DNA of 64,000 nucleotides from Martinezella rhizogenes (GTDB taxonomy: Bacteria > Pseudomonadota > Alphaproteobacteria > Rhizobiales > Rhizobiaceae), in assembly GCF_027460065.1 (NCBI RefSeq), contig NZ_JAPYZZ010000012.1, positions 1-64,000 of the forward strand. Direction: 5' to 3'. The position numbers and the translations under genes are program-made. The stretch's first letter is position 1, and every line of letters begins with the position of its first letter. This document shows, piece after piece, positions 1 to 64,000 of this stretch. The notes below the pieces were generated by a model. The model searched no databases and was not told the origin of the DNA. It saw nothing but the letters and a program-made list of their open reading frames with translations.

Positions 1-222
1 CGGGGCCAGCGCCATATCCAAGGCGGTCGAAAGCGTGTGCGCGATGCCCTCTACATGGCAGCCCTTGTCGCTTATAGAATGAGATCGCCATTCGCATGCC
101 TCATTCAAACCATGCAGGCCAAAGGCAAACCGTTCAAGGTCATGATCATCGCCATCGCCCGCAAACTGCTCGTTATCGCAAACGCCATTCTCAGAGACAA
201 AACCACCTTCAGAACAACTTGA
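1..222 (+). pseudogene. IS110-family transposase, C-terminal end (cut by window start)
   Basis: Frame 1 is open from the first base and ends with TGA at 220-222. The translation contains GGRKRVRDALYMAALVAYR and then GKPFKVMIIAIARKLLVIANAILRD. This matches the C-terminal transposase_20 region of IS110/IS116/IS902 transposases, where a GGR.RVR.ALYMAAL block and a KPKKVA..A..RKLL..LNA..RD block are usual. Only the last ~73 residues are visible, so I cannot tell whether the element is whole to the left or a remnant. The GTG at 37 is an internal codon, not a start. IS110 elements have no long terminal repeats, so the right element end cannot be fixed from this side. Confidence 0.75.
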
Positions 223-304
223 AACAACACGGATCAATACAGTTGCCAGTGCGATCAAGTCTTTGATCGCGGAAGACTCTTAATACGGCGCAGACGCGCC
301 GTGA

Positions 305-333
305 GCTGGATGCCGGATCAGGTCCGGCTGACG
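305..333 (-). repeat. solo REP-like palindrome arm (GCCGGA stem)
   Basis: Read on the minus strand this is GTCA, then GCCGGA, loop CCTGA, TCCGGC, then ATCCAG; the 6-bp stem lies at 312-328. It has the same frame as the larger repeats further right in the window but with a different stem sequence and only one arm. It lies between the IS110 tail and the AI-2E transporter gene. There is no T-tract, so it is not a convincing terminator. Confidence 0.6.
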
Positions 334-400
334 GTAGAGTGGATTGAGATTGGCGTGTATCCGGTGTTCCAGGAAACGCCCTTCACACCGGTTTCACCAA

Positions 401-1639
401 TCAAAACGCCGCTTTCCGATACGCCGTTGTTTCGTCGCTGTCGTCCGGACGCGAAACAGCCTCCGCGGCGGGATCGTTTTGCGTGGGCGGCGGCGGTGGA
501 GCCTCAGTGCTGACGGCAGCGGAAATTTCCACTTCACGTACCCATTCGCGCCAGATTGCGACCAGCAGGGCCATCAGCACCGGTCCGATGAAAAGGCCGA
601 GGAAACCCATGGTCTTGACGCCGCCGACGAGGCCGAAAAACGTCGGCAGGAAGGGCAGCTTGATCGGTCCGCCAACGAGCTTCGGGCGGATGGTCTTGTC
701 GACGATGAAAAGCTCGACCGAACCCCAGACGAACAGCGCCAGCCCGTGGGCGGGAGAGCCGCTGGCAACCAGATAGATCGACACCAGCGTGAAAGAGAGC
801 GGCGCGCCGCCCGGAATGAGGGCCATGACGCCGGTGAGCACGCCGAGCGTGACGGGCGAGGGCACGCCCGCGATCCAGTAGGCGATGCCGAGGATGATGC
901 CTTCGCCGATGGCGATCAGCGTCATGCCGGTCACGGTGGAGCTGATGGTGGCGGGCACGACGCGGGAAATGCGTTCCCAGCGCGTCGGCAGGATACGCTC
1001 ACCCACGAGATCGATCTGGCGGGTGAAGCCGGCGCCGTTGCGATAAACGAAGAACAGCGCGATCAGCATGAACAGCAGGGTCAGCACGAGGTGGAAGGCG
1101 CCGTTGCCGGCGGCGAGGATCGCCCGGTAGATATTGCCGATATTGGCGCCGCTGACGAGCTGGATCACTTCGCCGATGGCGCCCGGCGTGCCGATATATT
1201 TCACCCATTGCTCGCCGAGCCAGGAGCCCACGCCTGGCAGCGCTGCAATCCAGTCCGGCACGGGGGCGCCCGCCTTGTTGACATGCACCGCCCAGCCGAA
1301 CCATTCGCGGATTTCGGTTGCCGTATAGGAGGCGGCGATGAAGATCGGCACCACGAGGAAGGCGATGATGAGGATGATGGCGATGGTAGCGCCGAGCGTG
1401 GTGTTGCCGCCCACCTGCCGCAAAAGCCGTGTGTAGACCGGCCAACTGGCGAAACCGATGACGAGGGCGGCCAGAACCGGAACCAGAAAGCCGTTGAAGA
1501 AATAGATGCCGGCAAGGACGACCAGAAGGAGCAGCCAGCGCGCAGCCGAGATGGGCGGGATCAGGGCGATCCGCGTCGGGCTGGCGGGACCAAGCCATCT
1601 CGGCTCGCCATTCTGCTTACGGCTATCAATATTACTCAC
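401..1639 (-). CDS. AI-2E/PerM family transporter (DUF20 membrane protein)
   Basis: Polytopic inner-membrane protein of about 412 residues with roughly eight hydrophobic segments. They begin at WLLLLVVLAGIYFFNGFLVP and include the family-typical stretch AIGEGIILGIAYWIAGVPSP followed by LTGVMALIPGGAPL, which matches the AI-2E_transport (PerM/YdiK/TqsA) family. Substrates are uncertain for most members; autoinducer-2 export or Na+/H+ antiport is known for some. The C-terminus is a short soluble tail rich in Pro, Glu and Asp (APPPPPTQNDPAAEA). I prefer the GTG at 1639, preceded by AGAAAGAG; an in-frame ATG at 1678 would add 13 residues but lacks a clear ribosome site. It stands alone, divergent from the ABC exporter. 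Confidence 0.85.
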   Translation of the reverse strand: MSNIDSRKQNGEPRWLGPASPTRIALIPPISAARWLLLLVVLAGIYFFNGFLVPVLAALVIGFASWPVYTRLLRQVGGNTTLGATIAIILIIAFLVVPIFIAASYTATEIREWFGWAVHVNKAGAPVPDWIAALPGVGSWLGEQWVKYIGTPGAIGEVIQLVSGANIGNIYRAILAAGNGAFHLVLTLLFMLIALFFVYRNGAGFTRQIDLVGERILPTRWERISRVVPATISSTVTGMTLIAIGEGIILGIAYWIAGVPSPVTLGVLTGVMALIPGGAPLSFTLVSIYLVASGSPAHGLALFVWGSVELFIVDKTIRPKLVGGPIKLPFLPTFFGLVGGVKTMGFLGLFIGPVLMALLVAIWREWVREVEISAAVSTEAPPPPPTQNDPAAEAVSRPDDSDETTAYRKAAF

Positions 1640-1869
1640 GGCAGGCTCTTTCTCGCATTCTCCCCCAAAGGGGTGCATTCACTCTGTCACACCGATACAT
1701 ATAAGTGCAATATAATCGGATCACATTACCGTTGTGTGTGTATTGTGTAGGCTATTGAAGGATTTTGGTAAAAATAGAACATCGGTCTTGGCGCGCGCAT
1801 TGAAATATGACAATTAAACTCCCGTTTTCCGCGGCGTCAGATTGCCGCGCCCGATCTCCAGGTCATGCC

Positions 1870-3603
1870 ATGCTTCGCCGTTTCTTCGCCTATTACCGCC
1901 CCTATCGCGGTCTGTTCATTCTCGATTTTTCCTGCGCGGTCCTGTCGGGCGTGCTCGAACTCGGTTTTCCGATGGCGGTGAAGGCCTTTGTCGACGTGCT
2001 TCTGCCGGGCGGTGAATGGGGTATCATTCTGGCGGCGTCTGTCGGGTTGCTCGTCATCTATGTACTGAACACCGGGCTGATGGCGACCGTCACCTACTGG
2101 GGACACATGCTCGGCATCAATATCGAGACCGACATGCGGCGTCTGGCCTTCGATCATCTGCAGAAACTTTCCTTCCGTTATTTCGATAATCAGAAGACCG
2201 GCCATCTGGTCGGGCGGCTGACCAAGGATCTGGAGGAGATCGGCGAGGTGGCCCATCACGGCCCCGAGGACCTCTTCATCGCCATCATGACCTTCATCGG
2301 CGCTTTCCTGCTGATGATGTCGGTCAATGTGCAACTGGCGCTCATCACCGCCGCGGTCGTGCCGGTCACCGCCTGGGTGACCAGCCGTTATGGTGGCCGC
2401 ATGACGCAGAATTTTCGCGCGCTTTATGGCCGGGTGGGGGATTTCAACGCCCGTATCGAGGAAAATGTCGGCGGCATGCGGGTGGTGCAGGCCTTCGCCA
2501 ATGAAGACCATGAACGCTCGCTGTTCGAGAAGGACAACCAGAAATACCGCCGCACCAAGCTGGATGCCTACAAGATCATGGCGGCCAGCACCTCGCTCAG
2601 CTATATGAGCATGCGTCTGACGCAGATGATCGTGATGATCTGCGGCGCCTGGTTCGTGCTGACGGGCAGCCTGACGGAAGGCGGCTTCGTCGGTTTCCTG
2701 CTGCTGGTCGGTGTGTTTTTCCGCCCGGTGGAAAAGATCAATTCTGTCATCGAGACCTATCCGAAGGGCATTGCCGGTTTCCGCCGCTTCACCGAACTTC
2801 TGGATACCGCGCCTGATATCGTCGATGCGCCTGACGCCATCGACGCGCCGGCTCTGTCAGGCGCCATCGAATATCGCCATGTCGGTTTCGGTTATGCCGA
2901 GGGCAAACGGGTTCTCGACAATATCGACCTGAAGATCAGCGCCGGCGAGACCGTGGCCTTTGTCGGCCCTTCCGGTGCGGGCAAGACCACGCTCTGCTCG
3001 TTGCTGCCGCGCTTTTACGATGTCACCAGCGGTTCAATCACCATCGATGGCATCGATATCAGGAAAATGAAGCTCGCTTCGCTGCGCAACCAGATCGGTA
3101 TCGTGCAGCAGGATGTCTTCCTGTTCGGCGGCACGATCCGCGAGAATATCGAATATGGCCGGCTTGGCGCATCCGACGAGGAGATCATGGATGCGGCACG
3201 GCGCGCACGGCTGGATGGTGTCATCGAGGCCATGCCGCTCGGGCTCGACACCGTCATCGGCGAACGCGGGGTCAAATTGTCCGGCGGGCAGAAGCAGCGT
3301 CTTGCCATAGCCCGCATGTTCCTCAAGAACCCGCCGATCCTCATTCTGGATGAGGCGACCTCGGCGCTCGACACGGAAACCGAACGGGCGATCCAGCAAT
3401 CTCTGACGGAACTTGCCAAGGGCCGCACGACGCTCGTCATCGCCCACCGGCTGGCGACGATCCGCGATGCTTCGCGCATCGTGGTGGTGGATCAGACCGG
3501 TATTGCCGAGACCGGCGCCCATGCCGAGCTTCTGGCCGCCAAGGGCCATTACAGCCGGTTGCATGAGGCGCAGTTCAGCGGGCATCTCGCGGGCCTGAGT
3601 TAA
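1870..3603 (+). CDS. ABC exporter, fused permease and ATPase (MsbA/multidrug type)
   Basis: Half-transporter of about 577 residues, the usual size for the family. The N-terminal ~320 residues form a six-helix type I exporter membrane domain (ABC_membrane). The C-terminal nucleotide-binding domain shows Walker A GPSGAGKTT, Q-loop IVQQDVFLFGG, signature LSGGQKQRLAIAR, Walker B ILILDEATSALD and the switch His in VIAHRLATI, so it should be catalytically complete and act as a homodimer. The substrate cannot be told (lipid, drug or peptide). An in-frame ATG at 1807 would add 21 residues without homologous character; the ATG at 1870 is preceded by CAGGT. Monocistronic as far as can be seen. Confidence 0.88.
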   Translation: MLRRFFAYYRPYRGLFILDFSCAVLSGVLELGFPMAVKAFVDVLLPGGEWGIILAASVGLLVIYVLNTGLMATVTYWGHMLGINIETDMRRLAFDHLQKLSFRYFDNQKTGHLVGRLTKDLEEIGEVAHHGPEDLFIAIMTFIGAFLLMMSVNVQLALITAAVVPVTAWVTSRYGGRMTQNFRALYGRVGDFNARIEENVGGMRVVQAFANEDHERSLFEKDNQKYRRTKLDAYKIMAASTSLSYMSMRLTQMIVMICGAWFVLTGSLTEGGFVGFLLLVGVFFRPVEKINSVIETYPKGIAGFRRFTELLDTAPDIVDAPDAIDAPALSGAIEYRHVGFGYAEGKRVLDNIDLKISAGETVAFVGPSGAGKTTLCSLLPRFYDVTSGSITIDGIDIRKMKLASLRNQIGIVQQDVFLFGGTIRENIEYGRLGASDEEIMDAARRARLDGVIEAMPLGLDTVIGERGVKLSGGQKQRLAIARMFLKNPPILILDEATSALDTETERAIQQSLTELAKGRTTLVIAHRLATIRDASRIVVVDQTGIAETGAHAELLAAKGHYSRLHEAQFSGHLAGLS

Positions 3604-3618
3604 CGGCTACGTTTGCGC

Positions 3619-3846
3619 CTATCCGCCGTTTTCCGCGGCCTGTTCCTCCACGATGCCGGGGTTCGGCTCCGGCTTGCCGGGATGGCTGGTGACGAGGTAA
3701 CCCATGGCCACCGCCGCGGCGACGATGAACAGCAGTACGATGCCGCTGATCGTCATCAGCCAGTCGCGCGGCCTTCGGTGCGCCATGATATATCTGGGCC
3801 ATCGGCTCGGATGGTTCACCAGGCTGAATTTATGGCCGTGTCGCAT
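3619..3846 (-). CDS. small single-span membrane protein, unknown function
   Basis: Encodes 75 residues with a basic N-terminus, one strong membrane helix (MTISGIVLLFIVAAAVAMGYLV) and a Pro/Glu-rich acidic tail. GGGGAAG precedes the ATG at close spacing; an internal ATG at 3786 (MAHRRPRDW) would give 55 residues. It converges on the ABC exporter gene with only 15 bp between them. Nothing in it identifies a function. Coding status rests on ribosome site, codon use and membrane profile. Confidence 0.55.
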   Translation of the reverse strand: MRHGHKFSLVNHPSRWPRYIMAHRRPRDWLMTISGIVLLFIVAAAVAMGYLVTSHPGKPEPNPGIVEEQAAENGG

Positions 3847-4046
3847 GAACTTCCCCGGTTATTGAATTGCTTTCTGATCATTCAACGCGGGCAGGTTCGC
3901 AGCCGTTCCGAAATGGCCGGGCAGGGGTGATGACAAGGCCGTGAGGGGTTGCCTCTGCGTGGCCAAAGATTGACGTCAAAGGCCGGGCGCATGGAAACCG
4001 GAATGCTGCCCCGGTAGTTCCGCAATTGGCAGCGGAAACAGTCTGA

Positions 4047-4412
4047 TCAGGTGGACTGTACGGCGATGCGATTTCCCTCGCTGTCGGAAATTTCCGCGAC
4101 GAAGAGACTGTCATCGACCGGTGTCTTGGGAAACAGAATCTCGCCACCTTGCCGCAGGGCTCGCTCAAGGACAGCATCGATGTCCTTCACGCCAAGATAG
4201 ATGATCGCCCCGTCTTTCGTCGGAACATAGGTCTCCCCCTCGGCGAGCGCGCCGCTGGCTCCATCTTCACCTTCCTTGAAGGGGAAATAAGCCATCCTGT
4301 TGTCGTGTATCGTAACGATCTCCGCAAAATTCACGTCAAAAACGGCGCTGTAGAAACCCATCGCTCTTTCAAGATCAAGCACGGGAATTTCGACATGGGC
4401 AATCAGGTTCAC
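4047..4412 (-). CDS. VOC family (glyoxalase/bleomycin-resistance fold) protein
   Basis: A 121-residue single VOC module. It starts VNLIAHVEIPVLDLERAMGFYSAVF, has a central YVPTKDGAIIYLGVKDIDAVLERAL segment and ends ISDSEGNRIAVQ, the usual beta-alpha-beta-beta-beta layout and C-terminal D.EGN...Q ending. The likely metal ligands H7, E56-region and the late E (SEGN) are plausible, but the reaction is unknown; members include lyases, dioxygenases and resistance proteins. The start is the GTG at 4412, preceded by CAGGAG at proper spacing; reading upstream adds non-homologous sequence. Monocistronic, divergent from mntH. Confidence 0.82.
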   Translation of the reverse strand: MNLIAHVEIPVLDLERAMGFYSAVFDVNFAEIVTIHDNRMAYFPFKEGEDGASGALAEGETYVPTKDGAIIYLGVKDIDAVLERALRQGGEILFPKTPVDDSLFVAEISDSEGNRIAVQST

Positions 4413-4642
4413 GCGGCTGCTCCTGCAATATGTCTGGAGTGTATCGAGTGTCTGTGTACACGGCAGGACATTGCTTCTGTCAATGGCCAGACGGATCATG
4501 CCGGAGGGGGCGGCGTAAAACCCGGCCGTACGGATCACATTTGAGCTCGCCCATTGTGCTGCGATGCTCGTCGGCAAAATGCTTGGCAAGGTCTTGCGGG
4601 ATCACCGGGCCCAAAAGCGTGCTTGCCAGCCCATCGTGTTTA

Positions 4643-4663
4643 TGCGAATGATTTGCAATTGCA
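4643..4663. promoter_or_regulatory. candidate Fur/Mur-type operator of mntH
   Basis: 4643-4657 reads TGCGAATGATTTGCA, a 7-1-7 inverted repeat with one mismatched pair, the layout of Fur-superfamily sites. It merges with a perfect 10-bp palindrome TGCAATTGCA at 4654-4663. The site lies 15-35 bp before the first plausible mntH start. In rhizobia, Mn2+ uptake genes are repressed by Mur (a Fur homologue) at TGCAA-type motifs, so this is a likely manganese-responsive site. The assignment is inferred from pattern and position. Confidence 0.6.
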
Positions 4664-4677
4664 GTAATTTGATTTCC

Positions 4678-6018
4678 ATGAAAGCACAGAAGATGGACAA
4701 GCCAGTCTTTGGATGGCGGCGGAATGGCGATGATCTCTCGCTGTCCGACGTTCACAGTTCGATCCGCATCAAGCCGGATGCCAGCACGTTTCGCCGGGCC
4801 ATGGCCTTTTTCGGCCCCGGCTATCTCGTCGCGGTCGGTTATATGGATCCCGGGAACTGGGCGACATCGCTCGCCGGCGGCTCCAAATTCGGCTACACGC
4901 TGCTGACCGTCGCGCTGGTCTCGAACATCATGGCGATTGTGCTGCAGTCACTCTGCGCTCGTCTTGCGATCGCATCCGGCCGCGATCTCGCCCAGGCCTG
5001 CCGCGATGCCTATCCGAAACCCGTGGCCTTGGTGCTGTGGCTGCTCGCGGAAATCGCCATCATCGCTACCGACATTGCCGAGGTGATCGGCACGGCCATC
5101 GGCCTCAACCTGATCTTCGGCATTCCGCTGGAACTCGGTGTCCTCATCACCGCGCTCGATGTGTTCCTGATTCTTTATCTGCAGAAGCTCGGTTTCCGCT
5201 GGGTAGAGGCACTGGTCATCACGCTGCTTGGCGTCATCGCCGTGTGTTTCGCCATTCAGGTGGCGCTGGCCGACCCTGATTGGGGGCAGGTGATCCTTGG
5301 GTTTGCGCCGACGACTGACATCGTCACCAATCCGGACATGCTGTATCTGGCACTCGGCATTCTGGGTGCGACTGTCATGCCGCATAATCTCTATCTGCAT
5401 TCGGGCATCGTACAGACCCGCGAAATCGGCCCCACCATTGCCGAAAAACGCGAGGCGCTGAAATTCGCGACGCTCGATTCCACCATTGCGCTGATGTTCG
5501 CCCTGCTCATCAACGCCTCGATTCTCATCCTCGCAGCGGCGACCTTCAACAAGGCGGGGCAGACCAATGTCGCCGAACTCGGCGAAGCGCATAATCTGCT
5601 TGCGCCGCTGCTCGGCCTTGCCATTGCGCCGACGCTGTTCGGCGTGGCGCTTCTGTGCTGCGGCATCAACTCCACTGTCACGGCAACGCTCGCCGGCCAG
5701 ATCGTGATGGAGGGTTTCCTCAAGATGCGGCTCGCCCCCTGGCTGCGCCGCCTGATCACCCGCGCCATCGCCATCGTTCCCGCCGCCGGCGTCACCATCT
5801 TTTATGGCGACAGCGGCACGGGCGAATTGCTGATCCTGACGCAGGTGGTGCTCAGCCTGCAACTCTCCTTCGCCGTCTTCCCGCTTGTCATGTTCACCGC
5901 CGACAAGGCCAAGATGGGTGAGTTGCGCTCGCCGCTCTGGCTATCGGCCTTTGCGTGGCTGATCGCGGTGGTGATTGCGGCGCTGAATGTGAAGTTGCTG
6001 GTGGATTTTATGGGGTGA
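4678..6018 (+). CDS. mntH: Nramp-family Mn2+/Fe2+:H+ symporter MntH
   Basis: Inner-membrane divalent metal importer. Visible hallmarks are the TM1 metal-binding motif [12 protein letters not shown] and the TM6 motif [15 protein letters not shown], with 11 or so hydrophobic helices overall. Length from 4678 is 446 residues, normal for bacterial Nramp. Starts at 4678 ([13 protein letters not shown]) or 4693 (MDKPVFGW) are both possible; neither has a strong ribosome site. A much longer frame from 4564 is unlikely because it would run through the Mur-like operator. Expected regulation is repression by manganese through Mur. Confidence 0.92.
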
Positions 6019-6024
6019 GGTGGA

Positions 6025-6321
6025 TCAGGCCGCGCCTTTACGGAGCGCGGCGGCCGTTCCTTCCGGATCGACGGCGATGACTTTCAGATAGGCGCGGGCC
6101 GGTTGATCTGGCTCGCTGCGGCCCTGTTCCCAATCGCGCAGGGTGCCGAGCGGAATATGATAACGGACGGAAAACTCCTCCTGCGTCAGCTTCAGCGCCC
6201 GGCGGATGATTTTGATGCGTGGCATTCTGGGGGCCGAGGCGAGCTGTTCGGCGGAAAGCGGTAGATTATCAGGGTCGGCCAGCGCATTGGCCTGCGCTTC
6301 ATCGTCGGTCATGGCGTTCAT
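6025..6321 (-). CDS. XRE-family helix-turn-helix protein, antitoxin-like
   Basis: Encodes 98 residues. After an acidic N-terminus (MTDDEAQANALADPDNLPLS) comes a Cro/C1-type HTH: RMPRIKIIRRALKLTQEEFSVRYHIPLGTLRDWEQGRSEP. The tail is PARAYLKVIAVDPEGTAAAL. This matches the family of small alpha-proteobacterial HTH proteins that commonly sit behind a BrnT-like or RelE-like toxin. No toxin gene is found beside it here; the next gene upstream is an ImmA/IrrE protease. It converges tail to tail with mntH, 6 bp apart. Base composition is like the core genome, unlike its right-hand neighbours. Confidence 0.8.
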   Translation of the reverse strand: MNAMTDDEAQANALADPDNLPLSAEQLASAPRMPRIKIIRRALKLTQEEFSVRYHIPLGTLRDWEQGRSEPDQPARAYLKVIAVDPEGTAAALRKGAA

Positions 6322-6347
6322 ATAAAAATAATCAGTTTTGAACGTCG

Positions 6348-7013
6348 TTATGCAAAAAAGCTCAATTGCGCCTCTCCTTCAGGTGCAAGTAATGGTGACT
6401 TTTTATAAATAGATTTTATCAATTTATTGACAGCTCTGACATCAAATATATTTCCTCGCCTTCGAATACTTTTTAATCTATTCAAAACGAATGCAGCCTG
6501 CCGAGGGGACATATTATATTTTTTGCTAATTTCAGTCTCTGGGGTGGAGCCATCAATTTGTGAAAGCGGTATCAGTAGAAGTATCGCAAATGTGTCCGCT
6601 TGCCACTCCGCGCTGTGAAAATTTTCTGTGTCACGAATCTGCTTTTTATAGCCGTCAAATGTGAAATGTTTTGTTTCGAAGCCCTTGTTGTGATGCAGAA
6701 GTACATGACCGAATTCGTGGGCGAGTATTTTTCTTGCATAAAAAAGTCCACCCACAGCATCGTTGTAGACGCTTTCAGCGACAACAATACATTTAGAGTC
6801 TTCAGTAACAAACGCTTTGCTGCCACTCATAGCGTCGTCATTTTCTATAAAAAGATAGAAGTCTGGAATTATCCGCAGGACATCAATTTCGAGGAATTTG
6901 ATTATATCTAAATGCTGATCGTCGCTAATATCACAGATGGAACGCGTAGCTTTTGCAAGCGCGTTAACGGTTGTTGCTGATAAGCCAGTCGAAATAAAAA
7001 TATCGCGTGCCAT
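6348..7013 (-). CDS. ImmA/IrrE-family zinc metallopeptidase
   Basis: Encodes 221 residues with the zincin motif HEFGH at residues 99-103 and the downstream acidic ligand in SAEWQADTFAILLLIP (E136), the hallmark of ImmA/IrrE (COG2856) proteases. These usually cleave or inactivate a partner XRE repressor, as with ImmA-ImmR of ICEBs1 and IrrE-DdrO of Deinococcus. The partner is probably the XRE gene just upstream, whose TAA overlaps this ATG by one base (TAATG), so the two are translationally coupled. The C-terminal third is basic (KLIKSIYKKS). The DNA is clearly AT-richer than the flanking core genes, which suggests recent acquisition. Confidence 0.85.
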   Translation of the reverse strand: MARDIFISTGLSATTVNALAKATRSICDISDDQHLDIIKFLEIDVLRIIPDFYLFIENDDAMSGSKAFVTEDSKCIVVAESVYNDAVGGLFYARKILAHEFGHVLLHHNKGFETKHFTFDGYKKQIRDTENFHSAEWQADTFAILLLIPLSQIDGSTPETEISKKYNMSPRQAAFVLNRLKSIRRRGNIFDVRAVNKLIKSIYKKSPLLAPEGEAQLSFFA

Positions 7014-7312
7014 TAAAGCCTCCGGAATGGGAGAACATTCTCTGTGCTAGGTGTGCCGTTTAAGATATCCTCTTCAATAGCTAGTCTCACTTCGGCAGAT
7101 GAAAGCCCCAAAATCCCCGTAACTCTGCAAATATACTCTTCAGATGGTCTACGTTTTCCGGATTCGACGTCTGAAACATATTTCACTGAAACATATTTGA
7201 CTGAAACTACAAGTTTTCTGACCATCTCAGGCCTTGTCATGTGCATCCGAGCTCGGCCATGTTTGCATAGCTCTCCAAACTGGGTAAGTTCAAAGTTGCT
7301 TGACGTCATCAT
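7013..7312 (-). CDS. XRE-family repressor with duplicated recognition-helix segment
   Basis: Encodes 99 residues with a Cro/C1-type HTH: GELCKHGRARMHMTRPEMVRKLVVSVKYV...SDVESGKRRPSEEYI. The five residues SVKYV occur twice in tandem (37-41 and 42-46), caused by a 15-bp direct repeat. Relatives would read ..LVVSVKYVSDVESGKRRP, so one copy is extra and falls at the turn and recognition helix. The frame is kept, but DNA binding is likely impaired or altered. It is the upstream partner of the ImmA/IrrE gene (1-bp overlap). It is AT-rich like that gene. Confidence 0.78.
   Translation of the reverse strand: MMTSSNFELTQFGELCKHGRARMHMTRPEMVRKLVVSVKYVSVKYVSDVESGKRRPSEEYICRVTGILGLSSAEVRLAIEEDILNGTPSTENVLPFRRL
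7171..7200. repeat. 15-bp tandem direct repeat inside the XRE gene
   Basis: Units 7171-7185 and 7186-7200 differ at one base (CTGAAACATATTTCA and CTGAAACATATTTGA). Being a multiple of three, the duplication adds five residues to the HTH without a frameshift. It looks like a replication-slippage product. Confidence 0.85.
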
Positions 7313-7350
7313 GGCCGATCTCCGGTTCCGATTTTAGCGCGTTAACTTTC

Positions 7351-10300
7351 TCAGCTGCAACCGCTCGTCGCACCGCAAGTATCGCACTTCTCGCAAGTGC
7401 CATTCCGCACCATCGTGAAGTTCTGGCATTCCGAGCACATATTGCCCGTATAGCCCTGTGCAATCGAGCGCATGCGGCGTTCGTTTTCCACCTTCTTGGC
7501 TTCCGTCTTGGCCGAAGCCGCATCGGCGGCGGCCTTGTCGGAGAAGAGGGCGGTTGCCGTCTGCTGGGATTCCTGAACGACTTCGTCGATCACTTCCTCG
7601 GCGATTTCTTCGGCCAGTTCCTTGGCGCGCTCTTCATAGTCCCGCTTGAAGGAGACGATTTCAGAGGTTGCGATGGAGACCGTCGGTTCCAGCTTGCGGG
7701 CGGCGGAGCCTGCAAAGGAGGTGACGTTGACTGATGCGCGGGCGGGGGCTGCCGTTGCCGAGCCCTTCGGTTCAGCAGCGGAGCGATCACCTTCATTGCT
7801 GGAAACCAATGTCGGCTTGTAACCGCGGGTCCACCCGGTGGAGAGCAGGTTGGTCTTGCCTTCCTGGATGCCCTTGCCGAGCGCCGTGTTGGAGAAGTCG
7901 GACGTATCGACATGGGCCAGATCATGGCGGCCGAGATAGGAGACGGCGAGTTCGCGGAAGACGTAGTCGAGTATCGACGTGGCGTTCTTGATCGCGTCGT
8001 TGCCCTGCACCATGCCGGCCGGTTCGAACTTGGTGAAGGTGAAGGCCTCCACATATTCTTCCAGCGGCACGCCATATTGCAGGCCGAGCGAAATGGCGAT
8101 GGCGAAGTTGTTCATCATCGCACGGAAGGCAGCGCCTTCCTTGTGCATGTCGATGAAGATTTCGCCGATGCGGCCGTCACCGAATTCGCCGGTGCGCAGA
8201 TAGACCTTGTGACCGCCGACCGTTGCCTTCTGGGTGTAACCCTGACGGCGGTTCGGCAGCTTTTCACGCTCGCGCGAGACACGTTCGATGACGCGCTCGA
8301 CGATCTTTTCGGTGATCGTCACGGCCTGCTGGGCGAGCGGCTGCTGGATCAGTTCTTCAACGAAGTCTTCGTCATCCTCGTCTTCCACCAGCGAAGCGTT
8401 GAGCGGCTGGGAAAGCTTGGAACCATCGCGGTAAAGGGCGTTGGCTTTCAGCGCCAGCTTCCAGGAGAGCATGTAGGCTGCGCCGCAATCTTCCACCGTC
8501 GCATCATTCGGCATGTTGATCGTCTTGGAGATCGCACCCGAGATGAAGGGCTGTGCCGCCGCCATCATGCGGATATGCGATTCGACCGAGAGATAACGCT
8601 TGCCAATCTTGCCGCAGGGGTTGGCGCAATCGAACACGGCCAAGTGCTCGTTCTTCAGGAACGGTGCGCCTTCCAGCGTCATCGCGCCGCAGACGTGAAC
8701 GTTCGCCGCTTCGATGTCCTTCTTGCCGAAGCCGAGATGCTCCAGCAGGTTGAAGCTCATGTCGGACAGCTGCTCGTCGGAAACCTTCAGCGTGCCCTTC
8801 AGGAAGTCGGCACCCAGCGTCCACTGGTTGAAGACGAACTTGATGTCGAAGGCGCTTTTCAGCGCGGCGTTGACGGCTTCGATCTTCTCATCGGTGAAGC
8901 CCTTGGCCTTCAGCGTCGAGGGGTTGATGGCCGGCGCCTGGTTGAGATTGCCATGGCCGACGGCATAGGCTTCGATCTCGGCGATCTGGCTTTCGGAATA
9001 GCCGAGCGAACGCAGCGCATCCGGAACGGCGCGGTTGATGATCTTGAAATAACCGCCGCCGGCGAGCTTCTTGAACTTCACCAGCGCGAAGTCGGGCTCG
9101 ATGCCGGTCGTGTCGCAATCCATCACGAGGCCGATCGTGCCTGTCGGCGCGATAACGGTGGTCTGGGCGTTGCGGTAACCGTGCTTTTCACCAAGCTCCA
9201 GCGCTTTGTCCCAGGCGGCGACCGCATGGGCAACGAGATCCTGATCCGAGCAATCGGCATGGATGAGCGCGACCGGGTTCACCGACAGGCCCTCATAACC
9301 ATCCGACAGGCCATGGGCGGCGCGGCGGTGGTTGCGGATGACGCGCAACATGTTGTCGCGGTTCGGTGCAAAGCTCGGGAAGGGGCCAAGCTCGCCAGCC
9401 ATTTCGGCCGATGTTGCGTAGGAAACGCCGGTCATGATCGCGGTCAGCGCACCGGCAATGGCACGGCCCTCATCGCTGTCATAGGGAATGCCCGACGACA
9501 TCAGGAGGCCGCCGATATTGGCATAACCGAGGCCGAGCGTGCGGTATTCGTAGGAGCGTTCGGCAATCTGGCGCGACGGGAACTGCGCCATCATCACGGA
9601 GACTTCGAGCACGACGGTCCACAGGCGGACGGCATGTTCGTAATCGGCGATATCGATGCGCTTCGTCTTGGCATCCTTGAACTGAAGCAGGTTCAGCGAG
9701 GCAAGGTTGCAGGCCGTGTCGTCAAGGAACATATATTCCGAGCACGGGTTCGACGCACGGATCGGGCCTTCGGCCGGCGAGGTGTGCCAGTCGTTCATGG
9801 TGGTGTTGAAGTGCAGGCCCGGATCGGCTGATGCCCAGGCGGCATGGGAAATCTTTTCCCAGAGATCGCGGGCCTTCAGCGTCTTCATGACCTTGCCGTC
9901 CTTGCGGGCGGTGAGGTTCCAGTCGCCGTCATTCTCGACAGCGCGCAGGAAGTCATCCTTCAGCGAGACGGAGTTGTTGGAGTTCTGGCCCGAAACCGTG
10001 AGGTAGGCTTCAGAATCCCAATCCGTGTCGTAGGTCTTGAACTGGATGTCCTTGTAACCCTGCTGCGCGAACTGGATGACGCGCTTGACGTAGTTTTCCG
10101 GCACCATGTCCTTCTTGGCAGCGCGGATTTCGCGCTTCAGGGCAGGGTTCTTGGCCGGGTCGAAGCAATCACCATTGTCAGCCTCGCAATTGACGCAGGC
10201 CTTCATGATGGCCTTGAGGTGCTTGGCGACGATCTTGGAGCCGGTCACGAGCGCGGCAACCTTCTGCTCCTCGTTCACCTTCCAGTCGATATAGGCTTCG

Positions 10301-11169
10301 ATATCAGGGTGGTCGGCGTCAACGACGACCATCTTCGCTGCACGGCGGGTCGTGCCGCCGGACTTGATGGCGCCGGCTGCGCGGTCGCCGATCTTGAGGA
10401 AGCTCATCAGGCCTGACGATTTGCCGCCGCCGGAAAGCTTTTCGCCTTCGCCACGCAGATAAGAGAAGTTGGAGCCGGTGCCGGAGCCATATTTGAACAG
10501 GCGGGCTTCACGCACCCAGAGATCCATGATGCCGCCTTCATTGACCAGATCGTCTTCAACAGACTGGATGAAGCAGGCATGTGGCTGCGGATGTTCGTAA
10601 GCGGATTTGGACTTGGTCAGCTTGCCGGTGAAGGGGTCGACATAGAAGTGGCCCTGACCGGGACCATCGATGCCATAGGCCCAATGCAGGCCGGTGTTGA
10701 ACCATTGCGGGCTGTTCGGCGCAACGCGCTGGGTCGCCAGCATGTAGGCAAGCTCATCCTTGAAGGCGGACGCATCTTCTTCGGACGAGAAATATTTGCC
10801 CTTCCAGCCCCAATAGGCCCACGTGCCGGCCAGACGGTCGAAAACCTGACGCGCATCGGTCTCGGAGCCGTAACGCTCACTCTCGGGGAGGTCTTTCAAG
10901 GCCTTTTCATCGGCAACCGAACGCCACAGGAAGGAAGGAACGTCGTTTTCCTCAACCTTCTTAAGCAGCTTCGGCACGCCGGCCTTGCGGAAATATTTCT
11001 GCGCCAGAACGTCGGTCGCGACCTGGCTGAACTGCGCGGGAACGTCGATATCCGCCAGACGGAACACGATGGATCCATCCGGGTTCTTGATTTCACTGAC
11101 GGCCTTGCGGAATTCGATTTCCGCATAAGACGATTGGCCGGGCTTCGTGAAGCGGCGTTCAATGCGCAT
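7351..11169 (-). CDS. nrdJ: adenosylcobalamin-dependent (class II) ribonucleotide reductase NrdJ
   Basis: Very long NrdJ (1272 residues) that reduces ribonucleotides to deoxyribonucleotides with a B12-generated radical, independent of oxygen. Visible features are the active-site block [21 protein letters not shown], split here as NPCSEYMF and [10 protein letters not shown]; the phosphate-binding [19 protein letters not shown]; and a C-terminal redox tail with MCSECQNF and [14 protein letters not shown] that re-reduces the active-site disulfide. A conserved insert, [15 protein letters not shown], is typical of the rhizobial long form. The region after ~residue 950 carries the C-terminal extension domain. 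Single-gene unit; a NrdR-like box lies about 165 bp upstream. Confidence 0.96.
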
Positions 11170-11333
11170 GGTTTCCTGTCCTCGTCCATTGGGCGCCCGT
11201 TGAAGGGCGCAAAAATCCGGTCCAGCCGTGCGATGCCTTCGCGCAGCCGGGTGTTGCCGATCTGTAAGGGATGTTCATCCTTGGATGCGATCCCTGTATC
11301 TCGTGGCTTATTCGGCTGCAAGCATAGTTTGGA

Positions 11334-11349
11334 ATACTAAATATAGTAT
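11334..11349. promoter_or_regulatory. candidate NrdR box upstream of nrdJ
   Basis: ATACTAAATATAGTAT is a near-perfect 16-bp palindrome closely resembling the NrdR consensus (acaCwATATATwGtgt). It lies ~165 bp before the nrdJ start. On the minus strand it follows TTGATA, which could act as a -35. NrdR represses nrd operons when dATP is high. Only one good box is visible, whereas NrdR sites usually come in pairs. Confidence 0.55.
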
Positions 11350-11789
11350 CAACAGCTTCCTGCCGCCAGTCCCCGCGTCATGTTTTTGGCGGTTTCTGCA
11401 GGGCGCACAAAACCCACCGGCAAACCGCCCCCTCATGGTCGGGACGCCGCTCTGGATCTGCGCGCTGAAGATGGAGAAGAACCGGCCTCGTTACTTTCCG
11501 GTCCGTTGCCGCCGCAACATAAGTGTCACTTTCCTCTCGTGACACAGATTCGTCAAGACATAGATTGAAACGCATTTTTAACCACAAGATATTGTGTGGA
11601 GTGCCTGTGGAAAACGGGGATAGGAAAAGCGAGTAGAAAAATCAGTGACTTGGCGGGAAAATTTGAAGCTTGCGCGAGGCTGGTTTCCGCAACGGAAAGG
11701 CAAAACCCAGCATTTCCGGGGTGAGGCATAATGGCGACACTGCGGTTTTTCCGTGTTTTCCGCAGCTGTTAAAAAAGACGTTTCTCCAC
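11350..11789. other. gene-free region between nrdJ and gpt
   Basis: About 440 bp with no supportable reading frame; the short open frames are not gene-like. It is AT-rich around 11560-11640 and holds DnaA-box-like 9-mers (TTAACCACA at 11578-11586, TGTGGAAAA at 11606-11614) and the partial palindrome CCACAAGATATTGTGTGG at 11582-11599. I see no cobalamin riboswitch core. Confidence 0.5.
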
Positions 11790-11813
11790 AAAAAACCGCC
11801 CACGAAGGGGCGG
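11790..11813 (-). terminator. intrinsic terminator after gpt
   Basis: On the minus strand CCGCCC (11813-11808), a six-base loop and GGGCGG (11801-11796) are followed by six Ts. It lies ~35 bp beyond the gpt stop. Confidence 0.75.
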
Positions 11814-11846
11814 CTTTTCATGTGCGATTTTGAATGACGGCAGCAA

Positions 11847-12344
11847 TCAGCCGCGCGATCCCTTGGCGATCGGCTCCTGATAGGTGAAGCCCATGTCCCA
11901 GGGGAAATAGATCCAGGTGTCCTGGCTGACTTCGGTGACGAAGGTGTCAATGGTCGGCACGCCCTTCGGCTTGGCGTAAACGCAGGCGAAATGCGCTTTC
12001 GGCAACATTTCGCGCACTTCCAGCGCTGTCTTGCCGGTGTCGGTGAGGTCGTCGACGACAAGCACGCCTTCGCCGGCATCGGCCGTCAGTTCCGGGGCCA
12101 CGCCTTTCAGAAGAACCGTGTCGCCCTGGTTGACGTAGTCATGACGCGTGGCGATGCAGACCGTGTCGATCATGCGGATGTTCAGTTCGCGGGAAATGAT
12201 CGCCGCCGGAACGAGGCCGCCGCGGGTGATGCAGACGATCGCCCGGAACTCTTTGTCGAGGCCGGCAAGGCGCCATGCAAGCGCGCGGGCATCACGGTGG
12301 AACTGGTCCCAGGAGACGGGAAAGGCTTTATCGGGAAGGGACAT
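11847..12344 (-). CDS. gpt: xanthine(-guanine) phosphoribosyltransferase
   Basis: A 165-residue type I PRTase of the purine salvage pathway, converting xanthine or guanine plus PRPP to XMP or GMP. The PRPP-binding motif [14 protein letters not shown] is intact, preceded by [18 protein letters not shown]. The C-terminal YFPWDMG is typical of Gpt. I place the start at [12 protein letters not shown] (12344), giving the usual length; in-frame ATGs at 12356 and 12404 add poorly conserved residues. Followed by an intrinsic terminator, so monocistronic. Confidence 0.9.
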
Positions 12345-12443
12345 GTCGTCTACCATCTGGTCAAAATTGTCGATGGCTTTGGCTAATAGCCGCAAGACCG
12401 GCAAAAAGGCAAGTGTTCCGCGTAAAGGTGAGAGCGAGAGATC

Positions 12444-12583
12444 GCCGCTTGTTTCTTCTCCCCGCCGGGGAGAAGGTGGCCCGAAGGGTCGGATGAGGGG
12501 GCAACGTTGCCGTATCTCACTACCCTTGCCCCCTCATCCCGCTGCCGCGGACTTCTCTCCGGCGGGGAGAAGAAACAAGCGGC
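12444..12583. repeat. RIME-like 140-bp palindromic intergenic element
   Basis: The ends are perfect 23-bp inverted repeats that begin GCCGCTTGTTTCTTCTCCCC and continue GCC. The interior has a second pair, GATGAGGGGGCAA and TTGCCCCCTCATC. The left arm also contains the self-complementary CTTCTCCCCGCCGGGGAGAAG, shown here as CTTCTCCCC and GGGGAGAAG. This matches, from memory, the RIME family of rhizobial intergenic mosaic elements. It fills the gap between gpt and the stress-protein gene and carries no ORF. Confidence 0.75.
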
Positions 12584-12644
12584 ATGCGCTCGTGGAATGC
12601 GGGATGCGGAGGGTATTGCGGCACTATTTGCGCCGCATCCATTT

Positions 12645-13490
12645 TCAACGCGAAAGCAGTGTCATCGCCGTCATGGAATCGAGCAGCGTGCGGGTGACGC
12701 CGCCGAACAGCAGTTCCCACCAGCGGGAATGGCCATAAGCGCCCATGACCAGAAGGTCGATGCTGTTGTCGGACAGGCGGTTCTCGATGGCGGCCTGCGG
12801 CGAAAGCCCGGCGATCTTTTCCTGCGAGGTGACCGTGACATTCACGCCGTGGCGGGCAAGCGTGGCGGCGAGTTCGGCACCGGCAAGGCCCGCAGACTGT
12901 GTTTCGCTTTCGGACTGGTCGACGGAGAAAATCTCGACGCTGTCGGCCGCTTTCAGGAAGGGCAGGGCATCGAAGGTGGCGCGTGTCGCCTCGCGTGAGC
13001 CGTTCCAGGCGATCAGGACGCGTTTGATCGGTTTGGCAACGGTCAGCACATGCGGCACGAGGAGAACGGGGCGGCCGCTTTCATAAAGGAAACCATCAAT
13101 ATCCGAGCGGCTGTCCGACAGGGCCGAAGAGTTGCTCTGGCGGGCGACGACGAGATCGGCGCAGCGGGCGCTGTCAATGGCGGAGGCGGAAGCGTAACCC
13201 ACCGACGTGACGAAGCTGCGCCATTCATGCGAGATGCCATTGGCCGAGAGCGTGCGCTCGAAGAGCGTGCCGACATCGGTGGTTTCCTTGTGCGCCACGT
13301 CCTGCAGCGCCTGCACGGTGGCGGGATCGGGAATTTCCATCGGCGCGACGAGCGGAACGGCGGCGAGCGTTTCCATGTGCAGGCCGATCACATGCGAGGA
13401 AAATTGGTCGGCAAGGCTCACCACGAATTCGCCGAGCTTCTGCGTGTTCGAAACATTGTCGACCACTGCCAGTATCGTTTTGTAACCCAT
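12645..13490 (-). CDS. universal stress protein, tandem Usp domains
   Basis: Cytoplasmic protein of 281 residues with two Usp folds: residues ~1-145 (MGYKTILAVVDNV... ending SGRPVLLVPH) and ~155-281 (KRVLIAWNGSREATRA ... DLLVMGAYGHSRWWELLFGGVTRTLL). The second domain carries the ATP-binding pattern GAYGHSRWWELLFGG; the first is degenerate (DLVVARQSNSSALSD). This tandem layout is common in rhizobial stress proteins; the exact role is unknown. Monocistronic. The start ATG at 13490 follows AGGAGAGAGAA. Confidence 0.88.
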   Translation of the reverse strand: MGYKTILAVVDNVSNTQKLGEFVVSLADQFSSHVIGLHMETLAAVPLVAPMEIPDPATVQALQDVAHKETTDVGTLFERTLSANGISHEWRSFVTSVGYASASAIDSARCADLVVARQSNSSALSDSRSDIDGFLYESGRPVLLVPHVLTVAKPIKRVLIAWNGSREATRATFDALPFLKAADSVEIFSVDQSESETQSAGLAGAELAATLARHGVNVTVTSQEKIAGLSPQAAIENRLSDNSIDLLVMGAYGHSRWWELLFGGVTRTLLDSMTAMTLLSR

Positions 13491-13591
13491 TTCTCTCTCC
13501 TCGGTGACATCTGGTTTCTGTGGGGAGAATGGCCGTCTTTGCCGATGGCCACCTTGATTTTGGTCAACTCCACGCCTTTGAAACTTCTGTC

Positions 13592-14383
13592 TCAGGCGGT
13601 TGCATCGCCCTTGCTTGCGGCCAGTTGCTTCTCCTGGCCGATCGCTTCAATCATGGCCGCCACCGCCTCGGCTGCCGCCTTCAGCACGCCGGCGTCGCGG
13701 GCGCGCACAACGATTTCGGTCGAAAAACGCTGCCCGTCATATTTCGGATAGGAGCCGATGCTGGTTTCGGGATGCGCCTTCTGGATGGCCGTCAGCGGCG
13801 TGCCGATATCGCCTTCGCCGTAGGGCGAGCGCACCGCCTGCGACATGACCTTCGCGCCGGTGCGCAGGGTCGGCAAGACATTGTCGAGCATGGCCTGGAA
13901 TACCTGCGGCACGCCGGCCATGACATAAACATTGCCGATGACGAAGCCGGGAGCGACGGAAACGGGGTTGGCGATATGGGCGGCCCCTTTCGGCATGCGT
14001 GCCATGCGCTTGCGGGCCTCGGTGAATTCCATCTCGCGGACACGATACATGTCGCCAAGCAGGCGCAGCGCCTCGGCATCGTGTTCGCAGGGCAGACCGA
14101 ATGCCGCAGAGACCGCATCCGCGGTGATGTCGTCATGGGTCGGGCCGATGCCGCCCGAGGTGAAGACATAATCATAACGGCTGCGCAGGGCGTTCAGCGC
14201 CTCGACGATCTGCTCTTCCTCGTCGGCGACGATGCGCACTTCCTTGAGGTCAATCCCGGACATGGTGAGCACATCCGCGAGGTGCCCGATATTCTTGTCC
14301 TTGGTGCGGCCCGACAGCAGCTCGTCGCCGATGGCAAGCATGGCGGCGGTGACAACGGAGGAGGTGGAGGAGGGATTGGACAT
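13592..14383 (-). CDS. MoCF-domain protein (CinA-like, competence/damage-inducible protein A family)
   Basis: About 263 residues. MLAIGDELLSGRTKDKNIGHLADVLTMSGI and TSGGIGPTHDDITADAVSAAFG are the signature of the molybdopterin-binding (MoCF) domain of CinA-like proteins. The C-terminal nicotinamide-deamidase half of full CinA is absent. Function is unsettled; related domains hydrolyse ADP-ribose or nicotinamide nucleotides. ATG at 14398 or 14383 (MSNPSST) are both possible; the N-terminal ~12 residues are not conserved. Divergent from wrbA across ~280 bp. Confidence 0.85.
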   Translation of the reverse strand: MSNPSSTSSVVTAAMLAIGDELLSGRTKDKNIGHLADVLTMSGIDLKEVRIVADEEEQIVEALNALRSRYDYVFTSGGIGPTHDDITADAVSAAFGLPCEHDAEALRLLGDMYRVREMEFTEARKRMARMPKGAAHIANPVSVAPGFVIGNVYVMAGVPQVFQAMLDNVLPTLRTGAKVMSQAVRSPYGEGDIGTPLTAIQKAHPETSIGSYPKYDGQRFSTEIVVRARDAGVLKAAAEAVAAMIEAIGQEKQLAASKGDATA

Positions 14384-14489
14384 GGGTGCACTCGTCATCT
14401 GTTTTGTCAGACGTTAGTCCCGCGCCCGGGGAATGCAAAGCGGTTTTGAAAAAATGTCTTTTAGCAAACGGTTGACGTTCCGGCTTTCC

Positions 14490-14506
14490 GTTCACTTATC
14501 GTGAAC
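14490..14506. promoter_or_regulatory. 17-bp palindrome in the wrbA promoter region
   Basis: GTTCAC-TTATC-GTGAAC is a perfect inverted repeat with 6-bp arms and a 5-bp spacer, about 155 bp before the wrbA start. It overlaps a possible promoter (TTGACG at 14472, TATCGT at 14497, wide spacing). It looks like the operator of a dimeric redox- or quinone-responsive regulator, but I cannot name the protein. Confidence 0.45.
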
Positions 14507-14660
14507 AGTGCGTATGCCAATCCCCGGCTGGCGGGACCAGGGTCCGTCAGCTACGTTTCCTTCAGATTTAGTTGACGGGTCAACGCCGATGATCATCGAG
14601 TTTTTGAAGAAGCTTCTGGCCGGTACGCCGGAAACAGTTCCAGCAAAGGAAACGAAGAGA

Positions 14661-15260
14661 ATGACGAAGGTTCTGGTACTTTATTACTCCTCTTACGGCC
14701 ATATCGAGACAATGGCCTATGCTGTCGCCGAAGGCGTGAAGTCCACCGGCGCGGAAGCCGTGGTCAAGCGTGTTCCCGAACTGGTTCCGGAAGAGGTCGC
14801 CAAGGCCTCGCACTTCAAGCTGGATCAGCCGGCTCCCGTGGCGACCGTGGACGAACTGGCCGAATACGACGCCATCATCGTCGGCGCCGGCACGCGCTTC
14901 GGCACGGTTGCCTCGCAGATGCGCAATTTCTGGGACCAGACCGGCGGCCTATGGTTCAGCGGCAAGCTGGTGGGTAAGGTCGGCTCGGCTTTCACCTCGT
15001 CCGCCACGCAGCATGGCGGCCAGGAATCGACCATTCTCGGTTTCATTCCCACCTTCCTGCATCACGGCATGGCCGTTGTCGGTCTGCCCTATGCCTTCCA
15101 GGGCCAGATGGGTGTCGATGAAATCAAGGGCGGTTCGCCTTATGGCGCTTCCACCATCACCGATGGTGACGGCTCGCGTCAGCCTTCCGCAATCGAGCTG
15201 GAAGCCGCGCGGTTCCAAGGCGCTCATGTAGCGAAGATCGCCGCCAAACTTTCTGCCTGA
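14661..15260 (+). CDS. wrbA: NAD(P)H:quinone oxidoreductase WrbA
   Basis: A 199-residue flavodoxin-like enzyme that reduces quinones by two electrons in the cytosol. FMN-binding loops are [31 protein letters not shown] and [15 protein letters not shown]. The start at 14661 follows AACGAAGAGA and gives the standard length. The frame is open further upstream (ATG 14589, [12 protein letters not shown]), but that segment is not part of the family. Ends in an intrinsic terminator. Confidence 0.93.
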
Positions 15261-15280
15261 GCACAATAAAATAAAAAAAG

Positions 15281-15309
15281 AAATGCGGCCCAAAAGGCCG
15301 CATTTTCTT
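15281..15309 (+). terminator. intrinsic terminator after wrbA
   Basis: A 10-bp perfect stem (AAATGCGGCC and GGCCGCATTT), loop CAAAA, then TTCTTATT. It starts 20 bp after the wrbA stop. Confidence 0.85.
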
Positions 15310-15360
15310 ATTCAGGCGACTTCTAACCGCCAGACATGATTGATGGAGTAGTCGCTAGGG

Positions 15361-15450
15361 TCAGATCGGCAGATTGACCATAAAAAGGCAGCTTACCACA
15401 ACGAAGCCGATCATCGAAATTTCGAGAAAACTGTTCAGACCGTCACGCAT
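15361..15450 (-). CDS. 29-residue membrane peptide, unknown
   Basis: The ORF reads MRDGLNSFLEISMIGFVVV then SCLFMVNLPI and ends with TGA at 15363-15361. It has an excellent ribosome site, GGAGGATTGAA, just before the ATG at 15450. A single hydrophobic helix fills most of it. No family is recognised. It lies on the minus strand beside another tiny membrane ORF. Confidence 0.55.
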   Translation of the reverse strand: MRDGLNSFLEISMIGFVVVSCLFMVNLPI

Positions 15451-15566
15451 TTCAATCCTCCTTGTGATTGGCGAAAAGAGAACGGACAGAGCTTCCACGA
15501 GTTCCATAACAGCAAAATGAAATTTAGGGATTTTTAAGGCGCTGCTGGCTTACGGCGGCAGGTAGG

Positions 15567-15674
15567 TCATCCCGTGACGACGAAAGCGACCACCAGATGG
15601 CCGAGAATGCCGATGGCGAGGCAGGAGAGGAGGAAAATGAACAGGGCTTTTTTCATGTTTGCGGAAGCTTCCAT
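15567..15674 (-). CDS. 35-residue single-span membrane protein, unknown
   Basis: From ATG 15674 (MEASANMKKALFIF then LLSCLAIGILGHLVVAFVVTG). GAGGGA precedes the start; an internal ATG at 15656 (MKKALFIF) would leave 29 residues. The KK + hydrophobic helix looks like a membrane anchor. No homologous family is recognised. Confidence 0.5.
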   Translation of the reverse strand: MEASANMKKALFIFLLSCLAIGILGHLVVAFVVTG

Positions 15675-15753
15675 CTGTTTTTATCCCTCGAACCCGTTGT
15701 CTTGACGTTTTTGCACCATAGAGCGCATTTCCCGGCCGAATGACCCGATGTCC

Positions 15754-15999
15754 TCAGGCCTTGATGTCGAGACCAGCCTCGATTGCGGCGGCGATGAAGG
15801 CCTTGCGCGCATCCTCAGGCTTTTTTTTGCCGGCATCGACGGCGGCGCAGACCAGCAGCGCCTTGTCCAGCGCATCGCCGTCTTCTATCGGCCAATCCTC
15901 GATCAAGGCCCAGGATGCCGCCTGCGTGGTCTCGATGCTCGTATAGTCGCCCGGCGTTTCAAACGCGATCAGAACGGGTTTTTGCCAGCGCGTGTTCAT
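15754..15999 (-). CDS. DUF982 domain protein
   Basis: Encodes 81 residues. WQKPVLIAFETPGDYTSIETTQAASWALIEDWPIEDGDALDKALLVCAAV and the end RKAFIAAAIEAGLDI are a full DUF982 domain, a family almost confined to Rhizobiales and often present in many copies. Function is unknown. Monocistronic. Confidence 0.85.
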   Translation of the reverse strand: MNTRWQKPVLIAFETPGDYTSIETTQAASWALIEDWPIEDGDALDKALLVCAAVDAGKKKPEDARKAFIAAAIEAGLDIKA

Positions 16000-16093
16000 C
16001 GCCTATCCATATTGGTTGTTGCGCCCGGCTCTAAACGAAGCGGAAAGGATGCGCAATCCCGCTCCCGGCCCGTTTCTCGCCATTGCGGTGCGG

Positions 16094-16399
16094 TCAGTCG
16101 TCGCGCCCGAACAGCCATTCGCGAATGATGCGGCGGTCGATGAGTTCCAGCGAACGGTCAGGCGCGATGCGATAGGTCTCCACCGCCCTGGTGCTGCCAT
16201 CGATGCGGAAATCATGGGTGAAGGTGCTGCCGATCGGCGATTTCGTCAGCTTGGTGCGCGGCTGGCCCCTATAGATGATGCTGCCGGGGATGGGTTCGAC
16301 ATAGGGTGCAGGTCCGGGATAGGTGCCCGGTCCGGCGGTCGTGCATCCTGAAAGTGCCAGCGAAAGCGTGATAGCAGCCGATGATAGGAGCGTTTTCAT
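16094..16399 (-). CDS. small lipoprotein
   Basis: Encodes 101 residues. A signal peptide MKTLLSSAAITLSLALSGC ends in a clear lipobox (LSGC, Cys19), so the protein should be lipid-anchored. Then comes a Pro/Gly-rich linker (GPGTYPGPAPYVEPIPGS) and a small beta-type domain (IGSTFTHDFRIDG...RAVETYRIAPDRSLELIDRRIIREW). The start at 16399 is set by GGAGG seven bases upstream. No named family is recognised. Confidence 0.75.
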   Translation of the reverse strand: MKTLLSSAAITLSLALSGCTTAGPGTYPGPAPYVEPIPGSIIYRGQPRTKLTKSPIGSTFTHDFRIDGSTRAVETYRIAPDRSLELIDRRIIREWLFGRDD

Positions 16400-16485
16400 C
16401 CTGTCCTCCGAAGTGCGTCTGTAAAAACGATATGGAGGCGCAGCGGTTCCCCTCGGGCGGAAAGATCGGGCACAATGCGTCCCGT

Positions 16486-16590
16486 CTATTTGCCTTTTGG
16501 ATTCTGAATGTCGCGCGCGACCCAGCGGAAAAAAGCGTAGACGAGGAGGCCGAAGATGAAAAGCGGGATGAGGTTCGCAAAACCGGACAT
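16486..16590 (-). CDS. 34-residue single-span membrane protein, unknown
   Basis: MSGFANLIPLFIFGLLVYAF then FRWVARDIQNPKGK: one membrane helix followed by a basic tail. The ribosome site is weak (GAG at close range; GGAGGGAG lies 18 bases upstream). It precedes the lipoprotein gene on the same strand by 87 bp, so the two may share a transcript. Function unknown. Confidence 0.5.
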   Translation of the reverse strand: MSGFANLIPLFIFGLLVYAFFRWVARDIQNPKGK

Positions 16591-17117
16591 ATGATTCTCG
16601 TTTCTCCCTCCCGGTCCGGGGTCTAGCCGGAGTGAAACCGGCAAGGCAAGGGGAGCGCATATCACCATCGGTAAAATATCCGTGTGGCTGCTCAGAGGAT
16701 TTGGGAGGGGCGGGAGAGATCCGGCGCACTGCCAGTAATGCCAGATCTCTCCGTCTCCCGCCAATTTCAGGGTACGGGGGACTGCTTTTACTATGACGGA
16801 CAACGGCCAATCGACATAGGCCGAGAAATCACCTCGAATAATTCGCTGCCGTGGCCAACCCGCCGGCAGCCGGTTGCCTGAACCGAAATCCGGAAGGACT
16901 GCGCCATCCGGCACCGAATATTCTTATCCGGCAAAGTATCTTATGCGGCGGGCGGCGGGAGTACGATCTACCATATCATGTGCAGTGATGGCTTAACCCT
17001 TTGAAACAGCTGGGATGAGTTGTGCAGGATAGGTCGCGGCGAGGGGCGTGCAATGGAACTTTTCTTAGGCTGTATCATTGAAGCAGACAGACACATGCTA
17101 ACAGTGGAGGGTTACAC
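16591..17117. other. gene-free stretch with one imperfect hairpin
   Basis: About 530 bp without a supportable gene. An imperfect inverted repeat lies at 16713-16752 (GGAGAGATC and GATCTCTCC, then GGC and GCC after one mismatch, 14-base loop) with no T-tract, possibly a repeat remnant. The last 80 bp should hold the DUF3309 promoter. Confidence 0.45.
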
Positions 17118-17270
17118 ATGCTCGGCACCATCCTCGTCATCCTGCTCATCCTGTTCCTGATCGGCGCGCTGCCAAGCTGGGGATATCATAATTACGGTTA
17201 TGGTCCGTCGGGCGGCCTCGGACTGGTTCTGGTCATCGTCCTTATCCTCGTCCTCATCGGGCGGATCTGA
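17118..17270 (+). CDS. DUF3309 family small membrane protein
   Basis: Encodes 50 residues: two hydrophobic helices (MLGTILVILLILFLIGALP and GLGLVLVIVLILVLIGRI) joined by a short polar loop with SWGYHNYGYGPSGG. This is the typical layout of DUF3309 proteins in alpha-proteobacteria. GGAGG lies eight bases before the ATG. Function unknown. Confidence 0.85.
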   Translation: MLGTILVILLILFLIGALPSWGYHNYGYGPSGGLGLVLVIVLILVLIGRI

Positions 17271-17294
17271 TCGATCACCCCAAGGCAATACGTC

Positions 17295-17331
17295 ATGCCC
17301 GCATCGTCGCAAACGCGCCGCATGCGGGCAT
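17295..17331 (+). terminator. stem-loop after the DUF3309 gene
   Basis: A 10-bp stem (ATGCCCGCAT and ATGCGGGCAT) with a 17-base loop, followed by TGTTTCTT. The loop is long and the T-tract interrupted, so termination is plausible but not certain. Confidence 0.5.
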
Positions 17332-17510
17332 TGTTTCTTCTGAAATAGGAGGAACATACAAAAAACCACGCAATCTTAAGCGCTTAGGGAATGGGTCCAT
17401 TCATTGTGCCCCTACGGTTCGAAAAAACATCACATTCAGAACGAAGCCTCTTGCGCCCAAAATGGATTCGTTCTAAATGCCCGCCATCGCTTGAATAAAA
17501 GAGCGTGTGA

Positions 17511-17584
17511 GGCCTCGTGGCGGAGTGGTGACGCAGAGGACTGCAAATCCTTGTACCCCGGTTCAATTCCGGGCGAGGCCTCCA
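17511..17584 (+). tRNA. tRNA-Cys (GCA)
   Basis: Complete cloverleaf. Acceptor GGCCTCG pairs with CGAGGCC, followed by discriminator T and encoded CCA. The anticodon stem is GAGGA/TCCTT with loop CTGCAAA, so the anticodon is GCA (17543-17545). The T-arm is CCCGG-TTCAATT-CCGGG. Length is 74 nt including CCA. Confidence 0.95.
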
Positions 17585-17674
17585 AATTTCTCTCACCATC
17601 GTCATCATACCATATCTGCGCTCCGTAGATCATGCGGCCGCACGCCGTTTTCAGCCAGAATGCAGGAGGAGAGC

Positions 17675-17872
17675 GTGGATCAGGGTCAGCCGGACAATGC
17701 GGGCAACGATAGGAAGCGAAGGCTCTGGCCATGGCTGCTTCTCGGTGTCGTTACTATTCTGGCGATCTATGCCTATGTGACGACGGTCCAGATGATCGAG
17801 GACATGGCGCGGCTCTGGAGCGATCTCGTTCAGCTTTTCTGGTGGATCATGCCGGATATTCCCGCCTCCTGA
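17675..17872 (+). CDS. small single-span membrane protein, unknown
   Basis: Encodes 65 residues from the GTG at 17675, which follows GGAGGAGAGC; an in-frame ATG at 17660 would add five residues but has no ribosome site. A basic patch (NDRKRRLWPW) precedes a membrane helix (LLLGVVTILAIYAYVTTVQM), then an amphipathic tail with several Trp (LVQLFWWIMPDIP). No named family. It follows tRNA-Cys by 90 bp. Confidence 0.6.
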   Translation: MDQGQPDNAGNDRKRRLWPWLLLGVVTILAIYAYVTTVQMIEDMARLWSDLVQLFWWIMPDIPAS

Positions 17873-18059
17873 CGACGTATTTCCTGCCAATCGCGAGAAA
17901 TTTGCATCACCCGCCCGTGCTTTTTGGGATCGCAGCCCATGAGCGCGCTTGAAAGCGCAGCGTCTGGCAATTATGAGATTGTTTTAACGGTCGGCTGCAT
18001 CTTCCGACTTCGGGCTGGTTTCCAGCCCCTATCCTTGAAATTGAGGCGATAAGGACATG

Positions 18060-18728
18060 ATGGATTTCGAAACCGCACGCGCCAATATGGTCGACAGCCA
18101 GTTGCGCACGACCGACGTGACGTCGCATTCCGTGCTGAAGGCGTTTTTGAGCGTGCCGCGGGAGGCATTCGTGCCGGCGGGTGTGCGGCAGATTGCCTAT
18201 GCGGATGAGGATCTGCAGATCTGTCCGGCGCGCGACGGTCGCCCGGCCCGTTATGTCATGAAGGCCTCGCCGCTGGCGAAGCTTTTGCAGCTTGCCGCCC
18301 TCTCCAAGGAAGAGGTGGTGCTGGAAGTCGGTGGTGGCTCCGGTTATGCGGCTGCCATCCTGTCCCAGCTTGCCGGTTCGGTGGTTTCGCTCGAAAGCGA
18401 CGAAGCACTTGCCGCACAGGCGACCGAGACGCTCGCATTGCTCGGTTATGACAATGTCGCTGTCGTGACCGGCGATCTTGCCAAGGGTTATGCGGGCGAA
18501 GCGCCCTATGACCTGATTTTCATCAATGGCTCGGTCGAGGAAGTGCCGGCGGCGCTGACCGACCAGTTGCGTGATGGCGGACGTCTTGTCGTCGTTGTCG
18601 GATATGGCAATGCCGCCAAGGCCACGGTCTATCGCCGCGATGGCAACAGCACATCTGCTGCAAGCTCTTTCAACGCCTCGGTCAAGCCCGTTCCGGGTTT
18701 CGCTAAGGCGGCCGAGTTCGTTTTCTGA
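18060..18728 (+). CDS. Pcm-like (protein-L-isoaspartate methyltransferase family) protein
   Basis: About 222 residues. The N-terminus ARANMVDSQLRTTDVTSHSVLKAFLSVPREAFVP and the SAM-binding motif VLEVGGGSGYAAAIL match the PCMT family, but this is the divergent alpha-proteobacterial paralogue; a canonical pcm sits at 41 kb. The post-I motifs (VVSLESDEALAAQA, YDLIFINGSVEEVP) are present, so methyltransfer is likely while the substrate is uncertain. ATG at 18057 or 18060; AAGGA is better spaced for 18060. A strong terminator follows. Confidence 0.85.
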   Translation: MDFETARANMVDSQLRTTDVTSHSVLKAFLSVPREAFVPAGVRQIAYADEDLQICPARDGRPARYVMKASPLAKLLQLAALSKEEVVLEVGGGSGYAAAILSQLAGSVVSLESDEALAAQATETLALLGYDNVAVVTGDLAKGYAGEAPYDLIFINGSVEEVPAALTDQLRDGGRLVVVVGYGNAAKATVYRRDGNSTSAASSFNASVKPVPGFAKAAEFVF

Positions 18729-18755
18729 TCCGTAAGCGATCGTTTTCTTTTGAGG

Positions 18756-18786
18756 GCCGGGGTGGATTTTTCACCCCGGCTTTTTT
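18756..18786 (+). terminator. intrinsic terminator after the Pcm-like gene
   Basis: A 9-bp perfect stem (GCCGGGGTG and CACCCCGGC), loop GATTTTT, then six Ts. It begins 28 bp after the stop codon. Confidence 0.9.
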
Positions 18787-19117
18787 GCGGCCGGAGTTTT
18801 GGAAAAGTGTGTCGTCGCCCGCCGTTTCACAAAGCTGTGCATCACCGTGAAACTTGTCGAATCAGTGATTTAGTTCCTGACCATGCTGCCCTAGACTAAG
18901 GGTGATTCGGGGTGTGCGTATTTCTGCCCCGCATGACCCTGCAACAGGCACGGCAAAAACGCCCGGCGGTTTTGACCAAACTGTTTCAGAGCATCGGCAC
19001 GACAATCGGCTTCGGTTGTCATGGGCGCGATGTAAGAATTGAACAGGTGCGAAGCGCCATGTCCGGTATCCCGAGGGATACGGCCTGAGCGCTCAAGAGT
19101 GGAAACCGGGGATTGAT
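18787..19117. other. gene-free region upstream of popZ
   Basis: About 330 bp with no supportable ORF in either direction. It should hold the popZ promoter. In some related rhizobia a tolC-type outer-membrane efflux gene sits next to this pcm paralogue (from memory); nothing like it is here. Confidence 0.5.
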
Positions 19118-20119
19118 ATGGCTCAGCCAAGTGTCGCGCGTGAACCGTCCATGGAAGAGATTCTGGCGTCTATCCGCCGGATCATCGAAAGCAACGAGAC
19201 CGGACCTGCCGGTACGTTTTCCGGACAGTTGCCGCCGGTCTATGACGATGAGGACGAGGCTTCCGGGGAAGCGGCCTTCGCAGCGGAGCCCGTGAGCCCG
19301 CCGGCGCGCGTTCCCCCCGCCGCAAACCAGGCCTATGCTGCGCGCCCGGTGCCGGATTTTTCACCGGCTTTTGAAGCGGCAGCGGTTGAACGGCAGGAAA
19401 GCCAGGCCGAAAAGACCATGTCGCTTGCCGATGTCGCCGCCCGTGTGCGCGCCGCCGCAGACCGAAACGCCGCCATGGGGCCGCAGGCCTTCGCAGCACA
19501 GGCGCAACAGCGCGCGGCCGAGACCGCAGCACCGGTTGCCGCTGTATTGAATGTTTCGCAGCCTTCGGCCGTGCCGTCGCCTGAACGCGCCGCGCCGCAG
19601 CGCCCGACGGATGTTCGCCCGCTGATGGCCGCCGTGGCTGCCACAAGCGCTGTCGAGCCGCCGGCATCTTTCGCCGCCGAGGATCGTGCGGCTGCCGCCG
19701 CCATCGAAAATGCGCCTTTGGCCGAGAGCCGTTTCGAGCAGCTTTCGCTGCGCGGCGCCATCGATACGCCGGTGACGGCGGAACGTTTCGACATCGCGCT
19801 CGAACCTGTCGTCGAAAAGTCGATCTTCGATCTGCGTGAGCCGGAAGCGCCGGGTGAGACGGACGCAAAAGACGGCGTGGACATTGCGGACGGCCTGTCG
19901 CTCAATCTGCTTTCCGCCGCCGCCGGTGCTCAGATCGCCCGGTCCTTCAGCGAGCTGGCGGAGGTTTTCGACGGCGTCGAGCGGCGTTCGATTGAAGATA
20001 TGGCTGCCGATATGCTGCGCCCGATGTTGCAGGACTGGCTGGAAGACAATCTTCCGACGCTGGTGGAGCGCCTCGTGCGTGAGGAAATCGAGCGCGTCGC
20101 GCGCGGCTCGCGCCGCTAA
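19118..20119 (+). CDS. popZ: PopZ-type polar organizing protein (DUF2497)
   Basis: Encodes 333 residues. The N-terminus AQPSVAREPSMEEILASIRRIIES is the conserved DUF2497/PopZ N-terminal helix that recruits partners. The C-terminus IEDMAADMLRPMLQDWLEDNLPTLVERLVREEIERVARG is the oligomerisation domain. Between lies ~230 residues of low-complexity Ala/Pro/Glu sequence. In Agrobacterium PopZ marks the growing pole and helps segregate chromosomes and place division. It lies just before valS, as in related genomes. GGGGAT precedes the ATG. Confidence 0.88.
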   Translation: MAQPSVAREPSMEEILASIRRIIESNETGPAGTFSGQLPPVYDDEDEASGEAAFAAEPVSPPARVPPAANQAYAARPVPDFSPAFEAAAVERQESQAEKTMSLADVAARVRAAADRNAAMGPQAFAAQAQQRAAETAAPVAAVLNVSQPSAVPSPERAAPQRPTDVRPLMAAVAATSAVEPPASFAAEDRAAAAAIENAPLAESRFEQLSLRGAIDTPVTAERFDIALEPVVEKSIFDLREPEAPGETDAKDGVDIADGLSLNLLSAAAGAQIARSFSELAEVFDGVERRSIEDMAADMLRPMLQDWLEDNLPTLVERLVREEIERVARGSRR

Positions 20120-20168
20120 GGCCCTCCCGTCCGCGGGCGACAATCGCCGCCGATGCGAGGAAACAGGA

Positions 20169-20196
20169 GCCGCTCCGGCACAGGAGCGGCTTTTTT
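20169..20196 (+). terminator. intrinsic terminator after popZ
   Basis: An 8-bp perfect stem (GCCGCTCC and GGAGCGGC), loop GGCACA, then six Ts. Confidence 0.9.
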
Positions 20197-20337
20197 GTTG
20201 AAGATGAAGGTGTTATCGGGGCATAGTCATCCGTGGGTCCACTCAATGGTTGGCGCCCGGGTTGGTTTCTGTTGACTCTCTCCCGTCCATCCTTATTTAA
20301 AAAATCCACACAAGAACTCTAAAATTCAGGTCAGGAA

Positions 20338-23181
20338 ATGCTCGAAAAGACCTACGATTCCGCATCCGTCGAACCGAAGATCGCCAAAGCCTGGGACGAG
20401 GCTGATGCTTTTCGTGCCGGCGCCAACGCCAAGCCGGGCGCGGAAACCTTCACCATCGTCATCCCGCCGCCGAATGTGACCGGCTCCCTGCATATGGGCC
20501 ACGCACTCAACAACACGTTGCAGGATATATTGGTCCGCTTCGAGCGCATGCGCGGCAAGGACGTGTTGTGGCAGCCGGGCATGGACCATGCCGGCATCGC
20601 CACGCAGATGGTCGTCGAGCGCAAGCTGATGGAAAACCAGCTGCCGGGCCGCCGCGAGATGGGCCGCGAGGCCTTCGTGGAGAAGGTCTGGGAATGGAAA
20701 GCCGAATCCGGCGGTCTGATCTTCAACCAGCTGAAACGTCTCGGCGCCTCCTGCGACTGGTCGCGTGAGCGCTTCACCATGGATGAAGGTCTGTCCGAGG
20801 CCGTTCTCGAAGTCTTCGTCACGCTCTACAAGCAGAACCTGATTTACAAGGCCAAGCGCCTGGTCAACTGGGACCCCAAGCTCCAGACTGCGATTTCCGA
20901 CATGGAAGTCGAACAGATCGAGGTCAAGGGTAACCTCTGGCATTTCCGCTATCCGCTGGAAAAGGGCGTGACCTATGAGTACCCCGTCGCGTTTGATGCC
21001 GACGGCACGCCCACCGAGTTCGAAACGCGCGATTACATCGTCGTCGCCACGACGCGTCCGGAAACCATGCTCGGCGATACCGGCGTTGCGGTGAACCCGG
21101 AAGACGAGCGTTACAAGGGCATCGTCGGCAAGCATGTCATCCTGCCGATCGTCGGCCGCAAGATCCCGATCGTTGCCGATGATTATGCCGATCCGACGGC
21201 CGGTACGGGTGCGGTGAAGATCACGCCTGCGCATGACTTCAACGATTTCGAAGTCGGCAAGCGTTGCGGCCTGCGCGCCATCAACGTCATGAATATCGAT
21301 GGTACGATCTCCATCAAGGACAACGAGGATTTCCTCGAAGGCCTCAATCATCCGGCAGCCCTGCATGGCGCATGGGATCGTCTGGAGGGGCAGGACCGCT
21401 TTACCGCCCGCAAGATCATCGTCGAAATCTTCGAGGAAGCCGGGCTGCTCGACAAGATCGAGCCGCACAGGCATGTGGTGCCGCATGGTGACCGCGGCGG
21501 CGTGCCGATCGAGCCGCGGCTGACCGACCAGTGGTGGGTGGACAACAAGACGCTCGCACAGCCGGCAATCGCCTCAGTGCGCGAAGGCCGCACCAATTTC
21601 GTGCCGAAGAACTGGGAAAACACCTACTTCCAGTGGATGGAAAACATCCAGCCCTGGTGCATTTCGCGGCAATTGTGGTGGGGACACCAGATTCCGGCAT
21701 GGTACGGCCCGGACGGGCAGGTCTTTGTTGAAAAGACCGAGGAAGAGGCGCTGCAGGCGGCCATCCAGCATTACATCGCCCATGAAGGTCCGTGGAAGGC
21801 CTGGGTTGAAGAGAAGCTCGAGAACTTCGCACCGGGCGAAATCCTGACGCGCGATGAAGACGTGCTCGATACCTGGTTCTCGTCGGCGCTCTGGCCGTTC
21901 TCGACGCTTGGTTGGCCCGAGCAGACGCCGGAACTGGCGCGCTATTATCCGACCAATGTGCTGGTCACCGGCTTCGACATCATCCCGTTCTGGGTGGTGA
22001 GGATGATGCAGATGGGCCTGCATTTCATGAAGGACGACGCCGGCAATCCGGTCGAACCCTTCAGCACGGTCTATATCCACGCGCTGGTTCGCGACAAGAA
22101 CGGCCAGAAGATGTCGAAGTCCAAGGGCAACGTCATCGATCCGCTGGAGCTGATCGACGAATATGGTGCCGATGCGCTGCGTTTCACGCTCGCCATCATG
22201 GCGGCGCAGGGACGCGACGTGAAGCTCGATCCGGCGCGTATCGCCGGTTATCGCAACTTCGGCACCAAGCTCTGGAATGCCACACGTTTTGCCGAGATGA
22301 ACGGCGTGAAGCGCGATCCGCATTTCCTGGCCGAAACCGCGTCGCTCACCATCAACCGCTGGATTCTGACCGAGCTTGCCAATACGGCGCGCGACGTGAC
22401 GGCGGCGCTTGAGAATTTCCGCTTCAACGATGCCTCCGGCATCCTCTATCGTTTCGTCTGGAACCAGTTCTGCGACTGGTATCTGGAACTGCTGAAGCCT
22501 GTCTTCAGCGGCGACGACGAAGAGGCGAAGCGGGAATCCCAGGCCTGCGCAGCCTATGTTCTGGAGGAGATCTACAAGCTCCTGCATCCCTTCATGCCCT
22601 TCATGACCGAAGAGCTGTGGGCGCATACGGCCGGCGAGGGTGAGGAGCGGGACGACTTGCTTTGCCTCACCGACTGGCCGGAACCGGAATTCCGCGACGA
22701 TGCGGCGGCTGCCGAAATCAACTGGCTGATCGATCTCGTCTCCGGCATCCGCTCCGCGCGTGCCGAAATGAACGTGCCGCCGGGCGCCACCGCCTCGCTG
22801 GTCGTCGTTGGTGCCAACACCTCCACCGAAGCGCGGCTTGACCGCCACGCCGCCGCCATCCGGCGCCTGGCGCGGGCGGATGAAATCCGTGGCGGCGATG
22901 TCGCGCCGAAGGGTTCCGCGCAGATCATCGTCGGCGAGGCGACCGTCTGCCTGCCGCTTGGCAATCTCGTCGATCTTGCGGCCGAACAGGCTCGGCTGGA
23001 AAAGGCGATCGGCAAGGTGGATGCGGAAATGGAACGTATCGACAAAAAGCTGTCGAACGAGAAGTTCGTGGCCAATGCCGATCCGGAAGTCGTGGCTGCG
23101 GAGCGCGAGCGCAAGGCGGAGCTGGATGTTCAGCTGGCAAGTCTGAGAACGGCTCTCACGCGGGTGAGTGAAGCCGGGTAA
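20338..23181 (+). CDS. valS: valyl-tRNA synthetase
   Basis: Class Ia synthetase of 947 residues that charges tRNA-Val. The HIGH motif appears as HMGH (residues 52-55, in NVTGSLHMGHAL) and KMSKS as GQKMSKSKGN near residue 590. The CP1 editing domain (residues ~190-330, with TTRPETMLGDTGVAV and TPAHDFND) is intact. The C-terminal coiled coil (from AEQARLEKAIGKVDAE to the end) that grips the tRNA is also intact. The start is the ATG at 20338, after CAGGTCAGGAA. Followed by a hairpin terminator. Confidence 0.98.
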   Translation: MLEKTYDSASVEPKIAKAWDEADAFRAGANAKPGAETFTIVIPPPNVTGSLHMGHALNNTLQDILVRFERMRGKDVLWQPGMDHAGIATQMVVERKLMENQLPGRREMGREAFVEKVWEWKAESGGLIFNQLKRLGASCDWSRERFTMDEGLSEAVLEVFVTLYKQNLIYKAKRLVNWDPKLQTAISDMEVEQIEVKGNLWHFRYPLEKGVTYEYPVAFDADGTPTEFETRDYIVVATTRPETMLGDTGVAVNPEDERYKGIVGKHVILPIVGRKIPIVADDYADPTAGTGAVKITPAHDFNDFEVGKRCGLRAINVMNIDGTISIKDNEDFLEGLNHPAALHGAWDRLEGQDRFTARKIIVEIFEEAGLLDKIEPHRHVVPHGDRGGVPIEPRLTDQWWVDNKTLAQPAIASVREGRTNFVPKNWENTYFQWMENIQPWCISRQLWWGHQIPAWYGPDGQVFVEKTEEEALQAAIQHYIAHEGPWKAWVEEKLENFAPGEILTRDEDVLDTWFSSALWPFSTLGWPEQTPELARYYPTNVLVTGFDIIPFWVVRMMQMGLHFMKDDAGNPVEPFSTVYIHALVRDKNGQKMSKSKGNVIDPLELIDEYGADALRFTLAIMAAQGRDVKLDPARIAGYRNFGTKLWNATRFAEMNGVKRDPHFLAETASLTINRWILTELANTARDVTAALENFRFNDASGILYRFVWNQFCDWYLELLKPVFSGDDEEAKRESQACAAYVLEEIYKLLHPFMPFMTEELWAHTAGEGEERDDLLCLTDWPEPEFRDDAAAAEINWLIDLVSGIRSARAEMNVPPGATASLVVVGANTSTEARLDRHAAAIRRLARADEIRGGDVAPKGSAQIIVGEATVCLPLGNLVDLAAEQARLEKAIGKVDAEMERIDKKLSNEKFVANADPEVVAAERERKAELDVQLASLRTALTRVSEAG

Positions 23182-23212
23182 TCTGCGACATCATTCACGA
23201 CGAGAATGAACG

Positions 23213-23250
23213 AAAGCGCTCCGTATCAACGGGGCGCTTTTGCGTTTTGC
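23213..23250 (+). terminator. probable terminator after valS
   Basis: A 10-bp stem with one G-T pair (AAAGCGCTCC and GGGGCGCTTT), loop GTATCAAC, followed by TGCGTTTTG. Confidence 0.7.
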
Positions 23251-23468
23251 CAGGTCCGGAATATTGCGCTGCAGCGTCGAATCGTCGTGGGTGCGCGGCA
23301 GGACGATTTCAAGGGTGAAGCGGTGGAAATGATCGCCGATGATCGAAAAAAACCAATAAAAACGGCCCGATAAGCGTGTTTTTCCGGGAAACTTTCCACT
23401 GTGGTTATTTGGCGACAATTCCCGTCGGCTGTAGGCGTTTGTTCCGTTTTATGACGGATACACCCATA

Positions 23469-23488
23469 TAGGTTAGAAAAATAACCTA
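23469..23488. promoter_or_regulatory. inverted repeat upstream of the fadL-like gene
   Basis: TAGGTTA-GAAAAA-TAACCTA has perfect 7-bp arms and a 6-bp A-rich spacer. It lies ~147 bp before the start codon in an otherwise AT-rich, ORF-free 450-bp region (23182-23634). It is a candidate operator for a dimeric regulator; I cannot assign the protein. Confidence 0.4.
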
Positions 23489-23634
23489 AAATGACTATTT
23501 AATGGCATACGCGTAAAATTCTTACGTAAAAAATGGAGAAGTGTCGCAGAACTGTGCCACTCTGCGGCAGATTGTCATTTGCCACGAAGCGCTTCACTCT
23601 TTTGATGATCACATTGCCTTGATTGGGGAGAGAG

Positions 23635-24924
23635 ATGGCAAAAACTGCAATTTTTCGCGGCGCGGTATGTTTCGCAGTCAGCATCGCGGCGGTAACGCCT
23701 TCACTGGCCGGGGGGCTTGAGCGCGGCGGTTACAATATCGACCTGCTGTTCGATCCTTCCGATTATGTTCTCGACAGTTCCGCAACCTTTGTCGCTCCGC
23801 AGCGCAAGGTGGAGAATGCGCGCGACAATCCGCTGAAAAGCGGTCCTTTGCCCGCGTCGTGGTCGAACAGCGCAGATGATTCCGAAAACTTCTGGTCGAC
23901 CCGTATCGGTGCCAAGGCGGCAATCGGTGATTTCGGCGACTGCATGTTCGACTATTCGCAGCCATGGGGCGCGCATCTCAATCCCGGCATCTGGCAGGGA
24001 TCGAGCTACAATATCGAAACCAAGGTCAAGTCGCACAATTACGCCACCACCTGCCGGGTGAAATTCGATCTTGGCAAGGGTGACTTCTCGATCATCGGCG
24101 GTGGCTTCTATCAGGAATTGAGCGGCTATAAATATCGTCAGGTTCTCGGGCCGGCGGTTCTGGGCCTCAATCCGGCCTGGTCCAGCTTCAGCGGCGTCGG
24201 CAAACTGGAAATGGAAGGTAACGGCTGGGGCTGGCGCGCCGGCATGGCCTATGAGATTCCCGAGATCGCGTTCCGTGCCAGCCTCGTTTATAACAGCGCT
24301 GTCGATCACGATTTGACCGGCTTTGCCGATGTCAGAGCGATCCCCCAGACGCCGCCGTCCATATCTCCGACGCTGGCGAAATACGGCGGCAAGCTCGTGC
24401 CGATCTATGGCTCCGTTTCCATGCCAGACAGTATCGAGCTCAAGGTGCAATCCGGTATTGCGCCGGACTGGCTTGCTTTCGGTTCGGTCAAGTGGACGGA
24501 CTGGAGCCAGATTCAGGTCATTCCTTTCTGCGCGGTCGGCACGTCGCCCTGCGTTCCAAGTGGCGCGGACACGCTGAACACGCTTGACCTTTTCTATCGC
24601 GACGGCTGGACGATTTCCGGCGGCGTTGGTCACAAGTTCAACGAACAGTGGAGCGGCGCGGTCAGCCTGACCTGGGATCGTGGAACTTCTACGGTTATCG
24701 GCACGCAGACCGATACCTGGACCCTCGGCACGCAGGTTGTCTATTCGCCCAACAAGAACATCGAGTTCAAGATTGCGGGTGCGCTTGGTCTGCTGACATC
24801 GGGTAAGTCTTCGATCAACGGCGGCCCCTGCGGCGCGGGCTTCACCTGCGGCAACGAGGCAGGCTACGACTTCGGCAACGACCTCGTGGCAGCGATCTCG
24901 ACCGGTGTGAAGGTCAAGTTCTGA
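23635..24924 (+). CDS. OmpP1/FadL-family outer-membrane transport protein
   Basis: Encodes 429 residues. A signal peptide MAKTAIFRGAVCFAVSIAAVTPSLA precedes GGLERGGYNIDLLFDPSDY, the FadL-type N-terminal hatch region. The rest is amphipathic beta-strands (e.g. WGWRAGMAYEIPEIAFRASLVYNS, GWTISGGVGHKFNEQWSGAVSLTWDRG) ending with aromatic Phe (VKVKF), as expected for an outer-membrane barrel. FadL proteins admit long-chain fatty acids or other hydrophobic compounds; the ligand here is unknown. Two Cys pairs (CAVGTSPC, CGAGFTC) sit in predicted loops. GGGGAGAGAG precedes ATG 23635. Confidence 0.88.
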   Translation: MAKTAIFRGAVCFAVSIAAVTPSLAGGLERGGYNIDLLFDPSDYVLDSSATFVAPQRKVENARDNPLKSGPLPASWSNSADDSENFWSTRIGAKAAIGDFGDCMFDYSQPWGAHLNPGIWQGSSYNIETKVKSHNYATTCRVKFDLGKGDFSIIGGGFYQELSGYKYRQVLGPAVLGLNPAWSSFSGVGKLEMEGNGWGWRAGMAYEIPEIAFRASLVYNSAVDHDLTGFADVRAIPQTPPSISPTLAKYGGKLVPIYGSVSMPDSIELKVQSGIAPDWLAFGSVKWTDWSQIQVIPFCAVGTSPCVPSGADTLNTLDLFYRDGWTISGGVGHKFNEQWSGAVSLTWDRGTSTVIGTQTDTWTLGTQVVYSPNKNIEFKIAGALGLLTSGKSSINGGPCGAGFTCGNEAGYDFGNDLVAAISTGVKVKF

Positions 24925-24950
24925 TCCAATCCTTTCGCTTGTTCTAAAAT

Positions 24951-24981
24951 AAAGGCCCGGTTTACCAACCGGGCCTTTTTT
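24951..24981 (+). terminator. intrinsic terminator after the fadL-like gene
   Basis: A 12-bp perfect stem (AAAGGCCCGGTT and AACCGGGCCTTT), loop TACC, with the T-run continuing to 24981. Confidence 0.92.
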
Positions 24982-25487
24982 CATGTCCGACTATGATTCC
25001 TGCCCGATAATTTTTTCTAGCCCGAAAGTTTTGTGACGATTTGGCAACACTTTTCTGCAAGCGTGTGCGGGCGTTGGAATGTGAGCATATCTGTCCATTT
25101 CCCGCCACAAACAGGGTGCTTGGCTTATGTTTAAGGGCGCGGGAATGAAAGAACATGCAGGCGTTTGATGTGGGCCTGCGGAGTTGCGGAAAGTGAAAAC
25201 GGGTTTGGATTCAGCGTTTAAGCAAGTAATACGGGAATTTCGCCCGGCTTTCTTGTTTGGCGCTGAGCGGCGGATAACGGAATGCCGTTATGTTGCCGGA
25301 AATTATGCCTATATCTGTCTCACTGGAAAATTAGGGCAATTGCCGCATGAGACCACCGGTGGTGCGCTGGAAAGTGCTGCCGGAAAGACGCAGTGTGTTC
25401 GAAAAATCGCGACCCGGCGGGGTTCGGCTTTGCAGTATTCCGCAAGTATTGGCTATATGCCGGGAAGAGTGAGAGAAGTTCGCCGAA
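24982..25487. other. long ORF-poor leader of exoR
   Basis: About 505 bp without a convincing gene. A frame from TTG 25184 to 25501 (105 codons) overlaps exoR by 14 bp but has no ribosome site or recognisable domain, and I reject it. The region must hold the exoR promoter; its length suggests a long 5' UTR or several regulatory inputs. Confidence 0.5.
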
Positions 25488-26282
25488 ATGCTGAAATGTG
25501 AAGCCAACGTTATAAAGCCGCTCCTCATGGGCATGTTGCTTGCGTCGCTCGCAATGCCGGTGCTGGCTTTTGACATTAATGCGGGCGTGACGAAGGAATC
25601 CGGCCCCTTTGACCTGTTCAAGTTCGGCTTCAAGGCCTACAAGAACGGCAACAAGGGTGAAGCCGTCGAGGCCTACCGTTACGCCGCGGAAAAGGGCCAT
25701 ACCGGCTCGCGCTGGGCGCTTGCCAATATGTATGCCTATGGCGATGGCGTCGCCAAGAACGATCTGGAAGCTTTCAAGATCTACAGCGAAATCGCCAGCC
25801 AGGGTGTGGAACCGGGTTCGGAAGATACCGGCTTCTTCGTCAACGCCCTTCTTTCCCTCGCCGATTATTATCGTCACGGCATTCCCGGCAGCCCTGTCAA
25901 AATGGACCTTTCGCAGGCCCGACAGCTTTATTTCCAGGTGGCTTCCACCTTTGGCGTAGCTGAAGCGCAGTTCCGGCTGGCGGAGATGATTCTTGCGGGC
26001 GAGGGTGGCCGCGCCGATGTGCAGCAGGCCAAGAAGTGGCTCAACCAGGCCCGCAAGCACGGCCATGCCGGCGCCATGTCGATTTTCGGCAATCTGATCT
26101 TCCAGGAAGGCCAGACGACGCAGGGGCTGGCCTTCATGACGGCGGCGCTCGACAAGTGCACGGCGGTGGACTGTACCTGGATCCAGAACCTGCAGGAGCA
26201 GGCATTTTCTCTCGCCGGCGAAAATGATCGCCGCGCCGCCATCGCCATGGCGCAGAACATGCAGTTCAACGATCCGGATTGA
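25488..26282 (+). CDS. exoR: ExoR, periplasmic repressor of the ExoS/ChvG-ChvI system
   Basis: Encodes 264 residues. A signal peptide (IKPLLMGMLLASLAMPVLA) precedes mature FDINAGVTKESGPFDLFKFGF. Sel1/TPR-like repeats follow (e.g. AEKGHTGSRWALANMYAYGDGVAKND, AEAQFRLAEMILAGEGGRADVQQAKKWLNQARKHGHAGAM). In Agrobacterium and Sinorhizobium, ExoR binds the sensor kinase ChvG/ExoS in the periplasm and holds it off; acid-triggered ExoR breakdown switches on succinoglycan, T6SS and virulence genes and shuts motility. Start MLKCEANVIK at 25488, with GAGAGAAG nine bases upstream. Monocistronic. Confidence 0.95.
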   Translation: MLKCEANVIKPLLMGMLLASLAMPVLAFDINAGVTKESGPFDLFKFGFKAYKNGNKGEAVEAYRYAAEKGHTGSRWALANMYAYGDGVAKNDLEAFKIYSEIASQGVEPGSEDTGFFVNALLSLADYYRHGIPGSPVKMDLSQARQLYFQVASTFGVAEAQFRLAEMILAGEGGRADVQQAKKWLNQARKHGHAGAMSIFGNLIFQEGQTTQGLAFMTAALDKCTAVDCTWIQNLQEQAFSLAGENDRRAAIAMAQNMQFNDPD

Positions 26283-26340
26283 GAATGGGCCGGATTGAGA
26301 GTGCCGATCGGGACGGTTTCATCCGCCCGATAGAATTGGG

Positions 26341-27138
26341 TCAGCCGATCGGACTGAAATCGAAATAACCGCAGACCGGCACATGGTCGGACGGTTTTTC
26401 CCAAGCCCGCACATGTTTTTCGATCTCGACCGATTGCAGCCTGTCGGCCGCTTCCGCTGACAGCATCAGATGATCGATGCGGATGCCGTTGTTTTTCGGC
26501 CATGCGCCGGCCTGATAATCCCAGAAGGAATAAAGTCCTGCCGCGTCGGTCGTCGCACGCGCGGCGTCAGTGAAGCCGAGATTTTCCAGTTTGCGGAAGG
26601 CCGCCCGGGTCTTCGGCAGGAACAGGGCGTCGCCTTCCCACACGCGTGGGTCGTGGCAATCAAAGGGCTCGGGGATGACGTTGTAGTCGCCGGCGAGGAT
26701 CAGCGGCTCTTCCAGGGCAAGGCGATCTTCCGCAAAGCGCCGCAGGCGCTCCATCCAGGCAAGCTTGTAAGGATATTTGACCGGATCATCAGGCGGATTG
26801 CCGTTCGGCAGGTAAAGCGAGCAGACGCGGATTACTCCACCTTCGACGGAAAACACGCCTTCGATGAAACGGGCCTGCTCATCGGCATCATCGCCGGGCA
26901 GGCCACGATTGACCTCGTCCGGCCTGACCTTTGAGAGGAGGGCGACGCCGTTGAAACCCTTCTGGCCGTGGGTCTCGACGTGATAACCGAGCGCCTCCAG
27001 CTCCAGCCGGGGAAAGCCCTCGTCAACCGACTTGATTTCCTGAAGGCAGGCGATGTCAGGCGAGGAATCCTTCAGCCACTGGCAGAGGTTTTCGATACGC
27101 GCCTTGACGCCGTTGATGTTCCAGGTGGCAATCTTCAT
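26341..27138 (-). CDS. xth: exodeoxyribonuclease III / AP endonuclease
   Basis: A 265-residue EEP-fold DNA repair nuclease that cuts 5' of abasic sites. Motifs are MKIATWNINGVKARI (catalytic Asn), CLQEIKS (metal Glu), YLPNGNP, LAGDYNV (Asp-Asn pair), the IRIDHLMLS motif and SDHVPV (Asp-His pair), so all active-site residues are present. Convergent with exoR. Rhizobia carry more than one Xth paralogue, so the numbering is left open. Confidence 0.93.
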   Translation of the reverse strand: MKIATWNINGVKARIENLCQWLKDSSPDIACLQEIKSVDEGFPRLELEALGYHVETHGQKGFNGVALLSKVRPDEVNRGLPGDDADEQARFIEGVFSVEGGVIRVCSLYLPNGNPPDDPVKYPYKLAWMERLRRFAEDRLALEEPLILAGDYNVIPEPFDCHDPRVWEGDALFLPKTRAAFRKLENLGFTDAARATTDAAGLYSFWDYQAGAWPKNNGIRIDHLMLSAEAADRLQSVEIEKHVRAWEKPSDHVPVCGYFDFSPIG

Positions 27139-27262
27139 CGGAGTTTCCCTTTTGTGGGGGTACTTTTACCCGATGCAAATGCGATTGCCACCGTTTTTGG
27201 AAGGTGCCGGTGCGTATGTGGTGGATAGACGCCGGGCGGGCGGGGTCGCTGTGTTTCTCCTC

Positions 27263-27380
27263 CCTCATTCCTGTGCTTGTCACAGGAATCCAGCCAGCCC
27301 CAAGTCCTTGGGCTGAAAGGACTCTTCCCGCCGCGCAGACGCACGTTGACTGGATTCCTGTGACAAGCACAGGAATGAGG
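27263..27380. repeat. REP-like inverted repeat, TCCTGTG-stem family, copy A1
   Basis: A 118-bp element. The two ends are perfect 31-bp inverted repeats. Each arm is itself a hairpin: TCAT, TCCTGTG, loop CTTGT, CACAGGA, ATCCA. The spacer carries GCCCCAAGTCCTTGGGC and a GC-rich CCGCGCAGACGCACG part. It lies upstream of xth and downstream of erpA. Confidence 0.85.
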
Positions 27381-27450
27381 AGAGGAGAGAGATGCGAGTT
27401 ACTTCAAAGCTTGGTGACTGGCATGCGGATTGCGCGCCGGTATTTCCCAC

Positions 27451-27783
27451 TCAAATAGAAAAGCTCGTGCCGCAGCCGCAGCTTGCCACCGCATTCGGGT
27501 TCTTGATCTGGAACGACTGCCCGAGCAGATTGTCGACGAAGTCGATTTCGGAGCCGGCCATGTAGATGACCGACATGCTGTCGATCAGCACCCTGGCGTC
27601 GCCGCGGGCGATCACGATGTCGTCATCGGCTTTGTCTTCGGCCAGATCGAACTTGTAGGAGAAGCCCGAGCAGCCGCCGCCTTCCACAGAGACGCGCAGC
27701 GCCTGTTTGCCGGCATCGGCGGCGACGATCTGCGCGATTCGCTTGGCCGCTGCTTCCGAAAGGGTAATGTCGCTGTTTTCCAT
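27451..27783 (-). CDS. erpA: iron-sulfur cluster insertion protein ErpA
   Basis: A 110-residue A-type Fe-S carrier (HesB/IscA family). The three conserved cysteines are in GGGCSGFSY and SCGCGTSF at the C-terminus. ITLSEAAAKRIAQIVAAD and SMSVIYMAGSEIDFVDNLLGQSFQIKNPNA are the family core. It delivers clusters to apo-enzymes such as those of the isoprenoid pathway and, probably, MoaA. Divergent from dgt, as is usual in rhizobia. Confidence 0.93.
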   Translation of the reverse strand: MENSDITLSEAAAKRIAQIVAADAGKQALRVSVEGGGCSGFSYKFDLAEDKADDDIVIARGDARVLIDSMSVIYMAGSEIDFVDNLLGQSFQIKNPNAVASCGCGTSFSI

Positions 27784-27997
27784 GTCGTTTCTCCTGCCGG
27801 GGTCAAGAACCGGAGAGCAATAATCTCGTTCTCACCATTATAAACCGGTCAAATTAACGGTCTATAGCCTGTTGAAGGCGGTCAACGCGGCGATGATGCT
27901 TTGCGCTGACCTCTGCGATAGGTATGAAGGGTGAATGAAAAGGTCAATGGCCGAGGCGAAAAGGAAGCCCCGGCCGGAGAAGACAACAGGTGGATGC

Positions 27998-29215
27998 ATG
28001 ATCATAGACCAGCGCGCATTGGGTTTCGGAAGTGGGGAGAGGGCGGTTTTCGCCTCGGATCCATGGACGACGCGCGGGCGTCTTTTTCCCGAAGAGGGAA
28101 GCCTGACGCGTTCCGAATTCCAGCGTGACCGGGACCGCATCGTGCATACGACCGCCTTTCGCCGCCTGAAACATAAGACGCAGGTCTTCATCAGCCCTGA
28201 CGGCGATCACTACCGCACGCGGCTTACCCATACCATCGAGGTGGCGCAGATCGCCCGCGCTCTCGCCCGTGCGCTGAAGCTGGATGAGGATCTGGCCGAA
28301 GGCGTGGCTCTGGTGCATGATTTCGGCCACACGCCCTTTGGCCATACCGGCGAAGACGCGCTCGATGCGGTGCTGTTGCCCTATGGCGGGTTTGACCACA
28401 ATGCGCAGTCACTGCGTATCGTCACCAAGCTGGAGCGTCGTTATGCCGAATATGACGGCATCAACCTGACCTGGGAGACGCTGGAAGGCCTCGTCAAACA
28501 CAATGGCCCGCTGGTGAATGCCAATGGCGAGGGGATAAAGGGGCCGGTTCCGCTGCCCATCCTCGAATATTGCGAGTTGCAGGATCTTGAGATCGGCAGC
28601 TATGCCAGCCTCGAGGCGCAGGTGGCGGCGATTGCCGACGACATCGCTTATAATACCCACGATATAGATGACGGTCTGCGCGCCGGTTATCTCACCTTCG
28701 AGATGCTGGAGGAGGTGCCATTCCTGAGCGGGCTGATGGCGCAGGTGCGGGGCAAATATCCCGTGCTCGACAAGGAGCGTTTCGCCAACGAGATCATGCG
28801 GCGGCAGATTACCCATATGGTGGAAGACGTGATTGGCGTAGCGCAGCAGAATCTCGCCCGGCTGAAGCCGCAGAGTGCTGCCGATATTCGCGCCGCCGAT
28901 TTCACCGTCGCGACATTTTCGCCCGAGATGGCTGAAACCGACCGGCAGATCAAGAAGCTATTGTTCGGCCATATCTACCGGCATCCGGAAATCATGCGCA
29001 TCCGCGCCGGTGCCACGCAGATCGTCACCGATCTTTTCCACCGTTATATGGAAACGCCGGCGGAGATGCAGAGCCACTACTGGGTGGACAGCATTTCCGG
29101 CATGAGCGTGGCCGCCAAGGCCCGGCATGTGGGCGACTATCTGGCTGGCATGACCGACAGTTATGCACTGCGCGCCCACCAGCGGCTGTTTGACCACACC
29201 CCCGATTTGCGATAG
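27998..29215 (+). CDS. dgt: deoxyguanosinetriphosphate triphosphohydrolase-like protein
   Basis: A 405-residue HD-domain dNTPase, cytosolic, releasing deoxynucleoside and triphosphate. The metal-binding HD residues are in [34 protein letters not shown] and [17 protein letters not shown]. The start at ATG 27998 ([11 protein letters not shown]) follows AGGTGG and gives the usual length; the frame is open 21 codons further up but that part is basic and unconserved. argS follows 75 bp later. Confidence 0.92.
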
Positions 29216-29290
29216 GGCAGCGGGCAACCGCGAAGCCGACCCGGTTATGATGGCCGGACTAAACAGAAGCCCTTCGCGCAGGTTGGAACG

Positions 29291-31048
29291 ATGAACATTT
29301 TTGCTGATTTCGATACCAGGATCAAAAACGCGCTCGAGACCCTCGATCTCGTTAAAGAGAACCGCGAAAAGGTCGATTTCAGTCGAATTACCGTCGAATC
29401 CCCGCGTGATCTCAGCCATGGCGATGTCGCAACCAATGCAGCCATGGTGCTTGCGAAGCCGCTCGGCACCAATCCGCGCGCGCTTGCCGAGCTCATCGCG
29501 CCGGCCCTTCAGGCCGATGGCGATGTCGACAGCGTCAATGTCGCGGGTCCCGGTTTCATCAATCTCAAGGTTTCCGTCGGTTACTGGCAGCGGCTTCTTG
29601 CCGGCATGATCGGGCAGGGCATCGATTTCGGTCGCTCCACCGTCGGCGCCGGCCAGAAGATCAATGTCGAATATGTCTCCGCCAACCCGACCGGTCCGAT
29701 GCATGTCGGCCATTGCCGTGGTGCTGTCGTGGGCGACACGCTGGCGAACCTGCTCGCATTCGCAGGTTACGGCGTCACCAAGGAATATTACATCAACGAT
29801 GCCGGCTCGCAGATCGACGTGCTGGCCCGTTCCGTCTTCCTGCGTTACCGCGAGGCGCTGGGTGAGGATATCGGCACCATTCCGTCCGGTCTCTACCCCG
29901 GTGACTATCTCGTTCCGGTCGGCCAGGCGCTGGCGGATGAATTTGGCATCAAGCTGCGTGCCATGCCGGAAGAAAAGTGGATGCCTATCGTTAAGGACAA
30001 GGCAATCGACGCGATGATGGCGATGATCCGCGAGGATCTGGCGCTGCTCAATGTGCGGCACGACGTGTTCTTCTCGGAGCGCACGCTGCATGAGGGCAAT
30101 GGCGGCCCGATCCTTTCGGCGATCAACGATCTCACCTTCAAGGGCCATGTCTACAAGGGCACCCTGCCGCCGCCGAAGGGCGAATTGCCTGACGACTGGG
30201 AAGATCGCGAGCAGACGCTGTTTCGTTCCACGGAAGTGGGCGACGACATGGACCGCGCGCTGATGAAGTCGGATGGTTCCTACACCTATTTCGCCGCCGA
30301 CGTCGCTTACTTCAAGAACAAGTTTGACCGTGGTTTTTCCGAGATGATCTATGTGCTCGGCGCCGACCATGGCGGTTACGTCAAGCGGCTGGAAGCCGTC
30401 GCGCGCGCCGTCTCCGAAGGTAAGTCGAAGCTGACGGTTCTGCTCTGCCAGCTCGTCAAGCTGTTCCGTGACGGCGAGCCGGTGAAGATGTCGAAACGCT
30501 CCGGCGACTTCGTGACGCTGCGCGATGTTGTCGACGAAGTGGGTCGCGATCCCGTGCGATTCATGATGCTCTATCGGAAGAATTCTGAGCCGCTGGACTT
30601 CGATTTCGCGAAAGTGACCGAACAATCTAAGGATAATCCGGTCTTTTACGTGCAATATGCGCATGCCCGCTGCAAGTCGATCTTTCGTCAGGCGCAGGAG
30701 GCGTTTCCGGGCCTTGCGCCGTCTGCCGAAGACATGGTGGCGTCTGTTTCTTTAATTAGCGATATCAACGAGTTGCAGCTGGTCGCGAAGCTCGCCGAAT
30801 ATCCGCGTCTGATCGAATCCGCGGCCCTTTCGCATGAGCCGCACAGGCTTGCTTTTTACCTCTATGATCTCGCCGGTTCCTTCCATGGACACTGGAACAA
30901 GGGTAAAGACCATCAGGAATTACGTTTTATTAACGATAAAAACCGAGAATTGAGCATTGCCAGACTTGGGCTGGTGAATGCTGTCGCGAATGTTTTGAAG
31001 TCCGGCCTTACGCTTTTAGGAGCGGACGCACCTGACGAAATGCGATAA
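29291..31048 (+). CDS. argS: arginyl-tRNA synthetase
   Basis: A 585-residue class Ia synthetase. The HIGH motif reads HVGH within [14 protein letters not shown] (around residue 138). The KMSK-like motif is [13 protein letters not shown] (around 399). The C-terminal DALR anticodon domain ([12 protein letters not shown] ... [14 protein letters not shown]) is present, with the N-terminal Add-1 domain (residues 1-110). It heads the run argS-SPOR-nagZ. Confidence 0.97.
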
Positions 31049-31114
31049 CATATCACCATTATTTGCTCACAATACGCTGGCAAGAGCTGCAATGCGTAGA
31101 TGGTGGAACACGTA

Positions 31115-34100
31115 ATGGTCGAAAAAAATGTCGCGTATAACCGGGACGCCCGGTCCGAAGGCTTCGCTGACAACGATCCTCTGGCAGAACTGGCGCGTAT
31201 CGTCGGCTTTGAAGATCGTCCTTCGCATGCGGGTTCCGAGGTCCAGCAACGCGCTGCATCGCCGGTCGTCCGCCGCGAACCCGAATTCAATCTCGAAGAC
31301 GAGCTGCTTCGTGAATTCGAGGTTTACGATGCCCCCCACGCCGATCCGGTCGTTCTTGATCCGGCGAACGATGTTCGTGCCGGCATCCACCCCACCGACT
31401 TCATGCAGCGCGTCGAGGAGGTTTTCGCCCGCCGCGAGCCCGAGCCGATGGCCAAACCCGCGCCGCAGCCGCAGGTGAGGCAGGAGCCGCTTCCCGAGGT
31501 CGATCAGGCCTATATTCACAATTACGTCGAAACATCCGGGCAGCAGGATATTCGCGCGGATTTCCGCGATGACGCCGGTGCGGTGGCGGAAGTTTTCGAT
31601 GTGCATTCGCGCCAGCCGCGCGCCGCCGAGCCGGTCGTCTACCAGCAGGCCGCTCCCCAATTCGCCCCACAGGTGGCATGGGAAGAGCCGCAGGCGATCG
31701 AGCCGTCCCAGCCTGAATGGCACACCATGCCGGAACTCCCGGCCGATGTTTCCAGCAATATTTCTTCCGATGCTTACGCCTATGCGCCGGAGCCGCAGGC
31801 TTTCGATCTCGCTGACGAGGTGGAGATTGCCGTTGCGGAAGAAACGCCCGCGCCGGTTTCGGTCCGTCCTCCTTCGCATGGCCGTTCCTCGCTGGAATTT
31901 TCCAGCCTGAGGCTGCCGCTCGCCAATTTTGGCGCGCGCCGCGATGTCTCGGCGGTCGATCCGCGACGGGTAGAGCCGCGTTCCGAACAGCAAATCGCTG
32001 CGGCCCGGATCGAGCCGCAGGCCGCGCCCGTTCCTGCCGTTGTTCATGCCGAAGAGGCCGTGCCATCCTTTGCGCAGTCGGTCGCCGAGGTATTCACGCC
32101 TGCCGCAGAACCGCTGGCGCCGGCAATTGCCGAGAGACCGGCAGCGAAAGATCTCTCGCCGATGGACGAGCTGATTTACGGCGTTGCCCAATATTCCATT
32201 CCCGAGCGTGGTGAGCCACCGCTCGTCAAGTCCGAGCCCGTTGCTCAGATTGCGAAAGTCGAGCCGCCTGTGGTTGCCGCAGCGCCCGCGAAGGCGGCAC
32301 CGGTTGCTGCCGCTGTACCCGCGTCGCCCATCGAGGAACCGGATTTCACGGATTTCGCCGGCTTCAATGATGATGATTTCGAGCTTGCGCTCGATGATCT
32401 CGACCTTGATCTGGATCTGTCCGAAATCGCCGAAGCTGAGGTTGCACCCGCACCGCAGCCCGTGCGTCCGCAGCCTTCTGCGCCGGTTGCCGCTGTTGCG
32501 GCGCAGCCGGTGAGGCACGAGCCTGCGCCTGCGCCGCGCCCCGCGCCCGTTGTTGCCGCCGCTCCGATCGCCGCAGCGCCGGTCGCCGCCGCTCCGGTTC
32601 AGCCGCGCCCTGTTGCCGCGCAGCCGGCCGTGCCGCAGACGCTGGAAAGCCTGCCTTTCGATCCTTCGCAGATCGGCGAGACGGAAGAGCATCCGGAAAC
32701 CATCGTCGAGATGGATGTACCGGAGCTGCCAGTTGGCGTTTTTGAACCCAAGCCCGCAGCTCGCCGTCACGAGGAAGATCTCGATATCGATACCGAGCTT
32801 GCGACGCTGTTTGCTCCCGCCGTTGCCGGTGGTCTTGACCGTCACAAGCATGCGGAAAATCGCGGTGCGGCTCAGGCGCGTCCTGTTCAGGCACCGGAAG
32901 AGGCTGACGAATTTGAACGGGCTCTGGAAGAAGACTTCCGCCGCTCGATGCAGGAGGCCGCTGCCTCCCGTGGCAACACGCCGCGCGAAGCTGAAGACAC
33001 CTATGTCAACCCTCAAGCGGCTTATCGCGATGAGGATGAAGGTGGCGGTCGTCGCTGGATCATGCCGGTTGCCGCAGCAATCGGTCTGGTGCTGATCGGC
33101 GGCGGCGTTTATGCGCTGATGTCGGGCGGTTCGTCTGGCACCGGCTCGAATGGCGCGCCCGTCATCATCTCGGCAGACAATGATCCGATGAAGGTCGTGC
33201 CGGAAAATCCAGGCGGCCGCGTCGTACCAAATCAGGACAAGGCGGTTTATGACCGCGTGGCCGGCGGCAGTGCTGCCGATCCTAAGCAGCCGGCGCTGAT
33301 CTCCAGCAACGAACAGCCGGTTGACGTGGTCCAGCGCACGCTGATCCCCGAACAATTGCCGCTGGAGGGCGAAAACGACGCGGATATGGAAGCAGCCGGC
33401 ACGCCGGTTGGTGAGACCGAAGATCCGCGCCTGCTTTCGCCGGAAGAAAAGGCCGCCCAGAACGAAGGCGCTGGTGCGACAGGCGTTTCGCCGCGCAAGG
33501 TCCGTACCATGATCGTCAAGCCTGACGGTACGCTGGTGGCGCAGGAAGTCGACGCACCGGCTGCCCAGCCGCCCAAGGCCGATAAGGTTGCCGAGCTTGC
33601 CGCACCGCAGACCGCCAAGCCGGGTGAGGGCGCTCCTGCCGTCATCGCCGCTTCGCGGGTTCCGGTGGCGCCGGAGCAGGCTCAGCCGCAGGCCAACACG
33701 CCTGCCGCCGCCAAGCCGTCTACGCAATCGGCAGCACCGCTTCCGGCGGCACGTCCGTCCTCGCAGCCCGCCAATGTGGTGGCAACGGTGACCAACCAGG
33801 GCAATGTCCGCCCGGCGACGACCGCTCCTGCCCAGCCGCAGGCTGCACAGCAGCAGACGGCAGCCGCAACACCGGCTGCGACCAGCACGCCGTCTGCCGG
33901 TGGTTATTATATCCAGATCGCGTCGCTGCCGAGCCAGGCCGAAGCCCAGAAGTCCTACCAGAACATGTCGACCAAGTTCGGCTCGGTCATCGGTGGACGC
34001 GGCGTCGACATCAAGGCTGCCGAAATCGCCGGCAAGGGCACGTTCTATCGCGTCCGCATCCCGGCCGGCGACAAGAACGAAGCCGTGGCGCTGTGCGAGA

Positions 34101-34141
34101 AGTTCCGCTCGGCCGGTGGCAGCTGCCTGGTGGCACGCTGA
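31115..34141 (+). CDS. large SPOR-domain cell-envelope protein
   Basis: About 1008 residues: a long (~640 residue) cytoplasmic part rich in Ala, Pro, Glu and Val with acidic islands (e.g. DFAGFNDDDFELALDDLDLDLDLS); one membrane helix (WIMPVAAAIGLVLIGGGVYAL) near residue 650; a periplasmic linker; and a C-terminal SPOR domain from YYIQIASLPSQAEAQKSYQ to the end. SPOR domains bind denuded septal peptidoglycan, so a division or polar-growth role is likely. The ATG at 31115 has GGTGGA upstream; 31100 is an alternative. Position between argS and nagZ fits rhizobial gene order. Confidence 0.88.
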   Translation: MVEKNVAYNRDARSEGFADNDPLAELARIVGFEDRPSHAGSEVQQRAASPVVRREPEFNLEDELLREFEVYDAPHADPVVLDPANDVRAGIHPTDFMQRVEEVFARREPEPMAKPAPQPQVRQEPLPEVDQAYIHNYVETSGQQDIRADFRDDAGAVAEVFDVHSRQPRAAEPVVYQQAAPQFAPQVAWEEPQAIEPSQPEWHTMPELPADVSSNISSDAYAYAPEPQAFDLADEVEIAVAEETPAPVSVRPPSHGRSSLEFSSLRLPLANFGARRDVSAVDPRRVEPRSEQQIAAARIEPQAAPVPAVVHAEEAVPSFAQSVAEVFTPAAEPLAPAIAERPAAKDLSPMDELIYGVAQYSIPERGEPPLVKSEPVAQIAKVEPPVVAAAPAKAAPVAAAVPASPIEEPDFTDFAGFNDDDFELALDDLDLDLDLSEIAEAEVAPAPQPVRPQPSAPVAAVAAQPVRHEPAPAPRPAPVVAAAPIAAAPVAAAPVQPRPVAAQPAVPQTLESLPFDPSQIGETEEHPETIVEMDVPELPVGVFEPKPAARRHEEDLDIDTELATLFAPAVAGGLDRHKHAENRGAAQARPVQAPEEADEFERALEEDFRRSMQEAAASRGNTPREAEDTYVNPQAAYRDEDEGGGRRWIMPVAAAIGLVLIGGGVYALMSGGSSGTGSNGAPVIISADNDPMKVVPENPGGRVVPNQDKAVYDRVAGGSAADPKQPALISSNEQPVDVVQRTLIPEQLPLEGENDADMEAAGTPVGETEDPRLLSPEEKAAQNEGAGATGVSPRKVRTMIVKPDGTLVAQEVDAPAAQPPKADKVAELAAPQTAKPGEGAPAVIAASRVPVAPEQAQPQANTPAAAKPSTQSAAPLPAARPSSQPANVVATVTNQGNVRPATTAPAQPQAAQQQTAAATPAATSTPSAGGYYIQIASLPSQAEAQKSYQNMSTKFGSVIGGRGVDIKAAEIAGKGTFYRVRIPAGDKNEAVALCEKFRSAGGSCLVAR

Positions 34142-34223
34142 TAACGGCCGATCTGGCTTCGTAACGATTGGGGCTGCCGAGTGGGGCAGCCCTTGGCATA
34201 TTCGGACCTTCCGGCAAACTCTA

Positions 34224-34295
34224 CGTCATCCTCGGGCTTGACCCGAGGATCCACGGCCGCCGAAATGGATCCTCGGGTCAAGCCCGAGGATGACG
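34224..34295. repeat. REP-like inverted repeat, CCTCGGG-stem family, copy B1
   Basis: A 72-bp element with perfect 30-bp inverted arms. Each arm reads CGTCAT, CCTCGGG, loop CTTGA, CCCGAGG, ATCCA. The spacer is only ~12 bp. It sits between the SPOR gene and nagZ. Confidence 0.88.
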
Positions 34296-34383
34296 CGGAG
34301 AAATTAACCGGACCTCTCCGCAGTCTCGATGGCTAAAGGCCATTCTTCCCTTACCCCTTTTGTTCTCAGACAGGCGTGACACC

Positions 34384-35400
34384 ATGACCCATTGCAAAGC
34401 TATGATCCTCGGATGCAGCGGGCTTTCGCTGACTGCCGACGAGATCGCCCTTTACCGCGACGAGCAGCCCTGGGGTTTCATCCTGTTCGGCCGCAATATC
34501 GGCGAGCCGCAGCAGATCAGCGATCTCGTCGCATCCATGCGTGATGCCGTCGGGCGCCCAGACGCGCCGGTGCTGATCGATCAGGAAGGCGGGCGGGTTC
34601 AGCGCATCAAGCCGCCGATCCTGCAAGCCTATCCGAATGCCCGCATTCTCGGCGAAATCTACGAGCGAGACCGCGAGGAAGGCCTGCGCGCCGCCTGGCT
34701 GATGTCACGCCTGCATGCCTTTGACCTGATGAAATTCGGCATCAATGTCGATTGTCTGCCGGTGCTCGACGTGCCGGTGGAAGGCGCCAGCAACGTCATC
34801 GGCAACCGTGCCTATGGTTACACGCCGACCATGGTGGCGCAGATGGGCCAAGCGGCGGCCGACGGGCTGAAGGCGGGCGGCATGTTGCCTGTCATGAAGC
34901 ATATGCCGGGTCATGGTCGCGGCATGGTCGATTCGCATCACGAACTGCCTGTGGTCGATGTGCCGCTCGATGAGCTGGACGCCCATGATTTCGTGCCGTT
35001 CCGGGCACTGAAGCATGAATTGATGGCGATGAGCGCGCATCTGGTGTTCAACGCCGTTGACCGCGAGCGGCCGGCGACGACGTCGAGGAAGGTGATCGAG
35101 GAAATCATCCGTGGCCGCATCGGCTTTGACGGGCTGCTGATGTCCGACGACAGTTCCATGAATGCGCTGAAGGGCACACTTGGCGAACGGGCTGCGAATA
35201 TTGTTGCGGGTGGCTGCGATATAGTCTTGCATTGCAACGGCGTGATGAGTGAAATGCTTCAGGTCGTGAAGGAGGTTCCCGTTCTTTCCGGCCGTTCGCT
35301 GGAGCGGGTGCGGGCCGTGGAAGCGGGTTTCCCCGCCGCCGACCCGTCCGACGAGGCGGAGCTGAGAGCCGAATTCAACGCCATGTGGGCCGTTTCCTGA
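34384..35400 (+). CDS. nagZ: beta-N-acetylhexosaminidase NagZ
   Basis: A 338-residue GH3 enzyme that removes GlcNAc from 1,6-anhydromuropeptides during cytosolic peptidoglycan recycling. Substrate and catalytic motifs are IDQEGGRVQRIKPP, KHMPGHGRGMVDSHHELP (the mobile loop His-Asp dyad) and LLMSDDSSMNAL with the nucleophile Asp. Start at MTHCKAMILG (34384). It is followed 55 bp later by scpA. Confidence 0.94.
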   Translation: MTHCKAMILGCSGLSLTADEIALYRDEQPWGFILFGRNIGEPQQISDLVASMRDAVGRPDAPVLIDQEGGRVQRIKPPILQAYPNARILGEIYERDREEGLRAAWLMSRLHAFDLMKFGINVDCLPVLDVPVEGASNVIGNRAYGYTPTMVAQMGQAAADGLKAGGMLPVMKHMPGHGRGMVDSHHELPVVDVPLDELDAHDFVPFRALKHELMAMSAHLVFNAVDRERPATTSRKVIEEIIRGRIGFDGLLMSDDSSMNALKGTLGERAANIVAGGCDIVLHCNGVMSEMLQVVKEVPVLSGRSLERVRAVEAGFPAADPSDEAELRAEFNAMWAVS

Positions 35401-35455
35401 CAGTCGGGCGGCCGCTCACTCGGGATCACAGGCCGGATATCCGGCGGATGGAACA

Positions 35456-36304
35456 ATGGCCGCAGACAAGTCTCGCAATTCAACGCCGATGGACAAGCTC
35501 TGGCAGGATGTGACGCCGGAGCGGCTGACGGGCGAGGCCGGGCTGGTCATCGATGTCGCGGGTTTCGAAGGCCCACTCGATCTGCTGCTGCATCTTGCCC
35601 GCACCCAGAAGGTCGATCTGTCGCGCATTTCGGTACTGGCGCTTGCCGAACAATATCTGCAATTCGTTGAAAGCGCGCGGCGCGTGCGCATCGAGCTGGC
35701 CGCCGATTATCTGGTCATGGCGGCCTGGCTCGCCTTCCTCAAATCCAAACTGCTGATCCCGCAACAATCCAAGGATGACGGCCCCTCGGGTGAGGAAATG
35801 GCTGCGACGCTGGCCTTCCGGCTGAAACGCCTGGAAGCGATGCGCGAGGCGGCCGAAAGGCTCGTCAACCGCGCCCAGCTTGGCCGCGATGTTTTTGCCC
35901 GGGGTGCGCCGGAGCATATTCCACATATCAACCGTTCGGCCTATGAGGCCAACCTCTATGATCTCCTGAGCGCCTACGCCAATCTGCGCCAGCGGCAGGC
36001 CATAACCCAGGTCACCATTGAAAAACGGCAGGTCTGGTCGCTGGTGGAAGCGCGCGAGCTTCTCAACAGTCTCCTCGGAGATGTCGGTGAATGGACGGTG
36101 CTCGATCAATATCTGCTGCAATATGTGCCGGATCCCGCCATGCGGGTGACGGCGATCGCCAGCGCCTTTGCCGCCTCGCTGGAGCTGGTGCGCGAGGGAT
36201 CGCTGCAAATCCGGCAAGAGGGGGCTTTCCAGCCCATCTATATGCGCCGGGGCACAAGGGACGAGCGTGCAGCCCAAGCCGGGGAGACCGATAATGACAA
36301 ATGA
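35456..36304 (+). CDS. scpA: segregation and condensation protein A
   Basis: A 282-residue kleisin of the SMC-ScpAB condensin. The N-terminal FEGPLDLLLHLARTQKVDLSRISVLALAEQYL is the family signature that contacts the SMC neck. The C-terminal winged helix (SLLGDVGEWTVLDQYL) binds the SMC head. The end overlaps the scpB start by 11 bp, so the pair is coupled. Confidence 0.93.
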   Translation: MAADKSRNSTPMDKLWQDVTPERLTGEAGLVIDVAGFEGPLDLLLHLARTQKVDLSRISVLALAEQYLQFVESARRVRIELAADYLVMAAWLAFLKSKLLIPQQSKDDGPSGEEMAATLAFRLKRLEAMREAAERLVNRAQLGRDVFARGAPEHIPHINRSAYEANLYDLLSAYANLRQRQAITQVTIEKRQVWSLVEARELLNSLLGDVGEWTVLDQYLLQYVPDPAMRVTAIASAFAASLELVREGSLQIRQEGAFQPIYMRRGTRDERAAQAGETDNDK

Positions 36305-37028
36305 TGATGAGACCGGCGAGGCGATGATCGTGGCAGAGGGGGCGGCTCCCGAACCCACTGTTTTTTCTGAACGCCAGCTGAAGGAGGCCGAGCGGATCAC
36401 AGAAGCGCTGGTTTTTGCCTCGGCCGAGCCGGTTTCGATCGGTTTCATCGCCGAGCGTCTGCCGCGCGGCATGGATGTCGTCGCCATCCTGCACCGGCTG
36501 AAAGCCGCCTATGGCGAGCGTGGTGTCAATCTCGTGCAGGTTGGCGGGCAATGGGCCTTCCGCACGGCGGGCGACCTTTCCTTCGTCATCCGCACGGAGG
36601 AGAAAGAACCGAAGAAGCTGTCACGCGCAGCGCTGGAGGTTCTGGCGATTATAGCGTATCATCAACCGGTGACACGCGCCGAAATCGAGGAAATCCGCGG
36701 TGTGCAGACCTCGCGCGGCACGCTGGACGTACTGATGGAGGCGGGCTGGGTGCGGTTCCGGGGCCGCCGGCGCACGCCTGGCAGGCCGGTGACGATCGGC
36801 ACCACGGTGGAGTTTCTGGATCATTTCGGCCTTGAGGAATTGCGCGATCTGCCGGGCCTTGAGGAACTGAAGGGAGCGGGGCTGCTTTCGGGCCGAATCC
36901 CCTCCAATTTCGGTGTGCCTCTGCCGATGATGAGCGACGAGTTGCGCGAAGATGAAGACCCGATCACCCAGCTCGATCTGGAGGAACTGGGCCTGCTTGC
37001 GCCGGGTGGTGGCGATGGCGACGATTGA
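36294..37028 (+). CDS. scpB: segregation and condensation protein B
   Basis: A 244-residue ScpB with paired winged-helix domains: RQLKEAERITEALVFASAEPVS and SRAALEVLAIIAYHQPVTRAEIEEIRGV are diagnostic. It partners ScpA and SMC in chromosome compaction and segregation. The start ATG 36294 lies inside the scpA end. The tail (LDLEELGLLAPGGGDGDD) is acidic. tatA follows 130 bp later. Confidence 0.93.
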   Translation: MTNDDETGEAMIVAEGAAPEPTVFSERQLKEAERITEALVFASAEPVSIGFIAERLPRGMDVVAILHRLKAAYGERGVNLVQVGGQWAFRTAGDLSFVIRTEEKEPKKLSRAALEVLAIIAYHQPVTRAEIEEIRGVQTSRGTLDVLMEAGWVRFRGRRRTPGRPVTIGTTVEFLDHFGLEELRDLPGLEELKGAGLLSGRIPSNFGVPLPMMSDELREDEDPITQLDLEELGLLAPGGGDGDD

Positions 37029-37158
37029 TATCGTCATAGGCCTGCGTGATACACGCGAAAAGTTTATGGGCACGGCTCGTCTCAGCGACGATTTGTCGTT
37101 TGAAAAAGCCTTTCAAACGTCTTACATCGTCTGAAAGCGAAATTCAGGAGTTGCAGTT

Positions 37159-37371
37159 ATGGGTTCTTTTAGTGTGTGGCATTGGCTCATCGTGCTGGTG
37201 ATCGTTCTCGTGCTCTTCGGACGCGGCAAGATCCCCGAATTGATGGGTGATGTCGCCAAGGGCATCAAGAGCTTCAAGAAGGGCATGGCTGACGAAGACC
37301 AGACACCGCCGCCGGCCGATGTCAACGCGAATGCCAAGACTGTCGACCACAAGGCTGACGAGATCAAGTAA
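37159..37371 (+). CDS. tatA: Sec-independent translocase subunit TatA
   Basis: A 70-residue pore-forming Tat subunit: short N-terminal membrane helix ([15 protein letters not shown]), hinge [10 protein letters not shown], amphipathic helix ([14 protein letters not shown]) and acidic tail. It moves folded, twin-arginine cargo across the inner membrane with TatB and TatC encoded next. Confidence 0.96.
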
Positions 37372-37424
37372 GCGGCCTGTGCCGTTTGTTTTGAGACCGG
37401 CGCTAGGGTCTCGGGAGCGTATTG

Positions 37425-38165
37425 ATGTTTGATATCGGCTGGAGCGAGCTTCTGGTGATTGCGGTCGTTTTGATCGTGGTTGTCGGGCCGAAAGACTTGC
37501 CGCCCATGATCCGCGCCTTCGGCAAGACGATGGCCGGCCTTCGCAAGATGGCGGGAGATTTCCGCACCCAGTTCGATGAGGCCTTGAAAGAGGCCGACAT
37601 GGACGATGTGCGCCAGACCATCTCCGATGTCCGCAATCTCAACCCCACCAACTCGCTGCGCGATGCGATGAACCCGCTTCGCCAGCTCGGCAACGAGATC
37701 AAGTCCGATCTGCAGAAGGCGACGAGCCCTTCCGATGGGCTGTCGTCCACCGCAGCACCGGCCACGAGTGAGCCTGTTGCACCGCTGGTCAGCGTTCCCG
37801 AGCCGGATATGAAACTTCCGGATACGCCGCCAGTCGTCGCCGCAGCACCTGCTCCAGTTGCCGCAGCCGCGGTCGCGGCAGAGAAACCGAAGCGTGCACG
37901 GGCGAAATCGATTGCGACCGTCGAGGCCGAAGCGGTTGCCGCCAAGCCGAAACGTGTGAGCCGCAGCAAGGCGGCGGCAACGCCGGAAACCGCCGTTGCC
38001 GTCAAGGCCAGCGAACCCGCCGCCCCGAAGCCGACCGTGAAGGCCGTCGCCAAAAAGGCGGCAGTCAAGAAGCTCGCAGCCGAAAAGGCGGTGGCGGTGG
38101 CTGATGCAAAGCCGGCAAGAACGGCGAGAACCAAGGCTGCAAAGCCCAAAAAGGATGAAGCATGA
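37425..38165 (+). CDS. tatB: Sec-independent translocase subunit TatB
   Basis: About 246 residues. The N-terminal helix MFDIGWSELLVIAVVLIVVVGPKDLPPMIRAFGK is the TatB signature (Glu in the membrane helix, GPKDLP hinge). A long amphipathic helix and then an Ala/Lys/Pro-rich, histone-like tail (~120 residues) follow, longer than in enterobacteria but usual in rhizobia. TTG at 37422 directly precedes the ATG. It overlaps tatC by four bases (ATGA). Confidence 0.95.
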   Translation: MFDIGWSELLVIAVVLIVVVGPKDLPPMIRAFGKTMAGLRKMAGDFRTQFDEALKEADMDDVRQTISDVRNLNPTNSLRDAMNPLRQLGNEIKSDLQKATSPSDGLSSTAAPATSEPVAPLVSVPEPDMKLPDTPPVVAAAPAPVAAAAVAAEKPKRARAKSIATVEAEAVAAKPKRVSRSKAAATPETAVAVKASEPAAPKPTVKAVAKKAAVKKLAAEKAVAVADAKPARTARTKAAKPKKDEA

Positions 38166-38965
38166 GCGGGGACACCGAAGATAAGCCGCAGCCGCTTATC
38201 GAGCACCTCATGGAGTTGCGTACCCGGCTGATCTGGGCGCTCGGCGCGTTCTTCATCGCCTTCATCGGCTGTTTCGCCGTTGCCAAGCATCTCTTCAACC
38301 TGCTCGTCATTCCCTATAAGTGGGCAGTCATCTGGGCGGGGCTGGATGTGGCGAAATCGTCGCTGATCTACACCGCGCCGCAGGAATTCTTCTTCACGCA
38401 GATCAAGGTCGCGATGTTCGGCGCCATGGTCATCTCCTTTCCGGTGATCGCCTCGCAGCTCTATAAATTCGTTGCGCCGGGCCTCTACAAGAACGAACGC
38501 GCCGCCTTCCTGCCGTTCCTGATCGCTTCGCCGATCCTGTTCCTCATCGGTGCGGCACTCGTTTATTTCTTCTTCACGCCCATGGTCATGTGGTTCTTCC
38601 TCGCCATGCAGCAATTGCCTGTTGATGGCGAGGTGGCGATTTCGCTGATGCCGAAGGTGTCGGAATATCTCAGCCTCATCATGACGCTGGTTCTGTCCTT
38701 CGGCCTGGTGTTCCAGCTACCGGTCGTCACCACGCTTCTGGCGCGCGTCGGGCTTCTGACCAGCGACTGGCTCAGGGAAAAGCGCAAATTCGCCATCGTC
38801 ATGGCCTTTGTGGTCGCGGCCGTGCTGACGCCGCCGGACCCCATGTCCCAGATCGGTCTTGCGCTGCCCGCGATCATTCTCTACGAGATTTCCATCTACA
38901 TGGCTCGACTCGTGGAGAGGAAACGTGCGGCGGAATCCAAAAGCACGGAGCTGGAAGAGACCTGA
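38162..38965 (+). CDS. tatC: Sec-independent translocase subunit TatC
   Basis: A 267-residue receptor of the Tat system with six membrane helices. The N-terminal PLIEHLMELRTRLIWAL is the twin-arginine signal-binding region (conserved Glu). SPILFLIGAALVYFFFTPMVM and the late LTPPDPMSQIGLALPAIILYE are signature stretches. It is coupled to tatB by an ATGA overlap. Confidence 0.97.
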   Translation: MSGDTEDKPQPLIEHLMELRTRLIWALGAFFIAFIGCFAVAKHLFNLLVIPYKWAVIWAGLDVAKSSLIYTAPQEFFFTQIKVAMFGAMVISFPVIASQLYKFVAPGLYKNERAAFLPFLIASPILFLIGAALVYFFFTPMVMWFFLAMQQLPVDGEVAISLMPKVSEYLSLIMTLVLSFGLVFQLPVVTTLLARVGLLTSDWLREKRKFAIVMAFVVAAVLTPPDPMSQIGLALPAIILYEISIYMARLVERKRAAESKSTELEET

Positions 38966-39064
38966 TTTTTCTGAAGGTCTCACCGCTCAAAAAATCCTCG
39001 CGCCGGGTTCATGCCCGGCGTTTTGCTGTAAAACGCGACGATGCAACAACGGTCTGGAACGACG

Positions 39065-40348
39065 ATGCACGACATTAAATGGATACGCGAAAACCCCGAA
39101 GCTTTTGATGCAGCCCTTGCAAGACGCAGCGTGGAGCCCGCTGCGGCAGGTCTGATCGCTCTCGATGAAAAGCGCCGTTCCGTCATCCAGTCCCTGCAGG
39201 ACATGCAATCCCGCCGCAATGCCGCCTCCAAGGAAATCGGCGCCGCCATGGCGCAGAAGAACATGGAACTGGCGGAAAAACTGAAGGCAGAAGTCGCCGA
39301 CATCAAGGAAAACATGCCGCGCGCCGAGGAGGAGGACCGTCAGGTCACCGCCGAGCTGAACGACGCCCTGTCGCGCCTGCCGAACATGCCCTTCGACGAT
39401 GTGCCTGACGGCAAGGACGAGCATGACAATGTGGTGACCCGCGTCACCGGCCAGAAGCCCGGCTGGAACCACGCGGCCAAGGAACACTTCGAGATTGGTG
39501 AAGCGCTTGGCTACATGGATTTCGAGCGGGCCGCCAAGCTCTCCGGTTCGCGTTTCACAGTGCTGACCAGCCAGCTGGCGCGTCTGGAGCGGGCGCTCGG
39601 CCAGTTCATGATCGATCTGCACACCCGCGAGCACGGCTATACCGAAGTCTCTTCGCCGCTGATGGTGCGTGACGAGGCGATGTTCGGCACCGGGCAATTG
39701 CCGAAATTCGCCGAGGACCTGTTCAGGACCACCGATGGCCGCTGGCTGATCCCGACGGCGGAAGTGACGTTGACCAACCTCGTATCGGGCGAAATTCTCG
39801 AGCAGGAAAAACTGCCGCTGCGCTTCACGGCGCTCACGCCTTCCTTCCGTTCGGAAGCGGGCTCGGCTGGCCGCGACACGCGCGGCATGCTGCGCCAGCA
39901 CCAGTTTTGGAAGTGCGAGCTTGTCTCCATTACCGATGCGGAAAGTGCCGTTGCCGAACATGAGCGCATGACGGCCTGCGCCGAAGAAGTGCTGAAGCGT
40001 CTGGGCTTACATTTCCGCACCCTGACGCTCTGCACCGGCGATATGGGCTTCAGCGCCCGCAAGACTTACGATCTGGAAGTGTGGCTGCCCGGCCAGAACA
40101 CCTATCGCGAGATTTCCTCCTGCTCGGTCTGCAGCGATTTCCAGGCGCGGCGCATGAATGCGCGTTATCGCGGCAAGGACGACAAGGCGACGAAGTTCGT
40201 GCATACGCTGAACGGCTCCGGCACCGCCGTCGGCCGCTGCCTGATCGCCGTTCTCGAAAATTACCTGAACGACGACGGTTCCGTCACAATTCCGGACGTG
40301 CTGCTGCCGTATATGGGCGGTCTGACGCGGATCGAGAAGGCGGCTTGA
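39065..40348 (+). CDS. serS: seryl-tRNA synthetase
   Basis: A 427-residue class II synthetase. The N-terminal coiled-coil arm (residues ~25-110) grips the long variable arm of tRNA-Ser. Motif 2 is [21 protein letters not shown], written here as [11 protein letters not shown] and RGMLRQHQF; motif 3 is [17 protein letters not shown]. The start [10 protein letters not shown] at 39065 matches the family; the frame is open eight codons further upstream. Confidence 0.97.
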
Positions 40349-40397
40349 GAGAGCGCGGCGTCGTGCTATTGGAATGAGAGTCTGCCAATTACGCCGA

Positions 40398-40484
40398 CGT
40401 CATCCTCGGGCCTGTCCCGAGGATCTGCAACCTGTCGATTTATTGAGACGTGATTAGATCCTCGGGACAGGCCCGAGGATGACG
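40398..40484. repeat. REP-like inverted repeat, CCTCGGG-stem family, copy B2
   Basis: An 87-bp element. Each arm reads CGTCAT, CCTCGGG, loop CCTGT, CCCGAGG, ATCT. The loop change T to C is mirrored in the other arm. Spacer ~28 bp. It lies between serS and surE. Confidence 0.88.
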
Positions 40485-40560
40485 TTGAGAGAACTGCACA
40501 CTTCACCGCCGGAGGAGAGGATGCTCCGTCCCTGAAGACATAAAGAGCGGAGAGAGAAAT

Positions 40561-41331
40561 ATGCGGATTTTGCTGACCAATGACGACGGTATCCACGCCG
40601 AAGGGCTGGCGGTGCTGGAGCGTATCGCCCGCACGCTGTCCGACGATGTCTGGATCGTTGCGCCGGAAACCGACCAGAGCGGCCTCGCACACTCCCTGAC
40701 GCTCTCCGAGCCACTGCGGCTGCGCAAGGTTTCCGACAAGCATTTCGCGCTGCGTGGCACGCCGACCGATTGCGTCATCATGGGCATTCGTGAAGTCCTA
40801 CCGGAAAAGCCCGACCTCGTGCTGTCAGGCGTCAATGCCGGTGCCAACATGGCCGATGACGTGACCTATTCCGGCACCATTGCCGGCGCCATCGAAGGCA
40901 CGTTGCAGGGCGTGCGTTCCTTTGCGCTCAGCCAGGCCTTCAGCCACGGCGAAGGCCGTGTCGTGCCGTGGGAGGTTGCCGAGACCTATGCGCCGGATCT
41001 TTTGCGCAAGTTGATGAATGTCGATCTGCCTGACGGCACCTTTCTCAACCTCAATTTCCCCAATTGTGCGCCAAAGGATGTGCAGGGCGTGTCCGTCACT
41101 GGCCAGGGCAAGCTCGATTTCGGCCTGACGGTGGAGGAACGCCAGGATGGTCGTGGTCTTCCTTATTACTGGCTGCGCTTCGGCGAGCGCCTCGGCACCT
41201 TCCGCGAGGGCACGGATATCCACGCTTTGAAGCACGGCAAGATTTCGGTCACACCGCTTAAGCTTGACCTGACGGACTACACGGTCAAGGATCGGGTTGC
41301 GCAAGCGCTTGGATTCGGAGTCGCCGATTGA
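40561..41331 (+). CDS. surE: 5'/3'-nucleotidase SurE
   Basis: A 256-residue metal-dependent nucleoside-monophosphate phosphatase linked to stationary survival. The Asp pair for the metal is in [24 protein letters not shown] and [19 protein letters not shown] are family motifs. A good ribosome site (GGAGAGAG) precedes the ATG. The TGA stop overlaps the TTG start of pcm (ATTGA). Confidence 0.96.
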
Positions 41332-41981
41332 AATCTGCCATGGTCGAAAAGGAAGGTTTTGCCGCTCTCGTTCTCCGCCTGCGGGGCGAGGGGATTTCCG
41401 ATCTCGACCTGTTGACGGCGGTTGAGCAGACGCCGCGTTCCAAATTCGTGCCGCCGCAATTTGCGGCCGACGCCTATTCCAGCCGCACGATCCCGATCGA
41501 CTGCGGCGCCTTCATGGAAGGCGCCGATATGGCGGTGAAAATCCTTGCCCGCCTGCAACTGAAGCCCGGCCAGCGCGTGCTTGAGATCGGCACCGGCAGC
41601 GGTTTCATGACGGCGATCATTGCGCGCCGGGTGGAGCGCGTCTTTTCGCTGGAGCGTTACAAGACGCTGGTGCAGCAGGCGCAGAACTGCCTCGACGATC
41701 TTTCCATCCGCAACGTCGTCATCCGCCAGGCGGATGGCAGCAATGGTCTGGTGGGTGAGGGTACTTTCGACCGGATTGTTTCCACCGCTGCTTTCACCAC
41801 CATGCCGCGCTTCTTTGCCGAGCAGATCGTTTCCGGCGGCATGATGATCGCGCCGATCATCCTGGACGATGATCGCTGCGTTATGACGCGCTTCTCCAAG
41901 ACCGGCAGCCGCTTCGAGAAGGAAGAGCTGTTCGAGACGCCGTATCTGCCACTCGGCAGCCATATTGCCCGGCATTTGTGA
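41328..41981 (+). CDS. pcm: protein-L-isoaspartate O-methyltransferase
   Basis: A 217-residue SAM-dependent repair enzyme that methylates isoaspartyl residues of aged proteins. Motif I is [14 protein letters not shown]. The N-terminal [26 protein letters not shown] carries the PCMT signature region. The TTG at 41328 overlaps the surE stop and has GGAG well spaced; ATG 41340 would shorten it by four residues. The surE-pcm-nlpD order parallels that of enterobacteria. Confidence 0.93.
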
Positions 41982-42281
41982 CGAAATGAAAATTTTGAAG
42001 GCAATTCATTTTTGTCTTCTAATGTTCTGATTTGCCGCAACTATCTGATTTTCAATATCATTATTGTCTTGTCATGACGCATCCAGTTTTCGTCATGGTT
42101 ATCGAAGTGTCAAAAAAGCACTGAGCGGCTTAACGTTTTAACGGCGTGGTAACACTAACGCGCTTTAATCATAAACATCGACGCATGGTTTTTCCCATCA
42201 GGGGAAATGGGCCTTGCAAGAAATGAAATTTGTGCCGGATCGATCTCGATGCGGCGCGTTGGCGTCAGTGTAGATCGAGTC

Positions 42282-43895
42282 ATGCGTATGAGACATTCGT
42301 CTAAAATCGGAAAATCAGTCGCAAAAATGTTCGCAGCGGCATTGCTGGCAAGCGTCGCAACGGGCTGTAGCTCGGATGCAACGCGGTTCAGCGGCCTCTT
42401 TTCCAGTGGACCGGATCGGATGACAACGGCGTCAATTCCAGCGCGTCAGGGCGGCGGCGCTTATGGCCAGGCCCCGGTTCCGCAGGGCGACATGAATGGC
42501 GGTTATGCCTCTGCCGCGCCGCAGGGCGGTTATGCCAACCAGAACATGGCGGGCAATTCCTATCCGCAGCAATCCGGTGGTTATGGCGGTGTTCAGCCTT
42601 CCACGGCCCGCGCTTCGGCTTCGCCGGTGCAGCGCTCCGAGCTGTCGGCGCCGACGGCGGTAGCAAGCCGCGATCCGTCGACCCGCAACGAAGCCATGGC
42701 CCAGCCTTTCCCGTCCGCCCAGCGGCAAGCCGCTCCGTCTCTCGCTGCACCTGCCCAGCAGGCCGCCGCTCCCAACGACAATCTGACGACCGCGACGGTT
42801 CGTTCCGACAAGAATGGCTGGCACACGGATGGTGCGTCTTCGGTAACGTTGCGTCCCGGCGAAAGCATTGCGACCATTTCCAATCGCTACGGCGTGCCGG
42901 AAAAGGAACTGCTGCGGGTCAATGGTCTGAAAACCGCGTCTTCGGCGCAGGCTGGCCAGTCGATCCTCATTCCGAAATTCGGTCAGGTCCGCAACGCCGC
43001 CAAGGATGCCGCCGGCAATATCGCTCTCAACCGCAATGGCGACCAGCCGACACCGCTGCGTGCACCGGATGGGAATGTGGCCGTGCTGCCGTCGCAGGCC
43101 GCCGCCCGTGACAAGCTTTCCTCCGAAGCCGGCAAGCTGACGCCTCCGGGTGGCAAGCCGCTGCCGCCGAGCGGTGGTTACAAGGTTCAGCCGGGTGACA
43201 GCCTGGCGAAGATCGCCCGTGCAAACGGTGTGTCGGTTGCCGCACTCAAGGCCGCCAACGGCATTTCCACCGAAAGCATTCGTGTCGGCCAGACGCTTGC
43301 CATGCCGGGCGCTTCGACCGATGCCATCAAGACGGCCTCGGTTCCGGCCAAGGAAGCGGCCGCAGTCAAGGCCGTCGAAACCGCATCGGTGAAGCCAGAG
43401 CCCTATAAGGCCCCGGCTGCTGCTCCCGCCGCCTCTGCGCCGGCCACACCGGCCACGGCCAGCGTCAGCGATATCGAGAAGAAGGTCGATATGGCCTCCG
43501 TCGCGCCGGAATCCACCGGCATCGGCAAATATCGCTGGCCGGTTCGCGGCGCCGTCATCAATAATTTCGGTGACAATGTCGAAGGCAGCCGCAATGACGG
43601 CATCAACATCTCGGTTCCCGAGGGCACGCCGATCAAGGCCGCCGAAAACGGTGTGGTCATCTATGCCGGCAACGGCCTGAAGCAGCTCGGCAACACGGTG
43701 CTGGTCCGCCATGACGACGGCAAGGTCACGGTTTACGGCAACGCCGCCAATCTCGACGTACAGCGCGGCCAGAAGGTTCAGCGCGGCCAGACCATCGCCA
43801 CATCAGGCATGACCGGCAGCGCCAAGCGTCCGCAGGTTCACTTCGAAGTTCGCAAGGATGCGACGCCGGTGAACCCATCAGGTTTCCTTGAATAG
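42282..43895 (+). CDS. NlpD/DipM-like LysM + LytM (M23) envelope protein with degenerate active site
   Basis: About 537 residues. A basic N-terminus and hydrophobic stretch end in a weak lipobox (SVATGC), then a long low-complexity region. Two LysM domains follow (VTLRPGESIATISNRYGVPEKELLRVNGL and YKVQPGDSLAKIARANGVSVAALKAANGI), then a C-terminal LytM/M23 domain. In the M23 domain the usual H..GxD zinc motif reads NDGIN, and YxH reads YGN; only the final His (VHFEVR) is kept. It is therefore probably an amidase activator that binds septal peptidoglycan rather than a hydrolase. Upstream starts 42207 and 42249 are possible. Confidence 0.88.
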   Translation: MRMRHSSKIGKSVAKMFAAALLASVATGCSSDATRFSGLFSSGPDRMTTASIPARQGGGAYGQAPVPQGDMNGGYASAAPQGGYANQNMAGNSYPQQSGGYGGVQPSTARASASPVQRSELSAPTAVASRDPSTRNEAMAQPFPSAQRQAAPSLAAPAQQAAAPNDNLTTATVRSDKNGWHTDGASSVTLRPGESIATISNRYGVPEKELLRVNGLKTASSAQAGQSILIPKFGQVRNAAKDAAGNIALNRNGDQPTPLRAPDGNVAVLPSQAAARDKLSSEAGKLTPPGGKPLPPSGGYKVQPGDSLAKIARANGVSVAALKAANGISTESIRVGQTLAMPGASTDAIKTASVPAKEAAAVKAVETASVKPEPYKAPAAAPAASAPATPATASVSDIEKKVDMASVAPESTGIGKYRWPVRGAVINNFGDNVEGSRNDGINISVPEGTPIKAAENGVVIYAGNGLKQLGNTVLVRHDDGKVTVYGNAANLDVQRGQKVQRGQTIATSGMTGSAKRPQVHFEVRKDATPVNPSGFLE

Positions 43896-43920
43896 GTATT
43901 GCGTTCTCAAGGAATGATGA

Positions 43921-43946
43921 AGCCGGGTGATGAGCCCGGCTTTTTC
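43921..43946 (+). terminator. intrinsic terminator after the NlpD-like gene
   Basis: A 7-bp perfect stem (AGCCGGG and CCCGGCT), loop TGATGAG, followed by TTTT, 25 bp beyond the stop. Confidence 0.85.
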
Positions 43947-44020
43947 ATTTTGGGTGGTAGGTACACTGCCGTTGGAGTAGGTGCGGCTGGGAGAGGTCGA
44001 GTATTCGCAAACCTCTCGAT

Positions 44021-44107
44021 CGTCATGCTCGGGCCTGTCCCGAGCATCTGCTACGTCTCAATTATATGAGAGGTTGGCAGATCCTCGGCACAGGGCCGAG
44101 GATGACG
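44021..44107. repeat. REP-like inverted repeat, CCTCGGG-stem family, degenerate copy B3
   Basis: Left arm: CGTCAT, GCTCGGG, loop CCTGT, CCCGAGC, ATCTG. Right arm on the minus strand: CGTCAT, CCTCGGC, CCTGT-like loop, GCCGAGG, ATCTG. The two arms now differ, yet within each arm the stem is still fully paired because both sides of the stem changed. It lies between the NlpD-like gene and mobB. Confidence 0.82.
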
Positions 44108-44154
44108 TCACGCCGTGAGGCGAGCTTGTCACCCTCCCTTAGGCCAAAACGAAA

Positions 44155-44670
44155 TTACCGCTTCACCAACCCGACCGTCCTCTCGATAAAGTCCGCAATT
44201 TTCGCGGTATCATCGAGATCGAAAACGGGCAGAGCATTATCCGCCACCACATGATCGGCGGCAATTGCGATGATATGCGGATCGAGCGGCGCAAGCGGTT
44301 CGGTTTTCATCGCTTCCAGCCGGCGCGCCTCGATCTTCGGCACCGGCTCGTATTTGTAACCTTCGATCAGCACCAGATCGCAGGGGGCGAGGCGGGAGAG
44401 GATGTCCTCGAAGGATGGCTCCGGTTCACCGCGCAACTCATGCATGATGGCAAAGCGGGTGCCGGAGACGATGGTGACCTCGTGGGCGCCCGCCTGACGG
44501 TGACGCCAGCTATCGGCGCCGACCTTGTCGATATCGAAATCATGATGGGCGTGCTTGATGGTGGAGACACGGTAGCCGCGCGCCGTCAGTTCGGTGACGA
44601 TGCGCACCGCAAGCCCGGTCTTGCCCGAGTTTTTCCAGCCGGCAATGCCGAAGACCTTCTGCTCGCTCAT
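44155..44670 (-). CDS. mobB: molybdopterin-guanine dinucleotide biosynthesis protein B
   Basis: A 171-residue P-loop GTP-binding protein. Walker A is [14 protein letters not shown], then [14 protein letters not shown] and [16 protein letters not shown]. It assists MobA in making the bis-MGD cofactor. It overlaps mobA by four bases (ATGA) and is the last gene of the leftward run. Confidence 0.93.
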
Positions 44671-45323
44671 GTTTCCATAGTCTCCAGATGGCTGCGCGCC
44701 AGGGCCAGTTCGTCTGGCGTATTGATGTTGAAGAACGGGTCAAGACTGCCCCTGATCGTTTCCAGCGGCGGGAACGCCACGCCGATGGTGACGTGGCGGG
44801 CTAGGAAGGCACGGATGCGGCGGTTTGCATCGTTCTTCAGCCAGTCCTCGAGGTCGTCGGCGAGCGCCACCGGCCACAGCGCGAAGACGGGGTGAAGCTG
44901 GCCGCTGGATGCGGCGATGACAATCGCATCATCCGACAGGTGCTCGCAAAGCCGCGCCACGAGATCGTCGGGGAAAAACGGGCTGTCGGCGGGCGCGGTC
45001 AGGAAATGGCTGCCGGCGGCCTCGCGATCGCGAAAATGCCGCATGCCGGCAAGAACGCCCGCAAGCGGCCCGGCATGGCCGTTCAGCGTATCTGGCAAAA
45101 GCGGCAGGCCGAAACCCTCGGCCCAGCTGCCCTTGTCTGTCACGGCGGCATTGATGGTGACGTCTGAGACTTGCGGCGTGATGCGGCGGATGACGTGGGA
45201 AAGCAGCGGCGCATCGCCCAGCGTCACCATTGCCTTGTTGCTGCCCATGCGCCGCGAGAGCCCGCCGGCCAATATGAGGCCAGGGGGCACGAGACCGGGT
45301 ATTTTTCGGGGAGGGACGATCAT
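44667..45323 (-). CDS. mobA: molybdenum cofactor guanylyltransferase MobA
   Basis: A 218-residue nucleotidyltransferase joining GMP to Mo-molybdopterin. The N-terminal [27 protein letters not shown] is the GTP-binding signature; [18 protein letters not shown] is the metal-binding Asp motif. It overlaps the MFS gene upstream and mobB downstream by four bases each, so the three genes are translationally coupled. Confidence 0.93.
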
Positions 45324-46519
45324 TGCCGCTGTTCCTGCAGCCTTACGACATAGGTGGTGAGAAGGGCGACAAGGCCGGTCGCCAGCATCACCAGAAGAAG
45401 TGGCCAGGTTCCGTCCTCCCTGGACAGGACCGAGGAGGCGAGTACCGAAAGGGCAGCACCGCCGCCGATGGTCATGGCGCCGCCGAGACCGGAGGCGGAA
45501 CCTGCCAGATGCGGCTGGACGCTGACCATGCCGGCATTGGCACTCGGCAGCGTGACGCCGTTGCCAACGCCGATCAGGGCAAGCGGTACGAAAAACGCAT
45601 AGGCGCTTTCGGCCCCGCCCGTTATCAGCGCGATGGCCGTGACGATGCCGGCGATGGCGATGACATTGCCCGACAGCATCATGCGGGTGATGCCGATCTG
45701 GCTGGCATAACGGCCGGAGACGAAATTGCCGAGCATGTAACCGCTGGCCATGAAAAAGAACTGCAGGCCGAGCATGGCGGGTGTCAGCCCGTAAAGCACG
45801 CTGCCAACGAAGGGCGCGCCACCGAGGAAGGAAAAGAACATGCCCGACGAGAAGGTCGAGGTCAGCGCATAACCCCAGAACAGCGGCGAGCGCAGAAGCT
45901 CCGGCCAGGCGTGGAACTGCTGCGCAAAGCTCGCCGACTTGCTTTGATTGGTTTCACCGAGATCGAACCAGGCGAGCACCAGAATGCCGGCGCCGAGAAG
46001 CGCAAGCAGCGCAAAGCTGGACTGCCAGCCGGAGAAGTCGTTCAGCAACCCGCCGACCGTGGGGCCGACCATCGGCACCACGGACATGCCCATGGTCACA
46101 TAACCGATCATCGAGGCTGCCTGTTCCATCGGCACCATGTCGCGCACGATGGCGCGGGCGAGCACGAAGCCGGAAACCACGGCCGCCTGCGCCACGCGCC
46201 CGATCATGAAGACGGTGATATCGGACGCCAGCATGCAGACCAGCGTGGCGGCGATCATGATGGCGATGCTGGCCAGCATCACCGGGCGGCGGCCGAAAAG
46301 ATCCGAGAGCGGGCCGATGACCAGTTGCAGCAAGGCGGTGGCGGCAAGATACCCCGACACGGCAAATTGCATCACCGCGTAATCGATCTCGAAATAGAGC
46401 GCCATGGCCGAAAGCGACGGCAAAAACAGGTTCATGCACAGCGCCGCGACGCCGGCGATGACGACAAGCGTGATGATATGGGGCGGGGTGGTCCGGTCGA
46501 GGAAACGGCTGCTCTTCAT
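45320..46519 (-). CDS. Bcr/CflA-type MFS drug efflux transporter
   Basis: A 399-residue, 12-helix major facilitator. The motif-A region [18 protein letters not shown] between helices 2 and 3 and [21 protein letters not shown] are characteristic of the DHA1 Bcr/CflA group (bicyclomycin, chloramphenicol). It is coupled to mobA by a four-base overlap, although its role in cofactor synthesis is doubtful. Confidence 0.88.
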
Positions 46520-46520
46520 G

Positions 46521-47489
46521 CTATTCTCCCGCCTCTTCCGTTACGGTAGCTTTCGCAACGGAAGCTGGCCGCACGGTGGTTGCGGCCGTGGGTGTTGCGG
46601 CTGCGCGCTTGGCTATCTGCGAGCGTTTGCGCAGGCTTTCACGATAGAAGGTATAAAGGCCGGAACCGATGACGATCATGGCGCCGATGATGGTGTAGCT
46701 GTCGATCTTTTCGTTGAAGAAGAACACGCCGATCATGAAACCCCAGAGCAGGCCGGTGTAACGGAAGGGTGCGACGAAGGAAATCTCGCCCGTTCGCATC
46801 GACAGGATGATGGCCTGATAACCGACCAGCACCAGAATGGCCGAACCGGCCAGATGCGACACGATGGTAAAATTCATCGGCTGCCAGCCGCCGAATGGCA
46901 CGATCAGAAGCCCGCCCACCGCCATGTTGACGAAGGCGGTGATGACGGTGATGGCGAGTGACGGCACATCGGCATACATTTTCCGGGTCAGGAGATCACG
47001 CGCGGCGGTGACGGCGAGCGATGCGACGACCAGCAGCGCCCCCGGCGTGAAGCCTTCAGGACCCGGCCTGATGATGACGAGCACACCGATGAAACCGACG
47101 ATGATGGCCACCCAGCGCCGCCAGCCGACCGGCTCGCGCAGGAAAAGTGCGGCCCCCAGCGTCACCACCAGCGGCAGGGATTGCAGGATGGCCGATGCGT
47201 TGGAAAACTCGATGAGGCCGAGCGCCGTCAGATAAAGAACGGCGGCTGTCACCTCGCAGAGACAGCGCAGGATGATGATGGGCCGCAGCAGGGTCTTCAG
47301 CGGCCGCAGCGCGCCGAAATGCCGGGCGGCGATATAGATCAGCACCACGGTCATGATGCCGCGGACGAACATGATCTGGCCGGTGTTGATGTAGGGGGTG
47401 ACGGACTTCGTCAGCGCATCATTGGCCGTGAAGCTTGCCATGGCGAGCGCCATGAAAAGTGCGCCGCGCGTATTGTCCGTCAATGCCAT
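46521..47489 (-). CDS. DMT-superfamily (EamA) transporter
   Basis: A 322-residue, 10-helix protein with two EamA repeats (GALFMALAMASFTANDALTKS... and SLAVTAARDLLTRKMYADVP...). The cytosolic Ala/Thr/Lys-rich tail is from SLRKRSQIAKRAA. Substrate unknown (a metabolite or amino acid is typical). The start MALTDNTRG at 47489 follows GGGA; the longer frame is not homologous. Its stop is 1 bp from the MFS start, so they are one operon. Confidence 0.87.
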   Translation of the reverse strand: MALTDNTRGALFMALAMASFTANDALTKSVTPYINTGQIMFVRGIMTVVLIYIAARHFGALRPLKTLLRPIIILRCLCEVTAAVLYLTALGLIEFSNASAILQSLPLVVTLGAALFLREPVGWRRWVAIIVGFIGVLVIIRPGPEGFTPGALLVVASLAVTAARDLLTRKMYADVPSLAITVITAFVNMAVGGLLIVPFGGWQPMNFTIVSHLAGSAILVLVGYQAIILSMRTGEISFVAPFRYTGLLWGFMIGVFFFNEKIDSYTIIGAMIVIGSGLYTFYRESLRKRSQIAKRAAATPTAATTVRPASVAKATVTEEAGE

Positions 47490-47656
47490 TCCCAAATATC
47501 CCAGACCATGCGCGGTATCCGCCGCCCTTGCCGGGCGATGTGGGCAACCTATCGGGCACGACCACGCATTCCTCCATGCATAGAGACGTGGCACGGTAGA
47601 GCTAGCAATTCAACCGTTTATATGGGTGGGTGGGCGAGAAAGAAGTTCAGCCGACC

Positions 47657-48706
47657 TCAGCCGCCGGTCACGCTCATATGGCGGGCGACGGCGGGGCGCT
47701 TGTGGGTCCGGTCGATGATGAAATCATGCCCCTTCGGCTTGCGCAGCAGCGCTTCGTCGATGGCGGCGGAAAGATAGGCGTCACTGTCGGAAGCGCGCAG
47801 CGCCGTGCGCAGATCGGCGGCATCGTCCTGGCCGAGACACATATAAAGCGTGCCGGTGCAGGTGAGGCGGACGCGGTTGCAGCTTTCGCAGAAATTATGG
47901 GTCATCGGCGTGATGAAGCCCAGCCTGCCGCCGGTTTCCTTCACCGTCACGTAACGGGCGGGGCCGCCAGTCTGGTAGTCGCTGTCGATAAGGGTGAAGT
48001 TCTGCTCGAGATCGGCGCGCAGCTTTGAGAGCGGCAGATAGCGGTCGGTGCGGTCTTCCTCGATTTCGCCCATCGGCATGGTTTCAATGACAGTCAGGTC
48101 CATGCCGCGGCCATGGGCAAAGCGCATCAGCTCGGGCATTTCGGCGTCGTTGAAATCCTTCAGCGCCACCGCATTCAGCTTGACCTTGATGCCCGCTGCC
48201 TGTGCGGCATCGAGCCCTTCCATGACCCGGTCGATATCGCCCCAGCGGGTAATCTGGCGGAATTTATCCCGGTCGAGCGTATCGAGCGAGACATTGATGC
48301 GGCGCACGCCGCAATCGGCAAGCTCGCCGGCGAATTTCGCAAGCTGCGAGCCGTTTGTGGTCAGCGTCAGTTCGTCGAGCGTGCCGCTTTGTACATGGCG
48401 GCCAAGGTTCCTCACCAGCGACATGATGTTCTTGCGCACCAGCGGCTCGCCGCCGGTCAGCCGCAATTTGCGCACGCCGCGCGTTATGAAGACGGAACAG
48501 AGCCGGTCGAGTTCTTCGAGCGTCAGCAGATCCTTCTTCGGCAGGAAGGTCATGTGCTCGGACATGCAGTAGGTGCAGCGGAAATCGCAGCGATCGGTCA
48601 CGGAGACGCGCAGATAGGTGATGGCGCGGCCGAAAGGGTCCACCATCGGGGCGTTGTTTTCCGTCAGGGTTTTCGCTTTTTCAAGCAAGCCGGAAAAACC
48701 GTTCAC
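47657..48706 (-). CDS. moaA: GTP 3',8-cyclase MoaA
   Basis: A 349-residue radical-SAM enzyme for the first step of molybdenum cofactor synthesis. The N-terminal cluster is [13 protein letters not shown] (CxxxCxxC). The C-terminal second 4Fe-4S site is in [19 protein letters not shown]. It ends with the required Gly-Gly (SVTGG). Divergent from the DUF971 gene. Confidence 0.96.
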
Positions 48707-48838
48707 GTCTCCATCCTCATCGCGTCACGCGCCGGACACACGGGGCCGACTATGTGGCCTATAGCTGATGTAGTGGCTTGCCTATCGTGAGGCAAGTCCG
48801 TAATTCTGACGCATATGACGAGCGTGCGGAAGTGAAAA

Positions 48839-49207
48839 ATGAGTGATGCCTGGCCGACCGAGCTGCTTGTGTCGAAAGACCGGCGTGAATTGACCGTTTC
48901 CTTCGACGATGGAAGCATTTACCGGCTTGGTGCCGAGATGCTGCGTGTGCTTTCGCCCTCGGCGGAAGTACAGGGCCATGGGCCGGGACAAAAGGTCACG
49001 GTGCCCGGAAAACGCGATGTCACGATCCGTTCGATGGTCGCGACAGGCAATTACGCGGTGCGCATCGTTTTCGACGATGGCCACGACAGCGGCATCTACA
49101 CCTGGAAATATCTGAAGGAGCTGGGTGAAACCGGCGACGCGCTGTTTGCCGATTATGAGCGGCAGCTTGCGGAGAAGGGCTTGAGCAGGGAGCCGCGCTC
49201 CCGGTAA
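48839..49207 (+). CDS. DUF971 (GBBH-like N-terminal domain) protein
   Basis: A 122-residue protein. WPTELLVSKDRRELTVSFDDGSIYRLGAEMLRVLSPSAE and YAVRIVFDDGHDSGIYTWKYLKELG match DUF971, a small fold related to the N-terminus of gamma-butyrobetaine hydroxylase. Relatives occur near Fe-S maintenance (Mrp/ApbC) or cofactor genes, consistent with moaA next to it, but the role here is unproven. GGAAGTG precedes the ATG. Confidence 0.88.
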   Translation: MSDAWPTELLVSKDRRELTVSFDDGSIYRLGAEMLRVLSPSAEVQGHGPGQKVTVPGKRDVTIRSMVATGNYAVRIVFDDGHDSGIYTWKYLKELGETGDALFADYERQLAEKGLSREPRSR

Positions 49208-49214
49208 GCGCCTA

Positions 49215-49341
49215 CCTCCCTCATTCCTGTGCTTGTCACAGGAATCCAGCCGACGCACGTCCGTGCGGCGAAAAAGAGTCTTCTCCAGCCCAACGACTTG
49301 GGCTGACTGGATTCCTGTCACAAGCACAGGAATGAGGGAGG
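49215..49341. repeat. REP-like inverted repeat, TCCTGTG-stem family, copy A2
   Basis: A 127-bp element with ~37-bp arms. The right arm has one change (CTGTCACAAG for CTGTGACAAG). The spacer (GCCGCACGGACG-like part first, then GCCCAACGACTTGGGC) is inverted relative to A1. It lies between the DUF971 gene and the antiporter gene. Confidence 0.85.
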
Positions 49342-49495
49342 GAGCGCGGGACATCTGAAGCACCATGTCCCGGTAGCAACTAACCCGTTGAATCCTCGCT
49401 CTGTCCCCGACGAAAATCGTTTTCGCTTTTCACGCCGATGCGCTAGGAAGTGAGGGAGGGAACACCCTCGTATAATCAATTCAGCGGGGTGGCGT

Positions 49496-51307
49496 GTGGC
49501 TGTAGAAGCGAACGGAAATGATCTGGCCCAGGTGGTCGTGCTTTTGGCGGCGGGCGTTATCGCTGCGCCGATCTTCAAGCGCATCGGCCTCGGCTCGGTG
49601 CTGGGTTATCTGGCCGCCGGCCTCGTGATCGGGCCTTACGGTCTCGGTTTCTTTTCCGATTCGCAGGCGATCCTGCACATAGCCGAACTGGGCGTGGTGA
49701 TGTTCCTGTTCATCATCGGCCTTGAAATGCAGCCCTCGCGGTTGTGGTCGATGCGGCAGGATATTTTCGGGCTGGGCGCATTGCAGGTGCTGGTCTGCAT
49801 GGGCGGCCTGACGCTGGTGGGTGTCAGCCTCGGCTTTCCGGTCATCATGTCCTTCGTAGCCGGTACCGGTTTCGTCCTGACCTCGACGGCGATCGTCATG
49901 CAGATGCTGCAGGAACGCAACAGCATGTCGAGCCTGAAAGGGCAGCGCATCATCGCCATCCTGCTGTTCGAGGACCTCGCCATCGTGCCGCTCTTGGCGC
50001 TTGTCGCCTTTCTCGGTTCGGGCGGGGAACATGTGACCGCCTCGGAGCGCTGGCTTTCGATCGGCATCGCGCTTGCCGCCGTCGGTGCGCTCATCCTTGC
50101 CGGGCGTTATCTGCTCAACCCGTTCTTCCGCCTGCTGGCGGCCTCCGGCGCACGCGAGGTGATGACAGCCGCGGCGTTGCTGGTGGTGCTGGGCTCGGCG
50201 CTCTTGATGCAGGTCAGCGGGCTTTCCATGGCCATGGGAGCCTTTCTGGCCGGCGTGCTGCTCTCGGAATCCTCCTTCCGCCATCAGCTGGAAGCGGATA
50301 TCGAGCCGTTTCGCGGCATTCTGCTCGGCCTGTTTTTCCTTGGCGTCGGCATGGCGATCGATCTTGCCGTCATCGCCGCCAACTGGCAGCTCGTGGTCGT
50401 CAGCGTCGCGGGCTACATGCTGCTGAAAGCCTTCCTGATCTATGGCGTGGCGCGGGCGCTCGGCACCACCAGGCGTGAGAGCCTGGAACGGGCGGTGCTG
50501 ATGGCGCAGGGCGGCGAATTCGCCTTCGTGCTTTATTCCGCCGCCGTCAGTGCCGGCATTCTCGACCGGGAGGCCAACGCCATTCTGACGGCGACCATCA
50601 TCATCTCCATGGTGCTGACGCCGCTGATGGTCATCCTGCATGACCGGCTGGTGCCGGCGGCGGTTCCCAATACCGACGATCTCGATGTGCCTGAGAATGT
50701 CGAAGGCAGCATTCTCCTGATCGGCTTCGGGCGTTTCGGCCAGATCGTCAGTCAGCCGCTTCTGGCGCGCGGTTATACGCTGTCGCTGATCGACAAGGAT
50801 GCCGAGTTCGTGCGCGATGCGGCGGAATTCGGTTTCAAGGTCTATTATGGCGACGGCTCGCGGGCGGAAATCCTGCATGCCGCCGGTGCCAGCACGGCGC
50901 GGGCCGTGCTTATCTGCGTCGACGACAAGGAGGCGGCTGTCAGGATTGCGGAGATCGTCAAGCATGAGTTCCCGCTGGTTCCCGTCCTTGCCCGTGCCTA
51001 TGACCGCGGCCACGCGATCGATCTTCTGAAAGCCGGCGTCGACTACCAGATCCGCGAGACGCTGGAATCGGCGCTCAATTTCAGCGAGGAAGTGCTGGGC
51101 GCCATGGGCGAGGAACGGGAAGACGCTGCCCGCCTGGTGGAGGAATTCCGCGACCGCGACGAGGAGCGTTTCGCCATGGAGGTTGTCGGCGGCATCTATG
51201 CCGGCCGTTCGCTGATCCGCGGCAATGCCCAGCCGGCCGATCTCGTTGCCGCACGCACCGCGCGCGAGCGGGCGGAACGGGAAAAGGCGGAAGCGGCGGA
51301 AGAGTAG
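49496..51307 (+). CDS. CPA2-type cation:proton antiporter (KefB/YbaL-like) with TrkA-N domain
   Basis: A 603-residue membrane protein. The N-terminal ~385 residues form a Na+/H+ exchanger fold (e.g. GSVLGYLAAGLVIGPYGLGF, ELGVVMFLFIIGLEMQPSRLW, QGGEFAFVLYSAAVSAG). The C-terminal RCK/TrkA-N domain has the nucleotide motif LIGFGRFGQIVSQPLLARGY. It probably controls K+ or Na+ efflux against protons, gated by NAD(H) or glutathione adducts. Starts at GTG 49496 after GGGGTGG. The short highly charged tail (RERAEREKAEAAEE) is unusual. Confidence 0.92.
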   Translation: MAVEANGNDLAQVVVLLAAGVIAAPIFKRIGLGSVLGYLAAGLVIGPYGLGFFSDSQAILHIAELGVVMFLFIIGLEMQPSRLWSMRQDIFGLGALQVLVCMGGLTLVGVSLGFPVIMSFVAGTGFVLTSTAIVMQMLQERNSMSSLKGQRIIAILLFEDLAIVPLLALVAFLGSGGEHVTASERWLSIGIALAAVGALILAGRYLLNPFFRLLAASGAREVMTAAALLVVLGSALLMQVSGLSMAMGAFLAGVLLSESSFRHQLEADIEPFRGILLGLFFLGVGMAIDLAVIAANWQLVVVSVAGYMLLKAFLIYGVARALGTTRRESLERAVLMAQGGEFAFVLYSAAVSAGILDREANAILTATIIISMVLTPLMVILHDRLVPAAVPNTDDLDVPENVEGSILLIGFGRFGQIVSQPLLARGYTLSLIDKDAEFVRDAAEFGFKVYYGDGSRAEILHAAGASTARAVLICVDDKEAAVRIAEIVKHEFPLVPVLARAYDRGHAIDLLKAGVDYQIRETLESALNFSEEVLGAMGEEREDAARLVEEFRDRDEERFAMEVVGGIYAGRSLIRGNAQPADLVAARTARERAEREKAEAAEE

Positions 51308-51356
51308 GGGATTGCGCCTGTTGGCGGCGCAGCGTGATTTCGAGGGACTGACTGAC

Positions 51357-51965
51357 ATGACGATCATTCGCACGGTTGACGAACTGAAGGCCATTTATGA
51401 CGGCACGAGCGAAGCCTCGATCGCCAAGGTGACGGCGACGCTGACGGCGGAATACCGGCAGATGATCGAGGCATCGCCCTTTCTGGCATTGGCGACGGTG
51501 GGGCCTGAAGGCATGGACTGTTCGCCGCGGGGCGACAAGGGCGGCGTGGTGCGGGTGGCCGATGACAGGACCGTGCTCCTGCCGGACTGGCGCGGCAACA
51601 ACCGCGTCGATTCGCTTTTGAACATCGTGCGCGACCCGCGCGTGGCGCTGATGTTCCTGATCCCCGGTTCCAATACGACGATGCGCATCAATGGTCGCGC
51701 CGTGGTGTCCGTCGATGCCGAGCTGCTGCAGAGCTTCGAGATGGATGGCAAACATCCGCGCACGGTTATCGTGGTGACGATAAACGAGGTCTATTTCCAG
51801 TGCGCGCGCGCCTTGATGCGCTCGGAATTGTGGAACCCCGCCAATTTCGTTGACCCTGCCTCGCTTCCGACACCCGGCCTGCTGCTCAAGGCGGCGAAGG
51901 CAGAGTTCGATCAGGAGACCTATGATCGGGAATGGGCGGTGCGGGCGGCGAAGACCATGTGGTGA
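51357..51965 (+). CDS. pyridoxamine-5'-phosphate-oxidase-fold flavin/heme-binding family protein
   Basis: A 202-residue protein with the PPOX split-barrel: ASPFLALATVGPEGMDCSPRGDKGGVVRVADDRTVLLPDWRGNNRVDSLLNIVRDPRVALMFLIPG, then TTMRINGRAVVSVD. This is the MSMEG_1061-like subgroup, expected to bind FMN; substrate unknown. The ATG at 51357 follows GAGGGAC; the open frame upstream is the tail of the antiporter gene in another phase. It lies 49 bp after the antiporter gene, possibly cotranscribed. Confidence 0.88.
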   Translation: MTIIRTVDELKAIYDGTSEASIAKVTATLTAEYRQMIEASPFLALATVGPEGMDCSPRGDKGGVVRVADDRTVLLPDWRGNNRVDSLLNIVRDPRVALMFLIPGSNTTMRINGRAVVSVDAELLQSFEMDGKHPRTVIVVTINEVYFQCARALMRSELWNPANFVDPASLPTPGLLLKAAKAEFDQETYDREWAVRAAKTMW

Positions 51966-52022
51966 GGCATCAATTGCCGCACCAACAGGTTGGCACTTAA
52001 AGAGCATGCACTTGTGTCACCC

Positions 52023-52145
52023 CGCCCTCATTCCTGTGCTTGTCACAGGAATCCAGTCGCCGCGCGTCTGCGCGGCGGGAAGAGTCTCCTTAGCCCAAGG
52101 ACTTGGTCTGGCTGGATTCCTGTGACGAGCACAGGAATGAGGGCG
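52023..52145. repeat. REP-like inverted repeat, TCCTGTG-stem family, copy A3
   Basis: A 123-bp element. The arms are CGCCCTCAT, TCCTGTG, CTTGT, CACAGGA, ATCCAG, with one loop difference in the right arm (CTCGT). The spacer is in the same orientation as A2. It lies between the PPOX gene and dgcB, which converge. Confidence 0.85.
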
Positions 52146-52174
52146 TCAACGGAACGGCTGCTGCCCTCTAATTT

Positions 52175-53248
52175 TCACGTCCGATAAATCAGCCAGTTCT
52201 TGCCGGTATAATTGTTCTGCATGCCGTCCTCGTAAAAGACGGAACGGTTCCGGCCGGTTTCCTTGGCGTGGTAGAGCGCCGTATCGGCATGGCCGTAAAG
52301 CTCGCTGGGATTGGTGGCCCGTGCGGCAGAGGCGAAGCCGATCGAGATGGTGACCGTGCCGTAATCGGCGCCTGATCGCGAATTGCGGAAGGGCGTGCTT
52401 TCCAGCGACAGCCGGATGCGTTCGCACATCACCATCACCTCTTCCGGTGTGTTGCCATCGAGAATGATGGCAAATTCCTCGCCGCCGCTTCGGGCGACGA
52501 AACCATCCTTGCGCACATTGGCGCGGATGACGGAGGCGACGGTGGCAAGAATCTTGTCGCCGACCGGATGGCCGAACGTGTCGTTGATGCGCTTGAAGTG
52601 GTCGATATCCAGGAGGACGAGCGTGGTATATTGCAGGCCGATGGAGCTGTCATAAACCGAGGCAAGTCGGTCGTCGAAGGCCCGCCGGTTGGAGAGGCGC
52701 GTCAGCGAATCCGTATTGGCGATGCGCTTGTATTCATCGAGCTCGAGGCGCACCTGATGCATTTCCTCGGCATGGCGGTTGACGTCATTGAACGTCTTTT
52801 CGCCGTCGATGATTTTCGAACCGGTGGCCTCGGCCAGCAGCGAGATCGCATTTCTCAGAATATTGTTGCTGGCAGCGTTCTTGTCGTCGATGCGCTGGCG
52901 CGTTTCGCCGAGAATGCGATTGTAGTTCTCTATGGAGGATTGTTCGCGCCTCAGCGTGCCCAGCAGCGCCTCCAGTTCGCGCCGCAGTTTCTCCTGCGCA
53001 TCGTCGATGGAGCGGTTGGGATTGCCTTCGCCATAACGTGACGATAGCTCGTCCAGATCCTCCTGCGTGACCCGGTTTCCAAGTGCGGTCAGATCTTTCG
53101 TCAGCGCCGGGTTCGAGCCGATATAGGCTTCGTAAAACAGACTGTAATTACGCGGGATCGGCGAGACACCCATGCTCCGCATGGCATAGGCAATCTGCCC
53201 GGCAATGTCGGGCCCCGTGGTTTTGGGCGTGGATGCCGTGTTCATCAA
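52175..53248 (-). CDS. dgcB: GGDEF diguanylate cyclase, probably DgcB
   Basis: A 357-residue cytosolic protein. The N-terminal ~170 residues are helical with a conserved GQIAYAMRSMGVSPIPRNYSLFYEAYIG module. The C-terminal GGDEF domain has LLDIDHFKRINDTFGHPVGDKIL and the active-site motif SGGEEFAIIL, so it should make c-di-GMP. The inhibitory I-site (RxxD nine residues upstream) reads RKDG and lacks the Asp. The count of genes from exoR matches the spacing of remembered loci Atu1715 (exoR) and Atu1691 (dgcB), a cyclase that drives attachment and cellulose in A. fabrum. Confidence 0.88.
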   Translation of the reverse strand: MMNTASTPKTTGPDIAGQIAYAMRSMGVSPIPRNYSLFYEAYIGSNPALTKDLTALGNRVTQEDLDELSSRYGEGNPNRSIDDAQEKLRRELEALLGTLRREQSSIENYNRILGETRQRIDDKNAASNNILRNAISLLAEATGSKIIDGEKTFNDVNRHAEEMHQVRLELDEYKRIANTDSLTRLSNRRAFDDRLASVYDSSIGLQYTTLVLLDIDHFKRINDTFGHPVGDKILATVASVIRANVRKDGFVARSGGEEFAIILDGNTPEEVMVMCERIRLSLESTPFRNSRSGADYGTVTISIGFASAARATNPSELYGHADTALYHAKETGRNRSVFYEDGMQNNYTGKNWLIYRT

Positions 53249-53746
53249 GAAACTCCAGTGAGTCTGCTTATCGACTATGATTATTATTATACGAGCTGTT
53301 TTGGAAAGCTTAATTTATGGAAAACTAATTTCTGTTCCCTGAAATTTCTTTTTTGTCGATTTTTATCTTATTTAATTGATAATCATAAGTAATTTTCATT
53401 TTGTAGGATTTCCGTAGTTTTTGTCTCTACTGTTCGTCTTGGTGCCAGCATCGCATTTATTCTGTCAATCCCAATAACGGGATTCATCTGATTTATTTTG
53501 GCACAACAATATGGGAAGGTTTCCGGGTGACGGAAAGGGATGGCGCATTTTGAATTTGAGGAGACGACGCTTTCAGGTCGTTCTTTTTATCATTCGTGTC
53601 GAGATACAGGAATGTTACAGTTTTATCCGCGGTGTTCATGTCATGCGGAACGTGGTGAGTGCCTTTCTCTAAAGACGCGGCAACCATACGGTAAGATTTG
53701 GAAAAAGGGCCTGTTCATTGCGGGTCGAAATCTGGCCCGCTGACTG
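53249..53746. other. AT-rich gene-free region upstream of dgcB
   Basis: About 500 bp, clearly AT-richer than the flanks (notably 53260-53420). Short open frames on both strands (53493-53687 minus, 53540-53743 plus) lack ribosome sites and family features. It probably holds the dgcB promoter and leader. Confidence 0.5.
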
Positions 53747-54964
53747 TCAGGGCTTCAGCCTTATAACCGGGCATATCGCCCCGGGCGCTGCCTCCGGCGC
53801 ATGCGGCGGGCGCACGATCAGGCCATCGGAATGGGCCAATATCTTCATCATGGATGAATCCTGCTTCGCATAGGCTTCCGCCACCAAGGCACCATCTTCG
53901 TCCGTGCTGAAACGGGCGCGCAGATAGTCCTGCCGATGGTCATTGGCTTTCAGCGGTGTCGCGGTGCGGGCCGTCGTGCTGCGCTCCAGCGGCGCGCGGC
54001 GCGCGATCCTGCGGATCAGCGGCTCCAGAAAAAGCAGGCCGCAGACGAGGCTTGCGACCGGGTTTCCGGGCAGGCCGAGAACCTGCATGCTGCCGATCGC
54101 GCCGACCATCAGCGGTTTTCCCGGACGCATGGCGATGCGCCAGAAATCGAGCTGCATACCTTCCGCCTTCAGGGCCGCCTGCACCAGATCATGGTCGCCA
54201 ACGGAAGCGCCGCCAAGCGTCACCAGCACATCCACCCCGGCCGCAACGGCCTTGCCGATGGCGGCGCGGATCAGCGTGTCGTCATCGGCGATGATGCCGA
54301 GGTCGAGAATATCGGCCCCCGCCTGACGGGCGAGGGCTGCGACGCCAAAAGTGTTGGAGGCGATGATCTGGGCCGGGTTCGGCGCGCTTCCCGGCGGCAG
54401 CAATTCGTCACCGGTGGCAAGAATGGCGATGCGTGGCCTGCGATAGACGGAGAGCGCCGCGTGGTTCATCGCCGCCGCAAGCGTCAGGTCGGTGAAACCG
54501 AGTTCACGCCCGGCTTGCAGAACCGTTTCGCCCTGCGCAAAATCCTGCCCGCGCGGGCGAATGTGTCTTCCGGCGGTGACTTCGAAGGTGGTGCGGATCT
54601 TGCCGCCTTCCAGCACTTCCGCATCTTCCTGAATGAGGATGGTATCGGCTCCCTCAGGCACGGGCGCGCCGGTGAAGATGCGCACTGCTTCGCCTTCACC
54701 TAGAATGCCGGTAAAGGCATGGCCGGCAGCCGCCTGGCCGATGACGGTCAGGACCGAGCCGATTTCAGATGCATCGACGCTGCGCAGCGCGTAACCATCC
54801 ATGGCGGAGGCGTCAAAAGGCGGCTGGGTGAGGCGCGCCGCCAGATCGGCCGAGAGGACGCGGCCATCACATTCGGCAAGCGGCAGGGTCTCGCTGTCCG
54901 TTACCGGAGCTGCTGCTTCCAGAAGGCGTTTAATGGCCTCTTCCACAGGCAGCAGCGGTTTCAT
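53747..54964 (-). CDS. moeA: molybdopterin molybdenumtransferase MoeA
   Basis: A 405-residue enzyme inserting molybdate into adenylated molybdopterin. Family motifs are [16 protein letters not shown], the MoCF domain with [12 protein letters not shown] and [13 protein letters not shown], and the [14 protein letters not shown]...[11 protein letters not shown] stretch. The ATG at 54964 directly abuts the moaC stop (54965), so it is the last gene of the trpD-trpC-moaC-moeA run. Confidence 0.95.
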
Positions 54965-55456
54965 TCAGCTCTCCTGCCGGCGAAAATCACCGGATTTGCC
55001 GCCGCTTTTTTCGAGCAGGCGGATATTGACGATTTCCATCGCCTTGTCGGCGGCTTTCGCCATGTCGTAGATCGTCAGGCAGGCGATGGAGACGGCGGTC
55101 AGCGCTTCCATTTCCACGCCGGTCTTGCCCGACAGTTTCACCATGGCCTCGACCCGCAGGCCGGGCAGGGTGGTGTCTTCGGTGATGTCCACCGCAACCT
55201 TGGTCAGCATCAGCGGGTGACAAAGCGGGATAAGATTGGCCGTCTGTTTGGCGGCCATAATGCCGGCCAACCGGGCGGTGCCGATGACATCGCCCTTCTT
55301 AGCGTTGCCGTCGCGGATGAGCGCCAGCGTCTCCGGCTTCATCTTCACGAAACCTTCGGCGACGGCGACACGGACCGTTTCGGCCTTGTCGCCGACATCG
55401 ACCATATGCGCTTCGCCGCTGGCATCGATATGGGTGAGCTTTTGGCCATCGCTCAT
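54965..55456 (-). CDS. moaC: cyclic pyranopterin monophosphate synthase MoaC
   Basis: A 163-residue enzyme that, after MoaA, forms cPMP. Conserved blocks are [34 protein letters not shown] and [26 protein letters not shown] (catalytic Lys and Asp). It begins 7 bp after trpC ends and abuts moeA. Confidence 0.96.
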
Positions 55457-55463
55457 TGGCGCA

Positions 55464-56279
55464 TTATTCCGCGGCCAGAATGCCGGACTGGCCGGTCAGC
55501 AGGGCCTTGGTCGCCGCCGTCACATCGTCCTTGCGCATCAGGCTTTCGCCGACGAGGAAGGTGCTGATGCCGCTTTTCTCGAGACGCTGGCAATCCTCGA
55601 AGGTGAAGATGCCGCTTTCGCCGACCAGCAGCTTGTCGGCCGGCACGAGGCCCGCCAGTTTCTCGCTGGTTTCGAGGCCGACTTCGAAGGTGCGCAGGTT
55701 GCGGTTGTTGATGCCGAGAAGCGGTGAGGCGAGTTTTAGCGCGCGTTCGGTTTCCTCTGCATCATGCACCTCGACCAGCACATCCATGCCGAGCGCAAAA
55801 GCCTCGTCCTCGAGGCGCTTCGCCTCGTCATCGGAGAGAGACGCCATGATGAGCAGGATGCAATCCGCACCCCAGGCGCGGGCTTCATGTACCTGATAGG
55901 TATCGAACATGAAATCCTTGCGCAGCGCCGGCAGAGCGCAGGCATTGCGGGCGGCGGTCAGGAATTCCGGCGCACCCTGAAAGCTCGGCGTATCCGTCAG
56001 GACCGAGAGGCAGGCGGCGCCACCCGCCTCGTAAGCGGCGGCCAGCGCCGGCGGGTCAAAATCGGGACGGATGAGGCCCTTTGAGGGGCTGGCCTTCTTG
56101 ATTTCGGCGATGAGGCCAAACTTGCCCTCGGCCTGCTTTGCCCGCAGCGCTTTATAGAAACCGCGCGGTGCGCTCTGGTCTGCGGCCATGGCCTTCAGAT
56201 CGGCCAGAGAAACACTGGCCTTGGCGGCGGCGATTTCCTCGCGCTTGTAAATCTCGATCTTCTTGAGAATGTCGCTCAT
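55464..56279 (-). CDS. trpC: indole-3-glycerol-phosphate synthase
   Basis: A 271-residue TIM-barrel of tryptophan synthesis. Catalytic and phosphate-binding motifs are [55 protein letters not shown] and [10 protein letters not shown]. It starts 10 bp after trpD ends; no fused TrpF. Confidence 0.96.
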
Positions 56280-56289
56280 GGTCTCGCTC

Positions 56290-57318
56290 TCATTCCTGCC
56301 CTGAATTGGCCTCGTTGGATACGACGACGAGACGGTCGAGTGCTGCGGCGGCCTTGCCGCTGTCGAGTGCGTCGCTGGCGATCGTCATCGCCTCTGTGAG
56401 CGTCTCCGCCTTGCCGGCAATGACCAGCGCCGCAGCAGCGTTGCACAGCGATATGTCACGATAGGCGTTGCGCTTGCCGGAGAGAACCTCGCGCAGCGCC
56501 GCTGCGTTGGCAATGCCATCGCCGCCCTTGAGGTCGTTCATCTGTGCCGGCTCGACACCGAAATCCTTCGGCGTCAGGTCGAAGGTGCGGATCTTGCCGT
56601 CTTCCAGCGCGGCCACATGGGTGACGCCCGTGGTGGTGACTTCATCCATGCCATCGCCGTGCACGACCCAGATGCTTTCCGAGCCGAGATCGCGCAGCAC
56701 TTCGGCAAGCGGCACCAGCCAGCGTGGCGAAAAGACGCCGAGCAATTGCCGTTTTGCGCCGGCGGGGTTGGAGAGCGGGCCGAGCAGGTTGAAGATGGTC
56801 CTTGTGCCGAGTTCGACCCGGCTCGGGCCGACATGGCGCATGGCGGAATGGTGCATCTGCGCGAACATGAAACCGAGGCCGGCCTCTGCGATGCAGCGGG
56901 CGATGAGATCGGGGCCGATATCGAGCCTCACGCCGAGCGCGGACAGCGCATCCGCCGTGCCGGATTTGGAGCTCAGCGCCCGGTTGCCGTGCTTGGCGAC
57001 CGGCAGGCCCGTGCCGGCGGTGATGATCGAGGCCAGCGTCGAGATGTTGTAGGTGCCGATGCCATCGCCGCCGGTTCCGACGATATCGATGGCATTGGCG
57101 GGGGCCGAAACCGGCAGCATGCGGGCACGCATGGAAGAAACCGCGCCGACGATTTCGTCGACCGTTTCGCCGCGCACACGCAGCGCCATCAGGAAACCGC
57201 CGATCTGCGACGGGGTGGCTTCGCCCGACATCAGAATATCGAAAGCCGTGCGCGCATCTTCGCGGTTCAGGCTTTCTCCGTTCGCGACCTTGGCGATCAG
57301 CGGCTTCAGTTCGGCCAT
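56290..57318 (-). CDS. trpD: anthranilate phosphoribosyltransferase
   Basis: A 342-residue enzyme of tryptophan synthesis using PRPP. The glycine-rich PRPP loop is [15 protein letters not shown], followed by [21 protein letters not shown] (anthranilate and metal site). First gene of trpDC-moaC-moeA; the ppiD-like gene ends 14 bp upstream, so a longer operon is likely. Confidence 0.96.
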
Positions 57319-57332
57319 GTCTCGCCCCCCGG

Positions 57333-59225
57333 TTAGAAACCGACCATCGCCTGATCGGCGAGGGCCTGGTTGATCGTCACACCATAATCATTCTGCAGAC
57401 GGTTGACCATCTGATCCAGCATGTCGTCGCCAGCGGCGCGGGCAATGGCGGCGAACTGCTGGTCGTCATTGGCAAGCGCATCGGCAGGTGCATTGGCGTC
57501 AACCGAGGTGACCTTGAAGAGGATACGGCTGGAACCGTCGGCATCGGCCGCGGTGCCGACAACGCCTTCGGCGCCCGAGAAGACGGCGGCGATGGTCTGG
57601 CGGCCAAAGATCGCGTCCTCGCTGGTGCGGCGCAGGCCGGATTTCTGCTCGACGGCAAGGCTCAGCTCACCGGCGACGGCTTCCAGCGTTTCGCCCTTCT
57701 CAACGCGGGCTTTCAGCTCGTCGGCCTTGGCGGCAAGCGCGGTGCGCTGCTGCTCTGCCGTCCAGTCGGCCACGACGTCATCGCGGACTTCGGCAAGCGT
57801 GCGGTCGCGGGCGGGGATGATCTGCTCGACGTCGAACCAGATATACCCTTCACGGCCGAGATTGATCGGCAGGGCGTCGGTGCTGGGTTCGGTCTTGAAC
57901 ACTTCCTGCGCCAGCTGCGGCGAGGGCAGGCCCTCAATCGCATCGCCCTTTTCATTGAGGCCGGCGGCATCGATGGCGTCAATGGTGACGGGCTTCAGGT
58001 TGAGCTGCTTGGCGGCATCGGCGAGCGAAGAACCACCGGCGCGCAGATCCTCGTAGCGATCATGCACATTGGTGATTTCTTCCGCGGCGGCGGCAGTGGC
58101 GAGGTCCTTGCGGATATCTTCCTTCGCTTCATCAAGCGTGCGGGTGGTTTCCGGCTTGATGCCGGTGACGCGCAGGAGGATCGGGCCGAAGGAGCCCTCA
58201 ACCACCGGCGATACGCCGCCATCCTTCTGGATGGCGAAGGCGGCATCGGCAATCGACTGGTCGGGGATGGTATCCTTGGTGAATTCACCGAGGGTGACAT
58301 CGGAGGCGGTCTTGCCCTGATCCTTCACCACCTGGTCATAGGTGGTGTTGCCGAGCCTGATCTGCTCGGCGGCAGCGGCGGCCATTTCCTTGTCCGGGAA
58401 GGTCAGCTGCTCCACGGTGCGGCGGCCGGCGGTGCGGAAGCTGTCCTTGTGGCTGTTATAATAATCGGCGATCTGCGCGTCCGTTACGGAAGCGGGCTCG
58501 GCGATATCGGACGGTTCCAGCTTCACATAGGTGAACTTTCGGAATTCCGGCGCGCGGTACTTCGACTTGTTGGTTTCGAACCAGGGCGTGAGCACGTCGT
58601 CGCCCGGTGCCTTCACCGGCGGGATGACGGCGTTGGAGAGAATGACGTAATCGACGGCGCGCTGTTCGTTGCGATACTGCTTCAGCGCATCCACCAGCAC
58701 CTGCGGTGCGGCAAAACCGTCGGAGACAGCTTCGACGATCTGGCTGCGGACGGCAACCTTGCTGCGTTCCTTGATATAGTCGTCTTCACGGAAGCCGGAA
58801 TTGCGCAGGCGCTCGCTGAAGAGATTACGGTCGAACTGGCCGTTGACCGACTTGAAGGCCGGGTCCTCGGCGATGAGGTTGGCGAGGCGGTTTTCCGAAA
58901 GGCCGAGATTCATCTTCGAGGCCAGTTCGTCAAGCGCCGCACCGGCCGCAAGCTGGCTGAACACCTGACGGTCGATGCCGAAGGCCTTGGCCTGCTCGGT
59001 CGTCAGCCTTGTACCGAACTGGCGGCTGAGATCGGAAACCTGGCGCTGATACGCAAGGCGGAATTCCTGCGGGCTGACCGTCTGGTCACCCACCGTCATG
59101 ACGGCGTGGGAATTGGCGGTGACAAGCGATGCGGAGACGCCCCAGACGCCAAACGAAACAACAAGCAGGAGAAGCAGCAACTTGGCTGCCATGGTTCGAG
59201 AAGCATTTCTCAGGGAATCGAGCAT
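57333..59225 (-). CDS. PpiD-like membrane-anchored periplasmic peptidyl-prolyl isomerase/chaperone
   Basis: A 630-residue protein. One N-terminal membrane helix ([21 protein letters not shown]) anchors it. A SurA_N-type chaperone region follows ([42 protein letters not shown]), then a parvulin-like region (~residues 260-360) and a C-terminal extension (to ~residue 580). It assists proteins leaving the Sec translocon. It heads the leftward trp/moa run. Confidence 0.9.
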
Positions 59226-59414
59226 CGTTATGCAAACCTCACAGGAACGTCGTCGCGGTTGCCGGCTGTGCGGCCCGCAACGTATCGGCGTTCCTTAAAT
59301 CAATCCAAACGGAAATTGAAGGGAATTTGCCTTGGAAAAACGGGGTTTTGAAAACGGTTGTGTGATTGGGGGCGTCGAAATGGAGGTGCTGGATGTATAT
59401 CGGCTGCCTCTACG

Positions 59415-59533
59415 CCCTCATTCCTGTGCTTGTCACAGGAAGCCAGCCAGCCCAAGTCCTTGGGCTGAAAGGACTCTCTCCGCCGCGCAGACGCGCGTCG
59501 GCTGGATTCCTGTGACAAGCACAGGAATGAGGG
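59415..59533. repeat. REP-like inverted repeat, TCCTGTG-stem family, copy A4
   Basis: A 119-bp element. The left arm has ATTCCTGTG, CTTGT, CACAGGAAG (one change), CCAG; the right arm is consensus. The spacer contains AGCCCAAGTCCTTGGGCT and is in the A1 orientation. It sits in the gene-free stretch 59226-59632 upstream of ppiD. Confidence 0.85.
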
Positions 59534-59632
59534 GTGGGTATCGCTGAGGAATTGGCAAAACAAAACCGCCCGGACATTCCAGGCGGCTGAAAAGAATCAT
59601 TCCTGCAACGGCCTGAAGCCGGTCTGCCGCGC

Positions 59633-59767
59633 TCAGAACGCGCGGTCGCGCCGGATCATCGCCTTGAATTCCTCGTCTTCCCGTCGCATCTCGGCGACGA
59701 CGGAGATCATTGACGTCACGAACATTACGCTGATCAGGGCCAGAAGCATCGTCAGAAATGTGAACAT
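59633..59767 (-). CDS. 44-residue single-span membrane protein, unknown
   Basis: MFTFLTMLLALISVMF, then VTSMISVVAEMRREDEE and FKAMIRRDRAF: a membrane helix followed by a charged, probably helical tail. GGAG is eight bases before the ATG. First of three tiny membrane genes on the same strand. No family recognised. Confidence 0.6.
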   Translation of the reverse strand: MFTFLTMLLALISVMFVTSMISVVAEMRREDEEFKAMIRRDRAF

Positions 59768-59808
59768 GATATCGTCTCCGGGAGTTTTGAGGAAATTCTC
59801 CCCGTTAC

Positions 59809-59988
59809 TCAGTAATAATTCATATACTGGTAACGGGCGGTCAGCTGCGGGTAGTCCGGTCCCTGGGTTTCAGGCTTCTGCTCATAAAGGCTAAACGTCG
59901 TTGCTACCATTGCGATAACCAGTACTGTCCAGGCGGTGCTGATGACGCTGATTTTCGCCGAAGTAGACTGTTTTTCTCTTACAAACAT
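59809..59988 (-). CDS. 59-residue single-span membrane protein, unknown
   Basis: From ATG 59988 (MFVREKQSTSAKISVI): basic N-terminus, helix STAWTVLVIAMVATTFSLY, then a Gln/Tyr-rich tail ending ARYQYMNYY. AAGGA precedes the start at good spacing. The frame extends to ATG 60033 without a ribosome site. No family recognised. Confidence 0.6.
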   Translation of the reverse strand: MFVREKQSTSAKISVISTAWTVLVIAMVATTFSLYEQKPETQGPDYPQLTARYQYMNYY

Positions 59989-60128
59989 CTGTCCGTTCCT
60001 TTGGTTTTTTATTAACGCACCATGTCTCGACATGTTCCGCGTTAACCGTAAAAATCGATTAGCATCGCCCCGGTGAAACTTCCTTGAATGGCTCGTTCAT
60101 CTGGCGTTCAGAAATCTGGCGAGGAGCG

Positions 60129-60197
60129 TCATTCGAGAAAAAGATACTCAGCTGCGAATGATGCGATGACCGAAAGGACGATCATGAAGGCCAGCAT
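60129..60197 (-). CDS. 22-residue membrane peptide, unknown
   Basis: MLAFMIVLSVIASFAAEYLF then LE: almost entirely one membrane helix. CCGGAG and an A-rich gap precede the ATG. Too short for homology; support is the ribosome site and similarity of context to the two tiny neighbours. Confidence 0.4.
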   Translation of the reverse strand: MLAFMIVLSVIASFAAEYLFLE

Positions 60198-60426
60198 TTT
60201 CAATTCTCCGGATGCTTAACGGGTGAGGGGCGTTTCGGTTTCCCGATGCTGTGCATTTAAACAAAATAGCTCTGAAACCGCCCTGAACGGTCCATTCATC
60301 GCGGGTTCACGGCACGGCCACGGTTATGCTGCACGGTTATAAAGTCTTGCGCCGCGTGGCTCTCCATGACAAAAGGCGGGCACATGAATGCCCAGCATCG
60401 AAGCGCGCCCACCATCTGAGAGCGAT

Positions 60427-60921
60427 ATGACGATTGCCTTTTATCCAGGATCATTCGATCCGATGACCAACGGACATCTGGATGTGCTTATCCAGGCGCT
60501 GAATGTGGCGTCGAAAGTCATCGTTGCCGTCGGTATCCATCCCGGAAAAGCGCCGCTGTTCAGCTTCGATGAGCGGGCGGCCCTGATAAAACAGGCGCTG
60601 ACCGAGCAGCTGCCAGATGCAGCGGCGCGCATGGAAGTGGTCTCCTTCGACAATCTCGTCGTCGATGCCGCCCGCCAGCATGGTGCGCATCTTTTGCTGC
60701 GCGGCCTGCGCGATGGCACCGATCTCGATTATGAAATGCAGATGGCCGGCATGAACCGCCAGATGGCGCCTGATATTCAGACCGTGTTCCTGCCCGCTGG
60801 CACCTCGTCGCGACCCATTACAGCCACATTGGTCCGGCAGATCGCCGCCATGGGCGGCAATGTCGACGCCTTCGTGCCGAAAGCCGTGCTTGAAGCCCTT
60901 AACGCCAAGCTGAAGCGCTGA
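60427..60921 (+). CDS. coaD: phosphopantetheine adenylyltransferase
   Basis: A 164-residue enzyme of coenzyme A synthesis (4'-phosphopantetheine + ATP to dephospho-CoA). Nucleotidyltransferase motifs are [16 protein letters not shown] (the TxGH site) and the [16 protein letters not shown] variant of ISSTxxR. Start MTIAFYPGS at 60427 gives the usual length. Confidence 0.96.
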
Positions 60922-60949
60922 CTTCAGCCTTACATTTGGAGCCAATCCG

Positions 60950-61519
60950 ATGAAACTCGTTCGATTTGCCTTTGCCGGCGCCCTGTTTGCCGGCGCGCTT
61001 GCCGCCAGCACCATCGCTTCGGCTGCCGAACTCCTAACCATACAGCTGAAGGACGGCCCTGTTGTCATCGAGCTTGCGCCCGATGTTGCGCCGAAGCACG
61101 TGGCGCAGATCGAAGCGCTGGCGAAAAAGGGCGCTTATGACAATGTGGCTTTCCACCGCGTCATTGATGGTTTCATGGCGCAGACCGGCGACGTGCAGTA
61201 CGGCAACATGGAGAAGGGTTTTAACGCCCAGCGCGCCGGAACCGGTGGTTCCGATATGGCCGATATCCCGGCCGAATTCTCCAAGAAGCCGTTCACGCGC
61301 GGCGTGGTCGGCATGGCGCGCTCCAGCGATCCGAATTCTGCCAACTCGCAATTCTTCATCATGTTTGCCGACGGTCCGTTCCTGAACGGTCAATATACCG
61401 TGGTCGGCAAGGTCGTGTCCGGCATGGAAGCCGTGGACAAGATCAAGCGCGGGCAGGGCAGCAACGGCGAAGTTTCCAACCCCGACCGGATGATCAAGGT
61501 CACCGTCGGCAAGAAGTAA
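60950..61519 (+). CDS. ppiA: periplasmic cyclophilin-type peptidyl-prolyl isomerase
   Basis: A 189-residue protein with a signal peptide (FAFAGALFAGALAASTIASAA, cut likely at SAA-EL). The cyclophilin core has NVAFHRVIDGFMAQTGD, GVVGMARSSDPNSANSQFFIMF and QYTVVGKVVSGMEAVDKI. It folds exported proteins. It lies 28 bp after coaD and 36 bp before a second cyclophilin gene, so an operon is likely. Confidence 0.92.
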   Translation: MKLVRFAFAGALFAGALAASTIASAAELLTIQLKDGPVVIELAPDVAPKHVAQIEALAKKGAYDNVAFHRVIDGFMAQTGDVQYGNMEKGFNAQRAGTGGSDMADIPAEFSKKPFTRGVVGMARSSDPNSANSQFFIMFADGPFLNGQYTVVGKVVSGMEAVDKIKRGQGSNGEVSNPDRMIKVTVGKK

Positions 61520-61555
61520 GGTAGGGCAATAGAGCCCGAACAGAGGAGAATAATC

Positions 61556-62065
61556 ATGGCCGAGATCAAGGATCCGGAAAACACCATCATCATGGAAACG
61601 ACGACCGGCAAGGTCGTGATCCAGCTGCTTCCGGAAGTTGCGCCGGGCCACGTCGCCCGCATCAAGGAACTGGTATCGGAAGGCGCTTATGATGGCGTTG
61701 TTTTCCACCGCGTCATCGAAGACTTCATGGCCCAGACCGGTGACGTGAAGTTCGGCAAGAAGGGTTCGGAAAGCTTCAACCCGGCCCGCGCCGGCATGGG
61801 CGGTTCTGAAAAGGAAGACCTGAAGGCTGAATTTTCCGCCATTCCGCATGTGCGCGGCACCTGCTCCATGGCCCGTTCGCAGAACCCGAACTCCGCCAAC
61901 TCTCAGTTCTTCATCTGCTTCACGGATTCCCCGTGGCTCAACAAGCAGTACACCGTTTGGGGCCAGGTCATCGAGGGCATGGAAGCCATCGACAAGGTCA
62001 AGCGCGGCGAGCCGGTGAAGGATCCCGATTCGATCGTTTCCATCAAGCTTGCTTCAGCGGCTTGA
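61556..62065 (+). CDS. ppiB: cytoplasmic cyclophilin-type peptidyl-prolyl isomerase
   Basis: A 169-residue cyclophilin without a signal peptide, closely similar in sequence to its neighbour (VVFHRVIEDFMAQTGD, SMARSQNPNSANSQFFICF, KQYTVWGQVIEGMEAIDKVKRG). The pair looks like a tandem duplication with one copy exported. AGAGGAG precedes the ATG. A G+C-rich hairpin at 62090-62113 follows but has a weak T-tract. Confidence 0.93.
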   Translation: MAEIKDPENTIIMETTTGKVVIQLLPEVAPGHVARIKELVSEGAYDGVVFHRVIEDFMAQTGDVKFGKKGSESFNPARAGMGGSEKEDLKAEFSAIPHVRGTCSMARSQNPNSANSQFFICFTDSPWLNKQYTVWGQVIEGMEAIDKVKRGEPVKDPDSIVSIKLASAA

Positions 62066-62145
62066 GAATAGCGTTTAAAGTGTTTACCCGCTCCGCAGGA
62101 AACTGCGGGGCGTTTCACATTGATGACAAGGGTGCCAACCTCTCA

Positions 62146-62232
62146 GACGTCATCCTCGGGCTTGTCCCGAGGATCTAACGATCCACAACGTCAACGTGGT
62201 TAGATCCTCGGGACAAGCCCGAGGATGACGTC
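62146..62232. repeat. REP-like inverted repeat, CCTCGGG-stem family, copy B4
   Basis: An 87-bp element with perfect 34-bp arms: GACGTCAT, CCTCGGG, loop CTTGT, CCCGAGG, ATCTAAC. Spacer ~19 bp. It lies between ppiB and queA. Confidence 0.88.
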
Positions 62233-62314
62233 GAGTGTAGAGGCACCCTGTCATCGCCTTCCACCCGCCCCACGCAATGCAGGGCGGGTTTTGATATTTT
62301 CGAGAGCCCTTGCA

Positions 62315-63397
62315 ATGCGTGTAGACCTGTTCGATTTCGATCTGCCCGAGGAGAATATCGCCCTTCGCCCGGCGAACCCGCGCGATAGCGCGCGCCTGCT
62401 GGTGGTCGATCCGAATGAAAATCGCATGGAGGACCATCGCGTCTTCGACCTGCCGTCCTTCCTGAGGCCCGGCGATGCGCTTGTCTTCAACGATACCCGC
62501 GTTATCCCCGCCCAGCTGGAAGGCGTTCGCTTGCGCGAAGGGGCACCGGAGACAGCGGTTTCGGCCACGCTGCACATGCGCACCGACCAGTCGCGCTGGA
62601 AGGCATTCGCCCGTCCCGGCAAGCGCATCAAGGAAGGCGATCGCATCCGTTTCGGTTACGAGCGCGACAATGCTTGCGGCCTTGCCCATCTGGAAGCCAC
62701 CGTCGAGGAAAAGGGCGGGGATGGCGAGATCACGCTGCTCTTCGACGTGTCCGGCCCGGTGCTGGATGAGGCGATTGCCTCGGTCGGCCATATTCCGCTG
62801 CCGCCATATATCGCCGCCAAGCGGCCGGAAGATGCGCAGGACCAAACCGACTACCAGACCATTTACGCCCGAGAGAAGGGCGCTGTCGCTGCCCCCACCG
62901 CCGGGCTGCATTTCACGCCTGATCTGTTTGCGGCACTCGACAAGGCCGGCATCGAGCGGCATTTCGTGACGCTTCACGTTGGGGCAGGCACTTTCCTTCC
63001 GGTGAAGTCCGACGATACCGACGATCACAAGATGCATTTCGAGATCGGCCATGTTTCGCAGGAAACCGCTGACCGGCTGAATGCGGTGAAGGCGCGCGGC
63101 GGGCGCATTATCTGCGTCGGCACCACGTCGCTGCGACTGATCGAAAGTGCGGCCGACGAGAATGGTGTTATCCACCCGTGGTCCGATGCCACCGGCATCT
63201 TCATCACGCCCGGATATCGTTTCCGCGCGGTCGATATGCTGATGACCAATTTCCACCTGCCGAAATCCACGCTGTTCATGCTGGTTTCGGCTTTCTGCGG
63301 TCTCGAAACGATGCGTGACGCTTACAGGCGCGCGATCGAAACCGGATACCGTTTCTATTCCTATGGCGATTCCAGCCTGTTGTTCCGGAAAAACTGA
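62315..63397 (+). CDS. queA: S-adenosylmethionine:tRNA ribosyltransferase-isomerase
   Basis: A 360-residue enzyme adding the epoxycyclopentanediol ring in queuosine synthesis at tRNA position 34. Conserved stretches are [40 protein letters not shown] and [13 protein letters not shown], plus the late [22 protein letters not shown]. Start [10 protein letters not shown] at 62315. Its TGA overlaps the tgt ATG by one base (TGATG). Confidence 0.96.
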
Positions 63398-64000
63398 TGC
63401 ACGACAAATTCACCTTCACCCTGAAAGCCACGAGCGGTGGCGCGCGCCTCGGCGAGGTCGCCATGCCGCGCGGCGTCATCCGCACGCCCGCCTTCATGCC
63501 CGTCGGCACTGTTGGCACCGTCAAGGCCATGTATCTCGATCAGGTGCGCGAGCTGGGGGCCGATATCATTCTCGGCAATACCTATCACCTGATGCTGCGG
63601 CCCGGCCCGGAACGTGTTGCCCGTCTTGGCGGTCTGCATGAGCTGATCCGCTGGCCGCATCCGATCCTCACCGACAGCGGCGGTTTTCAGGTCATGTCGC
63701 TTTCCGGTCTGCGCAAGCTCGACGAGAAGGGCGTGACCTTCAAGAGCCATGTGGACGGTTCGCTGCACCATATGTCGCCGGAACGCTCGATCGAAATTCA
63801 GGGCATGCTCGATTCGGATATCCAGATGCAGCTCGACGAGTGCATCGCGCTGCCGGCCGAGCGCAAGGAAATCGAGCGCGCCATGGAAATGTCGCTGCGC
63901 TGGGCCGAGCGCTGCCGCGTCGCCTTTGGCGAACAGCCCGGCAAGGCCATGTTCGGCATCGTGCAGGGCGGCGACCAGCCGGACCTGCGCATTCGTTCCG
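63397..64000 (+). CDS. tgt: queuine/preQ1 tRNA-guanine transglycosylase (5' part, cut by window end)
   Basis: The first 201 residues are visible. It exchanges guanine-34 for preQ1, the step before Que[21 protein letters not shown] has the base-binding Asp, [17 protein letters not shown] is a family block, and FGIVQGG precedes the window edge. The zinc site and the second catalytic Asp lie beyond it. Coupled to queA by a one-base overlap. Confidence 0.96.

Follow-up and report, generated by a model that had tools for sequence, protein, structure and literature searches.

The hairpin doublets described here are probably gene-less forms of elements in which a GIY-YIG nuclease gene stands between two hairpins, each nuclease copying its own hairpin class. 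We found that such nuclease genes are associated with hairpins in many lineages and that, in Agrobacterium, hairpin class and spacer end match between doublets and nuclease elements. The association points to a possible enzyme for a repeat family that has lacked a known mover.

Hairpin doublets of the window

The window, i.e., the whole 64,000-nucleotide stretch of DNA that was analyzed, holds four head-to-head hairpin pairs, B1 to B4 (34224-34295, 40398-40484, 44021-44107, and 62148-62230), which are real pairs of CGTC-tagged REP hairpins in an Agrobacterium genome. The four repeats with a CCTCGGG stem reported in the initial annotation are thus present at their sites. All eight arms possess the CGTC tag, a stem of AT plus 7 bp and a 5-nt loop; this pattern gives 93 exact matches in the own genome and none when reversed, which rules out chance for the window hairpins. 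For the bare 7-mer, the enrichment in the window is not clear, as 20 occurrences were counted vs. 13.4 expected and 9 of 100 shuffles reach 20. Hairpins with loops ending in T were assigned to class 1 and those with loops ending in A to class 2; the tail is CCA in class 2 (B1) and mostly CTG or CTA in class 1. The layout is as follows:

34224-34251, + strand: B1 left hairpin, CGTC tag outward, stem CCTCGGG, loop CTTGA, tail CCA, class 2
34268-34295, - strand: B1 right hairpin, stem and loop as in B1 left, the two separated by a 16-nt spacer
40398-40425, + strand: B2 arm A hairpin, stem CCTCGGG, loop CCTGT, class 1
40426-40456, no strand: B2 asymmetric spacer, TGCAACC...GACGTGATTA, with a right end common to six of seven clade II nuclease elements
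40457-40484, - strand: B2 arm B hairpin, stem CCTCGGG, loop CCTGT
44021-44048, + strand: B3 left hairpin, arm-A variant stem GCTCGGG/CCCGAGC, loop CCTGT
44080-44107, - strand: B3 right hairpin, arm-B variant stem CCTCGGC/GCCGAGG, loop CCTGT
62148-62175, + strand: B4 left hairpin, stem CCTCGGG, loop CTTGT, a class 1 loop with a short 27-nt spacer
62203-62230, - strand: B4 right hairpin, stem CCTCGGG, loop CTTGT

In B1, B2, and B4, the 28-nt arms are exact reverse complements of each other. The B3 arms differ at four positions, which form two compensated pairs, so that each hairpin is fully paired despite the divergence of the arms, as had been noted earlier. At the orthologous B1 and B2 sites of relatives, flanks and spacers are too diverged for element ends or a target-site duplication to be read.

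GIY-YIG nuclease genes between hairpins

In 26 of 30 Agrobacterium loci, a local palindrome occurs in inverted copies on either side of a gene encoding a GIY-YIG nuclease of about 95 aa. Across the class, the same organization was scored in 34 of the 69 loci that could be evaluated (70 sampled, nearly all one per genome, one of them unscorable), while the other 35 fell below a flank-repeat score of 18, a cut-off chosen after the genus values had been seen; so did 6 of 15 named loci (15 regions from 33 records, one via its match). Flanking inverted repeats were found at none of 499 control genes and in none of 67 far windows. Tagged head-to-head hairpins on both sides of the gene were detected at 17/30 genus and 17/70 class loci, compared with 0/499 control genes and 1/78 neighboring ORFs.

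The protein matches PF01541 with an E-value of 3.5e-17 and 62.9 bits, above the curated cut-off of 22.6. Residues Y6, Y17, G19, R27, and E64 are invariant across 10 aligned proteins of this predicted nuclease, the catalytic residues of GIY-YIG enzymes being Tyr, Arg, and Glu. A search of NCBIfam returned no family for the protein, and its nearest solved chain, UPF0213 BH0048, is a weak match (E 0.043). One GIY-YIG case was also observed in Neisseria, beside dRS3-like repeats.

Different nuclease clades accompany different hairpin families. The proteins measure 94 aa in clade I and 113 aa in clade II. Clade I genes adjoin class-2 hairpins at 7/7 loci, although at one of them (L126) the hairpin just downstream was not detected, and clade II genes lie between class-1 hairpins in head-to-head order, again at 7/7 loci. 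The exact match of the clade II elements to the right end of B2 extends over 23 nt at four loci, 18 nt at one and 38 nt at two (L144 and L148), the last comprising B2 arm B with the final 10 spacer bases. In genome G301, one nuclease copy is located between GCCCGGG and CCCCGGG hairpins, and eight of its nine doublets combine these two stems as well; a second copy is located between two like hairpins. The hairpin pattern tried in G041 and G042 gave only one match in each. Genomes with clade I or II contain more hairpins than those without (medians 75 vs. 36, p 0.0096, kinship being ignored).

The 30 Agrobacterium loci fall at eight sites, each clade or sub-clade keeping to a single conserved one; thus, the gene itself appears immobile at present. 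Two further observations count against a role of the nuclease in the spread of the repeats: hairpins persist in at least 23 of 25 genus genomes devoid of clades I and II, and the own genome possesses clade I only, yet class-1 doublets are common in it. A gene that is single at conserved sites, and hairpins that persist without it, would suit a passenger or homing gene settled in REP doublets as its targets, with the repeats spreading otherwise, and homing endonucleases are placed among the GIY-YIG enzymes in PMC1564403. We regard this explanation as unlikely, given that nuclease clades differ in the hairpin families that they accompany, that hairpin copy number rises with the gene, and that the gene was not seen at many doublets per genome in the genus (maximum three places per genome).

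Stem pairing and side-specific arms

Pairing is conserved hairpin by hairpin, over 7 bp, rather than along the long palindrome, in agreement with the initial annotation. This was determined in 404 hairpins from six genomes, retrieved with a pattern in which the stem was left free and the CGTC tag served as the anchor, hence its presence by construction in all counted hairpins. Five of 409 matches resembled neither stem half and were excluded, and three chance-like matches in the own genome were left out; 136 head-to-head doublets take up 272 of the 404 hairpins. Wherever genomes G003, G013, and G032 enter our counts, they are represented by a sample, the matches listed. Watson-Crick pairing accounts for 2735 of the 2828 stem pairs, against a mean of 2416 and a maximum of 2447 in shuffles, and 343 stems are perfect. 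An excess of paired substitutions had been set beforehand as the test, its lack counting against the proposal, and such an excess was found, with 180 compensated non-consensus pairs vs. a mean of 23.8 and a maximum of 38 in shuffles. Among variant stem types, counted by genome, 17/26 perfect, 3/23 wobble-only and 2/33 mismatched ones are multi-copy.

Class-1 arms are not made alike, and their variant stems keep to their own spacer side. Of 57 doublets found, 47 were kept for the arm counts after removal of five class-2 or other and five ambiguous ones (own B3 and L052, plus three in relatives). Stems starting with GCT occur in 27/47 arms A and 1/47 arms B, and CCTCGGC stems in 0/47 arms A and 13/47 arms B. 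B3, initially taken for a decaying copy, bears two stem variants that are frequent and multi-copy within the own genome, each of them associated with its own side of an asymmetric spacer. Nor did the claim stand that each change in B1, B2, and B4 is present in both arms: their stems are identical, variation among them being confined to the loops; CTTGT and CCTGT loops pair as by chance (CCTGT homodimers 5 vs. 5.3 expected, mixed doublets 31 vs. 30.4), and the outer flanks of B1 mirror incompletely (CTCTA vs. CTCCG). Gene conversion between arms, also put forward at the outset, is unsupported for class 1, that of B2 to B4, where a variant stem appears in both arms of 0/58 doublets (4.2 expected, p 0.0035), whereas class 2, that of B1, shows an excess of such mirrored doublets (3/41, 0.67 expected, p 0.012).

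It is improbable that pairing was selected in transcripts, with the hairpins kept at gene ends for mRNA protection or termination. The 59 own elements and single hairpins do favor such positions, with 19 in convergent, 23 in co-directional and 5 in divergent ORF gaps (the rest being 8 within an ORF and 4 at a stretch end, with ORFs called by length only), and a similar position bias relative to ORFs is published for REPs in PMC3733652; however, this bias is equally expected if near-promoter insertions are lost. An RNA role also leaves the tags, the side-specific arms and the nuclease unexplained, and an Rfam scan of the window at gathering thresholds yielded a tRNA alone, with no family at the B1 to B4 sites. 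On the CGTC strand, G-T exceeded A-C mismatches in the six genomes (42 to 19, p 0.004), but two more genomes did not repeat this (3 to 5 among the matches listed), and we rejected the strand asymmetry as a mark of single-strand recognition.

Slightly less probable still is that the paired changes stem from template switching in the hairpin during replication, pairing itself not being selected. Events of this kind were seen in relatives at the orthologous sites: in L094, the B1 spacer is that of L087/L096 in reverse complement and the B2 loop is flipped, and in L088, B2 has collapsed to one hairpin. Yet, loop polarity is near-fixed over 39 genomes (two or three of 12 inverted-loop matches were judged to be hairpins, vs. 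at least 2119 normal ones), class-1 arms remain distinct from each other, and local mutation alone is insufficient for perfect variants that are multi-copy. Homogenization of long-palindrome arms by gene conversion, with B3 as a decaying copy, is very improbable, since the identical arms of B1, B2, and B4 and the mirrored class-2 variants that favor it are set against common, side-specific B3-type stems, mirrored loops at chance level and the class-1 data that already contradict it.

Proposed origin and known repeat systems

According to the origin that we favor, a full element would consist of a hairpin, a GIY-YIG nuclease gene and a second hairpin, and a doublet would have arisen from it by loss of the gene. 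The two arms of a doublet would then represent the left and right ends of the element, which would explain the separate stem variants of class-1 arms. The nuclease would move or copy hairpins, acting in trans on its own class, as RAYTs are thought to do on GTAG REPs. Hairpins would stay paired because the copying machinery would recognize them by their fold and tag, so that copies with broken stems would seldom be multiplied and those with compensated stems would be. Template switching may be the source of double changes that copying then spreads.

We propose tentatively that CGTC REPs form the ends of mobile elements driven by small GIY-YIG nucleases, a class that would be a counterpart of RAYTs and GTAG REPs. 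Tagged hairpins could then be recognized, and gene-less doublets multiplied in trans, by an enzyme unrelated to HUH, DDE, serine or tyrosine recombinases, and heterodoublets would conceivably be pairs of left and right ends. The occurrence of such a system across Alphaproteobacteria and, in one case, beside the dRS3-like repeats of Neisseria would suggest an ancient origin.

CGTC-tagged REPs were surveyed, mainly in Alphaproteobacteria, by Di Nocera, De Gregorio and Rocco (2013; PMC3733652), with A. tumefaciens and S. meliloti among the listed species. As described there, they have an unpaired CGTC (or TGTC, CCTC) end tag, a stem of 8-9 bp starting from AT and a loop of 4-5 nt, and the window hairpins share with them the tag, the 9-bp AT-started stem, the 5-nt loop and the head-to-head dimers. 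The tail, mostly CCA in the survey, is CCA here in class 2 and mostly CTG or CTA in class 1. In its account of these repeats, the survey reports no associated transposase and, for CGTC-3 of A. tumefaciens, only homodimers, and leaves open what moves the REPs and why many dimers are hetero. Our data add heterodoublets whose stems are side-specific, together with a GIY-YIG gene between hairpins; as each clade of the nuclease gene is enclosed by its own kind of these hairpins, the nuclease is a concrete candidate enzyme, and hetero arms would be explained as left and right ends. We found no paper linking GIY-YIG genes to REPs in the open-licence part of PMC; in PMC9465073, a gene table and its discussion mention the two apart. 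By description, RIME1 of Rhizobium (Osteras 1995; named in PMC2573895) likewise comprises intergenic palindromic mosaic repeats of Rhizobiaceae, and the hairpin-flanked gene shares the PF01541 match with the GIY-YIG superfamily as presented in PMC1564403.

The closest parallel is with RAYT/REPtron elements and REPINs, where, as outlined in PMC2817692, PMC8266576, and PMC3116915, a short nuclease gene is located between two inverted REPs, the gene is single-copy, gene-less doublets are many and the tagged hairpins are strand-specific. The central REPtron trait, a nuclease gene between two inverted REPs, recurs here at the 26/30 and 34/69 loci with GIY-YIG replacing Y1, while the GTAG tag does not, the window hairpins bearing CGTC. 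RAYTs are described as Y1/HUH enzymes with GTAG repeats (PMC2817692, PMC8266576), in contrast to a GIY-YIG gene with CGTC-type hairpins. A RAYT was rejected as the mover of the CGTC hairpins, as the PF01797 profile (Y1 transposase, RAYT) is absent from the own genome and from 39/39 Agrobacterium genomes, and gives matches in 5/14 known genomes used as a control. If the GIY-YIG-driven origin is true, unrelated nucleases gave rise to REP-like repeats on two or more occasions.

Hairpin doublets and pairing within the single hairpin

The host genome is Agrobacterium-like: nine of the top 11 relatives of the pcm product (95–99% protein identity) are named Agrobacterium and the other two Rhizobium. 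Four doublets of CGTC-tagged REP hairpins lie in the window:

B1, 34224-34295: head-to-head pair of 28-nt hairpins
B2, 40398-40484: head-to-head pair of 28-nt hairpins
B3, 44021-44107: head-to-head pair of 28-nt hairpins
B4, 62148-62230: head-to-head pair of 28-nt hairpins

The hairpins share the layout CGTCAT, 7-nt stem, 5-nt loop, stem and ATC. The arms are identical in B1, B2 and B4, and those of B3 differ by two compensated pairs. B2 is flanked by serS and surE, B3 by convergent genes, namely a DipM/NlpD-like gene and mobB. We found 93 exact matches of the hairpin pattern in the assembly holding the window (own genome) versus none for the reversed pattern, rising to 126 when up to three mismatches were allowed. 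A stem-free pattern (tag, loop and tail fixed, all 14 stem bases free) gave 2119 matches in total, with 37 of 39 genus genomes positive, and a single match for the reversed control. The two genomes without a hairpin match (G022 and G023) are also without a GIY-YIG match; 16 further genus genomes keep hairpins and lack the GIY-YIG gene.

Covariation was assessed in 404 hairpins from six genomes, nearly all collected with the stem-free pattern; 109 come from the own genome (103 from stretches around elements and six from a separate search). Stems were perfect in 343 hairpins, and 2735 of 2828 stem pairs were Watson-Crick, versus a mean of 2416 (sd 9, maximum 2447) after shuffling the 3' halves. 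Compensated non-consensus pairs numbered 180 (shuffles: mean 23.8, sd 4.6, maximum 38), which does not equal 180 events, as hairpin copies share descent; the variants include GCTCGGG, CCTCGGC, CCTCGCC, CCTTGGG, CCTAGGG and GGTCGGG. This genome-wide check bears out the proposal of the initial annotation that pairing is kept in the individual 7-bp hairpin. When variant types are tallied within each genome, 17 of the 26 with perfect pairing are multi-copy, compared with 3 of the 23 that have wobbles only and 2 of the 33 with mismatches; thus, the paired stems are those which were multiplied.

Relations between arms and turnover at the sites

Both stems are perfect in 106 of 136 head-to-head doublets and identical in 48 of those 106 (45 consensus). 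A variant stem in both arms occurs in none of 58 doublets with T-ending loops (class 1, including B2-B4; 4.2 expected, p 0.0035) and in 3 of 41 with A-ending loops (class 2, including B1; 0.67 expected, p 0.012), so that mirrored stem variants do exist among the latter. When all doublets are pooled, the opposite effects cancel (3 seen versus 4.9 expected). The loops CTTGT and CCTGT pair up at chance frequency across doublets, and therefore no special cause is needed for the loops being mirrored in B2 and B4.

The class-1 spacer is asymmetric (TGCAACC...GACGTGATTA) and gives the doublets an orientation, with arm A and arm B at its two sides. Among 47 oriented class-1 doublets (37 own, 10 from relatives), stems starting with GCT occupy arm A in 27 cases and arm B in one, and CCTCGGC stems none and 13, respectively. 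The variants keep to their own side of the spacer, yet all four arm combinations are present, which argues that the copies recombine or mutate repeatedly. B3 was left out of these counts, its spacer being near-symmetric (orientation score 20 versus 22); as it stands, it carries the arm-A variant on the left and the arm-B variant on the right, as does one other locus (L052). In two half-doublets (L010, near 1072-1159; L027, near 1265-1352) one end is joined to a common CCGGACAACAGTGG stretch, as if they were mosaics with another repeat.

We compared the sites of B1 (34142-34400), B2 (40349-40560) and B3 (43896-44155) with related species, where these spacers are occupied by different palindrome families. 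The B1 site holds CTCGGG doublets in some relatives and GCCGGA-type palindromes in three loci (L090, L092, L097); in L087 and L088, the B3 site is occupied by a class-2 doublet. The B1 site of L094 is the L087/L096 spacer reverse-complemented, i.e., an in-place inversion, and its B2 site has the loop flipped; at B2 in L088, the doublet has collapsed to a single hairpin. Since families differ by species and inversion, flip and collapse are all seen, the occupants turn over and the sites stay in use. The window also contains a 158-nt direct repeat (61054-61211 and 61606-61763; 71% identical, 552 nt apart).

A GIY-YIG nuclease gene between hairpins

An own-genome locus with odd hairpin order (L040) encodes a 94-aa GIY-YIG protein (PF01541, E 3.5e-17), whose gene is enclosed by a pair of head-to-head hairpins, with urtD and urtE (NCBIfam) to either side. 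Relatives occur at 34 places in 21 of 39 genus genomes; the 30 loci examined group into eight sites by their outer flanks. Clade I (the clade labels I-IV are ours) comprises seven loci at the urt site with class-2 hairpins, L126 being without a detected hairpin directly downstream. Clade II comprises seven loci at the sufB-sufC site (by translation), flanked on both sides by class-1 hairpins, with 5' tails TGC (five) or TAC (two) and 3' ends CGTGATTA (six) or CGGATTA (one). These loci share an exact match with the right end of B2, of 23 nt in four, 38 nt in two and 18 nt in one. Other clades adjoin palindromes of the GCCGGA or the TCCTGTG type; TCCTGTG palindromes form the second palindromic family of the window (CTCATTCCTGTGCTTGTCACAGGAATCC..., 128–133 nt):

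49212-49344: palindrome of the second family
52019-52146: palindrome of the second family
59412-59539: palindrome of the second family

Palindromes of this kind adjoin another GIY-YIG clade in L133, L139, L140 and L150. The sufB-sufC nuclease site is common to Agrobacterium (L134, 1441-1955) and Azospirillum lipoferum (L227, 655-1271), with differing hairpins; the shared placement is either old inheritance or a reused site.

A family-blind test compared the 200 nt before each gene with the 250 nt after it and scored their best inverted match, with a cut-off of at least 18. It was reached by 26 of 30 genus loci and by 34 of 69 loci, the own gene included, in an even sample of the class, where 124 of 289 genomes carry the gene. 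None of 499 control genes (highest 15), which were taken from 38 Rhizobiaceae-type loci and include 210 from the Agrobacterium group, and none of 67 distant windows of class loci (highest 13) did so; the Fisher p values (6e-31 and 1e-35) are overstated, the loci being related. Tagged head-to-head hairpins lie on both sides of the nuclease in 17 of 30 genus and 17 of 70 class loci, compared with 0 of 499 control genes and 1 of 78 ORFs neighbouring it in those class loci. A GTCAT or CTCAT tag ends the upstream copy on its outer side in 20 of the 34 class loci that reached the cut-off. One gene-bearing genome (G301) gave 68 matches to the pattern; one copy of the nuclease gene is flanked by a GCCCGGG and a CCCCGGG hairpin, the second has a CCCCGGG hairpin on each side, and eight of nine doublets are the GCCCGGG/CCCCGGG hetero pair, the ninth having a mismatched arm. 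Five other gene-bearing genomes gave 33, 32, 14, 1 and 1 matches, and eight genomes without the gene, not randomly chosen, gave none. One genome of the class (G161) has 12 GIY-YIG matches.

The protein was present in 33 plasmid-collection records, and 9 of the 15 examined reached the score.

Flank-repeat score in plasmid-collection records
Reached: S. meliloti Ak57 pSymB (CP090106.1); Neorhizobium EC2-8; Shinella WSC3-e; Rhizobium CIAT894; Shinella PSBB067; Azospirillum lipoferum 4B (NC_016623.1; annotated order sufB - GIY-YIG - sufC); Novosphingobium pNL2; Sphingobium TomMM7A; Neisseria gonorrhoeae (NZ_CP119140.1, L226; GIY-YIG frame, dRS3-like CGTC hairpins on both sides, CGTCATTCCCGC repeats)
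Below: Aeromonas (hairpins in direct order); R. tumorigenes; Planktothrix; Photobacterium; Spirosoma; Sinorhizobium C101 (gene end not resolved)

The N. gonorrhoeae case lies outside Alphaproteobacteria, and its CGTCATTCCCGC repeats resemble dRS3.

A possible role of the nuclease in the spread of hairpins

The architecture suggests that the nuclease may mobilise the hairpins. We word this conditionally because hairpins remain in 23 of 25 genus genomes without clades I and II, no movement of the nuclease gene itself was seen in the loci compared, and roughly half of the sampled class loci have no flanking repeat (score below the cut-off). Clade II is missing from the own genome, though class-1 doublets are common there. 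The median hairpin count is higher with the gene (75 versus 36, p 0.0096, descent ignored).

The 2013 survey (Di Nocera, De Gregorio and Rocco; PMC3733652) describes CGTC repeats as having no association with transposase genes and their heterodimer preference as having no obvious explanation, and contains no mention of GIY-YIG. In the open-licence literature, we found no publication that connects GIY-YIG genes with REPs and, as far as that literature shows, the link is new to print. It resembles the first link between RAYTs, the Y1 transposases of GTAG REPs, and their repeats, which was drawn in much the same way, from architecture (PMC2817692).
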